This document shows, one piece after another, positions 1 through 64,000 of a stretch of 64,000 nt of DNA. A model generated the notes under the pieces. That model made no database searches, was not told the DNA's origin, and saw nothing but the letters and a program-made list of their open reading frames with translations. The DNA is from Lagopus muta (taxonomy: Eukaryota; Chordata; Aves; Galliformes; Phasianidae). Both the position numbers and the translations under genes were made by a program. Each line of letters starts with the position of its first letter. The first letter of the stretch is position 1. The DNA lies in assembly GCF_023343835.1 (NCBI RefSeq), contig NC_064434.1:9281505-9345504 (forward strand), given 5' to 3'.

Positions 1-42
1 CAAGGACTACAGCCTTGTGCTTGATAAAGTATAGCTTCCAGG

Positions 43-2394
43 AATCACAGAATCATTAAGGTTGGAAGAGACCACTAAGATCATCATGGTCACCATCTCC
101 ACCATGCCCACTATGTCCCTAAGTACAAAGTCTACATATTTCTCGAATATCTCCAGGGACGATGACTCCACCACTTTTCTAGGCAGCCTGGTTCAGTGCA
201 TTAACATTCTTTCAGAGATTTTTCCTACTATCCAGTCTGAATCTCCCCTGGCACAACTTAAAGCCATTACCTTTTGCCCTATCGCTGATATCTGTGAGAA
301 GAGACCAACTCCCGCCCCCATTGCAGCAACCTTTCAGGGAGCTGTAGAGAGCAACAAGGTCTCCCCTGAGTCTCCATTTCTCCAGACTGAAAAATCCTAG
401 TTCTCTCAGCTGCTTGTTGAACCTCCCCGCTGCCTTCAGACCAGCAAGCCAGCCTGTCCAGATTCCTGTCCAGAACCTCGCTACCCCCAGGCAAATCAGC
501 ACTTCCTGCTAACTTGGTGTCATCTGCAGACTTACTGAGGGTGCACTCAGTGCCCTCATCCAGGCCAGTAAATGTACTGAAGAGGACTGGCCCCAATACC
601 AACCCCTGGGGAACATCACATATGACTGATTGCCAGCTGGACTTAACACCATTTGTCACCACTCATTGGGCCCAGCCCTCCAGCCAGTTATTTACCCAGG
701 AAAGAGTGCACCTGTCCAAGCCATGGGTTGCCAGCTTCTCCAGGAGAATACTGTGGGAGACAGTGTCAAAGGCTTTGCTGAAGTCACAGTAGCCAGCATC
801 AACAGCCTTTCCCTCATCCACCAGCAGGTCACCCAATCACAGAAGGAGATCAGGCTGGTCTTCATGAACCCATGCTGGCTAGGCCTGATCTCCCCGCTGT
901 CCCGCATGTGCCGTGTGATCTCCCTCAAGACAATCCGCTCCACAACCTTCCCTGGCACCGAGGTCAGGCTGACAGACCTGTGGTTCCCTGGATCCTCCTT
1001 GCGACCCTTCTTGATGGGATTCACGCTGGCTAGTCTCCAGTGCTAGTCTCCAGTCTTCTGGGCACTCCCCGGTTGACCTCCCCCAGTTGAGAAACACTGG
1101 TAGATGATGGAAAGTGGCTTGGCAATCACCTCTGCTTGTTTCCTCAGCACTCTCAGATGGATCTCCTCTGGCCCCATGGTCTTGTGGCAGTCCAGGTGGA
1201 ATAGTAGATCTCTGACAGTTTCTTCCTGAATTGTGGGGGGTTTATTCTGCTCACCATCAGAGACTTACAGGTCAGGGGTTTGAGTACCTTGAGGATAACT
1301 GGTCTGACTTTTAAAGACAGATGTAAAGATGGCATTAAAAACCTCAGCCTTTTCCTTATCTTCTGTGGTCATGTTCCCAGCCGCATCCAGTAAAGAATGG
1401 AGATTATCTTTGGTCCTCCTCTTACCCTTAATATATTTGAAAAAGAGTTTCCTGTTCTCTTTTACCCCAGCCATCGAGCTGAGTTCAGGCTGGGCTTTTG
1501 CCTTTCTAATTTTCTCTCTACACATTCTAACAACTTCTTTGTACTCATCCTGAGTACAAAGCCCATCCCTTCTTCCACAGGAGGTAGATACTCTTTCTCT
1601 TGGAGCCTCAGGAGCTCTCCCTGGTCATCCACATCAGTCTTCTCGCCCACCGGCTCATCTTGCAGCTCAGGGGGACAGCCTGCTCCTGTGCCTTTAAGAC
1701 TTCCTTCTTGAGGGGCAACCAGCCTTCCTTTACCCTCCAAGACTGAATCATAGAATAATAGAATTTCTCACGTTGGAAAAGATCATCAAGACCAACTGCA
1801 ATCTAAGCAAACTACCCTAACTCTAACAACCCTCTGCTAAATTACGACCCTCCCTACCAGTCTCCCGAGCAATTCAAAGTCAGCTCTCCTGGCTCCACCA
1901 AGAATCAAGAATTCTACCATTTCACAGTCACTCTGTCCAAGGCAGCTCCTGACCTCCACATCTCCTACCGGTCCTTCTCTGTTTGTGAACAGCAGGTCTA
2001 GCAGGGCACCTCCCCTGGTAGGCTCTCTAGCCAGCTGCACCAGGATCTTCCATTCTGTGGAAGAATCTCCTAGATCTCCTAGAATAGAAACCTCATAGAC
2101 TGCTGCTTTTGCGCCATATTGTATTTCCGGCATGTATCAGGGAAGTTAAATTCCCCCATGAAGATGAGGGCTGGAGATCGCACAGCTTATGCCAGCTGCT
2201 CATAGAACACCTCATCTGTCTCTTAATCCTGGTTAGGCGGTCTATAACAGATTCCCACCACTCCTTGCCAGCCCTTCCCCCTGATCTTTACCCATAGGGA
2301 TTCAACCTTATCATTCCCAGTCCTGAGTTCAACAACATCAAAACACGCTCTAACATTGAGAGCCATGCTACCAACCCTCCATCCTCGTCTATCA
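43..2394 (-). mobile_element. CR1 LINE, 5'-truncated and decayed
   Basis: The plus strand opens with the inverted CR1 3' tail (gaatcacagaatcattaagg) and then shows reverse-strand reverse transcriptase and endonuclease-to-RT linker pieces. Reverse-strand fragments include a VPQG..LGPVLFS box and a SADDTKL box (a version of the FADD catalytic motif) within 279-662, and an LLDLLFTNREG endonuclease-end box within 1837-2133. The frame is broken many times, so it is not functional. A short second CR1 3' end (about 1745-1840) lies inside it, probably a nested insertion. Exact subfamily not assigned. Confidence 0.85.
1745..1840 (-). mobile_element. Short CR1 3'-end fragment, probably nested
   Basis: A second CR1 tail (gaatcatagaataatagaat) followed by the usual 3'-UTR text interrupts the larger element: reverse-strand RT-linker sequence lies on its left and endonuclease-end sequence on its right. 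A nested insertion explains this best; two abutting truncated elements are the alternative. Confidence 0.55.
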
Positions 2395-5215
2395 TGGAAT
2401 CATAGAATTGCTCAGGTTGGACAAGACCTTAAAGAGTCCAACCACAACCCAACCTTACTACCCAAACTCTAACAACCCTCTGCTAAATCACATCCTTGAG
2501 CACCGCATCCAAACAGATTTTAGACACATCCAGGGATGTGACTCAACCACCTCACTGGGCAGCCTATTGCAGTGCTTAACAACCCTTTCTGTAAAGAAGT
2601 TTTTCCTGAAACCCAACCTAAACTTACCCTGGTGCAACTTGAGGCCATTTCCCCTCGTCCTGTCACCTGTCCCCAGTGAGAAGAGACCAACCCCGCTCTT
2701 GCTGGAAGCACCTTTCAGATATTGGTGGAGAGCAATAAGGTCTCCCCCCAGTCTCAGACTAAACAGTTTCCTCAGACTAAGCAGCCCAAATTCCTTCAGT
2801 CTCTCCTCGCAGGGCACATTCTCCAAGCCCTTCACAAGCCTTGTTGTCCTTCTTTGGTCCTGCTCCAGTACCTCAATGTCCTTTCTGTACTGAGATGCCC
2901 AAAACTGTACACAGTACTCGAGGTGAGGCCTCACCAATGCCGAGTACAGGGGCAGGATGACTTCCCTAGTCCTGCTCACCACACCATTCCTGATACAAGC
3001 CAGGAGGCCATTGGCCTTCTTGGCCACCTGAGCACACTGCTGCCTCATATTCAGCCAACTGTCCATCGGAACACCAAGGTCGGGCAGCTTTCCAGCCACT
3101 CCTCCCCAAGTCTGTAGGGTTGCTTGGGGCTGCTGTGACTAAATTGCAGGACCCAACTCTTGGCCCTATTGAAACTCATACAGTTAACCTTGGCCCATTG
3201 ATCCAGACTATCCAGATCCCTCCATAGTGCCCTTCTCCCCTCAGGCAGATCAACACTCCCTCCCAACTTGGTGTCGTCTGCAAACTTACTGAGGGTGCAC
3301 TCAATCCCCTCATCAAGATCGTTCAATAGAAGCGGCCCCAGTACCGAGCCCTGGGGGACACCACTCGTGACCGGCAGCCAACTGGATTTAACTCCATTGA
3401 CCACAACTCTTTGGGCCCGGCCATCCAGCCAGTGTTTCACCCAGCAGAGCGTATGCCCATCCAAACCGTGGGCAGCCAGCTTCTCCACAGTGATGCTGTG
3501 GGGACAGTGTCAAAGACTTCACTGAAGTCCCGGTAGACCATATCGACATCCTTCATCCACTAATCAGGTCACCTTGTTGTAGAATGAAATCAGGTTTGTC
3601 AAACAGAGTCTACCATTCGTAAACCCTGACTGGGCCTGATCCCATGGTTGACCTTTAATTGGTCCATGATGGCTCCCAAGATTATCTGTTCCATAACCTT
3701 CACCAGCACCAAGGCAAGACTGATTGGTCTGTAGCTACCAGGATCATCTTTCTGGGCCCTTTTTGAAGATGGGCATCACATTTGCCAGTTTCCAGTCCAC
3801 CAGGACATCTCCAGTTAGCCAGGACTGCTGAAGGATGATGGAGAGTGGCTTCGCAACCACATCCTCCAACTCCCTCAGCACCCTATGGTTCAATCCATCT
3901 GGCTCCATGGACTTGTGAGCACCCAGCTTTCGGAGCAGGTCCAAAACCATCTCACTGTGGATTATGCTGGGCCTGTTCTGTTCCCCATCCCTATCTACCA
4001 GCACAGGGGGATGTGTGCCCAGGGAGTCTTAGTATTAAAGACTGAGGCAAAGAAGGCATGAAGCACTTCAACCTTATCCTGATCCTTGGTCACCAAGTTG
4101 CCCTCAGCGTCCAACAAGGGATGGAGATTCTCCCTAGCTCTCCTCTTGCCGTTGATGTATTTGTAGAAATATTTGTTCTTGCCCTTTACCTTAGTGGCAA
4201 AGTTCAGTTCCAGCTGGGCTTTGGCTTTTCTAATTTTCTCCCTGCACAGCCTCACCATGTATCTGTAATCATCCCAAGTAGCTTGCCCACTCTTCCAGAG
4301 ATCATAAACTTTCCTTTTGCTCTTGAGTTCCAGCCAAAGGTCTCTGTTCAGCCAGTTCAGCCTCCTTGCCCATCAGCTCATCTTCCGTGACTTAGGGATG
4401 GTCAGCTCCTGCACCTTTAAAATTACTTCCTTAAAGTATTCCCAGCCTTCCTGGGCTCACATACCCTCCAAAACTACATCCCAAGAGACCCTCTCACGCA
4501 TGGTCCTAAAGAGGTTAAAGTCTGCCATCCAGAAGTTCAAGGAGGCAGTTCTGCTGACTCTGTGGTTCAGCAAGGACTGAGAAATCTGGTATTTCATGAT
4601 CACTATGCCTCAGACAGCCTCAAGCCTTTACATCCCCCACAAAACGTTCTCTGATAACAAGCAGCAGGTCCAGAATTTTGCTTTCCCTTGTTGGCTCCTT
4701 CACCAGCTATGTCAGGAAGTTATCTCCCACACTCTCTAGGAACCTCCAGGACTGTTTACTATCTGCTGTATTACAAATCCAGCAGATATCTGGGAAGTTG
4801 AAGTCCCTCACAAGAACAAGGGGGAGAGACCTCGAGGCCTCACCCAACTGTATGTACAATGTCTTGTCTGCCTCTTCATCCTGGTTGGGTGGCCTGAAGC
4901 AGACTCCCAGGATAATGTCAGCCTTATTGGCCTTCACTTTTATTCTGACCCAAAAGCTCTCAACCCTATCCCTTCAGAAGAGCTTGCAGCCATCCATTGC
5001 AGCATTCCAATCATTGGAGCAATCCCCCCATGTTTCTGTCATGGCACCTAAGTCATACACTGCTTACCACACAATATCCTCCAGATCCTCCTGTTTGTTG
5101 CCTATAAGACAAATGAGTGCATTAGTGTAGATGCACTTCAGCTGAGCCACTTGTCTCACCCCCCTAACCCGATTATCATTCCCATATGCTCTTCTCTGGT
5201 TTTATTCCCTTCCCC
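2395..5215 (-). mobile_element. CR1 LINE carrying endonuclease and RT, frameshifted
   Basis: The left edge is the CR1 3' tail (catagaattgctcaggttgg). On the minus strand the element runs 5' to 3' from about 5215 to 2395. The endonuclease lies at about 4707-4937 (box GVCFRPPNQDEEADKTLY followed by RDFNFPDICW). The RT lies at about 3051-4258 with [10 protein letters not shown] and the catalytic FADDTKLGG. The RT C-terminal region lies at 2488-3099 ([10 protein letters not shown]). Frameshifts and stops separate the pieces, so it is inactive. Its right edge at about 5215 coincides with the left breakpoint of the tandem gene array. Confidence 0.88.
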
Positions 5216-5385
5216 TTCTGTCCCTGCATCACAAACGTTGCCATAGTGCCCACTGATGACACGGCAACCCACATCACAAAGGGGACAGCCCCAAGTTCTG
5301 GGCAGAGGAGGCTGGGTGCCACTTTGCCTGTGAGTTGTCTGGAGAGAGGAGCTTGACCGCTCTGCTCTCTGTGCACGTCACAGAC

Positions 5386-7668
5386 ATGGCTGATTTCTGG
5401 GGAATGAGCTTCTTCCTCAGCCTGGAGGATGACGATATCTTCTACCCCATCCTCCGGATCATGCTGAACATAGCATTATGTGCATTCATGACAGCCTTGT
5501 GGAACCGGAAGGTAGGAGTCAGGGCTGGTGCTGAGCCAGGCGCAGCAACACAGGGAGGGGGGTCAGAGGGGTCAGGGCCATCCGCAGGGCTGGGCTGGGC
5601 CCTGCCTGGGAGGAGAGGCCGTGTCCCAGCGGGGCTGGCCAGGCTCGGCCGGGAGTCCCGACGCAGGCGCGGGGCTGGGCCTGGCTGTGCCCTGGGTTGG
5701 TGGGTGCCGCTGAGGCTGCTGGGGATGCTCCCCTCTCACTTGCTGCTTTCTGTGCCCATACAGGAAGAGAGACAGAGGAAGTGCCAACACGGAGGTAACC
5801 GGGAAGATTCTAGAGGTGCTCCACATCCACTCTCTCCGTCTCCTTTGCCAACGGTTTCGGACTTCCACTCGTCTTCACAGCACGCGAGGATGCAGTAAGT
5901 AAAATTGTCCCCTCTTGGAGCATGGCAGCCCTCTCCAGTCACCAAATGGAATCCCACTAACGCTGCTCTCTGCTCTGCTGCAGCTCCTCAGTGCCCGGGC
6001 AAACGGATGATACCAGTGAAAGACTCAATCGCATGAACAGAAGACTTCGGGCCATGACCAGACGCTTGGAGATGTGAGACCACTGATAGGGGATGGGGAT
6101 GGGGATGGGGATGGGGATGGGGATGGGGATGGGGATGGGGATGGGGACGGGCAGGGCTTGGTGGCAAGGAAAACTGCAGTGACTCAGGGAGGGATATCCA
6201 CAGACTTGGAATCTGAGAGGCAGTGTCCTTGTGAAAGGGTTTACCACAGAGGCACAGACATGACAGAGTCATCCTTGCTCTGTGCCTCGCAAGCAGGGGT
6301 GGAAACTTGGGCACATGCTTGTTGGGACCCTGTGGAAATGACATAGCCTGCCAACACCTTTGAGGTGACAGAAGAGCCCGGGGGCCCTCACGAGTGTTTG
6401 GCTCAGAACTGCCCTCATCTTCCTTCTCTTTCTCCATGTGACACAGGCTCATCTTGGGAATGCCAGAGGGCAGCAATGATTCCACCACCTTGGACATAGA
6501 GAGTGAAAAGCTCTGCACTTCGAGGACATCGCTGTTCCCTTTGAGCACCAGTTGCAGGGAAATGAAGGCACCTTGCCTACACCACAAAGCCCAGAAGAAC
6601 TTGGAAAGCTCCATCCCAGAAAGCAAGGTGGAGCAGGGCCTGGGCTTCAGTGATCAGAAAAAGCCTGTTGCGATAGTGGTTCCCATGGTGCAGCACCTGC
6701 CCTTTGTGGATGAGGCTGCAGGAAGTCATCCAAAGCATCATAACATGCAATCGAGGATTCTACCACAGTGTGAAACAGTCAGCCCCCAGCCAGAACATGC
6801 AGACATGAGCCCCAGGGACGTCTCAGCAGAACATGAGGCACCTAGGCCAGAGACACCACAGCTGCATTGCAGATGTGTCTGTTTGCCAATCCACTTCACG
6901 TGCCTTTACATTCATCGTGCCTGGGCCAAGCTCCAAGCTGCTACCAAGGCCCTCTATTCCACGATCAGAAAGAGATGTGAGAGGCTCACAAGGAAGGGAG
7001 GAGAGCCCATCAAGGAAAACAGATTCCCAGCGCTGACCAGGCTGGACACACATCAGCATGGGAGTAGACAATGGCTCAGACTACTGGCCAAAAGGGAAAG
7101 CCCACGTCCACCTCTGGAGGCAATGAAGAAGGACTTGGTGGCATCTGAAGATAAGAATTTCAGTGGTGCCACTGAGTCTGGAGATGCCAATAATGGATCG
7201 AGCCAGGGTGGCAGCAGCCACAGCCTCCAGGACGTGCTGGCTCCTGTTGCCTGTAGAGAGCCAGCCCAAATGCTGCTACCTGTTAGTGGGCTGCTCTTGG
7301 AGACCCCAGCTCCTGCTCCATCTCAGAATGTTGATCTAGCAGGTGTCCAGGTGGGTACAGCTGCAGTGAGTAGCAGATTGCCACCACATGCGACCAGTGG
7401 GCAGGAGCAGAAGGGCAAGGGACAAACCCAGGACAAGCCAGCTCCTACAGGAAGAACTTTTCCACAAAAACAGCACTCCTCCAGTGAGCAGAGACCCCCT
7501 GATGTGCCACAGCCTCCAAATCCCACTGGGACCAAGACTCCAGTCCCCCTCATGCTCGAGCTCTTCAAATTTATTAGACATTTGAACAAAGCCAGACAAA
7601 CAGCAGATGAGCTGCAGAAGGAAGCGCAGGCTTCCTTTCCAAAAGAGCACACAAGCATCGTCAAGTAA
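5386..7668 (+). CDS. Unrecognised four-exon gene, copy 1 (522 aa, one membrane anchor)
   Basis: I do not recognise the product. Proposed coding exons are 5386-5511, 5764-5894, 5984-6073 and 6447-7668, with GT/AG introns (gtagga..acag, gtaagt..gcag, gtgaga..acag) and matching phases (0, 2, 2). The start ATG has G at -3 and +4. Exon 1 (42 codons) starts MADFWGMSFF and contains one hydrophobic stretch (about residues 22-38) followed by WNRK, so a single membrane anchor is likely. Exon 2 is basic and Ser/Pro-rich. Exon 3 ends in an Arg-rich heptad-like helix (LNRMNRRLRAMTRRLEM). Exon 4 is large, polar and low in hydrophobic residues, with a helix-prone C-terminus. Compared with copy 3, exon 4 lacks an in-frame 501-bp block. 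The layout of a short membrane exon, small exons and a giant last exon recalls SPATA31/SPEM-type spermatid proteins, but I saw no shared motif, so that is only a guess. Confidence 0.62.
6089..6148 (+). repeat. (GGGGAT) hexamer tract, 10 units, intron 3 of copy 1
   Basis: Nine GGGGAT units and a closing GGGGAC begin 15 bp after the exon-3 splice donor. The sense strand and the pre-mRNA carry runs of four G every 6 nt, which suits G-quadruplex formation. The matching tracts in copies 2 and 3 have 17 and 14 units, so it behaves as a VNTR. Confidence 0.95.
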
Positions 7669-9065
7669 CCAAGGACGGGTATGGCAGCAGAGGAACCTGG
7701 GGCGAGGACACATGGTGGAAGAGAAGGGCGAAGGATGCACCCAGAACAGATCTGACTCTGGGGCACTCTGCTCTACGTGCAGCAAAGCCCCACACTGCCA
7801 CCAGCCACGAGGGGTAAGCTCCCAGAGATTGGCTGCACCTGCAACTGCAGCTCCAGGAGCAGGATGAGAAGAGACTGTGAATGAATGCCCAACAAGGACA
7901 GGACAAGAGGCAGCAGATCCAAAAGATGCGCCTGCAGATCATCATCCAGAGGGCCTCCTTTGGCTGAGGACATCAACCCCTGTAATTGCAGGAGGGAGCC
8001 CACCAGGACACACAGTCTGTAAGCAGCAGATCCTGTCACACCCTTCCAGGGAGAAGGTGCTCTCCCTGCTAAGCCATCTCACAGGTGTCCTTCTGCTCTT
8101 TCCTGTGTAGGAATAGCAGCTGCAGCTCCTCTGCTCACTACTCAGTCATCTTTGCTTGGACAGCTCTGTTGCCATCTTCTGCAGAGAGGACACAGTGGCT
8201 GTCCTGATCCCAGCAGGCAGGGACTGGGCCTGGCATTCCCAGAGGCTTTCAGCACGGGCTGGGAGCAGTGCCAGTCGTGCAAGGCAGCAAAGGGCAGAAA
8301 GCAATGAGCTTGGGTGTGCACAGTGGGACTGAGAAGATAGAGGCCCCAGCACCCATTCTGCTTGCTGCTGTAGGACAGGCAGCCACCTGCAAACGGCAGA
8401 GAGATGCTTCTGTGGGCACCACCTCTCATTGCTGTGGCACTGTATGTATTAGTCTCCTTCAAAACCCCTTGCTTCTCTTTCCAGGAAAACCGGGGCCGTG
8501 GCATGCAGGTGACCCAATAGCCCTGGGAGGGTGGTAGGATCCCTGTCCCGAGTACCTGCTTAAGAGGGGGACACGGCTGAACTTCTGACACAAGCACTAC
8601 TTTGACCACTGGTAGTTGTTACTGGCTTTTGGGGGAAAACAGAACAGTCCAATGACTTTGCTCTCTGTTCCTCATCAGCCATTGTCACCATCTAATTTGA
8701 CATCCCCACTTTCCCTTGTTGCTCAGCCACACTGCACTGCCTTTGAAGACTCAGTAACTTGGTTCTCAGGCATGGAGCACGCAGAAATATAAACAATTAT
8801 ATGACTGTGTAGAGATCCTGATCCAAGTCCCTTACCGCACCCATAAACACTGGTTGGCCTTCCATAAGCTGCACACTGGGTGAGAAGGTTTGTTGTGTGA
8901 AAAAGACCCTTTCTTAAGCCAGTCAGATACAGTCGCTAAACATAATGAGCCATGAGACCGTTGTCACCTAACAGAAACTTGCAGCCAGTGTATAAAAATC
9001 ACAAGTATCACACAGGAAAAACGGGACTGTTTCTGATCTCCTCCTACCTCCAATCCTTCGCAACC
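7669..9065 (+). other. 3' flank of gene copy 1, no clear gene
   Basis: Conserved in all three units up to about 8500 and in units 1 and 2 beyond. At 7826-7880 one frame reads as a Gln/Leu-rich helix (LHLQLQLQEQDEKRL) up to a TGA; past the stop the same frame continues helix-like to about 7964. This may be a 3'-terminal exon or 3' UTR. No typical AATAAA was located with confidence. The rest shows no coding signal. Confidence 0.5.
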
Positions 9066-9400
9066 TCCACATAAGGACATTGAGGTGCTGGAGCAGGTCC
9101 AAAGACGGACAACAAGGCTTGTGAAGGCCTTGGAGAATGTGCCCTATGAGGAGCAACTGAAGGAGTTTGGGCTGCTTAGTCTTGGGAAAAGAAGGCTGAT
9201 GGGAGACCTTATGGCTCTCTTCCAATTTCTGAAAGGTGCTTCCAGCAAGAGCGGGGTTGGTCTCTTCTCACTGGGGACAGGATGAGAGGAAATGGCCTCA
9301 AGTTGCACCAGGGTAAGTTTAGGTTGGACATCAGGAAACACTTCTTTACAGAAAGGGTTGTTAAGCACTGCAATAGGCAGCCCAGGGAGGAGGATGAATC
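9066..9400 (+). mobile_element. CR1 3' fragment, unit 1
   Basis: The plus strand reads as the C-terminal end of CR1 ORF2 ([20 protein letters not shown], then [14 protein letters not shown]) and the start of the 3' UTR (tgttaagcactgcaataggc). It stops without the CR1 tail and runs directly into a duplicated piece of exon 4. Confidence 0.88.
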
Positions 9401-9407
9401 ATCATTC

Positions 9408-9700
9408 AGCCCACCTCATGTGCCTTTACATTCAGCGTGCCTGGGCCAAGCTCTGAGCTGCCACCAAGGCCTTCTGTTCCATGATCAAAGAGAGATGTAA
9501 GAAGCTGTCAAGGAAGGGAGGAGAGCCCATCAAGGAAAACAGATTCTCAGAGCTGACCAGGCTGGACACAGATCAGCGTGGGAGTAGACAATGCCTCAGA
9601 CTACTGGCCAAAAGGGAAAGCCCGCGTCCACCTCTGGAAGCAATGAAGAAGGACTTGGTGGCATCTGAAGATAAGACTTTCAGTGGTGGCAGTGCAGCTT
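9408..9700 (+). pseudogene. Partial duplicate of exon 4 of the array gene, unit 1
   Basis: This stretch matches the middle of exon 4 (about 6890-7165 in copy 1): the codons for GGEPIKENRF, RLLAKRESPRPPLEAMKKDL and the following Ser/Gly-rich segment are recognisable. It begins after a frameshift, is preceded by CR1 3' sequence rather than a splice acceptor, and ends in LTR-like sequence with a stop at about 9735. It is a gene fragment, not a working exon. Its divergence from exon 4 (for example ERCKKLSRK for KRCERLTRK) exceeds the unit-to-unit divergence, so it predates the array duplication. Confidence 0.75.
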
Positions 9701-9704
9701 CTGG

Positions 9705-9905
9705 TTTTTGGACACTGTCATTTTATTTGACTTAATGTATTACAATGTGTTATCTTGTATTCCAGTATCTTTCTAGTAAAGATCTTTCTAGTAAATTAGT
9801 TTGTTTCTCCTCAGATCATTGCTGCTTTGGTCAGAACAGACAGTATGGTCAGAACAGCTGGAAGTTGTTCAAAGCATAGCATGATTTAACATCAGGAGAT
9901 TATAA
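9705..9905 (+). mobile_element. Degraded LTR-like remnant, unit 1
   Basis: The text around atgtgttatcttgtattcca, then 'tctagtaaa' and 'cagatcattgctgctttgg', follows the 3' half of the LTR at 17330-17420 (tgtgttatcttgtattccga, agtaaaataag, catagattgttgccgctgc) in the same order. It is best read as an older relative of the ERV LTR. Unit 2 has the same remnant with an internal deletion (about 23690-23765). Confidence 0.45.
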
Positions 9906-10127
9906 CATCTCCAGTTATTCTAAAAAAAATAAGCTTCATGCCCACCAGTAAGCAAGAAAAAATACTTTATTAGCTAAAAAAAATAATGGCTATGTCAGAA
10001 AAGGATCCCAGAGAATGCTCTCATTCTGGATGGCAAAACTGCAGCCTGGGAGGATCAGAGTGGACCCTACTTACGCTTAAGAAGGTGGTCCTGCAATAGT
10101 ACACAGAGGCGTACTATCCCACACAGA
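9906..10127. other. Short non-repetitive spacer, unit 1
   Basis: AT-rich spacer repeated at 23760-24008. No coding signal or recognised repeat. Confidence 0.5.
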
Positions 10128-11078
10128 GGGATTCCCATACGCTCTTCTCTGGTTTTATTCCCTTCCCTCTTCATATCTAGTTTAAGGCCCTCTCCACAAG
10201 GCCTACCAGCTCCTACACAACTATCCATTTCCTCCTTTCAGACACGTGAGACCCATCAGCAGATCTCAAGCCAGGTGCCAAGTAAACCACCCCATGATCG
10301 AAGGAACCAAAATTCTTGTGTTTGCACTAGTCTCTCAGCCAAGTGTTCACAAGATGAATTTTCCTGCTTCTCTCAGTGTCCTTCCCTGCCGCTCAAGGAA
10401 TAGAAGAAAATACTAGCTGTATGCCCACTCCATCAACTAACCACCCCAGTTGCCGGAAGTCATTTTTGATAATCCTCTGGCTTCTATCAGTGATCTCACT
10501 ACTGCCAGCCTGAACTATTAATAAAGGATAATAATCAGAGGGGTGGATCAGACTGGGGAGTTTTCTAGAAATATCCCAGACCCCAGGGAGGCAGTGCACT
10601 TCCCCACTGGTAGGGTCAGGCCGACATATAGGGCCCTCTGTTCCTCTCAGCAGGGACTCACCTACGACCATCACCCATCTGTCCTTCCTGGTGGAGGCAG
10701 TCTGGAGGTGTGGAGTTGATCACCCTAGACAACCTTGCAGGTAGATCTGCCCCCGCATCCTCACTCACCTCACCCTCAGGTTCTAGGGCCTCAAACGAAT
10801 TACGTGGAGGCACCTCAGGAAACAAGGTAGGTCGAGTTGGGGTTTGCCTGCGCCACTGAGCTGGCATCTGTTTCCACTCCTCCTCTCAAATCGGCTCCTT
10901 CTGCTCGAGTATAGCAGGGGATGGGGTCCACTACTGTTTCTTTCTCCCAGAGAGTTATTCCACCAATCTATCTCCTGCTCTCACTCTCTGAGTCCTTAAC
11001 CTCTCCACCTCCTCCTTGAGCTCTCCCACCATACCAAGCAGATGACCCACCTGCTCACACCTCATGCAGGTGGAATCC
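10128..11078 (-). mobile_element. CR1 ORF1 fragment (esterase and zinc-finger region), left part, split by the ERV
   Basis: The minus strand at 10393-10674 encodes the SGNH-esterase-like part of CR1 ORF1 (boxes LLRGTEGPICRPD, EVHCLPG and HPSDYYPLL). Nearer 11040 it encodes the Cys-rich start followed by a coiled coil. The block-I serine motif reads G-E-S rather than the common G-D-S. Immediately right of this segment lies the ERV; the CR1 resumes at 17532. The whole fragment is intact in unit 3 at 24009-25075. Confidence 0.8.
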
Positions 11079-11566
11079 TGTCATGGTTCTATGTTTTTGT
11101 TTTTGTTTTTTTTTGTTTCTGGGTTTCAGTATTCCACATCAAAACATCATGTAGTGTACGGGGCATTAAAGTGTCACTGCCCCAATCCCAGGTACCTATC
11201 CCTGTACATTACAGCAGTCACGGGATCTGACCCTTCCGGGTGGGGGGGGCGCGCTCTTGCTGCCTTGCAGTGGGTGCTGGAGGGTGCTTTCCTAGCCGTT
11301 CCAAGCTTTTTCAGGTTTGAATCAGTCCCGGGAACTCTCTCTCTCATCTTGTCTGATTTATTCATCTCAATTTCAATTAAATTGTATATATTGTGTTATT
11401 TTGTATTCCAATATTATAGTAAAATAAGTTTTCCTCCATAGATTGCTGCCGCTGCTCTTTTCCTCCCTTCCTTCCTTCCCATTTTTTGTGGGACTGGGGT
11501 GGGGAGGAGGGCAGAGGCCTGCCGCCCCTGTCACGGACATAGATTGATCTGGTCAACTCCCTGACA
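11079..11566 (+). repeat. 5' LTR of the ERV
   Basis: 488 bp, starting TGTCATGG and ending CCCTGACA. It matches 17066-17531 throughout except for point changes and an expanded T/G-rich stretch near the 5' end (about 11093-11120). The segment near 11385-11425 (agtaaaataag) probably lies around the polyadenylation region. Confidence 0.95.
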
Positions 11567-11572
11567 GATTTT

Positions 11573-11590
11573 TGGCGCCCAACATGGGGC
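11573..11590 (+). promoter_or_regulatory. Retroviral primer binding site, tRNA-Lys type
   Basis: TGGCGCCCAACATGGGGC lies 6 bp after the 5' LTR. It matches the 3' end of tRNA-Lys(1,2) with one difference (A for G in the middle), as in other Lys-primed retroelements. Confidence 0.85.
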
Positions 11591-11844
11591 TTGACTGCTT
11601 TTTAGCTTTTAGAATGAATCTCTTTTTCCCTCTGCTCTTAGAGAGCTTCGTTAGGGAGCATTATCAGTAGTTCAGGTTTCTGTGCTGGAAAACCTGACCT
11701 TGAAAGATTAGGCGTACTGCCAGTGTTCTGGGATATTTGTAAACTTTGAGCACTACTTAGTCTGGGTAGTGCCTTTTTTTCCTTTTTTTTTTTCCTCCTC
11801 TTGGTAGCTTCAATTCATTAACCCCTTTTTAGCAAGCACCAGTG

Positions 11845-12333
11845 ATGAACCCACTCGTTATCGTGGGGGTGCTGGGTAAAGGATTTAAAGCAATGGTGTT
11901 ACTCACAACCTACTGGCCAATAATCCATCTCACACTTGTGTGTTGTGGAATTGCATTCATATATAACTACCTAAGGGCACTGATGGAGACACCTATGTTT
12001 TACCTACTTGCAATGTGGTATGATTTGAATTTTGACATCTACATCCCAGAAGGAATGGCTAATTTCACAAACAACTACATCCCAGAAGGAATGGCTAATT
12101 TCACAAACAGCTACATCCCAAATGGAATAGCTAATTTTACAAACAACACGATGTTCAGACCAGTCTCCAGGTTTTCTTCTCGGTTTATCAAACGTTTTTC
12201 GAATCTTGAATTAGTACTCATGTTGTTGTTCGCGTCATCAATTCTCCTGAATGTATTCCAACGCATTTGTAATAAGGAGTCTCCTCCAAAACCAGAGAAT
12301 GATGACTGGCAGGGAATATGGAGAGGTTTATGA
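11845..12333 (+). CDS. ERV gag N-terminal part, hydrophobic, ended by an in-frame TGA
   Basis: 162 codons from the first ATG. This is the 5' part of the gag frame: the TGA at 12331-12333 is in the same frame as the downstream gag and pol. Two hydrophobic stretches (about residues 14-42 and 130-147) flank a section with three copies of a 12-residue repeat, each containing an N-F-T sequon. A membrane-embedded start is unusual for Gag. It could be a modified matrix region or a captured membrane segment. The TGA could be decay of a CGA codon or a regulated stop; I cannot tell which. Confidence 0.6.
   Translation: MNPLVIVGVLGKGFKAMVLLTTYWPIIHLTLVCCGIAFIYNYLRALMETPMFYLLAMWYDLNFDIYIPEGMANFTNNYIPEGMANFTNSYIPNGIANFTNNTMFRPVSRFSSRFIKRFSNLELVLMLLFASSILLNVFQRICNKESPPKPENDDWQGIWRGL
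12040..12147 (+). repeat. 36-bp coding tandem repeat, three copies, in gag
   Basis: Three consecutive 36-bp units (12040-12075, 12076-12111, 12112-12147). The first two differ at one base; the third carries several changes. Each encodes YIPxGxANFTN plus one residue, so three potential N-glycosylation sites are spaced 12 residues apart. Confidence 0.95.
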
Positions 12334-13782
12334 AAGGTCTTAGAAGCATGGGGACCCGCAGTGTCATGGGATTTTACTCTTGAACACCTGTGGGATCCTG
12401 AGAAACTAAGCCAGTATTTGAATCAGGGACTATGCGGCTTACATAAATCTAAGGAGGTACAACTTATTTGGGGTTTGGCTTGTGCTTACCGTGCCCTATA
12501 TAATACCATTCTGGAGAGAGAGAGTTTCCGAGCTGAGGTTCAAGCCAAAGGGGAAAATCCCCAAGTCAAATCTAATCAATCACAGGAGACACCAGTAACA
12601 ATACCGGTTGCTCCTGTGGAGGGCAAGAAATGGAAACGAGTGTCTTCGCGTCTTGAACGAAAAAGAGAAGAAGAGGAGGAGGAGGAGGAAGATCCAGGCG
12701 AGGGGCCCTCCTCAGAACCACCACCATCGCGAAAGGCAAAAGCGAAAACTAAGAGACATGCAGAAGAGAGTGATGAAGAGGAAGTCTCTATTACTACTTG
12801 CCAGCCTCTAAAGATGACTGAAATCCAAGGTTCAAGAAAGGAGTTTACACGGCGCCCGAATGAAAGTCTTGTTTCCTGGTTGGTTCGCTGTTGGGACAGT
12901 GGGGCCCATAGCTTGTCTCTGGATGGTAACGAAGCTCGCCAACTAGGTGCCATTGCCAGAGATCCAGCTATTGATAGAGGAATTAGTCGATGTTCGGATG
13001 AGGCTGCCTCCCTCTGGGAACGAGTGTTAATAGCCGTGAAGGAAAGGTATCCCTTCAAAAATGGCTTGAAGATTGCAATGAAAAAATGGGATACAGTTGA
13101 AAAGGGTATCCAGTATTTGAGGGAAATAGGTGTGGTGGAAATGTTGTATGACCCTGACTTTGTTCCTAACCAACCACACCAAAACCGCGACCCTGAAAAG
13201 GTGAGGACAACGCCTGAGATATGGCAGAAAATCGTGACAACAGCACCGGACAAATATGCCGCTACACTAACGTCAGCGTGTGACAGATACCAGGAACAAC
13301 AGAGAACGCCCTTAGTTTATGAATTAATTGTTACGCTCCAAAACTACGAACAATTGCTGTCCCCAATTCATGCTGCTGTTGCTGCTATATCAAAAATGAC
13401 GGAGCAAGTGTCTCAACTGATTAACCGTGACAAACCTGTAGCAGTATCAGAGACGCTTGATGAAGATCAGGATAATCAAATGAGTCTATTGAAAGAGATG
13501 AAGGAGATGATGAAATGTATGCAAGCCCACCTAACTAAAGACGATGAACCTTCCTTCTCACGTGCACCATCAAAGATCTCAGCTGTTAGAAGCAAACGCT
13601 CTCCAGCTCAAGTAAGGGATAATACACCTCAAATTGCCTTATGGTATTACCTACGTGACCATGGAGAAGACATGAGGAAGTGGCACCGTGAACCTACTGC
13701 TGTACTGCGAGCACGGGTGAAAGAATTACAAGGCAGATCAACCACCAGTGCAGTTGCTCCAGTTACCACAGGTAATGAATAG
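12334..13782 (+). CDS. ERV gag-like region (capsid part), ended by TAG
   Basis: Open from the TGA at 12331-12333 to the TAG at 13780-13782, with no in-frame ATG until about 12811, so it was evidently made as a continuation of the upstream frame. It has an acidic run (about 12667-12690, poly-Glu) followed by a basic linker (RKAKAKTKR). A helical region with RRPNESLVSWLVRCWD follows, at the place where a capsid major homology region would be expected. No CCHC zinc knuckle is present. Position and length identify it as gag; sequence similarity was not tested. Confidence 0.7.
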   Translation, partial: KVLEAWGPAVSWDFTLEHLWDPEKLSQYLNQGLCGLHKSKEVQLIWGLACAYRALYNTILERESFRAEVQAKGENPQVKSNQSQETPVTIPVAPVEGKKWKRVSSRLERKREEEEEEEEDPGEGPSSEPPPSRKAKAKTKRHAEESDEEEVSITTCQPLKMTEIQGSRKEFTRRPNESLVSWLVRCWDSGAHSLSLDGNEARQLGAIARDPAIDRGISRCSDEAASLWERVLIAVKERYPFKNGLKIAMKKWDTVEKGIQYLREIGVVEMLYDPDFVPNQPHQNRDPEKVRTTPEIWQKIVTTAPDKYAATLTSACDRYQEQQRTPLVYELIVTLQNYEQLLSPIHAAVAAISKMTEQVSQLINRDKPVAVSETLDEDQDNQMSLLKEMKEMMKCMQAHLTKDDEPSFSRAPSKISAVRSKRSPAQVRDNTPQIALWYYLRDHGEDMRKWHREPTAVLRARVKELQGRSTTSAVAPVTTGNE

Positions 13783-13830
13783 GGGGGCCCTGCCCTCAGT
13801 CAGGGGGGGGAAAGGGATAATAGAGTATAT
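13780..13830 (+). promoter_or_regulatory. Candidate UAG readthrough site between gag and pol
   Basis: The gag TAG (13780-13782) is followed immediately by a G/C-rich run (GGGGGGCCCTGCCC) and a second G run at 13803-13810, with pol open in the same frame. This is the layout of gammaretroviral stop-codon suppression, where a UAG followed by a purine-rich spacer and a folded RNA is read through. The RNA fold has not been tested. Confidence 0.5.
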
Positions 13831-16800
13831 TGGACTGTGTGGATTCGATGGCCTGGCACATCAGAACCACTGAAATATAAGGCCCTGGTGGACACTGGTG
13901 CACAGTGCACTCTGATGCCCTCGAGTCATGAAGGGACAGAATCAATCCATATTTCTGGAGTGACTGGGGGCTCTCAAGAATTGACTGTGTTGGAGGCTGA
14001 GATAAGCCTCACTGGTAAGGACTGGCAAAAACATCCTATTGTGACGGGCCCAGGGGCTCCATGTATACTAGGTATTGATTATCTCAGAAGGGGGCATTTC
14101 AAGGATCCTAAGGGGTATCGATGGGCCTTTGGAATAGCTGCTGTGGACACAGACAACATTAAGCAGCTGTCTGTTTTGCCTGGCCTGTCAGAAGATCCGT
14201 CTGTTGTGGGGCTGCTGCGAGTAAAAGAGCAACAGGTACCGATTGCCACAAAAGCAGTGCACAGGCGGCAGTACCGCACCAACCGGGATTCTTTGCTCCC
14301 CATTCATAAGTTAATTCGTCAGCTAGAGAGCCAGGGAGTGATCAGCAAAACTCACTTGCCTTTTAACAGCCCCATATGGCCAGTGCGTAAAGCCAGTGGA
14401 GAATGGAGGCTGACGGTGGACTACCGTGTCCTGAATGAAGTCACACCCCCACTGAGTGCTGCTGTGCCGGACATGTTAGAACTTCAATATGAACTGGAGT
14501 CAAAAGCGGCCAAATGGTATGCCACCATTGACATTGCTAATGCCTTCTTTTCCATTCCTTTGGCCAAAGAATGTAAGCCACAGTTTGCTTTCACATGGAG
14601 GGGCATTCAGTATACCTGGAACCGTTTGCCCCAGGGGTGGAAACACAGCCCGACCATTTGCCATGGGTTGATCCAAACTGTATTGGAACAGGGCAGTGCT
14701 CCTGAGCACCTGCAGTACATTGATGACATCATTGTGTGGGGCGATACAGCAGAAGAAGTCTTTACAAAAGGAGAGCGAATAATCCAAATTCTTCTGAGTG
14801 CTGGTTTTGCTATTAAGCAAAGCAAAGTGAAAGGACCTGCCCAGGAGATTCAGTTCCTAGGCATAAAGTGGCAAGATGGCCGTCGTCACATCCCAACAGA
14901 TGTGATTGTCAAAATCACTGCTATGTCTCCACTCACTAGCAAAAGAGAGACACAATCTTTTCTGGGTGCAGTGGGCTTTTGGAGAATGCATGTTCCAAAC
15001 TACAGCCTCATTGTAAGCCCCCTTTATTATGTGACGCGAATGAGAAATGAGTTTACATGGGGTCCTGAGCAGCAGCAGGCTTTTGAACAGATTAAACAGG
15101 AGATAGCCCGTGCCGTGGCCCTAGGGCCAGTACGAACGGGACAGGGTATAAAGAACATCCTCTATACTGCTGCTGGAGAGAACGGTCCCACTTGGAGTTT
15201 GTGGCAAAGAGCCTCAGGAGAGACCCGAGGCCGACCCCTGGGATTCTGGAGTCGAGCCTACAGGGGGTCGGAAGAGGGCTACACTCCAACTGAGAAGGAG
15301 ATCTTAGCCGCTTATGAAGGGGTTCGGGCTGCTTCTGAAGTAGTCGGTACTGAAACACAGCTCCTTCTGGCACCTCGACTGCCAGTGCTGAACTGGATGT
15401 TTAAAGGAAAGGTTCCCTCCACCCATCATGCAACTGATGCCACTTGGAGCAAGTGGATTGCACTGATTACACAACAAGCACGGATGGGGAACCTCAGCCG
15501 TCCAGGAATCCTAGAGGTCATCATGGACTGGCCTGAAGGTAAAAAGTTTGGAACACCACCAGGAGAAGAAGTATCACGTGCTAAAGAGGCCCCACCATAC
15601 AATGAACTACCAGAGAATGAAAAGAAATATGCCCTGTTCACAGATGGATCGTGTCGTATTGTGGGAAAGCATCGCAGATGGAAATCTGCTGTGTGGAGCC
15701 CCACACGACAAGTTGCAGAGGCCACTGAAGGGAAAGGAGAATCAAGCCAATTTGCAGAGGTAAAGGCTGTCCAACTGGCCTTAGATGTCGCTGAACGGGA
15801 GAGGTGGCCAATGCTCTATCTTTACACTGACTTATGGATGGTAGCAAATGCCTTATGGGGGTGGTTACAGCAGTGGGAGCAAAATAACTGGCAAAGAAGG
15901 GGTAAACCTATTTGGGCTGCTGAACTGTGGAAAGACATTGCTGCCCGAACAAAGAATATGGTTGTAAAGGTGCGCCATGTAGATGCTCATGTGCCCAAGA
16001 GTCGGGCTACTGAAGAACAGCAAAATAACCATCAGGTAGACCGAGCTGCCAAAATTGAGGTGGCTCAAATAGACCTGGACTGGCAGAACAAGGGTGAACT
16101 ATTCCTAGCTCGGCAGGCCCATGAGACCTCAGGTCATCAAGGGAGAGATGCAACATACAAATGGGCTAGAGACCGAGGGGTAGACTTAACTACGAATGCC
16201 ATTGCACAGGTTATTCATAACTGTGAAACATGTGCCATCATCAAACAAGCCAAGAGGATGAAACCTCTGTGGGAAGAAGGGCGATGGCAAAAGTACAAAT
16301 ATGGGGAGGCATGGCAGGTTGATTATATCACCTTGCCACGATCTCGCAATGGTAAGCATTACGTGCTTACTATGGTGGAGGCAACCACTGGGTGGCTTGA
16401 AACATATGCAGTACCCCATGCTACCGCCCGAAACACCATATTAGGGCTTGAGAAACAAGTCCTGTGGCGACATGGCACCCCAGAAAGGATTGAGTCAGAT
16501 AATGGGACTCATTTCAAAAATTCTCTTGTAAATACTTGGGCCAAAGATCATGGCATCGAATGGATTTACCATATTCCCTATCATGCACCAGCCTCTGGTA
16601 AAATTGAACGATATAATGGATTGTTAAAAACGATGCTAAAAGCACTGGGTGGCGGAATATTTAAGCACTGGGAGAAGCATTTGGCAGAAGCCACCTGGTT
16701 AGTCAATACCAGAGGATCTATCAATCATGATGGTCCTAACCAATCCAGTTCTCTACATACCATAGAGGGAGATAAAGTCCCCGTTGTACATGTAAAGAAC

Positions 16801-16968
16801 ATGTTAGGAAAGGCAGTTTGGGTTCTTCCAGCTTCTGGAAAGGGCAAACCTCTCCGTGGTACAGTTTTTGCCCAGGGACCAGGATCCACTTGGTGGGTAA
16901 TGCAGAAGAATAGGGATGTCCAGTGTGTGCCACAAGGAAACTTGATGCCGGGGGAGTGCAGTCAGTAA
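13783..16968 (+). CDS. pol: ERV pol: protease, RT, RNase H, integrase
   Basis: The frame continues directly after the gag TAG with no shift and stays open to TAA at 16966-16968. Protease: LVDTGAQCTL near 13885, with the DTG catalytic triplet. RT: DYRVLNEVT, then LPQGWKHSPTICHG and the catalytic YIDD near 14715. RNase H: TDGS near 15640, followed by the Glu, Asp and Asp positions (FAEVKAVQLA, YTDLW, and the VDRAAK region near 16035). Integrase: HH-CC zinc domain near 16120-16240 (HETSGHQ, CETC), then a D-D-E core (WQVDYI, SDNGTHF, GKIERYNG), then a C-terminal domain. All catalytic residues appear intact. There is no dUTPase and no env. Confidence 0.93.
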   Translation, partial: GGPALSQGGERDNRVYWTVWIRWPGTSEPLKYKALVDTGAQCTLMPSSHEGTESIHISGVTGGSQELTVLEAEISLTGKDWQKHPIVTGPGAPCILGIDYLRRGHFKDPKGYRWAFGIAAVDTDNIKQLSVLPGLSEDPSVVGLLRVKEQQVPIATKAVHRRQYRTNRDSLLPIHKLIRQLESQGVISKTHLPFNSPIWPVRKASGEWRLTVDYRVLNEVTPPLSAAVPDMLELQYELESKAAKWYATIDIANAFFSIPLAKECKPQFAFTWRGIQYTWNRLPQGWKHSPTICHGLIQTVLEQGSAPEHLQYIDDIIVWGDTAEEVFTKGERIIQILLSAGFAIKQSKVKGPAQEIQFLGIKWQDGRRHIPTDVIVKITAMSPLTSKRETQSFLGAVGFWRMHVPNYSLIVSPLYYVTRMRNEFTWGPEQQQAFEQIKQEIARAVALGPVRTGQGIKNILYTAAGENGPTWSLWQRASGETRGRPLGFWSRAYRGSEEGYTPTEKEILAAYEGVRAASEVVGTETQLLLAPRLPVLNWMFKGKVPSTHHATDATWSKWIALITQQARMGNLSRPGILEVIMDWPEGKKFGTPPGEEVSRAKEAPPYNELPENEKKYALFTDGSCRIVGKHRRWKSAVWSPTRQVAEATEGKGESSQFAEVKAVQLALDVAERERWPMLYLYTDLWMVANALWGWLQQWEQNNWQRRGKPIWAAELWKDIAARTKNMVVKVRHVDAHVPKSRATEEQQNNHQVDRAAKIEVAQIDLDWQNKGELFLARQAHETSGHQGRDATYKWARDRGVDLTTNAIAQVIHNCETCAIIKQAKRMKPLWEEGRWQKYKYGEAWQVDYITLPRSRNGKHYVLTMVEATTGWLETYAVPHATARNTILGLEKQVLWRHGTPERIESDNGTHFKNSLVNTWAKDHGIEWIYHIPYHAPASGKIERYNGLLKTMLKALGGGIFKHWEKHLAEATWLVNTRGSINHDGPNQSSSLHTIEGDKVPVVHVKNMLGKAVWVLPASGKGKPLRGTVFAQGPGSTWWVMQKNRDVQCVPQGNLMPGECSQ

Positions 16969-17052
16969 TTATATGTATACATATATATATAGCCATGTGT
17001 GAGTAATGCATTTTAATCATTTTTTGTTTGTTTGTATATATATGTGTATAGA

Positions 17053-17065
17053 ATAAGGAGTGGAA
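17053..17065 (+). promoter_or_regulatory. Polypurine tract of the ERV
   Basis: The purine-rich run aaggagtggaa directly precedes the 3' LTR, where plus-strand priming is expected. The run is short and interrupted by one T. Confidence 0.6.
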
Positions 17066-17531
17066 TGTCATGGTTCTATGTTTTTATGGTTTCAGTATTC
17101 CACATCAAAACATCATGTAGTGTACGGGGCATTAAAGTGTCACTGCCCCAATCCCAGGTACCTATCCCTGTACATTACAGCAGTCACTGGATCTGGCCCT
17201 TCCGGGTGGGGGGGGCGCTCTCTTGCTGCCTTGCAGTGGGTGCTGGAGGGTGCTTTCCTAGCCGTTCCAAGCTTTTCAGGTTTGAATCAGTCCCGGGAAC
17301 TCTCTCTCTCATCTTGTCTGATTTATTAATCTCAATTTCAATTCAATTGTATATACTGTGTTATCTTGTATTCCGATATTATAGTAAAATAAGTTTTCCT
17401 CCATAGATTGTTGCCGCTGCTTTTTCCCTCCCTTCCTTCCTTCCCATTTCTGTGGGACTGGGGTGTGGGGGGAGGGCAGAGGCCTGTCGCCCCTGTCACG
17501 GACATGGATTGATCTGATCAACTCCGTGACA
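17066..17531 (+). repeat. 3' LTR of the ERV
   Basis: 466 bp, TGTCATGG to CCGTGACA, matching the 5' LTR but lacking most of its expanded T-rich stretch. The right flank (accaa) does not match the left flank of the element (aatcc), so no target duplication is visible. Confidence 0.95.
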
Positions 17532-17640
17532 ACCAACAGCAGCAGGCTCGGGCACCGCCTGCAGCCAGAGACCCGCACAGCCACACAGGCACTCAGATTG
17601 GGTCATCACAGCCTTTTCGGCAATGGCTTTCAGCCAAAGA
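17532..17640 (-). mobile_element. CR1 ORF1 fragment, right part beyond the ERV
   Basis: Continues the CR1 that stops at 11078. The minus strand gives the Cys-rich start of ORF1 (VSGCRRCPS). The matching uninterrupted copy lies at 24969-25075 in unit 3. The 5' limit of the CR1 is approximate. Confidence 0.65.
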
Positions 17641-18330
17641 GAGACCATGGATTGTCTAGTGCCCTTGATAAGGTGCAGAGTGATAGATGGACTGGTCTCT
17701 TCATGGGGAGGAGGACTGCACCCTCCCTGCTCACGCACCCGGTGCCAACTGCTGCATTATTCCTCAGGAGCCGTGCTCTTCCCCCCTGGGGGAGCTGGGG
17801 CTCCCTGGTTCTCCCTCTACCTCTTTTGGTGTTTTGCCAACATTTTGCCAGTTTTACTTCTCTGTGACGGGTCCATTGTGCGAGGCTCTGCTCCGAGCTG
17901 ATCTGCTCGAGGTCTTCCCTGAAAACGCTGGGGAAGAGCAAGCAGCAGCAGCACGGCCATCATTGCCTTGCTGGACTTGTCAGGGCCAACAAGAGCTTCA
18001 TGGGCTCTCAAAAGTGGGAGCACGACACAGAGCCCGCGATTCAGTCCTTCCTGGTGAGAGGCAGAGGCTTTGCGTGGCCCTGCCCAGGGCCAGGTCTCGG
18101 TGTTGGCATGGCAGGCCGGCCATGGCCCCGCTGTGCTGAGCTGCCCCGCTGTGCCACACCCCACTGTCCAGCATCACAAACGTTGCCATAGCGCCCACTT
18201 ATGACACGGCAACCCACATCACAAAGGGGACAGCCCCATGTTCCGGGCAGAGGAGGCTGGGTGCCACTTTGCCTGTGAGTTGTCTGGAGAGAGGAGCTTG
18301 ACCGCTCTGCTCTCTGCGCACGTCACAGAC
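17641..18330 (+). promoter_or_regulatory. Upstream region of gene copy 2, present in units 2 and 3
   Basis: About 690 bp, nearly identical to 25078-25767 upstream of copy 3. Only the last 155 bp or so are present upstream of copy 1. It is moderately GC-rich. A CRE half-site (ACGTCA) lies within 20 bp upstream of the ATG in all three copies. GTTGCC and GGCAAC half-sites about 20 bp apart (near 18181-18212) resemble separated RFX half-sites. Six-frame open frames here look incidental. Promoter function is inferred only from position. Confidence 0.4.
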
Positions 18331-20517
18331 ATGGCTGATTTCTGGGGAATGAGCTTCTTTCTCAGCCTGGAGGATGACGATATCTTCTACCCCATCCTCC
18401 GGATCATGCTGAACATAGCATTATTTGCATTCATGACGGCCTGGTGGAACCGGAAGGTAGGAGTCAGGGCTGGTGCTGAGCCAGGCGCTGCAACACAGGG
18501 AGGGGGGTCAGAGGGGTCAGGGCCATCCGCAGGGCTGGGCTGGGCCCTGCCTGGGAGGAGAGGCTGTGTCCCAGCGGGGCTGGCCAGGCTCGGCCGGGAG
18601 TCCCGACGCAGGCGCGGGGCTGGGCCTGGCTGTGCCCTGGGTTGGTGGGTGCCGCTGAGGCTGCTGGGGATGCTCCCCTCTCACTTGCTGCTTTCTGTGC
18701 CCATACAGGAAGAGAGACAGAGGAAGTGCCAACACGGAGGTAACCGGGAAGATTCTAGAGGTGCTCCACATCCACTCTCTCTGTCTCCTTTGCCAACGGT
18801 TTCGGACTTCCACTCGTCTTCACAGCACGCGAGGATGCAGTGAGTAAAATTGTCCCCTCTTGGAGCATGGCAGCCCTCTCCAGTCACCAAATGGAATCCC
18901 ACTAACGCTGCTCTCTGCTCTGCTGCAGCTCCTCAGTGCCCGGGCAAACGGATGATACCAGTGAAAGACTCAATCGCATGAACAGAAGACTTCGGGCCAT
19001 GACCAGACGCTTGGAGATGTGAGACCACTGATAGGGGAAGGGGATGGGGATGGGGATGGGGATGGGGATGGGGATGGGGATGGGGATGGGGATGGGGATG
19101 GGGATGGGGATGGGGATGGGGATGGGGATGGGGACGGGCAGGGCTTGGTGGCAAGGAAAACTGCAGTGACTCAGGGAGGGATATCCACAGACTTGAAATC
19201 TGAGAGGCAGTGTCCTTGTGAAAGGGTTTACCACAGAGGCACAGACATGACAGAGTCATCCTTGCTCTGTGCCTCGCAAGCAGGGGTGGAAACTTGGGCA
19301 CACACTTGTTGGGACCCCGTGGAAATGACATAGCCTGCCAACACCTTTGAGGTGACAGAAGAGCCCGGGGGCCCTCACGAGTGTTTGGCTCAGAACTGCC
19401 CTCATCTTCCTTCTCTTTCTCCATGTGACACAGGCTCATCTTGGGAATGCCAGAGGGCAGCAATGATTCCACCACCTCGGACATAGAGAGTGAAAAGCTC
19501 TGCACTTCGAGGACATCGCTGTTCCCTTTGAGCACCAGTTGCAGGGAAATGAAGGCACCTTGCCTACACCGCAAAGCCCAGAAGAACTTGGAAAGCTCCA
19601 TCCCAGAAAGCAAGGTGGAGCAGGGCCTGGGCTTCAGTGATCAGAAAAAGCCTGGTACGACGGTGATTCCCATGGTGTGGCACCTGCCCTTTGTGGATGA
19701 GGCTGCAGGAAGTCATCCAGAGCATCGTAACACAATGCAGGCACCAAAGCACGTGCAGAGGAGTTTCTCAGAGCCTGGCCTGGGGAAGAAAGACTCCCAG
19801 CTTTGCCATCCACTGAGGCAAGCAAGAAGGTCCATTCTCTCCCCCTGCCAGCACAGGCACGGGCAAATTCAGGCAAGGAGGTCAGCAGTGCAGGCCCTTG
19901 GCCCAGCGCGAAAATCGGTCTCCATGCTGGATACACGCAGATACAAAGGAACAAAGGCTAAAATCCAGATTGCCTGCTACAGATTCATTGAAGGCCCTGA
20001 ACACGAGCAAAACAGGATTATGCACCTATGGCTGCAGCAGTATGCATATGTTCAGAGGGAAAAGACGAACAAGGCAGCAGAAAGCCACATCCTGCCTGGC
20101 AACAAAAAATCCCAGAGCGTGTCTCCATCTCACACTGCAGCCCTGGTTAATGCCAGAGCTGCAACCGTGGACAAGAGGAATTCACCTGAGGACAAGGCCA
20201 GTAAGCAACAGGGACAGAAAAATACCACTGTTGCCCAGCAGCCAGAGGAGCTTCTGCCACAGTTGTTCAGCTCCCAGCCAGAACACGCAGACATGTGGCC
20301 CAGGCACGTCACAGCAGAACACGAGGCACCCAGGCCAGAGACACCATGTCGGCATTTTAGAAGCTGCTGTGCGCCAATCCACTTCACGTGCCTTTACGTT
20401 AAGCGTGCCTGGGCCAAGCTCCAAGCTGCTACCAAGGCCCTCTATTCCACGATCAGAAAGAGATGTGAGAGGCTCACAAGGAAGGGAGGAGAGCCCATCA
20501 AGAAAAACAGATTCTGA
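18331..20517 (+). pseudogene. Array gene copy 2, nonsense mutation in exon 4
   Basis: Exons parallel copy 1: 18331-18456, 18709-18839, 18929-19018 and exon 4 from 19434, with intact GT/AG sites (exon 2 donor gtgagt here). Exon 4 contains the full-length block that copy 1 lacks, but codon TGA at 20515-20517 replaces the Ser (copy 3) or Pro (copy 1) codon after KKNRF. The same frame reopens and runs to 21156, so one substitution separates it from full length. As read it encodes 476 residues and lacks the last 213 or so. It may be a pseudogene or a truncated isoform. Membrane anchor and Arg-rich exon-3 helix are intact. Confidence 0.65.
19034..19135 (+). repeat. (GGGGAT) hexamer tract, 17 units, intron 3 of copy 2
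   Basis: Starts with GGGGAA, ends with GGGGAC, with 15 GGGGAT units between. It begins 15 bp after the exon-3 end and is the longest of the three tracts. Confidence 0.95.
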
Positions 20518-21156
20518 GCGCTGACCAAGCTGGACACACATCAGCGTGGGAGTAGACGATGCCTCAGACTACTGGCCAAAAGGGAAAGCCCACGTCCACC
20601 TCTGGAGGCAATGAAGAAGGACTTGGTGGCATCTGAAGATAAGACTTTCAGTGGTGGCAGTGAGTCTGGAAATGCCAAAAATGGATCAAGCCAGGGTGGC
20701 AGCAGCCACAGCCTCCGGGACGTGCTGGCTCCTGTTGCCTGTAGAGAGCCAGCCCAAATGCTGCTACCTGTTAGTGGGCTGCTCTTGGAGACCCCAGCTC
20801 CTGCTCCATCTCAGAATGTTGATCTAGCAGGTGTCCAGGCAGGTACAGCTGCAGTGAGTAGCAGATTGCCACCACATGCAACCAGTGGGCAGGAGCAGAA
20901 GGGCAAGGGACAAACCCAGGACAAGCCAGCTCCTACAGGAAGAACTTCTCCACAAAAAAAGCACTCCTCCAGTGAGCAGAGACCCCCTGATGTGCCACAG
21001 CCTCCAAATCCCACTGGGATCAACATTCCAAATTCCCTCATGAAGGAGTTAATCTCATCAATTCAAAAGTTGAAAAAAGCCAGACAAACAGCAGATCAGC
21101 TGCAGATGCAGTTGCAGGCTTCCTTTCCAAAAAACCCCACAAGCATCGTCAAGTAA
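20518..21156 (+). pseudogene. Exon 4 remainder of copy 2, beyond the nonsense codon
   Basis: The frame stays open after the TGA up to the normal TAA at 21156 and encodes the same C-terminal third as copy 3 (Ser/Gly-rich, Pro/Gln-rich, then a short helix and SIVK). It has no splice acceptor or start of its own, so expression would need readthrough. Confidence 0.7.
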
Positions 21157-21904
21157 CCAAGGACAGGTATGGCAGCAGAGGAACCTGGGGCGAGGACACA
21201 TGGTGGAAGAGAAGGGCGAAGGATGCACCCAGAACAGATCTGACTCTGGGGCACTCTGCTCTACGTGCAGCAAAGCCCCACACTGCCACCAGCCACGAGG
21301 GGTAAGCTCCCAGAGATTGGCTGCACCTGCAACTGCAGCTCCAGGAGCAGGATGAGAAGAGACTGTGAATGAATGCCCAACAAGGACAGGACAAGAGGCA
21401 GCAGACCCAAAAGATGCTCCTGCAGATCATCATCCAGAGGGCCTCCTTTGGCTGAGGACATCAACCCCTGTAATTGCAGGAGGGAGCCCACCAGGACACA
21501 CAGTCAGTAAGCAGCAGATCCTGTCACACCCTTCCAGGGAGAAGGTGCTCTCCCTGCTAAGCCATCTCACAGGTGTCCTTCTGCTCTTTCCTGTGTAGGA
21601 ACAGCAGCTGCAGCTCCTCTGCTCACTACTCAGTCATCTTTGCTTGGACAGCTCTGTTGCCATCTTCTGCAGAGAGGACACAGTGGCTGTCCTGATCCCA
21701 GCAGGCAGGGACTGGGCCTGGCATTCCCAGAGGCTTTCAGCACGGGCTGGGAGCAGTGCCAGTCGTGCAAGGCAGCAAAGGGCAGAAAGCAATGAGCTTG
21801 GGTGTGCACAGTGGGACTGAGAAGATAGAGGCCCCAGCACCCATTCTGCTTGCTGCTGTAGGACAGGCAGCCACCTGCAAACGGCAGAGAGATGCCTGTG
21901 TGGG
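21157..21904 (+). other. 3' flank of gene copy 2
   Basis: Near-identical to 7669-8415 and 28577-29325. Carries the same Gln/Leu-rich helix frame and TGA. No independent gene seen. Confidence 0.5.
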
Positions 21905-22380
21905 TGTCATGGAGTTGACTAGATCAATCTACATCCGTGATGGGGGCAACAGGCATCTGCTCTCCTCTCCGCCTCCCCCAGTCCCACAAAAATGGGAAGG
22001 AAGGAAGGGAGGAAAAGAACAGCAGCAACTATCCATGGAGGAAAACTTATTTTACTATGATACCGGAATACAAGATAACACAATATAATACAATTGAATT
22101 GAAATTGAGATTAATAAATCAGACAAGATGGGAGAGAGAGTTCCTGGGACCGAGTCAAACCTGAAAAGCTTGGGACGGCTAGGAAAGAAGCACCTTCCAG
22201 CACCCACTGCAAGGCAGCAAGAGAGCGCTCCCCCACCTGGAGTGGCCAGATCCCGTGACTGCTGTAATATACAGGGAAAGGTACCTGGAACTGGGGCATT
22301 AACACTTTAATGCCCCGTACACTCCATGATGTTTTGAATACTGAAACCCAAAACAAAAATAAAAACATAAAAACATCACA
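21905..22380 (-). mobile_element. Solo LTR of the ERV family, antisense, unit 2 only
   Basis: The reverse complement matches the ERV LTR from end to end. It sits in sequence that is continuous in unit 1 (8400-8425) and unit 3 (29310-29335). Flanks gtggg (21900-21904) and gttgg (22381-22385) fit a 5-bp target duplication with one change. It arose by insertion and LTR-LTR recombination after the units were duplicated. Confidence 0.92.
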
Positions 22381-23035
22381 GTTGGCACCACCTCTCATTG
22401 CTGTGGCACTGTATGCATCAGTCTCCTTCAAAACCCCTTGCTTCTCTTTCCAGGAAAACCGGGGCCGTGGCATGCAGGTGACCCAATAGCCCTGGGAGGG
22501 TGGTAGGATCCCTGTCCCGAGTACCAGCTTAAGAGGGGGACACGGCTGAACTTCTGACACAAGCACTACTTTGACCACTGGTAGTTGTTACTGGCTTTTG
22601 GGGGAAAACAGAACAGTCCAATGACTTTGCTCTCTGTTCCTCATCAGCCATTGTCACCATCTAATTTGACATCCCCACTTTCCCTTGTTGCTCAGCCACA
22701 CTGCACTGCCTTTGAAGACTCAGTAACTTGGTTCTCAGGCATGGAGCACGCAGAAATATAAACAATTATATGACTGTGTAGAGATCCTGATCCAAGTCCC
22801 TTACCGCACCCATAAACACTGGTTGGCCTTCCATAAGCTGCACACTGGGTGAGAAGGTTTGTTGTGTGAAAAAGACCCTTTCTTAAGCCAGTCAGATACA
22901 GTCGCTAAACATAATGAGCCATGAGACCGTTGTCACCTAACAGAAACTTGCAGCCAGTGTATAAAAATCACAAGTATCACACAGGAAAGACGGGACTGTT
23001 TCTGATCTCCTCCTACCTCCAATCCTTCGCAACCT
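22381..23035 (+). other. 3' flank of unit 2, continued
   Basis: Matches 8415-9065 of unit 1 almost exactly. No coding signal recognised. Confidence 0.5.
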
Positions 23036-23369
23036 CCACATAAGGAAATTGAGGTGCTGGAGCAGGTCCAAAGAAGGACAACAAGGCTTGTGAAGGCCTT
23101 GGAGAATGTGCCCTATGAGGAGCAACTGAAGGAGTTTGGGCTGCTTAGTCTTGGGAAAAGAAGGCTGATGGGAGACCTTATGGCTCTCTTCCAATTTCTG
23201 AAAGGTGCTTCCAGCAAGAGCGGGGTTGGTCTCTTCTCACTGGGGACAGGATGAGAGGAAATGGCCTCAAGTTGCACCAGGGTAAGTTTAGGTTGGATAT
23301 CAGAAAACACTTCTTTACAGAAAGGGTTGTTAAGCACTGCAATAGGCAGCCCAGGGAGGAGGATGAATC
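23036..23369 (+). mobile_element. CR1 3' fragment, unit 2
   Basis: Copy of the fragment at 9066-9400: ORF2 C-terminus ([20 protein letters not shown]) and part of the 3' UTR, without the tail. Confidence 0.88.
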
Positions 23370-23376
23370 ATCATTC

Positions 23377-23670
23377 AGCCCACCTCATGTGCCTTTACAT
23401 TCAGCGTGCCTGGGCCAAGCTCTGAGCTGCCACCAAGGCCTTCTGTTCCATGATCAAAGAGAGATGTAAGAAGCTGTCAAGGAAGGGAGGAGAGCCCATC
23501 AAGGAAAACAGATTCTCAGAGCTGACCAGGCTGGACACAGATCAGCGTGGGAGTAGACAATGCCTCAGACTACTGGCCAAAAGGGAAAGCCCGCGTCCAC
23601 CTCTGGAAGCAATGAAGAAGGACTTGGTGGCATCTGGAGATAAGACTTTCAGTGGTGGCAGTGCAGCTTC
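23377..23670 (+). pseudogene. Partial duplicate of exon 4, unit 2
   Basis: Copy of the fragment at 9408-9700, with the same CR1 junction on the left and LTR-like remnant on the right, so it was duplicated with the unit. Confidence 0.75.
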
Positions 23671-23673
23671 TGG

Positions 23674-23775
23674 TTTTTGGACACTGTCATTTTATTTGAC
23701 TTAATGTATTACAATGTGTTATCTTGTATTCCAGTATTCTTGTGTTATTCTTGTATTCCTGATTTAACATCAGGA
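23674..23775 (+). mobile_element. LTR-like remnant, unit 2, internally deleted
   Basis: Same remnant as 9705-9905 but about 100 bp shorter: it jumps from the ttatcttgtattccagtatt text to the tgatttaacatcagg text. Confidence 0.4.
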
Positions 23776-24008
23776 GATTATAACATCTCCAGTTACTCTA
23801 AAAAGAATAATCGTCATGCCCACCAGTAAGCAAGAAAAAATACTTTATTAGCTAAAAAAAATAATGGCTATGTCAGAAAAGGATCCCAGAGAATGCTCTC
23901 ATTCTGGATGGCAAAACTGCAGCCTGGGAGGATCAGAGTGGACCCTACTTACGCTTAAGAAGGTGGTCCTGGAATAGTACACAGAGGCGTACTATCCCAC
24001 ACAGAGGG

Positions 24009-25075
24009 ATTCCCATACGCTCTTCTCTGGTTTTATTCCCTTCCCTCTTCATATCTAGTTTAAGGCCCTCTCCACAAGGCCTACCAGCTCCTACACAACT
24101 ATCCATTTCCTCCTTTCAGACACGTGAGACCCATCAGCAGATCTCAAGCCAGGTGCCAAGTAAACCACCCCATGATCGAAGGAACCAAAATTCTTGTGTT
24201 TGCACTAGTCTCTCAGCCAAGTGTTCACAAGATGAATTTTCCTGCTTCTCTCAGTGTCCTTCCCTGCCGCTCAAGGAATAGAAGAAAATACTAGCTGTAT
24301 GCCCACTCCATCAACTAACCACCCCAGTTGCCGGAAGTCATTTTTGATAATCCTCTGGCTTCTATCAGTGATCTCACTACTGCCAGCCTGAACTATTAAT
24401 AAAGGATAATAATCAGAGGGGTGGATCAGACTGGGGAGTTTTCTAGAAATATCCCAGACCCCAGGGAGGCAGTGCACTTCCCCACTGGTAGGGTCAGGCC
24501 GACATATAGGGCCCTCTGTTCCTCTCAGCAGGGACTCACCTACGACCATCACCCATCTGTCCTTCCTGGTGGAGGCAGTCTGGAGGTGTGGAGTTGATCA
24601 CCCTAGACAACCTTGCAGGTAGATCTGCCCCCGCATCCTCACTCACCTCACCCTCAGGTTCTAGGGCCTCAAACGAATTACATGGAGGCACCTCAGGAAA
24701 AAAGGTAGGTCGAGTTGGGGTTTGCCTGCGCCACTGAGCTGGCATCTGTTTCCACTCCTCCTCTCAAATCGGCTCCTTCTGCTCGAGTATAGCAGGGGAT
24801 GGGGTCCACTACTGTTTCTTTCTCCCAGAGAGTTATTCCACCAATCTATCTCCTGCTCTCACTCTCTGAGTCCTTAACCTCTCCACCTCCTCCTTGAGCT
24901 CTCCCACCATACTGAGCAGATGACCCACCTGCTCACACCTCACGCAGGTAGAATCCCTGCAGCCCTTTACCAGCAGCAGCAGGCTCGGGCACCGCCTGCA
25001 GCCAGAGACCCGCACAGCCACACAGGCACTCAGATTGGGTCATCACAGCCTTTTCGGCAATGGCTTTCAGCCAAA
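24009..25075 (-). mobile_element. CR1 ORF1 fragment, unit 3, uninterrupted
   Basis: Minus strand: Cys-rich motif and coiled coil at 24833-25021 (CVRCEQVGHLLSMVGELKEE), then the esterase-like domain at 24271-24552 (LLRGTEGPICRPD, HPSDYYPLL). It shows the pre-insertion form of the site occupied by the ERV in unit 2 (gaatccctgcagccctttac at 24951-24970). It is a 5' fragment of CR1 with no ORF2. Confidence 0.8.
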
Positions 25076-25767
25076 GAGAGACCATGGATTGTCTAGTGCC
25101 CTTGATAAGGTGCAGAGTGATAGATGGACTGGTCTCTTCATGGGGAGGAGGACTGCACCCTCCCTGCTCACGCACCCGGTGCCAACTGCTGCATTATTCC
25201 TCAGGAGCCGTGCTCTTCCCCCCTGGGGGAGCTGGGGCTCCCTGGTTCTCCCTCTACCTCTTTTGGTGTTTTGCCAGCGTTTTGCCAGTTTTACTTCTCT
25301 GTGACGGGTCCATTGTGCGAGGCTCTGCTCCGAGCTGATCTGCTCGAGGTCTTCCCTGAAAACGCTGGGGAAGAGCAAGCAGCAGCAGCACGGCCATCAT
25401 TGCCTTGCTGGACTTGTCAGGGCCAACAAGAGCTTCATGGGCTCTCAAAAGTGGGAGCACGACACAGAGCCCGCGATTCAGTCCTTCCTGGTGAGAGGCA
25501 GAGGCTTTGCGTGGCCCTGCCCAGGGCCAGGTCTCGGTGTTGGCATGGCAGGCCGGCCATGGCCCCGCTGTGCTGAGCTGCCCCGCTGTGCCACACCCCA
25601 CTGTCCAGCATCACAAACGTTGCCATAGCGCCCACTTATGACACGGCAACCCACATCACAAAGGGGACAGCCCCAAGTTCCGGGCAGAGGAGGCTGGGTG
25701 CCACTTTGCCTGTGAGTTGTCTGGAGAGAGGAGCTTGACCGCTCTGCTCTCTGCGCACGTCACAGAC
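25076..25767 (+). promoter_or_regulatory. Upstream region of gene copy 3
   Basis: Near-identical to 17641-18330. Same ACGTCA half-site just before the ATG and the same spaced GTTGCC/GGCAAC half-sites. Promoter role inferred from position. Confidence 0.4.
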
Positions 25768-28576
25768 ATGGCTGATTTCTGGGGAATGAGCTTCTTTCTC
25801 AGCCTGGAGGATGGCGATATCTTCTATCCCATCCTCCGGATCATGCTGAACATAGCATTATGTGCATTCATGATGGCCTGGTGGAACCGGAAGGTAGGAG
25901 TCAGGGCTGGTGCTGAGCCAGGCACTGCAACACAGGGAGGGGGGTCAGAGGGGTCAGGGCCATCCGCAGGGCTGGGCTGGGGCCCTGCCTGGGAGGAGAG
26001 GCTGTGTCCCAGCGGGGCTGGCCAGGCTCGGCCGGGAGTCCCGACGCAGGCGCGGGGCTGGGCCTGGCTGTGCCCTGGGTTGGTGGGTGCCGCTGAGGCT
26101 GCTGGGGATGCTCCCCTCTCACTTGCTGCTTTCTGTGCCCATACAGGAAGAGAGACAGAGGAAGTGCCAACACGGAGGTAACCGGGAAGATTCTAGAGGT
26201 GCTCCACATCCACTCTCTCTGTCTCCTTTGCCAACGGTTTCGGACTTCCACTCGTCTTCACAGCACGCGAGGATGCAGTAAGTAAAATTGTCCCCTCTTG
26301 GAGCATGGCAGCCCTCTCCAGTCACCAAATGGAATCCCACTAACGCTGCTCTCTGCTCTGCTGCAGCTCCTCAGTGCCCGGGCAAACGGATGATACCAGT
26401 GAAAGACTCAATCGCATGAACAGAAGACTTCGGGCCATGACCAGACGCTTGGAGATGTGAGACCACTGATAGGGGATGGGGATGGGGATGGGGATGGGGA
26501 TGGGGATGGGGATGGGGATGGGGTTGGGGATGGGGATGGGGATGGGGATGGGGACGGGCAGGGCTTGGTGGCAAGGAAAACTGCAGTGACTCAGGGAGGG
26601 ATATCCACAGACTTGAAATCTGAGAGGCAGTGTCCTTGTGAAAGGGTTTACCACAGAGGCACAGACATGACAGAGTCATCCTTGCTCTGTGCCTCGCAAG
26701 CAGGGGTGGAAACTTGGGCACACACTTGTTGGGACCCCGTGGAAATGACATAGCCTGCCAACACCTTTGAGGTGACAGAAGAGCCCGGGGGCCCTCACGA
26801 GTGTTTGGCTCAGAACTGCCCTCATCTTCCTTCTCTTTCTCCATGTGACACAGGCTCATCTTGGGAATGCCAGAGGGCAGCAATGATTCCACCACCTCGG
26901 ACATAGAGAGTGAAAAGCTCTGCACTTCGAGGACATCGCTGTTCCCTTTGAGCACCAGTTGCAGGGAAATGAAGGCACCTTGCCTACACCGCAAAGCCCA
27001 GAAGAACTTGGAAAGCTCCATCCCAGAAAGCAAGGTGGAGCAGGGCCTGGGCTTCAGTGATCAGAAAAAGCCTGGTACGACGGTGATTCCCATGGTGTGG
27101 CACCTGCCCTTTGTGGATGAGGCTGCAGGAAGTCATCCAGAGCATCGTAACACAATGCAGGCACCAAAGCACGTGCAGAGGAGTTTCTCAGAGCCTGGCC
27201 TGGGGAAGAAAGACTCCCAGCTTTGCCATCCACTGAGGCAAGCAAGAAGGTCCATTCTCTCCCCCTGCCAGCACAGGCACGGGCAAATTCAGGCAAGGAG
27301 GTCAGCAGTGCAGGCCCTTGGCCCAGCGCGAAAATCGGTCTCCATGCTGGATACACGCAGATACAAAGGAACAAAGGCTAAAATCCAGATTGCCTGCTAC
27401 AGATTCATTGAAGGCCCTGAACACCAGCAAAACAGGATTATGCATCTATGGCTGCAGCAGTATGCGTATGTTCAGAGGGAAAAGACGAACAAGGCAGCAG
27501 AATGCCACATCCTGCCTGGCAACAAAAAATCCCAGAGCGTGTCTCCATCTCACACTGCAGCCCTGGTTAATGCCAGAGCTGCAACCGTGGACAAGAGGAA
27601 TTCACCTGAGGACAAGGCCAGTAAGCAACAGGGACAGAAAAATACCACTGTTGCCCAGCAGCCAGAGGAGCTTCTGCCACAGTTGTTCAGCTCCCAGCCA
27701 GAACACGCAGACATGTGGCCCAGGCACGTCACAGCAGAACACGAGGCACCCAGGCCAGAGACACCACGTCGGCATTTTAGAAGCTGCTGTGCACCAATCC
27801 ACTTCACGTGCCTTTACGTTAAGCGTGCCTGGGCCAAGCTCCAAGCTGCTACCAAGGCCCTCTATTCCACGATCAGAAAGAGATGTGAGAGGCTCACAAG
27901 GAAGGGAGGAGAGCCCATCAAGGAAAACAGACTCTCAGCGCTGACCAAGCTGGACACACATCAGCGTGGGAGTAGACGATGCCTCAGACTACTGGCCAAA
28001 AGGGAAAGCCCACGTCCACCTCTGGAGGCAATGAAGAAGGACTTGGTGACATCTGAAGATAAGACTTTCAGTGGTGGCAGTGAGTCTGGAAATGCCAAAA
28101 ATGGATCGAGCCAGGGTGGCAGCAGCCACAGCCTCCGGGACGTGCTGGCTCCTGTTGCCTGTAGAGAGCCAGCCCAAATGCTGCTACCTGTTAGTGGGCT
28201 GCTCTTGGAGACCCCAGCTCCTGCTCCATCTCAGAATGTTGATCTAGCAGGTGTCCAGGCGGGTACAGCTGCAGTGAGTAGCAGATTGCCACCACATGCA
28301 ACCAGTGGGCAGGAGCAGAAGGGCAAGGGACAAACCCAGGACAAGCCAGCTCCTACAGGAAGAACTTCTCCACAAAAAAAGCACTCCTCCAGTGAGCAGA
28401 GACCCCCTGATGTGCCACAGCCTCCAAATCCCACTGGGATCAACATTCCAAATTCCCTCATGAAGGAGTTAATCTCATCAATTCAAAAGTTGAAAAAAGC
28501 CAGACAAACAGCAGATCAGCTGCAGATGCAGTTGCAGGCTTCCTTTCCAAAAAACCCCACAAGCATCGTCAAGTAA
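25768..28576 (+). CDS. Unrecognised four-exon gene, copy 3 (689 aa, fullest copy)
   Basis: Exons 25768-25893, 26147-26277, 26367-26456 and 26854-28576 join in phase and encode 689 residues. This is the longest intact copy and the best reference for the family. Exon 1 gives the membrane anchor (PILRIMLNIALCAFMMAWW) after an acidic LEDGD turn. Exon 3 gives the Arg-rich helix. Exon 4 (574 codons) has a basic middle (RKSVSMLDTRRYKGTKAK), a region with IHFTCLYVKRAWAKLQAATK, a Ser/Gly linker, a Pro/Gln-rich stretch and a C-terminal helix (ISSIQKLKKARQTADQLQ). Intron 1 is 1 bp longer than in copies 1 and 2. No enzyme motif is seen. A membrane-anchored scaffold is possible. Function unknown. Confidence 0.68.
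26472..26555 (+). repeat. (GGGGAT) hexamer tract, 14 units, intron 3 of copy 3
   Basis: Thirteen GGGGAT-type units, one of them GGGGTT at about 26520, and a closing GGGGAC. Same distance from the exon-3 donor as in the other copies. Confidence 0.95.
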
Positions 28577-29734
28577 CCAAGGACAGGTATGGCAGCAGAG
28601 GAACCTGGGGCGAGGACACATGGTGGAAGAGAAGGGCGAAGGATGCACCCAGAACAGATCTGACTCTGGGGCACTCTGCTCTACGTGCAGCAAAGCCCCA
28701 CACTGCCACCAGCCACGAGGGGTAAGCTCCCAGAGATTGGCTGCACCTGCAACTGCAGCTCCAGGAGCAGGATGAGAAGAGAATGTGAATGAATGCCCAA
28801 CAAGGACAGGACAAGAGGCAGCAGACCCAAAAGATGCTCCTGCAGATCATCATCCAGAGGGCCTCCTTTGGCTGAGGACATCAACCCCTGTAATTGCAGG
28901 AGGGAGCCCACCAGGACACACAGTCAGTAAGCAGCAGATCCTGTCACACCCTTCCAGGGAGAAGGTGCTCTCCCTGCTAAGCCATCTCACAGGTGTCCTT
29001 CTGCTCTTTCCTGTGTAGGAATAGCAGCTGCAGCTCCTCTGCTCACTACTCAGTCATCTTTGCTTGGACAGCTCTGTTGCCATCTTCTGCAGAGAGGACA
29101 CAGTGGCTGTCCTGATCCCAGCAGGCAGGGACTGGGCCTGGCATTCCCAGAGGCTTTCAGCACGGGCTGGGAGCAGTGCCAGTCGTGCAAGGCAGCAAAG
29201 GGCAGAAAGCAATGAGCTTGGGTGTGCACAGTGGGACTGAGAAGATAGAGGCCCCAGCACCCATTCTGCTTGCTGCTGTAGGACAGGCAGCCACCTGCGA
29301 ATGGCAGAGAGATGCTTCTGTGGGCACCACCTCTCACTGCTGTGGCACTGTATGTATTAGTCTCCTTCAAAACCCCTTGCTTCTCTTTCAAGAAAAACCA
29401 GGGCCATGCAGGTGACCCAATAGCCCTGGGAGGATGTTAAGATCCCAGTCCTGAGGTCTAAGGCTCATTATGTGCTCTACTTGACCAGGTACTCTGAGAC
29501 AAGAAAAAAGCCAGGGTGAGGAAATGAGGGAGCACTAAAGGGGATGGAGGGAACAGTGAGAGCTGGCAGAGACAACTGGCAGTGAAGAACTCTGGTAGGT
29601 TGTTGCTGAAGTAATGAGCTTCAGGGCTAGTAAGACTGTGTTGGGTAAGTGTTCTAAAGCAAAAAGGGCTGACAAAAAAGCTCTTTTTAGGGCTTTTTTG
29701 AAGCCAGCAAAAGCAGTGTAAAATTGAGTCACAT
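28577..29734 (+). other. 3' flank of gene copy 3 and unique spacer
   Basis: Homologous to the other units to about 29455, then non-array sequence to 29734. No gene or recognised repeat in the last part. Confidence 0.5.
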
Positions 29735-30275
29735 ATTCACCAAATACTTGAAGTTGGAAGTAACTTTTGGAGCTCATCTGATCCAACAGTGCTCTGCTTG
29801 AGCAGGTTGCTTTTAAAGATCTCCAAGGAATGAAAGTCCACAACCTCTCTGGGCATCATGTGCCAGAGCTCAGTGACCCTCACACCAAATGTTTCTCAGT
29901 GTGTAGACGGAAATTTCTGTATTCTGGTTTGTACCCATTACCTCTTGTCCTGTCTTTGGGCACCACTGAAAAGAAACTGGCTTCATCCTCTTTGCACCCT
30001 CCCTTCAGATGCAGACAGACATTAATAACATCTCCTCATGCATTCCCTAGGCTGAACAGTGCCAGCTTTCTCAGCATCTCCTAAGAGATGCTCTAATCCT
30101 TTCAATGTCTTTGTGGACCCCTCTGCTTGACTGTTTCCAGTATGCTCATGTCCCTTTGTACTGGGGATGGGGGCCAGAACTGGACACAGAATTGCACGTG
30201 TGGCCTTGCCAACTCCACGTAGAGAGGAAAGCTTGCCACCCTCAATCTGTTGGCAGTGCTTCACCTAATGCAGCA
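29735..30275 (-). mobile_element. Old CR1 3' fragment
   Basis: Reverse-strand CR1 3' UTR and ORF2 end are recognisable but diverged (tccaacagtgctctgcttga, cagtgaccctcacaccaaat, ccttgtcctgtctttgggca). More decayed than the neighbouring elements; the tail is not clear. Confidence 0.75.
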
Positions 30276-30321
30276 CAGGATACCATGTGCCTTTATTTTG
30301 GCAAGGGCAGGTAGCTGGCCC

Positions 30322-31012
30322 ATAGAATCATAGAATTGCTCAGGTTGGAAAAGACCTTAAAGATCATTGAGTCCAACCACAACCCAACCTTACTACCCAA
30401 ACTCCAACAACTCTCTGCTAAATCACGTCCCTGAGCACCGCATCCAAACAGATTTTAGACACATCCAGGGATGTGACTCAACCACCTCCCTGGGCAGCCT
30501 ATTCCAGTGCTTAACAACCCTTTCTGTAAAGAAGTTTTTCCTGAAACCCAACCTAAACTTACCCTGGTGCAACTTGAGGCCATTTCCCCTCGTCCTGTCA
30601 CCTGTCCCCAGTGAGAAGAGACCAACCCCGCTCTTGCTGGAAGCACCTTTCAGATATTGGTGGAGAGCAATAAGGTCTCCCCCCAGTCTCAGACTAAACA
30701 GTTTCCTCAGACTAAGCAGCCCAAATTCCTTCAGTCTCTCCTTGCAGGGCACATTCTCCAAGCCCTTCACAAGCCTTGTTGTCCTTCTTTGGTCCTGCTC
30801 CAGTACCTCAATGTCCTTTCTGTACTGAGATGCCCAAAACTGAGCACAGCACTCGAGGTGAGGCCTCACCAATGCCGAGTACAGGGGCAGGATGACTTCC
30901 CTAGTCCTGCTCACCACACCATTCCTGATACAAGCCAGGAGGCCATTGGCCTTCTTGGCCACCTGAGCACACTGCTGCCTCATATTCAGCTGACTGTCCA
31001 TCAGTACACCAT
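30322..31012 (-). mobile_element. CR1 3' fragment, same subfamily as the one at 2395
   Basis: Begins with the tail catagaatcatagaattgct and is nearly identical to 2395-3070. The reverse strand at 30423-31001 is open for 192 codons of the ORF2 C-terminus ([20 protein letters not shown]). Confidence 0.9.
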
Positions 31013-31185
31013 GTCCATCAGGGCTTCCAGGTCTTTTTCTGTCCAGCGACTTTCAGGCTGGGTGCTCCCTAGAATGTTCTGCTGCCTGGGATTGTTTTCA
31101 ACTGAGTTCAGGTCTTTGTACTTGTCCTTGATGAACTTCATGAGGCTCTTTACTGCCCATTTCTCCAGCCTCTTCCAGTACAGAA
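31013..31185 (-). mobile_element. Short CR1-like fragment
   Basis: The text tgcccatttctccagcctct and the 'caggtctttttctgtcc' portion fit the CR1 RT C-terminal region of a different, older subfamily. It is trapped between two younger elements. Low divergence resolution by eye. Confidence 0.5.
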
Positions 31186-33080
31186 TCACAGAATCACAGA
31201 ATTGTAGGGGTTGGAAGGGACCTCCAGAGATCATCGAGTCCAACCCCCCTGCCAAAGCAGGTTCCCTACACCAGGTCGCACAGGTAGGCATCCAGGCAGG
31301 TCTTGAACATCTCCAGAGAAGGAGACTCCACCACCTCCCTGGGCAGCCTGTTCCAGTGCTCCGTCACCTCACTGTAAAGAAGTTCTTGTGCACATTTATG
31401 CTGCAGATTCCAGCCATTTCCCCTTGTCCTGTCTGCACTCACCACTGAAAACAGTCCGGCCTCGCCATTCTGCCCCCCACACCTTAGATATTTATAGACC
31501 TGGATCAGGTCTCCTCTCAGTCTCCTTTTCTCAAGGCTGAACAGACCCATTTCACTCAGCCTTTCCTCATAGGAGAGATGCTCCAGGCCCTTCACCATCT
31601 TCGTGGCCCTCCGCTGGACTCTTTCCAAGAGATCCTTGTCTTTTTTGTACTGGGGAGCCCAGAACTGGACGCAGTACTCCAGATGAGGCCTCACCAGGGC
31701 AGAGTAGAGGGGGAGGATCACCTCCCTCGACCTGCTGGCCACGCTCTTTTTAATGCACCCCAGGATGCCATTGGCCCTCTTGGCCACAAGGGCACACTGC
31801 TGGCTCATGGCCAACCTGTCGTCCACCAGGACACTCAGGTCCCTTTCCGCAGAGCTCCCCTCCAGCAGCTCATCCCCCAACCTGTACTGGTGCATGCAAT
31901 TATTCCTCCCCAGATGCAAGACTCTACACTTGCTTTTGTTAAACCTCATCCGGTTTCTTTCTGCCCAGCTCTCCAGCCTATCCAGGTCTTGCTGAATGGC
32001 AGCACAGCCTTCAGGCGTGTCAGCCAATCCTCCCAACTTCGTATCATCGGCAAACTTGCTGAGGGTGGCCATTATCCCCTCATCAAGGTCATTGATGAAG
32101 ATGTTGAACAAGACCGGACCCAGCACAGACCCCTGAGGAACACCGCTAGTTACAGGCCTCCAACCGGACTCTGCACCACCAACAACGACCCTCTGTGCTC
32201 TGCCAGTCAGCCAGTTCTCAACCCACCTCACTGTCCACTCATCTATCCCACACTTCCTCAGCTTTGTTATAAGGATGTCGTGGGGGACAGTATCAAATGC
32301 CTTGCTGAAATCAAGGTGGCCTACATCCACTGCTCTCCCCCCATCCACCCAGCCAGAGACAACATCATAGAAGGCTACCAGGTTGGTCAAGCACGACCTC
32401 CCCCTGGTGAACCTATGCTGACTACTCTTGATAACCTCCTCTTCTTCCGGTTGTCTGGAGATGACATCCAGCACAAGCTGTTCCACCACCTTTCCAGGGA
32501 CAGAGGTGAGGCTGACTGGCCTATAATTGCCTGGGTCTTCCTTCTTGCGCTTTTTGAAGACCAGAGTGACATTGGCTATCCTTCAGTCTTCAGGCACCTC
32601 CCCCATCTCCAAGACCTCTCAAAGATGACAGAAAGCGGTTCAGCAATCACCTCTGCCAGCTCCCTCAGTTCCCATGGATGCATCCCATCAGGTCCCATGG
32701 ATTTCTGAACATTGATGTTGCCTAGGCGCTCCCGGACCACCTCTTCCCTGACAGAAGGGAGGTCTTCCATTCCCCAGATCCTCTCACTAACCTCCAGGGT
32801 CTCAGATTCCCGAGGGGGAGCTTTTCCACTGAAGACAGAAGCAAAGAAGGCATTCAGTATCTCCGCCTTCTCAGCATCTCCCGTTACCAGAACGCCTCTG
32901 TCACTTAGCAGGGGAGCCACATTCTCCCTAGTCTTCCTTTTACTGTTAACGTACTTAAAAAAGCCTTTTTTATTATCCTTTATCACCTTCACCAGATTTA
33001 ATTCCAGGTGGGCTTTAGCCTTCCTCGTCGCATCCCTGCAGGCCCTGACAACATTTCTATATTCTTCCCAAGTGAACCTT
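31186..33080 (-). mobile_element. CR1 LINE with a 407-codon open RT segment
   Basis: Starts with three tail repeats (gaatcacagaatcacagaat). The minus strand at 31266-32489 is continuously open through the RT domain: [13 protein letters not shown], then [19 protein letters not shown], the catalytic FADDTKLGG and the C-terminal [14 protein letters not shown] block. A frame change follows, and the N-terminal RT/linker continues at 32576-32992 (KSMGPDGMHPWELREL). It is 5'-truncated at about 33080 with no endonuclease, so it is inactive, but it is among the best-preserved CR1 copies here. Confidence 0.9.
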
Positions 33081-33350
33081 TAGATGGTCCCCACAATCCT
33101 CTGGTATATTTACCACTCCCCTCACTTGGTTGTCATCTGCAAGCTTGCTGAGGGTATGCTCTTCCCCGCTGTCCAGATTATTAGTACAGATACTACAGTA
33201 GACTGGGCCCAGTATTTATCTCTGGAGTACACCACTAGTTACTGGTTTCCAAGAAAATTCTGTGCAACTGATCAGCTTTCCTTGGGTTCAGCCATTCAGC
33301 TACTTTTCAATTCATCCCAGTGAGTGCATCCAGCCCTTCCATCAACAGCG
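33081..33350 (-). mobile_element. Older CR1 RT fragment
   Basis: Reverse-strand text around ttggttgtcatctgcaagct and gctgagggtatgctcttccc matches the CR1 FADD region of a diverged subfamily. No tail, strongly decayed. Confidence 0.65.
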
Positions 33351-35805
33351 CTAAAAACTTGGCTGCAATTGCTTACAAAAGCAGTGACTTCTTTTATAAC
33401 ATCCTCCTCCATCCCCCAGAAATGTCACTGCACCAAAAGAAAACACAGCTTGCTTCTAGAGAATGACATGACTGAAAAAACACAGCATTCACACTAAGGT
33501 GAGCCAGAAATATCCTTGGTCTGGATCACAAGAAACACGCTGCCAACCAGTGACAGGATCATGACGGAGAAGATGAATGGTGTCACCATGATCTGTCACT
33601 ATTCTCACACATTTGTAGTTTGCTAAAAGGCACTACATAGGTGAGGAACAAAAGCACAACACAATCCTGGTTATTTAATGTCACTATTGAATAAACAAGG
33701 ACATCTTTCACATTCTTGGCCTTTGAACTATTCCTAAGAATATCAGAAGATCAGCCTGACATTTGTGACAAGAAGGCTGGTTTCAAAGGCCTGCAGGAAT
33801 AAGCTGAGACTCTCAGTTTGGGCTAGACCTCATAAATAAAAGGGGTAAAAGGGAAAGAAAAGTGTGGGTTATCATCTGAGGATAATTTAAGCAAAGTGTG
33901 ATATCAAAAATAATACTTTGCCATGTTTTTTTAACCAGGATGCCATGGTTCACTGTGTGGACCAGACAAGGAGGCTGAATGGGAATAAGCACACAGTGCT
34001 GGGCAGAGCAGTGTCTGTGGGGAAGTCAAGAGCCTGAGGCACTGGAACCAAGAACTGAATGACACCAATCCCAAATATTGCTGGTATGCAAAGTGTATAG
34101 GAAATTAGGTCTGGTAGCAAGTTTGTTTGAACAAATCTGTTGAGAAAAGGTGGCATTCTGGATAGCATCCAGTGCTTGGTTTTCTTAGCCTAGGAAAGCA
34201 GAGGCTGGAAAGGTCTGAAACTGTTTTCTATAAATACAGCAGGGAGGAAGGAGGAAGCAAACAAGGGAGAGGAAAGGATTCATTTAACCTAAAGCACAGT
34301 GTTGACAGGAGAACAAATACGTACAGACTGTCCACAAATATATTTAGGCTGAAAATTAAAAGGCTGCTTGCCTCTAAAGTGATCAGGTTCTCTTCCAAAG
34401 GTAAAAATAACATTTCTTTGAAGACAGATTTTCAAGCTGAACTCTTTCAAAATCTTTTAAAAGATCTCTGTGATAGCAGAGGAGTTGGCTAGTAAGCTCA
34501 AAGGTCTCTTTCTTCTAAAAGGAGCTGTCTAGATCTAAAATAGTTCTAAGAGGGTGGATTTGGGAAAATATTTATTTTGCATCTTTAACTAGAAATCACT
34601 CAGCAGGCAATTATGCTAGACTTCTTTAGTCCCTCTGTAGATTTCAGTCAGCTTCTGATCAAGCCCTGTTTGTGAAGCTCTGAGTCACCGAACAGTCCAC
34701 CGGACCCTGAAAGCAAACTGTGGGAAGAGTCCTGCGGAGCCAACATAAAAACTGACAACTTTGCTTCTTCCTCAAGACCATGGTGGGACAGGATGGAAAC
34801 AGGATCAGAGCTCTGCAGTGGAGCAGCAGAGTCATGATGCACCAAGGTGCACAGAACGAAAGCAGAGAGCTACACATAAAGTATCCAAATCTTTGACGCT
34901 GCAAAGGACTTTTTGGGGGGGCTTTTTTTTTGCTATGGTAGATGATATGGTAGACTTCTTCCAAGCATTTACACTTACATTACTTTTAAAGGACAAGACA
35001 TGGTAGCATGTGGTTTGTATCTTCAGTCATGGACCGATAGAAAATTAGAAATACCTTTTGTTTGCATGATTTCCCTTGACTCTAAGCATCACCACCATAG
35101 TGCCAGCATGAGCTCCAATTGAGCAGGAGCTGCAATTGGTACTGGAGGAGTTAATCCTGCCACACAAGGTGCCACTCTCCCTCCGTATGGTAGCAGCCTG
35201 TCCTCAGAAAGCTATGCCTCTTGCTGAAAATAGCTGGAGGTGAGATGAATCTTCACCTGGAAAATCTGCAGCAAGAAACCTCCCAGAAACAGAGCTACTC
35301 TGAGGATCTTGCCAGAAGAAAGCAACATGCAGAGCGGACAACAGGAAAAGGAACAATCCCCTGCCTACTATTTTTTCTTTTGGTCCACAGACTCTTCCCT
35401 ATCCACACTGAGTTTTACTTAGAAATACTGTGCAGAAGATTTCTGCTATTTCATGCAACGTCATAGAATCACAGAATGTCTCTATGCTCAGAAAATGGTA
35501 CAGAATAAGTGGCTTTCCATAAAGCCAGGACAAAATTACAACTTGCAAACAATAATAAAGATGTTGGCCATGGCTCAGTACCCCATTCCATTTTGTGATG
35601 CACAAGGAGAGCAAAACCTCTCAGCAATGCAGGCTGAGATGCACAGGCCAGGGTGTACACTGGAAGGAAAAGAAGGATGCATGTGCATGTCCTACCCAGA
35701 GGGTCTCATGCTCTGGGTCTGGGCCACAACTCAGGTTTCACAAGATGAAGGACAGGGATGTCCTATTTCGTAGGGGGGAAAAACAAAAGAAATAAAAATG
35801 TTTTT
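33351..35805. other. Intergenic, no gene supported
   Basis: Mostly unique, AT-rich sequence. The only repeat seen is a short inverted CR1 tail at about 35461-35480 (catagaatcacagaatgtct). Small open frames here have no codon or motif support. Confidence 0.6.
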
Positions 35806-37390
35806 ATTTTAATCACAGAATCCCCGAGGTTGGAAAAGACCTGCAAGATCATCCAGTCCAACCATCCACCTTTACTAATACTGCTCACTAGACCACGTCC
35901 CTGAACACAAAATCCAAACATTCCTTAAGCACCTCCAGGGTCGGTGACTCCACCACCTCCCTGGGCAGCCCACTACAGTGCCTGACCACTCTTTCAGAAA
36001 AGCATTATTTCCTAACGTCCAGCCTAAATCTCCCCTGGCACACCTTGAAGCCATACCCTCTAGTCCTATCACCAGCTACACGAGAGAAGAGGCTGACTCC
36101 CAGCTCACTACAACCTCCCTTCAGGTAGTTTTAGAGGACTAATGGTAGTTAAAGGTAGCTAATGAGGTCTCCCCTGGGCCTCCTCCAGACTGAACAATAC
36201 CAGCTCCTTTAGCCTCTCCTTGTAAGCCCTGTGCTTCAGACCCCTCACCAGTTTTGTTGCCCTTCTTTGAACCTGCTCCAGGGCCTCAATGTCTTTCTTG
36301 CAGTGAGGGGCCCAAAACTGGACACAGTACTGGAGGTGGGGCCTCACCAGAGCTGAGTCACTTCCCTGTTCCTGCTGGCAACACTGCTTCTGATGCAAGC
36401 CAGGATGCCATTGGCTTTCTTGGCCACCCAGGCACACTGCTGGCTCATTTCAGCCGAGCATCAGTCAATACCCCCAGGTCCATTTCCTCTATGCAGTCCT
36501 CCAACCACTCTGCCCCAAGCCTGTAGCATTGCTTGGGGTTGTTGTGGCCAAAGTGCAGGACCTGGCACTTGGCCTTGTTGAACCTCATCCCATGGGCTTC
36601 AGCCCAGCCGTCCAGCCTGTGCAGATCCCTCTCTAGGGCCTCACTACCCCCAGGCAGATCGACGCTTCCAGCCAACTTGGTGTCATCTGCAAACTTGCTG
36701 AGGGTGCACTCGATGCCCTCATCCAGGTCGTCAATGAAGATACTGAAGAGAACAGGCCCCAGCACCGACCCCTGAGGAACAGCACTCATGACAGGTTGCC
36801 AGCTGCATTTAGCTCCATTCACCACCACTCTCTGGGCCCAGCCTCCAGCCAGTTCCTTATCCAGCCGAGAGTGCACCTGTCCAAGCCTCTGGCTGCCAGC
36901 TTCTGCAGGAGAATGCTGTGGGAGACAGTGTCAAAGGCTTTGCTGAAGTCCATGTAGACTACATCAACACCTTTCCCTCGTCCACCAGATGGGTCACTAG
37001 ATCATAGAAGGAGATCAGGTTGGTCAAGCAGGACCTGCCCTTCGTGAACCCGTGCTGGCTAGGCCTGATCCCCCGGTCACCCCGCACATGCCGTGTGATC
37101 TCCTTCAAGACAATCTGCTCCATAACCTTCCCTGGCACCGAGGTCAGGCTAACAGGCCTGTAGTTCCCTGGATCCTCCTTACAAACCTTCTCATGGATGG
37201 GAGTTACACTGGTAAGCCTCCAGTCTTCTGGGACCTCACCAGTCATCAAGGAGTGCTGATAGATAATGGCAAGCGGCTCAGCTCTCACCTCTGCTAGTTC
37301 CCTCAGCACTCTTGGGTGAATCCCATCCGGCCCTATGGACTTTTGAGTGGTAGGTCTCTGACTGCGTCCTCCCAAATCGCAGGGGGTTCT
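35806..37390 (-). mobile_element. CR1 3' half, decayed
   Basis: Tail at 35813 (aatcacagaatccccgaggt), then 3' UTR, then reverse-strand RT pieces at 36159-36437 ([14 protein letters not shown]), 36445-36876 ([19 protein letters not shown] and FADDTKLAG) and 36959-37375 (KSIGPDGIHPRVLREL). Several frameshifts; 5'-truncated. Confidence 0.88.
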
Positions 37391-37958
37391 GTCAATACCT
37401 GTTCTTTTTAATACTCATTTTATCCAATTAGGGGTGATAATTGAAGCCAAAATTGATGATCTACTTAAATTTCACATAAGAATATCAAGTTACTATGTTG
37501 AGGCAAGTGGGTGAGTTCTCAGCTTTGAGACAGAAAGCTGTTTCTCTGGGCAGTGGGGATCAGTGACTCTGAACACTGCAGGATCTAAGCCAACAAGCAC
37601 CTTGAGTTACAAATATATATTTGAAGACATTTAGCTAAACCACAATTTAGTTGAGTCTGAAACAAAATAGTGGCCAAAACAAAAACAAATCGTGATTCCT
37701 GCATGAGTGCTCCTCAACCAAGCTGTGATAACCAGTTCACTGTAACCATCCAGGGTAGCAATCATGCAGACCTCCTTGGAGGACCCAGCCCCTGAGTGAC
37801 ACTGCCTGCCACTAAAGGAATATGCAGCAGGATTTTTGACAGCCAGAAATGATGTTCCTGGCTTAGTTTGCTGCTCTCTCCATCCCACACCAAAGGAAGT
37901 TGCTCTCAATTCAGGTTCAATTTGCCTTTATTGCCAAGAAGTTTCACCTCATCCAAAG
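37391..37958. other. Intergenic, nothing recognised
   Basis: No gene, repeat tail or conserved motif recognised. Confidence 0.5.
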
Positions 37959-38150
37959 CACAGCAGCCCAGCCACAGGTTGCCCAGAGAAGCTGTGGATG
38001 CTCCATCCCTAGAGGTGCTCAAGGCCAGGAAGGATGGGCACTCTGCACTGAGCTGGTGGGTGGCAATCCTGCCCATGGCAGGAGCTTGGAACTGGATGAT
38101 CTTCAAGATCCCTTCTAACTTAAGCCATTCCAAGATTCTATAATTCTAAG
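37959..38150 (+). mobile_element. CR1 3'-end fragment
   Basis: Plus-strand CR1 3' UTR (tgcccagagaagctgtggat, then gagcttggaactggatgatc) ending in a degenerate tail (ccaagattctataattctaa). Confidence 0.8.
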
Positions 38151-40221
38151 AAGCTGAAGGCAGTTTTCCTCTTCTCTGTCCAACTTCCCCCCATTAACAC
38201 AACAGCAGAGCTAGCACACAGTAAATTATGTGAAAAGATGCCTCATCTCTCATTTGGGCACTGCACACCAGTCTGAGTCACAAAGGGTTTCCAAAAGCTT
38301 ATACACAAGAGCTCATTTTCTGACTGTTTGCAAGCTAACATGTAGCCTTGTGAGTTCAGATCATTTTCAAAGAATGTCGCTCCTTTTGGGGGAAAGTCTC
38401 ATCTTTTTCCTGTTCCTTCCATGTAACTGCTGAGTTTGGCATGCAAAAATTGGCTTGGATGAGGACATAGAAATGCCAGCCAGGCTTTTCCAGAGAGTGC
38501 CATACACACCGTGAGTGGTATTTCAGACTCACACATGAGTAAATCTCTGCTTGACATAGCCTGCCCAAAGAGCTCATTGCTATCCAGTGCTGTCATGTCT
38601 GTGATTGCTGCTAATGCTGACAGCTGAACAGGAAAATCTGAGAATCTGCATTGGTACCGTAGACAAAGTATACTTTTACAGAAATATTTGGTTTTCATTT
38701 GTGAAGCAGGTGAATGTCATACAACAATCCACAAAGGTTTTTGTGATCATCTGGCATACCTAACTTAGGTAGCATTTCAAGTGTGAAGTTGTGCGCTCTG
38801 CCTGAGATCTGATAGCACTCCCTAATTCTGTGAATGACTTGGATGAATCTGAGGGTATATTTAAAAAATTTGCAGGCATCAGTATTATTAAGGTAGATAG
38901 GTTCAGAGCTCAAAAAGCCTAAGAAAAGAAGAAGAAGAGGAATGAAGCAAACTTTGCAGGATTTAACTTGATAAATAAACACGCAAAATACTGAACTACT
39001 AAAGGATGGACCAAAGGCTCAAACACAAACAAGGAATGAGCAGGCTGGCAGCAGGGCAGCAGAAGAGGACCTGGAGTTATAGTGGATCAGAAAACAAATA
39101 TACATCAATAATATTAGGCTCTATGTGAGACAGGAGGCAATTACTCTGTTCTGCTCTGCTCTGGGGAAGCCGCAACTGGAGAGACTAGTGTGCAGCCAGC
39201 ATGTTAAAGGGCTCCCACGTGTGACCTACAGGCAGAGGCTGAACAACTGCAGTTTGCTTTGTCTAGCAAAGGGGAAGCTTAAAGGGTAAATAATTGGAGT
39301 TTTCCTTTCTGAAGAAAGGGCAATAATCAGTTATTCCCCAGGTAAAGTGGAGGTAAGATAAAGTGAAATCATCTTTGTAGCAAGAGGAAATTGGGTTGGT
39401 TATTAGCAAACTTGTGTGGGCTTCTTTATATGAAAAGGAGATTTCAGACAAATTGTGAGTGCTTGATCCCATGTCAAGACGAACTGTGCTCACAGGCAGT
39501 TGCACCACTTGGGTTGTGCCCATCTTGATTTGCATTGGAGCCTGCACTGAGCACAGCAGCCAGAGTAGTGCCAGGCAGCCAAGGGCGGCCAGGAAGGAGC
39601 AGAGACAATGCTGGCTGCTCTGCCCTGCTAAAAGCACAGGGGGACAGCTGTCTCTGTCCTGTGCCGCCTGTCCTCTGTTCTCTGTCCTGTCCTGTTTGGA
39701 ACCAAACAAAGTGCTCAGGTCCTGCCAAGTAGACATTTCCAGCACAGCAGCCTTGGTCTCCACGAGCTGTTGGCATAAGAAAGGTTTGGCCATGGGAGAA
39801 AGGATCAGGAAGCGGGTCGTTCATTTGGAACGACCTGGGAATGTTCTTCCTTGCTTTGAATCATCCCAAGTAGCTGCACTGAGAGGACTTCTTCAGTCCT
39901 GATAATTGGGTCTTTCACATAAAATCCAAAACTCTGGCCGTTTGGTTTTAAATAGTTCTCATCCTGCAGCCTGGGCTTTGTGGTGCTCTGCCTTGTGACT
40001 GTGGAAGCTGTGTCATTATGCACCCACAGCAGAACACCTTCATAGGCCTGCACCTCGCTTTTGTTTTACTTCCCTTCCAGATGCTTTGCTACCACCGCTG
40101 CTCTGGGGGACAGCTCGTGGATAGGGTGAGTCACCTGCAGGGCTGCTGAGATGGAAATGAGTGCTCGTATTTTCCCTAGCACCTTTCTAAAGTAAAGGGG
40201 TGCAGCCCCTGGAGCATTACA
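38151..40221. other. Intergenic, weak CR1 trace only
   Basis: About 39110-39265 resembles a decayed plus-strand CR1 (ctctggggaagccgcaactg). A 176-codon reverse frame at 39263-39793 has one hydrophobic stretch but no motif, no splice context and no relatives here; I do not call it a gene. Confidence 0.45.
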
Positions 40222-40500
40222 ACCAGCAGAGATCATAGAATCACAGAATGTCTTGTGTTGGAAGGAGATCTCGAAGATCATTCCGTTCCAACATCTGCCA
40301 TGGGCTGGTTGCCCCCACCAGCTCAGGCTGCCCAGGACCCTCCCAACCCAGCCCTGAGTGCCTCCAGGAATGGGGCAAACACAGCTTCTCTGGGCAGCTG
40401 TGCCAGGGCTTTACCGGAGTTGGAGAGGGACCTCTTCCTGCCTCTTCTTGGAGAGCTCAGAGAAAACCAGAGCCTTTGCAGAAGGGCTGAAGCATTTTCC
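40222..40500 (-). mobile_element. CR1 3' fragment
   Basis: Inverted tail (catagaatcacagaatgtct) followed by reverse-strand CR1 3' UTR (ctggttgcccccaccagctc and ttctctgggcagctgtgcca). Confidence 0.82.
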
Positions 40501-41962
40501 CAGTGCACACAAACACAGTTTCACCTCCACACTCGTTCTAAGGTGGTGATGGAGCTGGTAACCACCTCTAATTCCAGCATGGTGACAGGGTGGGAAGCAG
40601 CTCTCTGGTCAGCAGCTGGCAGCCAGGAGCATGCTGCAGACTCAGCAGAAAGCTGACAGCTGATAGCTCCATGGGCACAAGTAACATTAGGGACTTTGTA
40701 AAGATTGGAAGGAGTCAGTAATAAGGTCTGAACACAATCAGCCTTTGGAAGAGCAGGAGACTTTGGGGCAACTTCAACAGCAGTTAATCACAACTCAAGT
40801 TGTTTAGCATCTGAATGAATTTAGGGTCCTTCAAAGAAGGGTGAGAATTTGCACATCCTAAATACACATGGAAATGAGGATTATTGACAGAACGAGTAAG
40901 GCTAACCTAATTGGCTTCCTATGCCTGCAAGATCTGTCTAGTGGTGGATAATTATCAGAATATTTAGCAGTGTGATTAGGAAAATCATGAGGGATCTGGG
41001 CATCAACCTGAACCCTACCTTTGCAAATGAAGGCTGGCAGCCTCACACAGCTGGGCTTTCTTGCAGGTCCCTGGCACTGCTGCATGTGTTCCTGGCAAGA
41101 CACACTGTAAGTGAAATCACTCTTCTGAGAACTTGGCAGCTCTGCTTACAGCTTTAGCCAGCAGAACAAAGGAAAATGATACAGAAATGCAAATGCTATC
41201 TGACCACTTCTGAGCTTCAGAAGCATTTAAGGTTAAGCAGTGATGTTGGGATACAGACACGCAGTAGGAAGGACGGAGCAGAAAAGTCTCCCCTGTGTTG
41301 GGTTGTTGGTTGGTTTGTTTTTTTTCCCCTAACTGGTTTTCCTGTCCCCTCATTGCACCCAGCATCAGGAAAAAGGCATGAACAGCAGGAACAGGAGGAA
41401 GAAAGTCAAAGAGATCCCTGATGTGGAGCGGACAGGTCGGTGCCTCAGGTATGGCCATGCTCCTTTCTCAGCCTGTCTGAGGCACGTACAGTGCTGCCAT
41501 TGAGCCTCCTAACGCACAGGCATTTCCTCATGAGCATCTGTGCATCTTCCCTGTGCATCTCCTCTGCTACACGGATCTACACACCTGCCCATTACCAGCT
41601 AATACACAGAAAAAGATAGGAGAGACTGAAAGAAGCACAGTGAAATGAGGCACGTGTTCAGATTGCTGTGTCAAACTGTAACATATGACATAGCCTGGAT
41701 TTAATTATAGAGTTCCTTTTTTTTTTTTCTTTTTTTTTTTAATTCACCCACTTGCTTTTATTCTGCGCAAAATCACAATCCAGTTATTCCATGCCTGATG
41801 AAGCATTATGCAACTTCCTAATTAAGGCAGACAGAGATGTGTAATGCTAAATCCTTCCTGAGAAGCTGCCCTACGGCACAGAGCTTCCCTGGGCTCCTCA
41901 GGGCAAGCAAAGAGCTTTGACCAGGAAAAACACTGCCCATTTTCCATAATTAAAGTCTCATC
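40501..41962. other. Intergenic with a poly-T tract
   Basis: Unique sequence with a T-rich run at about 41717-41741. No gene supported. Confidence 0.5.
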
Positions 41963-42370
41963 AAATCATAGAATCGTTAAGGTTGGAAAAGACCTCTAAG
42001 ATCATCCAGTCCAACTGCCCACCTTGCACCAATATGGCCCACTAAACCATGTCCCTAAGTACCACATCTACATGTTTCTTGAACACCTCCAGGGATGGAG
42101 ACTCCCCCACTTCCCTGGGCAGCCTGTGCCATGCCCTGTTGCTCTTTCTGAGAAGAAATATTCCCTAATATCCAATCTGAAACTCCCCTGGCACACTTCG
42201 AGGCTATTCCCTCTCATCCTGTTGATGTTATCCGGGAGAAGAGGCTGGCCCTCACCCCACCACAGTCTCCTTTCAGGGAGTTGTAGAGAGCAATAAGGCC
42301 TCTCCTGAGCTTCCTCTTCTTCAGATGAACAATTCCTGTTCCCTCAGCCACTTCTCATACATTCCCATGA
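41963..42370 (-). mobile_element. CR1 3' fragment
   Basis: Inverted tail and 3' UTR (catagaatcgttaaggttgg, ccaccttgcaccaatatggc), continuing into the end of ORF2 on the reverse strand. Confidence 0.85.
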
Positions 42371-43555
42371 CAATGAAGGACTAATTTAATCTATTTGCAG
42401 CCATCTGACCCACAGAAGCAGAGAAGTCAATTTTATTTGAACACAATTTTTTTGGTGTGATTTCATATCCACTAAAGGATGCATTTTGCCAGCGTGTAAG
42501 TCTGGCAATTCCTGTTGGCAGAGAGCTCATGTGTTTTTCTGTGCTGAGTGAGAGGTAACTGATCTCAGGAACGAGAGCACAGGTGACCCTTTTGAACACT
42601 TTTGGCACATCCACTCAGAAATGCCCAAGAGCTCTACTAGAATGCTGGTGGTACTACTTTGCTAGCAGCAGCAAAGTCGTCTCCAAATCAAAGTAGTCTC
42701 CAAATGAAGCAGGATACTACTGGAACTTGTGTTGAGAAGGTAGGTGCCTTCATTATGGCACCCAGCAGTGCCCATCCTTGGGACACAAGCACTTGGAGAA
42801 GCTCTCAGATAAGTAACTTACACTTAGTCAGGGCTTACATATACATAAATAAATCAGGATGAATTCAGCAGCTCACGTTGCTTTAGAGAACATCATCTGG
42901 CCCACTTGAGTGGGATACTGCATGCATTAGCAAGGAAGTGGCAGGAGACTGCTTGAGCAGATCCAGACTGCAGAGGGTCAGTGGACCAGTACGGCCAAGG
43001 CTGCTGTAAAGTCCACAGGGGACCCTGAGATGGGGAAAATCCCATGCACTGCAATCCCATGTGGCCATGCAACAGTGCTGCCTTTTTCTGGAGATGTGGA
43101 CCTATCTGCTTGCTAAGTCCACCATGGCAGCAGGTAAATTTATCCCCTACGCATGTACATCCAGCATAGCACTTACTGATCATGCAACGATCCAAAAAAT
43201 AGGAATACAACCTGGAAAGAGAAGCCATTATGTTCCCATTTCTTAGGTGAGATGTGATCTTTGCTCTGGCTGACAGTGCTGTATTGTCAGAAGGCACCTT
43301 CCTCAATTTTTCAGTACTGAGAGATGCAGCTCTGTGCCATTACCTCAAACAAGTGTTCCCCTTGAAGGCTCATGGATTGGAGAGGCTGAGATCTAGTGCT
43401 TGGTGCCAGCTTCAGTGCTGGGATCCCACTTCATAATACAGTCTTCCTCTATCACTCTGTGAGTGTGGAGAGAAGTCCAGTTTTAATGGTTCATTGCTTC
43501 AACTCATGCTTTGGGGGAAATGGCAGAGGCAGACTGAAGGTAATGAGCATGGAAA
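42371..43555. other. Intergenic, nothing recognised
   Basis: No gene, clear repeat or motif seen. Confidence 0.5.
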
Positions 43556-43605
43556 ATCATAGTATCATAGAATGGCTTGGGTTGGAAGGGACCTTAACGC
43601 AGGGT
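43556..43605 (-). mobile_element. Very short CR1 tail fragment
   Basis: About 50 bp of inverted CR1 tail and terminal 3' UTR (catagaatggcttgggttgg), with nothing of the element beyond. Typical of extreme 5' truncation. Confidence 0.7.
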
Positions 43606-45683
43606 CCCACATATGTCTTATGAATTCTCACTCTTGGTTCATTTGGCATTTAATTACTAAGGCTATTCTTTTTCCATTTGCTGCATAGCAAAAAGCAAGG
43701 ATGGTCTGGAGAAATGAAGGTCACAGCTGAGTAGCAGATATCTTTACAGTTCAAAAGCTTGACAGGGGTGATGATGGAAGGGTGAGGGAGATCTGTACAG
43801 AATTACACCACTTTCCCTCATCCAACCCTGAGGTTATCACTCAGAGTAGCATTACCTCTCCCTTTGCCTCCTGGGAGAAGCACCTCTTCCAGGAGGTATC
43901 ATGTCTGCATTGGGGTGAGCAGCCCTGAAACACAGACCAAAGTGAGCACCAAGAGAAAATTGCTGCCTCTACACACAGTCCCAGTGGCCCACTGCCAAGA
44001 GCAAGGAGTCCCTCAAAAATCTTCAATAAGGCATTAAAGAGATGGAAGATCTAGGATGTTTCTACACGTCAGGTTCTCCACATTACATGATCAAAAGGGG
44101 GAAGATAAATCTCCCTCCACAACATCCATGCAGAGCACAGTTGCCTCCCAGGCACTCCTTTGATGAGAAAGTCAGCTCTTATGAGGCTGAACGTTGCCAG
44201 TGGCTGGGAAGAAAATAATACAGAAGCCCAGTAAGATGTCCTTGCCTTCCAGCTGGCTTTATAGCAGCCATGGCTGCTGGAGGAGAGATGAGGGTTTGTA
44301 GATTAAAGTAAATTCTTCTTACTCAAGGTAACAGAGAAATGGAGAGAAAATATGGACAGTTCTTGAGCTTCAAAGAGTTTGTTTCCATCCCATCCTTTTT
44401 AGTTTAAATGTCATTTCCTGCAAAAATTCCTGTAGTCTCAGGAGGAAGGGAGATTGAAATGACATTCAGGTGAATCCCTCACATCAGGAGGACAACCTGG
44501 AGTTCACTCAGCCATGGTTCTGTGACAGTGAGTCTCCCAGCCAAGCCACTCAGGCCTGAGGAAGGTCCTGTAGATGGAAGAAAAAGAAGTGTTCTGGTAT
44601 GAAACTCAGGCTGTGGTCACTCCAGCTGCCCCTATGCCACCCTGAGCTCTTTCAGCTGGCAAACAGCTTATGCAGCCTCCAGGCAAAGAATGTAAAACAA
44701 GGCAGAAAATCAATCAGTCCCATCTGAGGATGGATACAGTTGTCTTCATTTTCCTCTTCCCTTCTGCTGCGGTCAACACAACCTAACAGAGCACCTGTAT
44801 TTGCAATGCATTGTTCCCAGATACTGACTGAGTACAGTATAAACCAAATATTGGAGCAGCACTGCTCCATGGCAGAGCATGTTTAATGGGGCATAGTGAC
44901 AGGTCAGAGTGATGACAAGTCCCTGTTGAGACTGCAAGGAGTCATTCCAGTTGGCAAAAGCTGGAGCTAATAGAAAATCAGGAAAGCACTGCAGAGGCTG
45001 AGCTGTACTGGAGGGTCACTGAATGGAGACATCACTTCTGCTCCAAGTCCTGCAGCCACGGCCACCAGGCACAAAGCCTACCAGCCTGGCAGCACCTTCC
45101 TTCCCTTCCTTCTGCGCTCAGCCTGCAGTGGCGGCTGGTCTGGCTCAGGCGCGGGGCTCACTGCAATATTTGCAACCAGACACCACAGTCATGTTTGCAT
45201 GGCTCTCAGGTTAGACAACAAATACATCCCAGCTGAAGAGAGGTTTTCCTTCCTGTCTGTCTGGCTATGTACACTAGCAAAGGAAAGCTTAACTGGGACT
45301 TTACGGATCTTCATTTTTCTGTTATGCTTGCCCTATCACTAGCTCCATTGCTAAACTGAAAACCGAGGCATTTCTTGTGGCATCCAAGCTGCAAATTGGA
45401 ATGTCAAGGAAAATGAAGACTTGTAGGGTTGTAATTCCCCATGAGAAAAGAGGGGCTGCTTCTATAAAACACTTCTGTCAGCTGCTTGGAAAGCTTTTCA
45501 GCAGGTTCAGCCTCTAAAGCTGGCAATGACTGAAATCCAAAATTGGAAAAAATGGGTATCAGCCTGTGCTTAAAGGGCTACTTTGGTCCCAGTCAATAAT
45601 AGTAATGGAGAGGCAGCAAGTATCCCATACGTAATTCCATCAGCTATCGCACACACAGGGTGAAATCCCACCACAGACCCTGA
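43606..45683. other. Intergenic, nothing recognised
   Basis: Unique sequence. No coding exon, RNA gene or repeat that I can support. Confidence 0.5.
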
Positions 45684-46465
45684 GATCACAGAATCATAGA
45701 ATGGCTTAGGTTGGAGGGGATCTTAAAGACCACCCAGTTCCAACCTCCTGCTGTGGGCTGGTTGCCTCCCACCAGCTCAGGCTGCCCAGGGCCCATCCAA
45801 CCTGGCCTTGAGCCCCTCCAGGGATGGGGCACTCTTAGCTTCTCTGGGCAGCTGTGCCAGTGCCTCAAAACCCTTTGAGTAAAAAATTTCTTCTTAACAT
45901 CTAGCCTAAATTTCCCATCTTTTAGTTTAAAGCCATTCCCCCTTGTCTTGTCACTATCAGACCACGGAGAAAATCAATCCTCTTTCTTCAAGTACTGGAA
46001 GGCCAACATGAGGTGCCTTTGGAGCCTTCTCCAAGCTATACAAGCCCAAATTCCTCAACCTATCTTCACAGGAGAGGTATTTCAGTCCTTTGATGATTTT
46101 CATGGACCTGCTCCAACAACTCTACATTTTCTTGTGCTGGGTGCCCCAGGCCTGGACGCAGGACTTCAGATGGTGCCTCATGAGGGCAGAGTAGAGGGGA
46201 ACAGTCCTGTCCCTCTCCCTGCTGCCATCCCTCTGTTGATGCAGTCCAGGATACTGTTGGCCTTCTGGGCTGCAAGCAGGTACTGCTGGTTCATGTCCAG
46301 CTTTTCATTCATCAGGACCCCCACATCCTGCTTCACACTGCTGCTCTCAAATTTTTCTCTCACCCTGTACTCATACCTGGGATTGCCTTGACTCGAGTAC
46401 AACACTTTGAGATCCCTGCCCATGGCAAGCTGCAGGTCAGCCCTTGGCATCAACACTTAGCACTG
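45684..46465 (-). mobile_element. CR1 3' fragment, decayed
   Basis: Inverted tail (cacagaatcatagaatggct), 3' UTR, and reverse-strand ORF2 end with frameshifts (QQYLLAAQKANSILDCINRG at about 46178-46456 is the CR1 [11 protein letters not shown] block). Confidence 0.82.
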
Positions 46466-47329
46466 AATGTCCTACTTTCTCTCAAGGAGTACTCAGGGCT
46501 CAGCACCTATCTGGTTCAATACACACAGAGAGCGGAAATCCTAAATGAGTGGCCAGATTCACCTTCCCTACTCAGGTAGGGTAACAGCACTGAGCAAAGG
46601 GACAGAATGTGTCCTCAAGGTCCCAAAGAAGCCACAGGTTGTGGCAGAAGAGGCTGCACTGGCTCTACTCGCTGTTTCTTCCCTCCTCTTGCAACTTCAG
46701 TCATGCAGCGTTCCCCAGATATAAGTCCGTACCTTTTCACCTTCAGAGCTGGCCTATTTCTGCTCTCTGGCATTCAGAAATAAGCCTCGCTCCCTCCCAG
46801 GAAGGAGTCACACTATAAATATCTCCGTGCAAGTTTCCTGAGTCCAGACATTTCTCACAGCACAGTGCTGCTGCTCTTCCAGCACCAGTAAGCATGGCTG
46901 CTTTCTGCAGTGCCTTTAAAAATGTCATTGAGCAGCCACAGCCCTGCTGAGAAGAAATGGAGACTCATTCAGGAGCTGCAGCCATGGTGGCACAACCAAA
47001 TTTTGCCTTCAGGAAAAAGAAAAGCTAAGGGTGACACATGGAAAGTGAGAGACATGTGGGTCCCATGCAGTATCATGGAGCAGGGAGGTAAGAACAAGCC
47101 TGGGTGCTGCTGGTGGTGGCCCTCAGCCTGCAGTCAAAAAGTGGCACTGCAATAGAAATACAAATCCTATAGTGGAGACATGGGGATGCAGAGGTAAACG
47201 TATAGTAGCTGAACCCATGTGGGAGGGAAACAAGCTAACTGGTGGGTGGGACGGCATCTTCACACTCTGAGCTATCTCAGCAATTTCTACATGACCTCCT
47301 TGCCCCCTGAAAGGAAAAACCTTTCCAAT
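46466..47329. other. Intergenic, one TATA-like element
   Basis: ctataaata at 46813-46821 is a good TATA-like element, followed 80-100 bp downstream by a short ATG frame of under 20 codons (from about 46894). Without a splice partner or longer frame I do not call a gene. Confidence 0.3.
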
Positions 47330-47460
47330 GTTTCCTTTCCAACTTAGGTGATTCTGTGATTCTACATGATGGGACTCAGGTCAGTTTGATGGTTGACTTT
47401 ATCTTGAAAGCCCTGTCTAAGCTAAATGATTCTGTGATTCTAAGAAATGCAGTAGGAAGA
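47330..47460 (+). mobile_element. Two CR1 tail traces
   Basis: Short stretches gtgattctgtgattctacat (47350) and aaatgattctgtgattctaa (47424) are plus-strand CR1 tails with little else preserved. Confidence 0.55.
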
Positions 47461-49863
47461 ACAATATGTGGTAAGGGGAAGAAAGAAGGATGCAAATCCA
47501 GTTCCTTTCCAGCTGCTTGCCTGATTCCATGGCTCTATCTCCTTTGCTTCTTATTTTATGGGTCCTGTAAGTAACATTAACTCACTCATCGAAAAAAGAA
47601 GAAATGTTTAGAGGGAGAAAAAAATCCCTTGTGAGACATCTACAAAGAAACAGGAGGAGAGGAAGGAGACCTGGGATCTCCTTAACTAAATTTGCTTATC
47701 TACAAGGGAAAAACACAAACAGGGAGAACCAGGAGTTTGCTCAGCTGCACAGAAATTATATGAGTGCAGGGCAAATCCAGTGCCAGCAGTGTCTGTGGCC
47801 AGATAAGAGAAGTGCAGAGATGCAAATAATGGTGCCACATTTTATCCAGGGCTGCTGGAATCTTGGCAGGTGGGCTACTAGTTTCAAGTGGAATGAATGG
47901 GCAGCTCACATCTTCTTGCACTGCTTGGCTGCAGACCCAGTGGTGCCCAGCTGACCATCCTCCCCTTCCACACCGATGGCTTCAGAAGGACTGCTTTTCT
48001 TCCTAGCTCTTGTACATAAGCCCAAGGTAGATTAATGGAGGTCTTCTCCTGATTCAGAGAAAGGAGGGGAACTGGCCTGAAGGCAAAGCAAGAAAATCAG
48101 TCTGCCACAGTGCTGAAGGGCTGTGCATCCTGCCCCCTGGCTCCCACCAGCTCAGATCTTGCTATCAGGCCTTCAAACCAAGCACTGAAGCTGCTAATGT
48201 GGACAAGGGACCCAGATGCATAAAGCAGCAGGTCTCAGCTTCAGTGGGTTGCCTGGCTTGTCCCTCCTGGCACGGGGAAGAGGGAAGGCTGCAGGAGGCT
48301 CTTGCAATGCAGGGCACCAGGACAGCACAGAACCAGGCATGTGCCAAAACTGAGGGGCAGAAAAGCTTGCAAAGAAGGAGGAGGAGAAGATACGGATCCT
48401 GAAAGTTTATCTCTGAAAAAAATTATTAGGTCATGCAACTTGCTTCCAGATCTGATTAAACCATGGACTTAGCTTGGAAAGCAAGCAATCCTCTGCACAC
48501 ACTTCATATTAGTTCACCCAGGAACATCCCATCCTTACACTGCTGCCTGCAGCTGGAGCAGGGAGGGAGGCACACACCTCAGAGGGCAGCACGCTTCACC
48601 ATGAGTGATTTGTTGATCTCAGAGCAAAGCTGAGTTCCTGAAAGTGTAGGAGGAATAAATGTTTTACCAGCACAGTCTAGCTCCATCAGTCCTGATCACT
48701 AATAGGTATTTGCAGACTTTAGGTGCTGTTTTCAGCTCCTCGTTTAGAACAGAAAAACAAAGCTGCCTTCCACAACTGACAACTATGGAAAATAAAAACA
48801 GCTGTTTAGGCCACAAAAACAGGCCCAGTGTGAGCACCAGCAGTGACTCAGCTCCCTCTCCTCTTCCCTGCCCTGATTTTGCCTCGCTGCTGGCAGAAGG
48901 CATTGACAAGGCACAGGCAGTGAGTGGGGCTCAGGTGTTGAGCATGGCCCCATATCCCTTGGCTGCATCTTCCCCACACACGCCCTAGGGTGCAGCTGCC
49001 CACATGGTCCTGGTTGTAACACGTCTGGAGCATGTTACATTTGTAGCAGTATTGTTCCTCACTACAAAAGCATTGTTAAACATAGGTGAGTGGGTTGGAC
49101 AGAATTAATAGTCAAGATTAATAGTCCAAGAGCTTGTCTGCTTGTGCTTACACTGCACCACAGCGATGATGGATCTCCTCTAGAGATGCTCAAGATCCCT
49201 CAAAAAGCAGGGACTGAAACATCTCCCTAGAAGTCCAGCTGGAAATTTTCCATCCATTAAGGCTGATTCACAGACCGGAGTGTCCACGGCGTACAGTTCC
49301 TCCAAGAACATTTAGGAAAGGTTAAGAATGCAGGTGCTTGCCAGCACAAGTAAGGCTTATCTTCTTTGTGAAAAAAAAAAAAAAGAGAACAGTCAGACAG
49401 GAATGACTGGGAGGTGCACAAGAAATGTGTGAATGTCAGTGACAAACACACTTTTCTCAGCACAAGGTGTGGGATTTGAATGCCTCCCACTTAAGAACTG
49501 ATTTGATCCGATAGCTCCTTTCAGTTTGTACAGGCAGGAAAAATTCGCATCCAGTGATTTAGCAATGTGCTTTTCCCATACTGGGGGAAAGCTTCTTAAC
49601 GTTGGCATGTAACAAGTGGGCACAACCCACACGATGGAGGTCAGACTTTAAGTGCAAGAAGGTAAACTGTTTGAAATACCAAAAAAAAAGGCTCAAGAGC
49701 TTTAGGGGAGATGTCAGGAAGTTCTGCAGAATGGTTGTGAAGGTTACAAATTCTGGAAGATGTAAAGCCTGCAGGTATTATGGATGAAACAATGAACCAC
49801 CAGCATAGCTGCTTGCATATGATTTTGCAGACCTATCTTTTGTCCTGACAAGTATCACCCACC
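47461..49863. other. Intergenic, nothing recognised
   Basis: Unique sequence with a poly-A run at about 49371-49384. No supported gene. Confidence 0.5.
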
Positions 49864-50397
49864 TACAATGGCTGCTCCAAAAGTAATGCCATCTATTTAT
49901 TTACTTGGAAACTACATTGGATACAAAGAGTACAATAACATCATTTGATAGAGCACATTCTTAGCTACAAAACACTGTTTTTCAACACAGTCACCACCAT
50001 TAACTGTCTATTTTCACCAGCTATGAATAAGAGCTCATAAAAATCTGCACCAGTGGAGGCAATGCATGGTTGCCCCTGCTGAAACTCACTGCCAACCACC
50101 TCACTGTGCTCACAGCCACTGTTTGGTCTCCAGAAACATTCAGCAAGTGTCGATGAATGCCAATGGGTGCCATTTTTTCCACATGGAGGGATTCAGTTCC
50201 ACACCTTTGCTTCATCCACACTTCCATGTCAGACGCCATTCTGTCAGACTGCCCCTCTGCTGCCACCTGTCCCACAGAACAACTTGTAATGGGATGTTAG
50301 TAGGAAGGTTCAACCTCTGCTGCCATATCACCAATATCCACCTCTGATGTAGTGGCCCAACATAATAGGAAGCATTACTTTCGGAGCAGCTCTTGTA
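49864..50397. mobile_element. Mariner-like MITE, 534 bp including TA ends
   Basis: The left end (TACAATGGCTGCTCCAAAAG) and the reverse complement of the right end (TACAAGAGCTGCTCCGAAAG) form inverted repeats of about 25 bp with four mismatches, with TA at both outer ends as expected for mariner/Tc1 targets. The interior (ctacaaaacactgtttttca, ctccttgtc-type spacing absent) has no intact transposase frame. It resembles the Galluhop-type mariner elements of chicken; family naming from memory, not searched. Non-autonomous. Confidence 0.8.
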
Positions 50398-51126
50398 GTT
50401 TGTAAGGCAGCCACCTGGAAATACCTAATTTAAAAATTGCTAATAAAAAAGAGCATGCACTCAAAATATCCTCTTGCCTGTGGCTGCTTCCCTGGCATTA
50501 AGAAGTACTAAGAAGATTCTCAAGCGAAGAATGTGTGGAGGAAGAATGGCTTTTCATTAAACCCAGTGGCTCAGCTGGAAAAGGCAGAGAAGCCTCCAGG
50601 CACCAAATCCCTACAAGTCTGAAATGTTGGCATTTAACTCCAAATTTAACACGGCAGTGTGAAGAGCTGAGCCCACCCAAGAGGAGGCGCTGCTGGCTGT
50701 GGGAGCCATGCAAGCTGTCAGCACGGAGCCCGGCCTTAGGCAGACCTGTGCAAAATTCCTAGCTGCGAGGCAATTACTACAGTTTGCTTCCCTTCTCACC
50801 TTTTTACTCGTATGTGTGTGTCTCTGTCTTGCCAGCACCTCCTTGTAGTTAATCCCTGGGAATGCTTCCAGGGAAACCTGCAGTCGGGGCAGTGTGAAGT
50901 ATTCAGCGACATCGCACTGATGTTCAATGGGGCATGACTGGTTTAAACTCAAAACATGTCAATTTTCCTTTTGGGATTAAGCATAGATATGTGCATGTGT
51001 TCGTCTTTCAGTGTGGCTGTACAGCTTCCATTGCTGCTGCTGTTAGATGTGCACGCCAAGCAGTGACGTTCCTCCATACCTTCATTCAGTCCTGACTGGT
51101 CTTTGAGGTCCCTTCCATTTCCCCTA
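50398..51126. other. Intergenic, nothing recognised
   Basis: No supported gene or repeat. Confidence 0.5.
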
Positions 51127-51520
51127 TTAGGACAGGCTGAGAACTGGGGCTGCTCAACCTGGAGAAGAGAAGGCTCTGGGGAGACCTGATAGTGGTCTTT
51201 CAGTATGCAAAGGGAGGCTGTAAGAAAGAACAGACTCTTCAGCGGGGTCTGTTGTGAGAGGACAAGGAGAAATGGTTTCAAACGAAAGGAGGGGAGATTT
51301 AGACAGGATATGAAGAAGAATTTTTACAATAAAGGTGGTGAAGCATTGGCACAAGTTGCTCAGAGAGGTGGTGGATGCCCCATCCCTGCAGACACTCAGG
51401 GTCAGGCTGGACGGGGCTCTGAGCACAGCTGGAGCTGTAGGTGTCCCTGCTCATTGCAGGGACTTGAATAGATGGCCTTTAAATGTCCCTTCCAACTCTA
51501 TGTCTCAATGACTCTAACCT
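51127..51520 (+). mobile_element. CR1-related 3' fragment
   Basis: Plus-strand CR1 ORF2 end and 3' UTR (caacctggagaagagaaggc, tgaagcattggcacaagttg, ggtcaggctggacggggctc) ending near a degraded tail (caactctatgtctcaatgac). Confidence 0.8.
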
Positions 51521-54144
51521 TAGCTGTTCATTTACAACACAGAAAGTCCTGGTCTGAACCTCACTTTCTTTCCGTGAGAGAAGAGCAGCTGCCACGGGGC
51601 AGGTCAGGCTGCCCCAGAGAAGACTGTGCAGCAGGACACCCCAAACTGCAGCAGGAAGAGCCCCACGCAGCAAGAACTACACGATCAAAGCTCCTTGGAT
51701 ACAGAAGCTAAAAAAAAAGAACAACAACAGCACAAAATCTTGGGAGAAGGAGAAAAGGCTCATCCAGGGCCCCCGGGGGTCCCCAGGCTTCCATCGCCCT
51801 CCCCTTCCCAGGGGAAGGAATATTATCGTGCAAATGAGCCCACCAGGAAACCCACTTTGTTTCCAAATTCCTCCCTCTGGGCCTTGAATGCGGATGAGGA
51901 TGAATGGCCTGAATGCAACGGAATAGAGCGTTTATGGTAAAATCCCACCCTCTTTGTCCCCTTTAATGGGAAGGGGATTTTACACACACTGCAGCTGGGC
52001 TCCGGATGCCGTGCATGCAGCCATGCTCACAAGCTTCCTCACCCTGATGTGGAGTGGTCGGCCCAGTTGTAGGAGTCCCACTCGTGCCTTGTCCTCCACC
52101 CTTCCAGCAGCTCAGCTCAGCGGGCTGCTAGTGCAGTTTCTATCCCTGGTGGTACAAAATCAGCAGCACAACCAAGAAAGACCTGGCTGCGTTCATGGTA
52201 CAGCTCACTATAATCTGAAAAGCGAAACTGGGCTTTTTGTCTGCATTGGAGGAATAAAATCCATGAGGGAAGTACAGTTGGTGACCAATTAGTTAATCGT
52301 CCTCAAAGTACTTTTTTTTTCTCCTCTTACTACATGGAATCTGTGTCCATTCTTTGCTGAGATGCTAAACCAGACTCGCAAGCAACTCCACGCACTGTAA
52401 GGCACGCGGAGATAAATTACATTATTGCTGCAAAACCAAGAAGCCACATAAGAAGACATGGCTTCAAATTCTGCTCCCATGTACACTCATGCAACCCCAC
52501 TGCTGTATGGGGATTGTGAGAGTTTTAAAGAAACTGGTGTTTCAGTTCAGGGCATAACGAGGGCATTACAACCCCTTCTGCCAAAACAACTCGGGATTTT
52601 CACTGACTGCTTTCCTCCACCAAAGATGACTTGCCACGTTTTGGCACACCCTACTGAGAATGCTTTCTAACTGAAGTCTCCGTGTGACATAAGGACTACT
52701 TACCAGCTGCTGTTGGTGTATTTCCACAAGGGAAGAATGGTACAGTCACAGAACCATTTCCAGGATTTGCTGCTAATGATGCGCTGCTATTGCCACGGGG
52801 CAAATTCCCCAGGGGAGCTCCTACCAGAAGAAACCCCTTTTGCAGATGCTGACCTTAGCCTGAAGAGGGTGAAGGAGAGTGCAACCTTTCCTCAGCTTGG
52901 GATGCCTGCATGGGCCTGTGGACATGGCAGAGAGCCTCTGAGTGCACACGGAGCGTGTGATGAGTTGGCTGTGGAGCTTCTTCTGGTGCCTTCACTTAAT
53001 TAATTGCTGCCTGCGTCCTGTCCTCCAGGCAGAGGACTACAGAAGACAAGCTGTGGGAGCAGGTGGACACGGGGTGGGTGACCAGAGGAACATGAGACGA
53101 AGGACCTGATGACAGCAAGGTGCGGGTCACCGGATGAAGCTGTGCGACCAGCTGAAGACAAGCTGGGATCCATAGAAACCAGTCTGCTGTTGGAATGCAA
53201 CGTGCAACTCAGCCTGTCCCAGGCTTGGGCCCCTGCTTTAGCTCACACCAAAGCCCAGCCTGGCCCTGAAGCCTGGTCACCTCAGCAGGGCTGAGTCAGG
53301 GCCAGTGGGATGAGGCACACCTTGTGTGGCTAATGGATCCCAGCTGGGATCCCGTGCCATGACCCCAACGGGTGGATTCCTACAGGACCACCTCCTCTCC
53401 CTTACAGCTCCACGAGCAGCACGGGAAGCTCACGCTCAGCTCCAGCTGAAACGTGCTTTCTTAGTTTCCTCCCCTCCAGGCAAGACGCTGTAGCCTTAAC
53501 TTGGGCAAAGTCCAATTTGAAATAATGAATGTAATTACCTCGTAGCACCTCAGTGGAAAATATTGGTAGAGCTAATTACACAGAGACGCAATGCTAAGTC
53601 ATTTCCTAGTGTTTAAAATACAAATATTAATGTTTTCTCTTTGGGGATGTTGAGAAGATGACTTATCGCTGCAGTCTAATGAGCTTGCAGGCTTTGCAGC
53701 TGTTGCAACTGGTTTAAGGCAAAGGTTCCCTGTGCCAAAGGTTCCTTTTAATATCCCTTATTGGCATTGCGTGGAACATTAGGCTGTGTAAGACCTGGCT
53801 TCAGAGCTCTCTACGATCCTTTGGAAAGGTCCCTTCCACCTCAGGACATTCTATGATGTCATTATACTACAACAGCGGCCCTTGAAACACTACAGATTGA
53901 GGGATTCAATTCTTCTTCTTTTACCAAAAGATGTTTTAGGACCAAAAAACTGATTGTAGGATTTCCCAAAGGGAAACAAAACCCCCATGTCCCTGAAAGC
54001 TGCCTGAAAAGTATTGTCAACCAGTGGAGAAAATACCAGTGCCAGCACAGGGCAAACCCACCTAGCTCACCAGCACTGGGGTGCCTTGCTGAAACTGCTC
54101 CAGCCCCACCGAGGGCAGCCCTGGAAATCACAACACCGCTTTCT
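51521..54144. other. Intergenic downstream of RHOB
   Basis: Largely unique. About 53510-53700 is AT-rich with repeated homeodomain-type cores (gtaattac, ctaattac) and may be a regulatory element. A plus-strand CR1 tail trace lies at about 53800-53862. No coding exon supported. Confidence 0.45.
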
Positions 54145-54164
54145 CTTAAGTCAGCATAGAATCT

Positions 54165-54170
54165 TTTAAT
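54165..54170 (-). terminator. RHOB: Polyadenylation signal of RHOB
   Basis: On the minus strand this reads ATTAAA, the commonest variant signal, about 1.45 kb after the RHOB stop. Cleavage is then expected at about 54145-54150. The 3' UTR contains several ATTTA-type elements (plus-strand TAAAT, for example near 54395 and 54660), in line with the known instability of RHOB mRNA. Confidence 0.55.
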
Positions 54171-55614
54171 ACTTTACATAAAAAACTGCATACACAGTTC
54201 ATAGTTTTTATGTAAACATCATATACATCTCAGTTCTCGCCATGGCAAATTCTTAAAAACAAAACAAAAAGTCTCAGTACCACCGTTAAGGGAAGGAGAG
54301 GAAGGAAACAAACAAACAGGTAAATTTGTTCTCTGAACCAGAGAAACGCAGTACTATTTTCACCTGAGTCCGCTACCCAGTGAAAATAAGTTTTAAATAA
54401 ACCTAAATTCTTTAATCTGCCCTTTAGTGTTAAAGTCTGATGTACTCAATGCGTAAGGAACAGTGTCTTCGTCTTTTTCCAAGGCAAAAGAAATACAGCG
54501 ATTTTAATTTCTCGTGCTGGTCACAATTTACAACAAGGCCCAGATGAGGTTACTGAGTAAGAATGCTTCCAACGCTGCAGTTGGATGTAGATACAAGCAC
54601 ATTGAGTATTTAAAAAAAATCCAAGTTGTGCAAAGTCATTTCATTTCAAAACAAACTTTTAAATAAATCCAAATCAATGCATTTGCAGAAGACAACACTA
54701 AATGAAGGAGCAGGCACCAAGATCATAATATGGCAGTATCACTCCATCCCCCTTGCTCACCCTGCCCCATCCATCAGGAGTGTTCAGCAAGGAGGATGGA
54801 GCAGCCCAGCTTTACTTCCCAACCCAGTGACTTCTGCAGCTGGAGACAATTCAAGGCTCGTGTCACCAGCAGGCATCAGTCATGGCAGGCAAAGCGTTCC
54901 TCTGCACAATGAAGTCCCAGCTGGGCACCCCCTCCCCACCTCACTTTAAATAAGCACCCTCTGCACTACCCCAGTTTGCACAAGACAGAAAAGTAAGATA
55001 TATACAGGCTTTGCTTGGGATGAGCCTCCACTCCCAGTCCAGGTCTTCATGGCCAACTTCGACAGCAGGTCAGGTTGAGGCCAGAACACCCACAGGAGAC
55101 GCTAGGATGCCTCAAGCAGCCAAAAGATGCAGCCTGTTCCCCAGCTTGCCTGGGGGGAGGCACATGCACACAGGAGGCAGGAGTCCCTTCGAGCATCTCA
55201 GCTCCACCACTCTCCTCTTGCAAAAGAGAGGAGGCCGCCTGGGAGCTGGGAGCCGCAGGTGGTGGGCGCAGATGAAGAGCTGGGTGCAATATTTGCTCAG
55301 TCCAGTCTCAGCAGCTTCTTGTTGAGAGTCAATCAACTTGAAGGGGCCAGTGATGGGAGAACGCTTCTCCCCACCCGATTCCCAAGACTCAGGGCATGCA
55401 ACCCTCCCCCCCCCCTCCCTCTGTCCCCACGGCTGAGCCATCACAACCCTTTTCGGCTAAGGGAGCGAGCCCCGTCCCTTAGTCCCCACCCCCATTCCCT
55501 GCCAGCCCCCAGCTGAAGGGACAGGCAGATGCTGCATACATGCATGCCCCAGCTCCTCTCCGCCTGCCAACAGGTGACCAGGCGCCGTGCCCAGCGCCGC
55601 GCTCCAGCCGCGCC

Positions 55615-56205
55615 CTATAGGACCTTGCAGCAATTGATGCAGCCGTTCTGAGTGCCGTAGCGCTTCTGCAAGGCCGCTCGGGTGGCGGTTTCAAAGACCT
55701 CCCTGACACCCTCCTTGGTCTTGGCCGAGCACTCCAGGTAGTCGTAGGCCTGGATGCGGATGGCCATGGCGCGGCCATCCTCAGTGCGCACCGGCTCCTG
55801 CTTCATGCGGGCCAGCTCGTTGCGCACGTGCTCATCGTTGCGCAGGTCTTTCTTGTTGGCCACCAGGATGATGGGGACGTTGGGACAGAAGTGCTTGACT
55901 TCGGGCACCCACTTCTCCGGGATGTTCTCCAGCGAGTCCGGGCTGTCCACTGAGAAGCACATGAGGATCACATCCGTGTCTGGGTAAGAGAGAGGGCGCA
56001 GGCGGTCGTAGTCCTCCTGGCCAGCCGTGTCCCACAGGGCCAGCTCCACCTGCTTGCCGTCCACCTCGATGTCGGCCACGTAGTTCTCAAAGACGGTGGG
56101 CACATAAACCTCAGGGAACTCGTCCTTGCTGAAGACGATGAGGAGGCAAGTCTTGCCACAGGCGCCGTCCCCCACCACCACCAGCTTCTTGCGGATGGCA
56201 GCCAT
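55615..56205 (-). CDS. RHOB: RhoB small GTPase
   Basis: 196 residues in one exon, the length and intronless structure known for RHOB. RhoB is an endosomal and plasma-membrane Rho GTPase that controls actin, receptor traffic and stress responses. Visible motifs: P-loop GDGACGKT (12-19), switch I with PTVFENY (T37), switch [13 protein letters not shown] (Q63), NKKD (117-120), the Rho insert helix (about 124-136), ECSAK (about 158-162) and the C-terminal CINCCKVL. The CAAX box CKVL and upstream Cys189/Cys192 separate RhoB (prenylated and palmitoylated) from RhoA and RhoC. All GTPase-essential residues are present. The chosen ATG (56205) begins [12 protein letters not shown] as in the family; the longer upstream frame is only GC-rich 5' UTR. 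The gene is transcribed away from the Rho-like gene at 62264. Confidence 0.98.
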
Positions 56206-56525
56206 GGCCAGGCTCGCCAAGCTGGCCTTGCCGTGCAGCAGGACGATGGCAGGGCCCTCCTCCCCGCGGCCGCCGCCTCCCGCTTCTTCTCGTTTCTCAC
56301 AGGGCACCGTGGCGAGCCGGGCCCGCGCAGGCAGGCTCCCCGAACTGGTACCGCGTCTCCGTCCCCTGCTCCGGGGACACGCTTCGGCTGCCGCTCCCGC
56401 CCGGTTCAGTCCAACTCTTCGCGAGGGAACCGCCGCAGCTGCCGGCCCGACCGTAAAACAAAAAATAAACACGAGCCGCTCCGCACCCCTCCGCGCCGCC
56501 ACTGCCGCAAGCAGAACGCCGGCGC

Positions 56526-56620
56526 CGCTATTTAAAGCTTCTCCGACTTTCCTAATATAGCCAGCCAATGGGAAGGCAGGGAGTGAGGTCATCGTCGGCG
56601 GGGAGCGCCACGATTGGCCG
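56526..56620 (-). promoter_or_regulatory. RHOB: RHOB core promoter elements
   Basis: Read on the minus strand toward the gene: an ATTGG/CCAAT pair (plus-strand attgg at about 56613, ccaat at 56565-56569), a CRE-like TGACCTCA (56584-56591), a CArG-like CTATATTAGG (56551-56560) and a TATA-like CTTTAAATAG (56528-56537). The transcription start is then expected near 56500, with a 5' UTR of about 300 nt. RHOB is known as an immediate-early gene with an inverted CCAAT box, which fits this set. Confidence 0.6.
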
Positions 56621-56767
56621 AGCCCTGCGGGCGGGAGGCGGGGCGCGAAAAAGGAGGGGGCGCGCCGCGGGGTTGAGGGGCCCCGAGCTGAGGGGCGGCT
56701 GAGGGCGGGCAGGGGGTGCGCTGGGGGTGCTGGTTGTGAGGCGGGGCTGCGGCAGGGCTGGGCTGTG

Positions 56768-56822
56768 GGGCTGAGGAGCTGAAGAGCTGAAGAGCTGAGG
56801 AGCTGAAGAGCTGAGGAGCAGG
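56768..56822. repeat. Short GAGCTGAAGA-type minisatellite
   Basis: Tandem copies of gagctgaaga / gagctgagga, about five units, just upstream of the RHOB promoter. Confidence 0.8.
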
Positions 56823-56904
56823 GCTGGGTGCTGTGTGCCGAGCCCCCAAGGGGGCTCTGCGACAGGGCAGTCCCCGACGCGGTGTTCCCGAAGGCAGCCC
56901 TGCT

Positions 56905-57589
56905 CCTGAAGGGCTCCAGAGTGGCTCAGCACGAGCAGATGGCTCGCACAGCACACACGGCTCACAAAGCCTGGCATTCCTGGTACTGCCGGCCGTGCAG
57001 CTATCGCTGTTGGCTGGGTGTTGTCTCCCAGCACGTAACACCTTGCTGCTCAGGGCTGGGTCCGAATCCTTTTGCTCGACAGCGAAAGAAGAAAAATGAG
57101 AGATTTGAATGCTGTGTTTGCTGTTGAGAATTGTATTTAAAAACAGCCACTTAAAAACCAAACACACCGCTGAGGAAATCAAATTGCTTAGCTTGTGACT
57201 TTCAGTGGAGTGTTACGGAGGCATGTGTTAATAGGGCAAATGGTTCACTTAACCCTGAGCACTGAAATATAATTCATCCCCTGTGAGATTTTTCGTCATT
57301 CCCGTTTCTCCCTGTCAGAAGAACACGTCTCTGTTTGCAGATGGATGGATGCGTACCTGATCTTTGTAAAGCACCTTTCATGCAAAGTGAACCTGATAAA
57401 TTCAACTGAAAAAAAAGACTGAAAGCGTGGCCACAGTCATGGTGTTTTCATATACCTTTGAACTGTCAACAGGCTCCATTTCTGATTTCCGTCATCCCTT
57501 CACATTTATTATCACTGCTTTCAATTGCAAACTTTTCCCAAACCCTAAAGAAGTCACCTGCATTGAAGTCTTCTTTCCCATGCTGGCAT
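56905..57589. other. Intergenic upstream of RHOB
   Basis: No gene or repeat recognised. Confidence 0.5.
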
Positions 57590-58024
57590 GTCTGTTCCAC
57601 GAGGAGAGTCTGAAGGAACTGGGGCTGTTTAGTCTGGGGAAAAGGACGTAGAGGGGAGACCTTATGGCTCTCCACCAATATCTGAAAGGTGCTTCCAGCA
57701 AGAGCGGGGTTGGTCTCTTCTCACTGGTGACAGGTGACAGGACGAGGGGAAATGGCCTCAAGTTGCACCAGGGTAAGTTTAGGTTGGGGTTCAGGAAAAA
57801 CTTCTTTACAGAAAAGGTTGTTAAGCACTGGAATAGGCTGCCCAGGGAGTGGTTGAGTCACATCCCTGGATGTGCCTAAAATCCATGTGGATGTGTTGCT
57901 CAGGGACGTGATTTAGCAGAGGGTTGTTAGAGTTTGGGTAGTATGGTTGGGTTGTGGTTGGACTCAATGATCTTTAAGGTCTTTTCCAACCTGAGTGATT
58001 CTATGATTCTGTGATTCTATGATG
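57590..58024 (+). mobile_element. CR1 3' fragment with complete tail
   Basis: Plus-strand ORF2 end (LKELGLFSLGKRT), 3' UTR (tgttaagcactggaataggc) and four tail repeats (gattctatgattctgtgatt). 5'-truncated. Confidence 0.92.
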
Positions 58025-58196
58025 AAGCACAATGTAGCATGTAGCTATTTTCTCTATAATATCACAAGCACGTACAGCCCTTTTAATGAACAAGCGTAGT
58101 TCATTTGCTGAATAATGCAAATCTTCGTGCGTTTTGCTGTTTTCCAGTTACTTTAACCTCTTCAGAAGTGGCGCTGGTTCGGTTCGCCGGAGTTCG

Positions 58197-58210
58197 GTGC
58201 CCCCTGGTGG
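58197..58210 (-). promoter_or_regulatory. Candidate CTCF site
   Basis: GTGCCCCCTGGTGG on the plus strand; its reverse complement CCACCAGGGGGCAC matches the CTCF core consensus (CCACCAGGGGGCGC) except for one base. It lies in a small GC-rich island (58165-58330) in otherwise AT-rich DNA between RHOB and the Rho-like gene. Confidence 0.55.
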
Positions 58211-58330
58211 CCGCTCTGCTGGGGATGCCCGCCGTCCCCGCTGCTCAGGAGCTGCCGAGCCCGGCCTGCCTCCCAGGCGGCTGCAGGAGAAGCTGCGGGT
58301 GCTTCACAGCTCGTGGGAGGTGCTGCCTAA

Positions 58331-61039
58331 AGATGCTTTTGAATTCGGTTTTATTTTTATTCCTTTTTATTCGCTGTTCTCTGCAGGGAAGTTGGACGAG
58401 ATGACCTTTAATGCTGCCTTACAACTCAAACAATTCTGTGATGAATGTGTGATTTGAGTTTTGGGTTGCGTGAGGAGTCGTGGCTGAATATTTGATGTCT
58501 TTTCGTCAGCACAGCGCTTCATTAAACAGGAAAAAAGAGCCACCCGAATGAGTAGTTATGCTGATCATCTGCTCTGTGCTGTGCCATGAAAGGTAGGGAA
58601 ATAGGTAGCTTATTCATATCAAAGCACATGGCTCTGTTGTTCACTCAGGGTGCTGCTAGCAATTATCTGTGTGCCTCAGTGTGCAGAAAGCAAACTGAAG
58701 CAGCCCTCATGCATACCCCTTCACTCTTGTAGACTTCAAGACAGGGTGGCCTTATCCAAACAGTCGGCTCATCTCAACTTCAAAGCTGGGCTCAGGAAAT
58801 GTTCTGAAAAGGTCTGACTAACCCAAGTCATACCCACAGCAGGGGTTCTTCTAATTGCAGACACAGTTCCAGTACTCAGTTACTGGAACTTACTTCATTC
58901 ACTAGTAAAGTCTTCCATACTGAAGCCAATGGGCCCTAATTAAGACTTAAATGCCTAATACCTGTTACTTATTAATGGCCTGGGTTTCACAATTAGTGTA
59001 AATTTGCTACCGTTCCACTGCAGTGGATTCTGCCCATAAATGTCAGAAAGCCTCACCATCAATTTCCTCAGTTTGATTTTGCACTGAAGTTGCAGGAAGC
59101 ACTGTGTAGTACATGCACTGAGCTAAGTGGGAGCAAGGAGGCCTTAATTTATATTTTTTTCAGTTATATATGCTTCTCTTCTCTGAAGAATCCTCTTTTC
59201 AGCTCACACATAAAAGCCTGAAAAGAGTCCGTTCTGAGAACGGTGGAGATCAGAAGCAGAACTGTACATAGGAATCCTTCCCTTTCCCCTGCTAAGATCA
59301 GGGAAAAGGGGAATCTGGACAGCTTTACAGTGCTCTGAGTGCAACAGAACTGCAGCAATCCTAGGACTGAACACAGAGGATAACAACCTGCTCAAGTACT
59401 TAGGCTTCTTTCTCTGGGTGTGTACAGAAAGCAGAGATGGAAAACCTGGGAAGAAAAATATGAGAATAGGCTCTGGGCTTTCTTCTCACCTAAGAGATTT
59501 CTTTACAGGACCAATTCTGCACTCAAGCATAGCTGTGGTCTGGAAGGCTCCAAGAAGTGTAACCACTCTCTGTTGTAATTTTTACATTTCCTGATCAAAT
59601 TTGCATGATATGCTCAGCTATACTTCTTAAAGCAAACTGAAACTTCCCTTCCAGTAATCCCCTATAGCACAGTCTCTAAGCAAAGAATTTATTAGTTCTG
59701 CTGCACCACATACATCTGTATGACTGACGAAGAAAGCATGAGCAAGAGAAAAAAGACACCACATCTTTGCTTTTATTACTTGTGCAGCGGTTTTGAGATT
59801 AAAACTCAGCCTTTTGGATATTTACTTGATCTAAACCAATTGGCATTTTTTTATTGTTGAGAAGACAATTTCAGTTTGTTACTGGAGATTGTTTCCAGAT
59901 TATATGCCTCCTCCCTGTTCTTTCTGCTAAACAGATTTTCTAAATGGCATGTCTGTAACTCAGATAATTTATGGTCATGTATAAATCTACACCAAAAGCA
60001 TGAAAGCTCAGTGGGGAAGGTGATCTTTCTCCTTTTTGTCAATAAGTAGGCAAGTAAGTACATTGCCTGCTGTGGCATAGCATGCTGAGGGAGCCATGTG
60101 TGCCAGTAATGGCATACTGACTCGCCCTGTAACGCTGGCAACAAGCATCCTGCAGTCCTCATGCAAAGCATCTTAGTGAAGGGAGGGAAGTAAGAGCTTG
60201 TTAAATGTGAGCAGCTCTCAGTCTAGCACCTGACTTGTTGCAAGTCAAAGTGAGTTGTTCAGTGCTTTCTAATGTCACTGCTGAAAACCTGGATTTAACT
60301 CTCAGATTCCTTTGTAATCAGTGCAGTCAGTCAGGAGGTCAGGCTGATCTACCTAGAAACTGGAATGCCAAGGCACAAAAAGAGAAGGTGAAGACCTGTG
60401 CATTTTTGCTTAGGGTAAAATGGAAACACAAGTGAAAGCACATCATCCCAAACAGGAAATGCCTTTATTATCCAAAAGAACTCTGCAGGACCCACTGGCA
60501 TTGCTCTTCTAGGGTGTAAGTAAAGATGCCAGAACTGAATGATTTCCATTTTGTCAAGTTTCTCTGACAAGATTATCAGACTTTTACTTGAATGGGACAC
60601 AGGAAATATTGTCCTATTAGACCACCATAGAAAACTGATTGCCTTCTGGTCTCCATTCTCTCCAACGATAATAATAAAAAAAATCACCCTCAGTTAAGAA
60701 CTTGTCTGTTTCTCTAAGATATGAATGTGCTGACTACGTAACTGAGCATCAGTAGTTAAGTATCTGCATCGCCAGTAATGCCTCTGCAAACAGTTCTCTG
60801 TGCAGAGAGACCAAATTAATCCATCTCCGGTTCCCTTTGTTCTCAGTTTTCAGTGGATGCACCTTGCATCTTTGTCTACCAGGGAAACTGAGAGAATATA
60901 GGAGAAATGACTTGTCCAATGCTCACAAGGTGTCAGGGAGCTCAGTTTCCTCTCTAGGGTCCAAGATAGTATCTGTAACGCTAGACAGTTCTTTCTCTTT
61001 AGACAATCCAGATGATATATCTCATTTTGCTGCTTTGGA
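58331..61039. other. Intergenic between the two Rho genes
   Basis: Unique AT-rich sequence. About 58890-59100 contains several TAATTA/TTAATG-like motifs. No exon supported. Confidence 0.45.
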
Positions 61040-61210
61040 GATGAGAAAACACTGGAAATGGCTGCCCAAGGGAGACTGTAGTCTCTCCTTCCTTGTCAGT
61101 ATTCAAAACTCAACCCTGGTGGAGCACAATGATGGACCAGATCATCTCCAGAAATCCCACCTCATCCCTTTTTTGGTTCTGCGGTTCATTACTGTGGCAT
61201 GCCTCAGCAG
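61040..61210 (+). mobile_element. Decayed CR1-like fragment
   Basis: The sentence-like match cactggaaatggctgcccaa ... gagactgtagtctctccttc is the CR1 3'-UTR text in plus orientation, badly worn, without a tail. Confidence 0.5.
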
Positions 61211-62250
61211 ATCTGAAAATCTGAGGGTCTGGCTGGCAGGTCTCCTGGTCTCCTTCTCTTTTACTCTCTAGTACCATCAGCCCCAGCCCTTCAAAGCAGT
61301 TTGGCAAACTTAATACTGAAATGCTCACTCAGGATGAGTCTTTTGCAACGAGAATGAGGAAACTGCTAAAGCAAACATGCTATGGTGTGTCCGTGAATTG
61401 TGTAACTTCCACTTTGTTACCAGTAAAGTGAGATTCTTTAAAAAACAGTGTCATCAGGTTCTCTTTGCTGATTGGTTGGCCATATTAAGAAACATCAACC
61501 CATCCCTTTAAATGCTCTTTAAATGTGTTCACTGTGACGGTATTTGAAGAGTGGCAGAAAGTTCTCTGTAGGGCAGAAACAGTGACCTAAGGAAGGTGAG
61601 CAGCAACAATATTTGAAGAAACCAGTCTCATTTGGAATATCAACACAGAAGATTGATGCTGGAAATTACTATCCTGTAAGTCTAAAACTTCTATCTCATG
61701 TAAAATGTCCATGAATATGTTAAGAGAGAGAACACTTCTTAACTCCCATATGACAGCTAATCTATGAGCAAAAGCAGCATGGACTTATGCAGGGTAGCTG
61801 TCACCATTGGTAGTAACCCACTCGCAGACAATGGCAGGAAAAATGTAGACAGCTTGCATAGATGTTCAGTGCAGTGTTCTGTGCTCCATTTCACTCACAA
61901 AATTAAAGCATTCAGTGTAGAAAATGAAATCTGTTATGGACTGAATATTGACCATAAATAATGCTTGAGATGATAGAACAGAAATATAGGACACTGCAGG
62001 AATCTTGTGATGCCCAAACTTGGTTTACACATTCATTTTTGGATGTATAATAAAAATTGAAAGCAAAGTGCTCCTAGTGTCAGAAGATTCTAATGCTAGA
62101 AAAATGGAAAGGGCAAAAATCAGGAAACAAGGGTAAGGCAGAAGCATAGAAAGAAAAAAAGGAGAGAAGGGGAAGAATTCCAAACAAATGGGATTCCCTC
62201 TCCTCTTTTACCATCCACAAAAGAAGAATAACTCGTTTTGTACTTCATCT
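61211..62250. other. Upstream region of the Rho-like gene
   Basis: Unique AT-rich sequence. If the acceptor at 62261 is real, most of this is intron and the promoter lies further upstream; I could not choose a first exon. Confidence 0.4.
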
Positions 62251-62261
62251 TTGTTTTGCAG
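62246..62261 (+). promoter_or_regulatory. Splice acceptor just before the Rho-like start codon
   Basis: catctttgttttgcag, a T-rich tract ending in CAG, stands 2 bp before the ATG. It points to an upstream noncoding exon with the coding sequence in one later exon. Confidence 0.6.
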
Positions 62262-62263
62262 GA

Positions 62264-62857
62264 ATGGCTGCTGCTAGGAGGAAGCTTACAGTAGTTGGAG
62301 ATGACTGCTCTGGTAAGACGTGCCTCCTCTTCGCTCTGCGTCACAATCAGCTCCCCGCATTCTACGAGCCAACCCTGTTTGACACATATGCCACTGACGT
62401 AGAGGAAGATGGGAAGGAGATGAAGCTGTTTCTGTTTGACATGTCAGGAAAAGATGAAGCCAGCTACCGAAATCTCCGCTCGGTGTTCTATGAGGACACC
62501 AACATTATTTTAATATGTTTCTCAGTGGACAGGCCTGACTCACAGCAAAACGTCCTTGACTTTTGGGTTCCAGAAATCAAACTGTTCTGCCCCACGGTTC
62601 CTATTATTTTGGTGGCTACCAAGATTGAACTGAGGGATGATGAAGCTATCAGGAAGAAATTAGCTGCTCAGGGCTATGAGCCAATTAACACTGTAGAAGG
62701 AAAAGCTTTAGCAGCCAGGATTGGGGCATACGCTTACCTGGAGTGTTCTGCCAGGACAAAAGAAGGTGTTGATACCGCCCTGCAGATAATTAGCCAATGT
62801 GCATTAAATGAGAAAAAGAGGAGAAAGAAGCGCCAAAGGTCCTGCCAAATTTTGTAA
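62264..62857 (+). CDS. Atypical Rho-family GTPase, 197 aa, predicted hydrolysis-deficient
   Basis: Clear Rho family: P-loop GDDCSGKT (12-19), switch I with EPTLFDTY (T37 kept), the Rho insert region (about 126-140), ECSAR and a C-terminal CAAX box CQIL after a polybasic stretch (KKRRKKRQR), which predicts geranylgeranylation and membrane binding. It departs from RhoA/B at key places: Asp at position 14 (equivalent to Ras 12), Lys at 63 in place of the catalytic Gln, a two-residue insertion in switch II, and TKIE instead of NKKD. The first two changes predict loss of GTP hydrolysis, as in Rnd proteins and RhoH; the last could weaken guanine specificity. The frame is intact with no stop, so it is unlikely to be a dead retrocopy. 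It lies head to head with RHOB, about 6 kb away, and probably arose from it or from a RHOA-type gene. I know no accepted symbol. Confidence 0.85.
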   Translation: MAAARRKLTVVGDDCSGKTCLLFALRHNQLPAFYEPTLFDTYATDVEEDGKEMKLFLFDMSGKDEASYRNLRSVFYEDTNIILICFSVDRPDSQQNVLDFWVPEIKLFCPTVPIILVATKIELRDDEAIRKKLAAQGYEPINTVEGKALAARIGAYAYLECSARTKEGVDTALQIISQCALNEKKRRKKRQRSCQIL

Positions 62858-63740
62858 GAGGCACAAATATTATTTTGTTTTTAGTTTTCATTATGTGGAA
62901 GAGTGAGGTGATGTCTTTGATGCTGCTGTGTGGGCGCTGTAAGGGCTTTTGTGGTACAAGATGGAAAAAACATTTATGTGGATGGAAAGTCTGCCAAGTC
63001 TCTCACTTGAAAAGTTGGATTTGTTTCCTTCTCCAAAGCAGGCTGAAGAACACAATTCCAGGTTCGAGCTGAGCACAAGTCTTGAGAAATGGAAATGAAC
63101 AAGCTACAGTTCTTCACAGAGCTGTCTTGGTCAAGGGACATAATATGCAGACTGGGACAATCATGAGTGCATGGAGGTCAGTGAATCTAATCATGACTTC
63201 CTGGTAATCATGACCTCCTTTGGTGGCAAGCAGCTGTGCTGAAAAGGTTTACTAGTATGCACTCCCTTCTGTGCACTCCCTTCCATACACTTCTTTGAAG
63301 GACGCCCTTAGGGAATAGAATCACTGCACAGAGCTCACATACTCATGTATCCAGCGTCTGCCCTGCTAATGGGAGTGGCTTTCTGACTGGCAGAGCAGGT
63401 CTAACTCTTCGCAGGATTCATTCACAGATCTGACCTGGCTTGGTTCCTTGAATGCATTAGGGATGCAATGTATTGTATAGGGTGCAAGGAAGGCAGTGCT
63501 ATGTACTTCTTCAGGCACAGGTAAATAAGTTTACCCAAGGAAGTGGGGTAAAGCAGCCTGGCTCTGAGTTAAGATCCTTAACAGAATTCTTACCTTAAAA
63601 TGAGAGAGGCAAAGAGACCTGACTTCAGTGTCTAAAATTCTTTAGAAATCTCCGTGGTTTGAGCGTATCTTAAATCTTCCTACCTTTCCTTAGCACTTGC
63701 AGGCTGAAGACATGAAATAAAAGGAATGCTGACAGCTACG
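62858..63740 (+). other. Probable 3' UTR of the Rho-like gene
   Basis: AT-rich, no other frame of note, ends at a canonical polyadenylation signal. Length about 0.86 kb. Confidence 0.5.
63716..63721 (+). terminator. AATAAA polyadenylation signal, Rho-like gene
   Basis: Canonical hexamer on the coding strand, 859 bp after the stop codon, with no earlier canonical hexamer noticed. Confidence 0.5.
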
Positions 63741-64000
63741 CTCTCTGCTTTGCAAGTCATTGACAATTTGGAAAGAGACTAAAACATGCTGTCAACCTCA
63801 GCAGAGAATCTCAGGGAAGCACAGAGACGAGGCAAAAAGGAACGACTTTGGGTGCACCTCCATACTCTTCCCTTCTCCGAAGCACTCTGCTGCCAGCCCA
63901 AGAAACTGATTTATGGACTGACATTAAAGGTGCAAGTGTGGGAGACAGAAGATAATGTAACTATGGGATTTGGAGACAGATGCTATAACAGGAAATGGAC
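63741..64000. other. Window end, nothing recognised
   Basis: No feature supported in the last 260 bp. Confidence 0.4.

Follow-up and report, generated by a model that had tools for sequence, protein, structure and literature searches.

What are the three closely similar genes that stand in tandem in a 64,000-nucleotide stretch of the Lagopus muta genome (hereafter the window)? The initial annotation left their product without a family and guessed at SPATA31 or SPEM from the exon layout. SPATA31 is required for sperm production in mammals, and avian or reptile SPATA31 was not found as a subject in the titles and abstract openings of the literature searched. In our best explanation, the three genes belong to a tandem family of Galloanserae that encodes proteins, evolves fast by crossing over and conversion, and has common ancestry with mammalian SPATA31; each protein would have a single transmembrane anchor and a tail serving as a scaffold on a spermatid membrane. 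We give this reading a probability of roughly 0.62.

Gene models of the tandem copies

All window features described here lie on the plus strand. The four-exon copies are c1 at 5386..7668 (exons 5386-5511, 5764-5894, 5984-6073, and 6447-7668), c2 at 18331..21156 (exons 18331-18456, 18709-18839, 18929-19018, and 19434-21156), and c3 at 25768..28576 (exons 25768-25893, 26147-26277, 26367-26456, and 26854-28576). The conserved splice sites and phases of the initial annotation were confirmed, with GT-AG at nine of nine modelled introns and phases 0/2/2 common to the copies; from these models we infer splicing of c1-c3 in Lagopus muta. The frames of c1 (522 aa) and c3 (689 aa) are open. Because of a TGA at 20515-20517, the c2 product has 476 aa, not 689. 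This nonsense allele, together with a net 501-nt in-frame gap in c1 exon 4 relative to c3, bears out the reported variation in exon-4 length and coding state. The proteins have one hydrophobic segment, N-terminal, at residues 18-36, and no 19-residue window past residue 60 exceeds 1.6 in either of the copies examined, c1 and c3, in agreement with the single membrane anchor proposed earlier. The product of exon 3 is Arg-rich (SSVPGQTDDTSERLNRMNRRLRAMTRRLEM) and the last exon, exon 4, is giant in c1, c2, and c3, also as first described. Exon 2 of each copy includes 39 nt (13 codons; 26199..26237 in c3, end points set by eye) starting with GT and ending with GG. Since the proteins of five aligned relatives lack these 13 codons, the stretch may once have been a mini-intron, its acceptor AG having turned into GG.

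The description of the copies as near-identical fits c2 and c3 (98.9% identity across 4374 nt) but not exon 4 of c1. The two main aligned pieces of c1 and c3 are 94.8% and 96.4% identical. Their exon 4 differs by 8.0% in the raw alignment, or by about 7.0% without the deletion zone (81/1164 nt), versus 1.65% in introns and flanks; the counts used in the Fisher test were 88/1512 and 29/1760. Likewise, three copies are present as placed, but the array holds more. A fourth copy, truncated and with a TAG, sits immediately to the left of the window, at contig 9279661-9280520. A piece of exon 4 from another, degenerate copy, with 91% DNA identity to the copies and one TGA, is at 9411..9694 and recurs at 23380..23663 in the second repeat unit. 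A second array of four paralogues (A, B, C, and D) lies 1.7 Mb off on the same chromosome, and exon 4 of paralogue C differs from that of B by one codon.

Relatives in other birds

The NCBI annotations of turkey, pheasant, guinea fowl, goose, and duck include proteins that share the N-terminus and the arrangement of parts. Because relatives in five birds share N-terminus and layout, we regard c1-c3 as a gene family rather than a repeat and the three-copy pattern as more than chance. That the product belongs to no family thus holds for names; relatives exist but are uncharacterised or misnamed, two goose gene models being called MDC1-like and acinus-like.

Two relatives fall on the same branch as c3 and are alike in exon order and exon-4 content. 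P0001, a partial sequence from a 6.5-kb ENA contig, has 70% identity over 59% of c3. Guinea fowl LOC110397018 (Numida, P0002) has 48% identity over 69% of c3; unlike the window copies, it has neither the 13 residues that may stem from a mini-intron nor the greater part of the C-terminal third. LOC116240547 (Phasianus), LOC109366306 (Meleagris), LOC110397144 (Numida), and the Anser and Anas proteins are related to the window copies in the N-terminus and exon-3 region. The three LOC proteins also have a RAWAKL..GKAL-like C-terminal segment, which is weaker in goose. Guinea fowl has both branches (P0002 and P0007).

Similarity to mammalian SPATA31

The paralogues and most relatives retain a 34-residue block like FLDEAVKRQLERHIVKRQIQRRFGLPTKVL, which matches the block that is best conserved in mammalian SPATA31. 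In mammalian SPATA31/FAM75 (PF14650, PF15371), a FLDxxxxxxLExHIVKxxxxxRxGLPxKVL-like block stands just after PF14650, and the bird relatives have a similar one. Of the 12 columns that are invariant among 19 mammalian SPATA31s, six fall within this block, and its pattern F-L-x7-L-x2-H-x7-H-x-W-G-L-P, the most invariant part of those 19, is present in bird relatives and paralogues. Goose keeps four of the six invariant block residues, and the goose and squirrel blocks align without gaps at 17/34 identical positions (BLASTP, E 6e-7). The block is kept in LOC116240547, LOC109366306, LOC110397144, and the goose proteins, is weaker in duck P0006, and is half gone in the window copies; the second-array paralogues retain it with a few substitutions.

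The match was measured against controls. Seven of 12 bird proteins, representing five genes, outscored all 612 shuffled or reversed controls, in every case at the block, although the weakest passed narrowly (0.004 vs 0.005 for the best control). With the mammalian SPATA31 HMM, two goose models gave 1.4e-5 and 3e-5, and the best of 4500 shuffles gave 0.71. In the reverse search from bird to mammals, 6/23 mammals outscored the best of 4600 shuffles. The hhalign score of the block was 46.0, compared with a maximum of 30.05 among 100 column-shuffled controls and with 23.9 and 22.6 for reversed ones; the probability from HH-suite itself was only 37-42%. One of four paralogues stood out in the whole-sequence table. 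The SPATA31 similarity of P0001 and P0002, the closest kin of the window copies, and of P0005, P0006, and P0012 was below significance.

The window copies themselves gave no significant match to the SPATA31 HMM, and the GLPxKVL half of the block is missing. In c3, the part of exon 4 that aligns to the relatives' block but lacks that half (HLPFVDEAAGSHPEHRNTMQAPKHVQRSFSEPGLGKKDSQ) is at 27101..27220 (limits by eye). In hmmscan, neither PF14650 nor PF15371 matched the window exons, spliced c3, the 12 relatives (P0001-P0012), or exon 4 of paralogues A, B, and D. The mammalian positive controls P0080, P0016, and P0104 all match PF14650, and PF15371 (DUF4599) is itself absent from one of the three (P0104). 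The exon-3 helix was co-linear with the PF15371 region at an hhalign score of 32.0, then 29.4 after three rows were added (control maximum 30.05); we treat the helix as a possible, not a proven, counterpart of DUF4599 because the score with more rows lies inside the control range. We call the window copies SPATA31-related, not SPATA31, because half of the block is gone from them and PF14650 matched none of the bird proteins scanned, and we propose that they are a derived branch of the family. Common ancestry with SPATA31 is supported by sequence through the relatives and paralogues, not through the window copies, and the original guess at SPATA31 stands to that extent.

Other Pfam matches were weak and, with one exception, below the curated cut-off: Matrilin_ccoil 0.082, Hydin_ADK 0.42, Peptidase_M91 0.071, WCCH 5.4, Crust_neuro_H 0.27, DUF6320 0.11, and CS_DNAAF11_C 0.028. 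The exception, the VC2046 match in goose P0009 (6.6e-6; 26.7 bits vs a cut-off of 25; 0.0011 in P0010), looks spurious because it is located in internal repeats of the goose protein. The AlphaFold2 model of a bird relative (mean pLDDT 32.1) and a structure predicted for a mouse-type SPATA31 (33.2) were both too poor for a fold search.

Divergence of exon 4 and conservation of the 5' cassette

The differences between c1 and c3 are high in three exon-4 patches, at 27041..27129, 27673..28110, and 28420..28576, the last being the most divergent (dN 0.26, dS 0.14). Overall, dN is 0.065 and dS 0.045, and because they are about equal, they do not demonstrate that the protein is under purifying selection. 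For the open exon-4 frames, 2.6 stops are expected in c1/c3 (P of none 0.064) and 3.8 in paralogues A/D (P of none 0.017). The analysis as a whole supports the earlier view of a fast-evolving family that is protein-coding with a single N-terminal anchor. Positive selection as the sole cause of the divergence was set aside since dS is raised as well; for the same reason we prefer conversion or recombination with diverged copies, although the data do not separate these explanations.

A 5' cassette made up of the upstream region together with exon 1 and intron 1 behaves differently. It spans 5223..5763 in c1 (contig 9286727-9287267; 97.2% to c3), 18168..18708 in c2 (contig 9299672-9300212; 98.7% to c3), and 25605..26146 in c3, where it has sharp edges and is 94.7-94.9% identical to its counterparts in second-array genes B, C, and D. 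The cassette and second-branch counts cover 180 kb of sequence. A cassette about 95% alike across both arrays while exon 4 diverges points to concerted evolution, probably by conversion. Conversion would homogenise this cassette, anchor exon included, in the fuller copies as exon 4 diverges, and unequal crossing over would raise the copy number.

Discussion

The N-terminal 17 residues are acidic and precede the transmembrane helix, and Arg/Lys-rich exons 2-3 follow it. The positive-inside rule thus predicts that the long tail encoded by exon 4 faces the cytoplasm. One N-terminal helix would anchor the protein in this predicted topology, and the tail would serve as a scaffold on the spermatid membrane (Golgi/acrosome or nuclear envelope). 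A scaffold role on the spermatid membrane has reportedly been proposed for mouse Spata31/AEP1. For the birds, spermatid function, germline expression, and the scaffold role are inferred.

Alternatively, the window copies may be relics, a side branch that lost the conserved block and drifts under relaxed constraint while only the second-array genes B-D work. The stop in c2, the truncated copy upstream, the two spacer fragments, the half-lost block, the c1/c3 dN and dS, and the presence of both branches in guinea fowl all agree with this. Yet c1 and c3 are open across 522 and 689 codons, their 501-nt difference is in frame, the chance of stop-free exon 4 is 0.064, and guinea fowl keeps an annotated same-branch member, so we consider decay of the window copies unlikely. 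We find it distinctly improbable that these membrane proteins are a family specific to birds and came to resemble SPATA31 in the block through chance or convergence. The likeness is limited to one block, the SPATA31 Pfam domains were not detected in the scanned bird sequences, and the HH-suite probability is low, but five bird genes match the same block above all controls, it is the region where SPATA31 itself is most conserved, and the order of parts is as in SPATA31, with an N-terminal transmembrane segment ahead of a giant last exon that holds the block.

The SPEM half of the original guess fared worse. A SPEM-type layout is a short N-terminus, a transmembrane segment, then W and basic residues, and this resemblance is the appeal of a SPEM1/2/3-type spermatid gene. 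Pfam holds a SPEM model, but no SPEM model appeared in the Pfam scans up to E 10 and the block points to SPATA31; we judge this origin very improbable. An origin as part of a repeat element or as an assembly artefact is hardly credible. Retroelement reverse transcriptase and LTR sequence occur in and around the window array, but the exon-4 query gave at least nine matches (E <=0.01) in the 1.03 Gb genome, all on one contig, and relatives are annotated in five other species. On this copy number, with every match found on that contig, we reject a transposable element.

If ancestry with SPATA31 is true, the bird homologue would move the origin of SPATA31 back to amniotes or earlier and provide an outgroup for SPATA31 function and a second tandem expansion. 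Uncharacterised poultry genes would gain a name and may bear on male fertility. More tentatively, SPATA31 could be an amniote family rather than one that arose in mammals, forming two tandem arrays 1.7 Mb apart on one chromosome in Galloanserae, with a 540-bp cassette kept alike by inter-array conversion and exon-4 tails left free, a possible avian counterpart of the SPATA31 core duplicon in human. In human, C2orf16 and RHOB are both on 2p. C2orf16 has been renamed SPATA31H1 by HGNC, according to PMC12807706.

The window copies and mammalian SPATA31 have in common an N-terminal transmembrane segment and a giant last coding exon; exon 4 is described as the longest coding exon of SPATA31 (PMC5338094). 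The window proteins are smaller, with 476-689 aa vs about 800-1950 aa for the SPATA31 hits found. Recent duplications in concert, with one copy truncated in exon 4, are described for mammalian SPATA31 (PMC5338094), and the bird family shows the same two features.

Gene copies in the window

The window occupies positions 9,281,505-9,345,504 on a contig of 110 Mb; the genome measures 1.03 Gb. Self-comparison of the window recovered three gene copies in the same direction (c1, 5218-8552; c2, 17532-21904; c3, 24969-29324), whose gene models have GT-AG introns of phases 0/2/2; the three-copy family described in the initial annotation was observed correctly. Identity between c2 and c3 reaches 98.9% over 4374 nt, and c1 is about 95-96% identical to both within the aligned pieces. 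The predicted products comprise 522 aa for c1, 689 aa for c3, and only 476 aa for c2, which a TGA at 20515-20517 cuts short. In all copies the exon-1 frame extends open 5' of the ATG (5260-5385, 18205-18330, and 25642-25767), and this stretch matches extra N-terminal sequence in annotated pheasant and guinea fowl proteins, although the exon-1 ATG is the first that the frame contains.

The inter-copy spacers (8412-11078 and 22381-24956) are 99% identical to each other. Two insertions break the array unit: an LTR provirus separating c1 from c2 (11091-17539; Pfam matches to reverse transcriptase, RNase H, and integrase) and a single antisense LTR after c2 (21905-22376), which has no counterpart after c1 and is 85.6-86.6% identical to the provirus LTRs. 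The provirus LTRs share 95.5% identity with each other and the surrounding array units about 99%, as if the array had been homogenised after the provirus insertion.

The window also contains RHOB (55618-56205, minus strand), a single open frame whose best PDB match is RhoB, and a second open Rho-type GTPase frame (62150-62854, plus strand) with 51% identity to RHOB. The latter has GDDCSGKT for GDGACGKT and DMSGKDE for DTAGQE, and may encode a Rho protein whose GTPase activity is altered.

Relatives and the SPATA31 block

Spliced c3, used as a protein query, matched 6 of 7760 candidates at E up to 1. An alignment of five of these then matched 8 of 7988 candidates at E up to 10, six of them new. 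The 12 relatives include proteins of Numida (2), Meleagris (1), Phasianus (1), Anas (2), and Anser (2, from one contig); the species-assigned ones carry uncharacterised names, or wrong names in goose. The Anser cygnoides proteins P0009 and P0010 are publicly annotated as MDC1-like and acinus-like, and both are misnamed family members. All seven relatives whose sequence includes the N-terminus have a MADFWGMSFF-like start and, at the same place, a hydrophobic segment (19-residue mean hydropathy 1.86-2.65); the window anchors (c1, 1.75; c3, 1.89) are among the family's weakest. The aligned relatives also have in common a basic exon 2, the region of the exon-3 helix, and an acidic beginning of exon 4. 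These shared features indicate that the window genes belong to a real gene family.

Stretches such as FLDEAVKRQLERHIVKRQIQRRFGLPTKVL in the turkey, pheasant, guinea fowl, and goose relatives are reminiscent of SPATA31. The reference set of 99 SPATA31 hits was mammalian in every row with an organism name, and 98 contained PF14650. An HMM built from 23 of them was run on 15 sequences of the bird family together with 4500 shuffled and 15 reversed controls: the two goose models scored E 1.4e-5 and 3e-5, guinea fowl P0007 0.011, and one other 0.13, against 0.71 for the best shuffle, while the remaining 11 of the 15, including c1, c2, and c3, were indistinct from controls. In the reverse search, from bird to mammals, 6 of 23 mammalian sequences exceeded the best of 4600 shuffles and 17 did not. 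Profile-profile comparison (7 bird rows, 23 mammalian rows) scored 46.0 at a 34-residue block; the highest of 100 column-shuffled controls reached 30.05 and the reversed ones 23.9 and 22.6, although the HH-suite's own probability for this alignment was only 37%. A single BLASTP comparison of goose with squirrel aligned 34 ungapped residues, 17 identical (E 6e-7).

When the 12 bird proteins were compared with all 99 SPATA31s, seven did better than the best of 612 controls (0.005), each matching at the block (E 4.7e-5 to 0.004); they represent five genes, since P0009/P0010 and P0008/P0011 are nearly identical pairs. The remaining five did not exceed that control; they include P0001 and P0002, which are the nearest relatives of the window copies. 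The block holds 6 of the 12 invariant columns of a 19-sequence mammalian SPATA31 alignment; goose keeps four of the six residues, with R for H and F for W in the others. It lies shortly after PF14650 (in mammalian P0080, PF14650 at 406-759 and the block at 791-842). Common ancestry of the block with mammalian SPATA31 is well supported. The Pfam scan found neither PF14650 nor PF15371 in any of the 12 bird relatives, and SPATA31 as defined by PF14650 does not include the bird family. The guess at SPATA31 made earlier from exon layout now has sequence backing at one remove, through the relatives, and c1-c3 are most aptly described as a derived branch, in part decayed, within a bird family related to SPATA31.

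A second array

When the C-terminal half of exon 4 was searched against the genome, at least nine sites, all on one contig, matched at E up to 0.01: c1-c3, a shortened fourth copy, the two fragments in the spacers, and three distant ones near 11.0 Mb, on the strand opposite to the window copies. The truncated fourth copy lies just left of the window and carries TAG. In 180 kb fetched around the distant matches, four genes (A-D) lie 8.5-9.7 kb apart at about 10.998-11.027 Mb, with exon-4 frames open after the junction for 688, 671, 671, and 677 codons, respectively. Gene A lacks exon 2. Their exon 4 is 72.7-75.1% identical to pheasant LOC116240547, and the block is present with a few substitutions (domain E-values 3.1e-4 to 3.2e-3); among the ten best whole-sequence matches, A alone of the four stood out (best of 2000 shuffles, 0.23). 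Beyond them, ten compact degenerate copies extend to 11.053 Mb, with part of the 5' cassette (upstream region, exon 1, and intron 1) still visible. These copies span about 20 kb (11034000-11053500); their exon 1 similarity is reduced to 27 codons, and the FLDEAV start is missing from most of their block copies.

Exon 2 and the proposed protein

Thirteen residues that exon 2 of c1-c3 would encode are absent from five aligned relatives and, by eye, from P0007 and P0009. The corresponding 39 nt start with GT after AGAG, are pyrimidine-rich, and end in CCAACGG, where gene A has CCAACAG; B-D have CCTACGG there, a longer open stretch (about 117 nt), and no GT start. Read by eye, this pattern suggests that a small ancestral intron may have become coding sequence in c1-c3.

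The predicted c1-c3 proteins consist of the anchor, a basic segment, and a long tail without a confident fold; an AlphaFold2 model of one relative has a mean pLDDT of 32, which by itself proves nothing. The exon-4 tail would be cytoplasmic, and the protein may serve as a scaffold on a spermatid membrane. Literature backing for a spermatid role covers mammalian Spata31 only: mouse Spata31 is reported to interact with syntaxin and beta-actin and to be expressed only in testis, and its knock-out to be infertile (PMC5338094, PMC4254261), and PMC7436996 gives several human SPATA31 genes as testis-specific.

Exon-4 divergence and the shared 5' cassette

Between c1 and c3, 88 of 1512 coding positions differ, against 29 of 1760 in introns and flanks (Fisher P 1.4e-10). 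With deletion-zone and gapped codons omitted, 58 codon changes alter the amino acid and 7 are silent (dN 0.065, dS 0.045). The changes cluster in patches at 27041-27129, 27673-28110, and 28420-28576. Of 13 comparable sites in the last of these, the outside protein P0001 sides with c1 at 9 and with c3 at none, so c2 and c3 seem derived there. Across the protein as a whole, P0001 matches c1 at 20 sites, c3 at 14, and neither at 13. c2 and c3 show no coding excess (16/2070 vs 10/1653). Among the second-array genes, the three pairs that include A differ by 5.2-5.7% in exon 4 and 1.3-2.1% in intron 3, and no exon-4 excess over intron 3 was found in B/D (1.84 vs 1.6%), C/D (1.89 vs 2.4%), or B/C (0.05 vs 0.8%).

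The cassette (542 bp; c3 25605-26146) shows 94.7-94.9% identity to B, C, and D; immediately upstream the identity drops to no more than 60%, and beginning with exon 2 it is about 70%. It is partly retained in the truncated fourth copy (96% over 325 nt), gene A (91% over 348 nt), and the ten compact copies (86-87% over about 160 nt). The simplest reading of these identities is that conversion keeps the 5' cassette uniform, both inside each array and from one array to the other, and that exon 4 escapes it or receives tracts from diverged copies. The human SPATA31 family is described in PMC5338094 as evolving in concert, with one copy truncated in exon 4 and type C duplicating the first exon and promoter. 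The bird arrays would resemble the human family in this concerted evolution.
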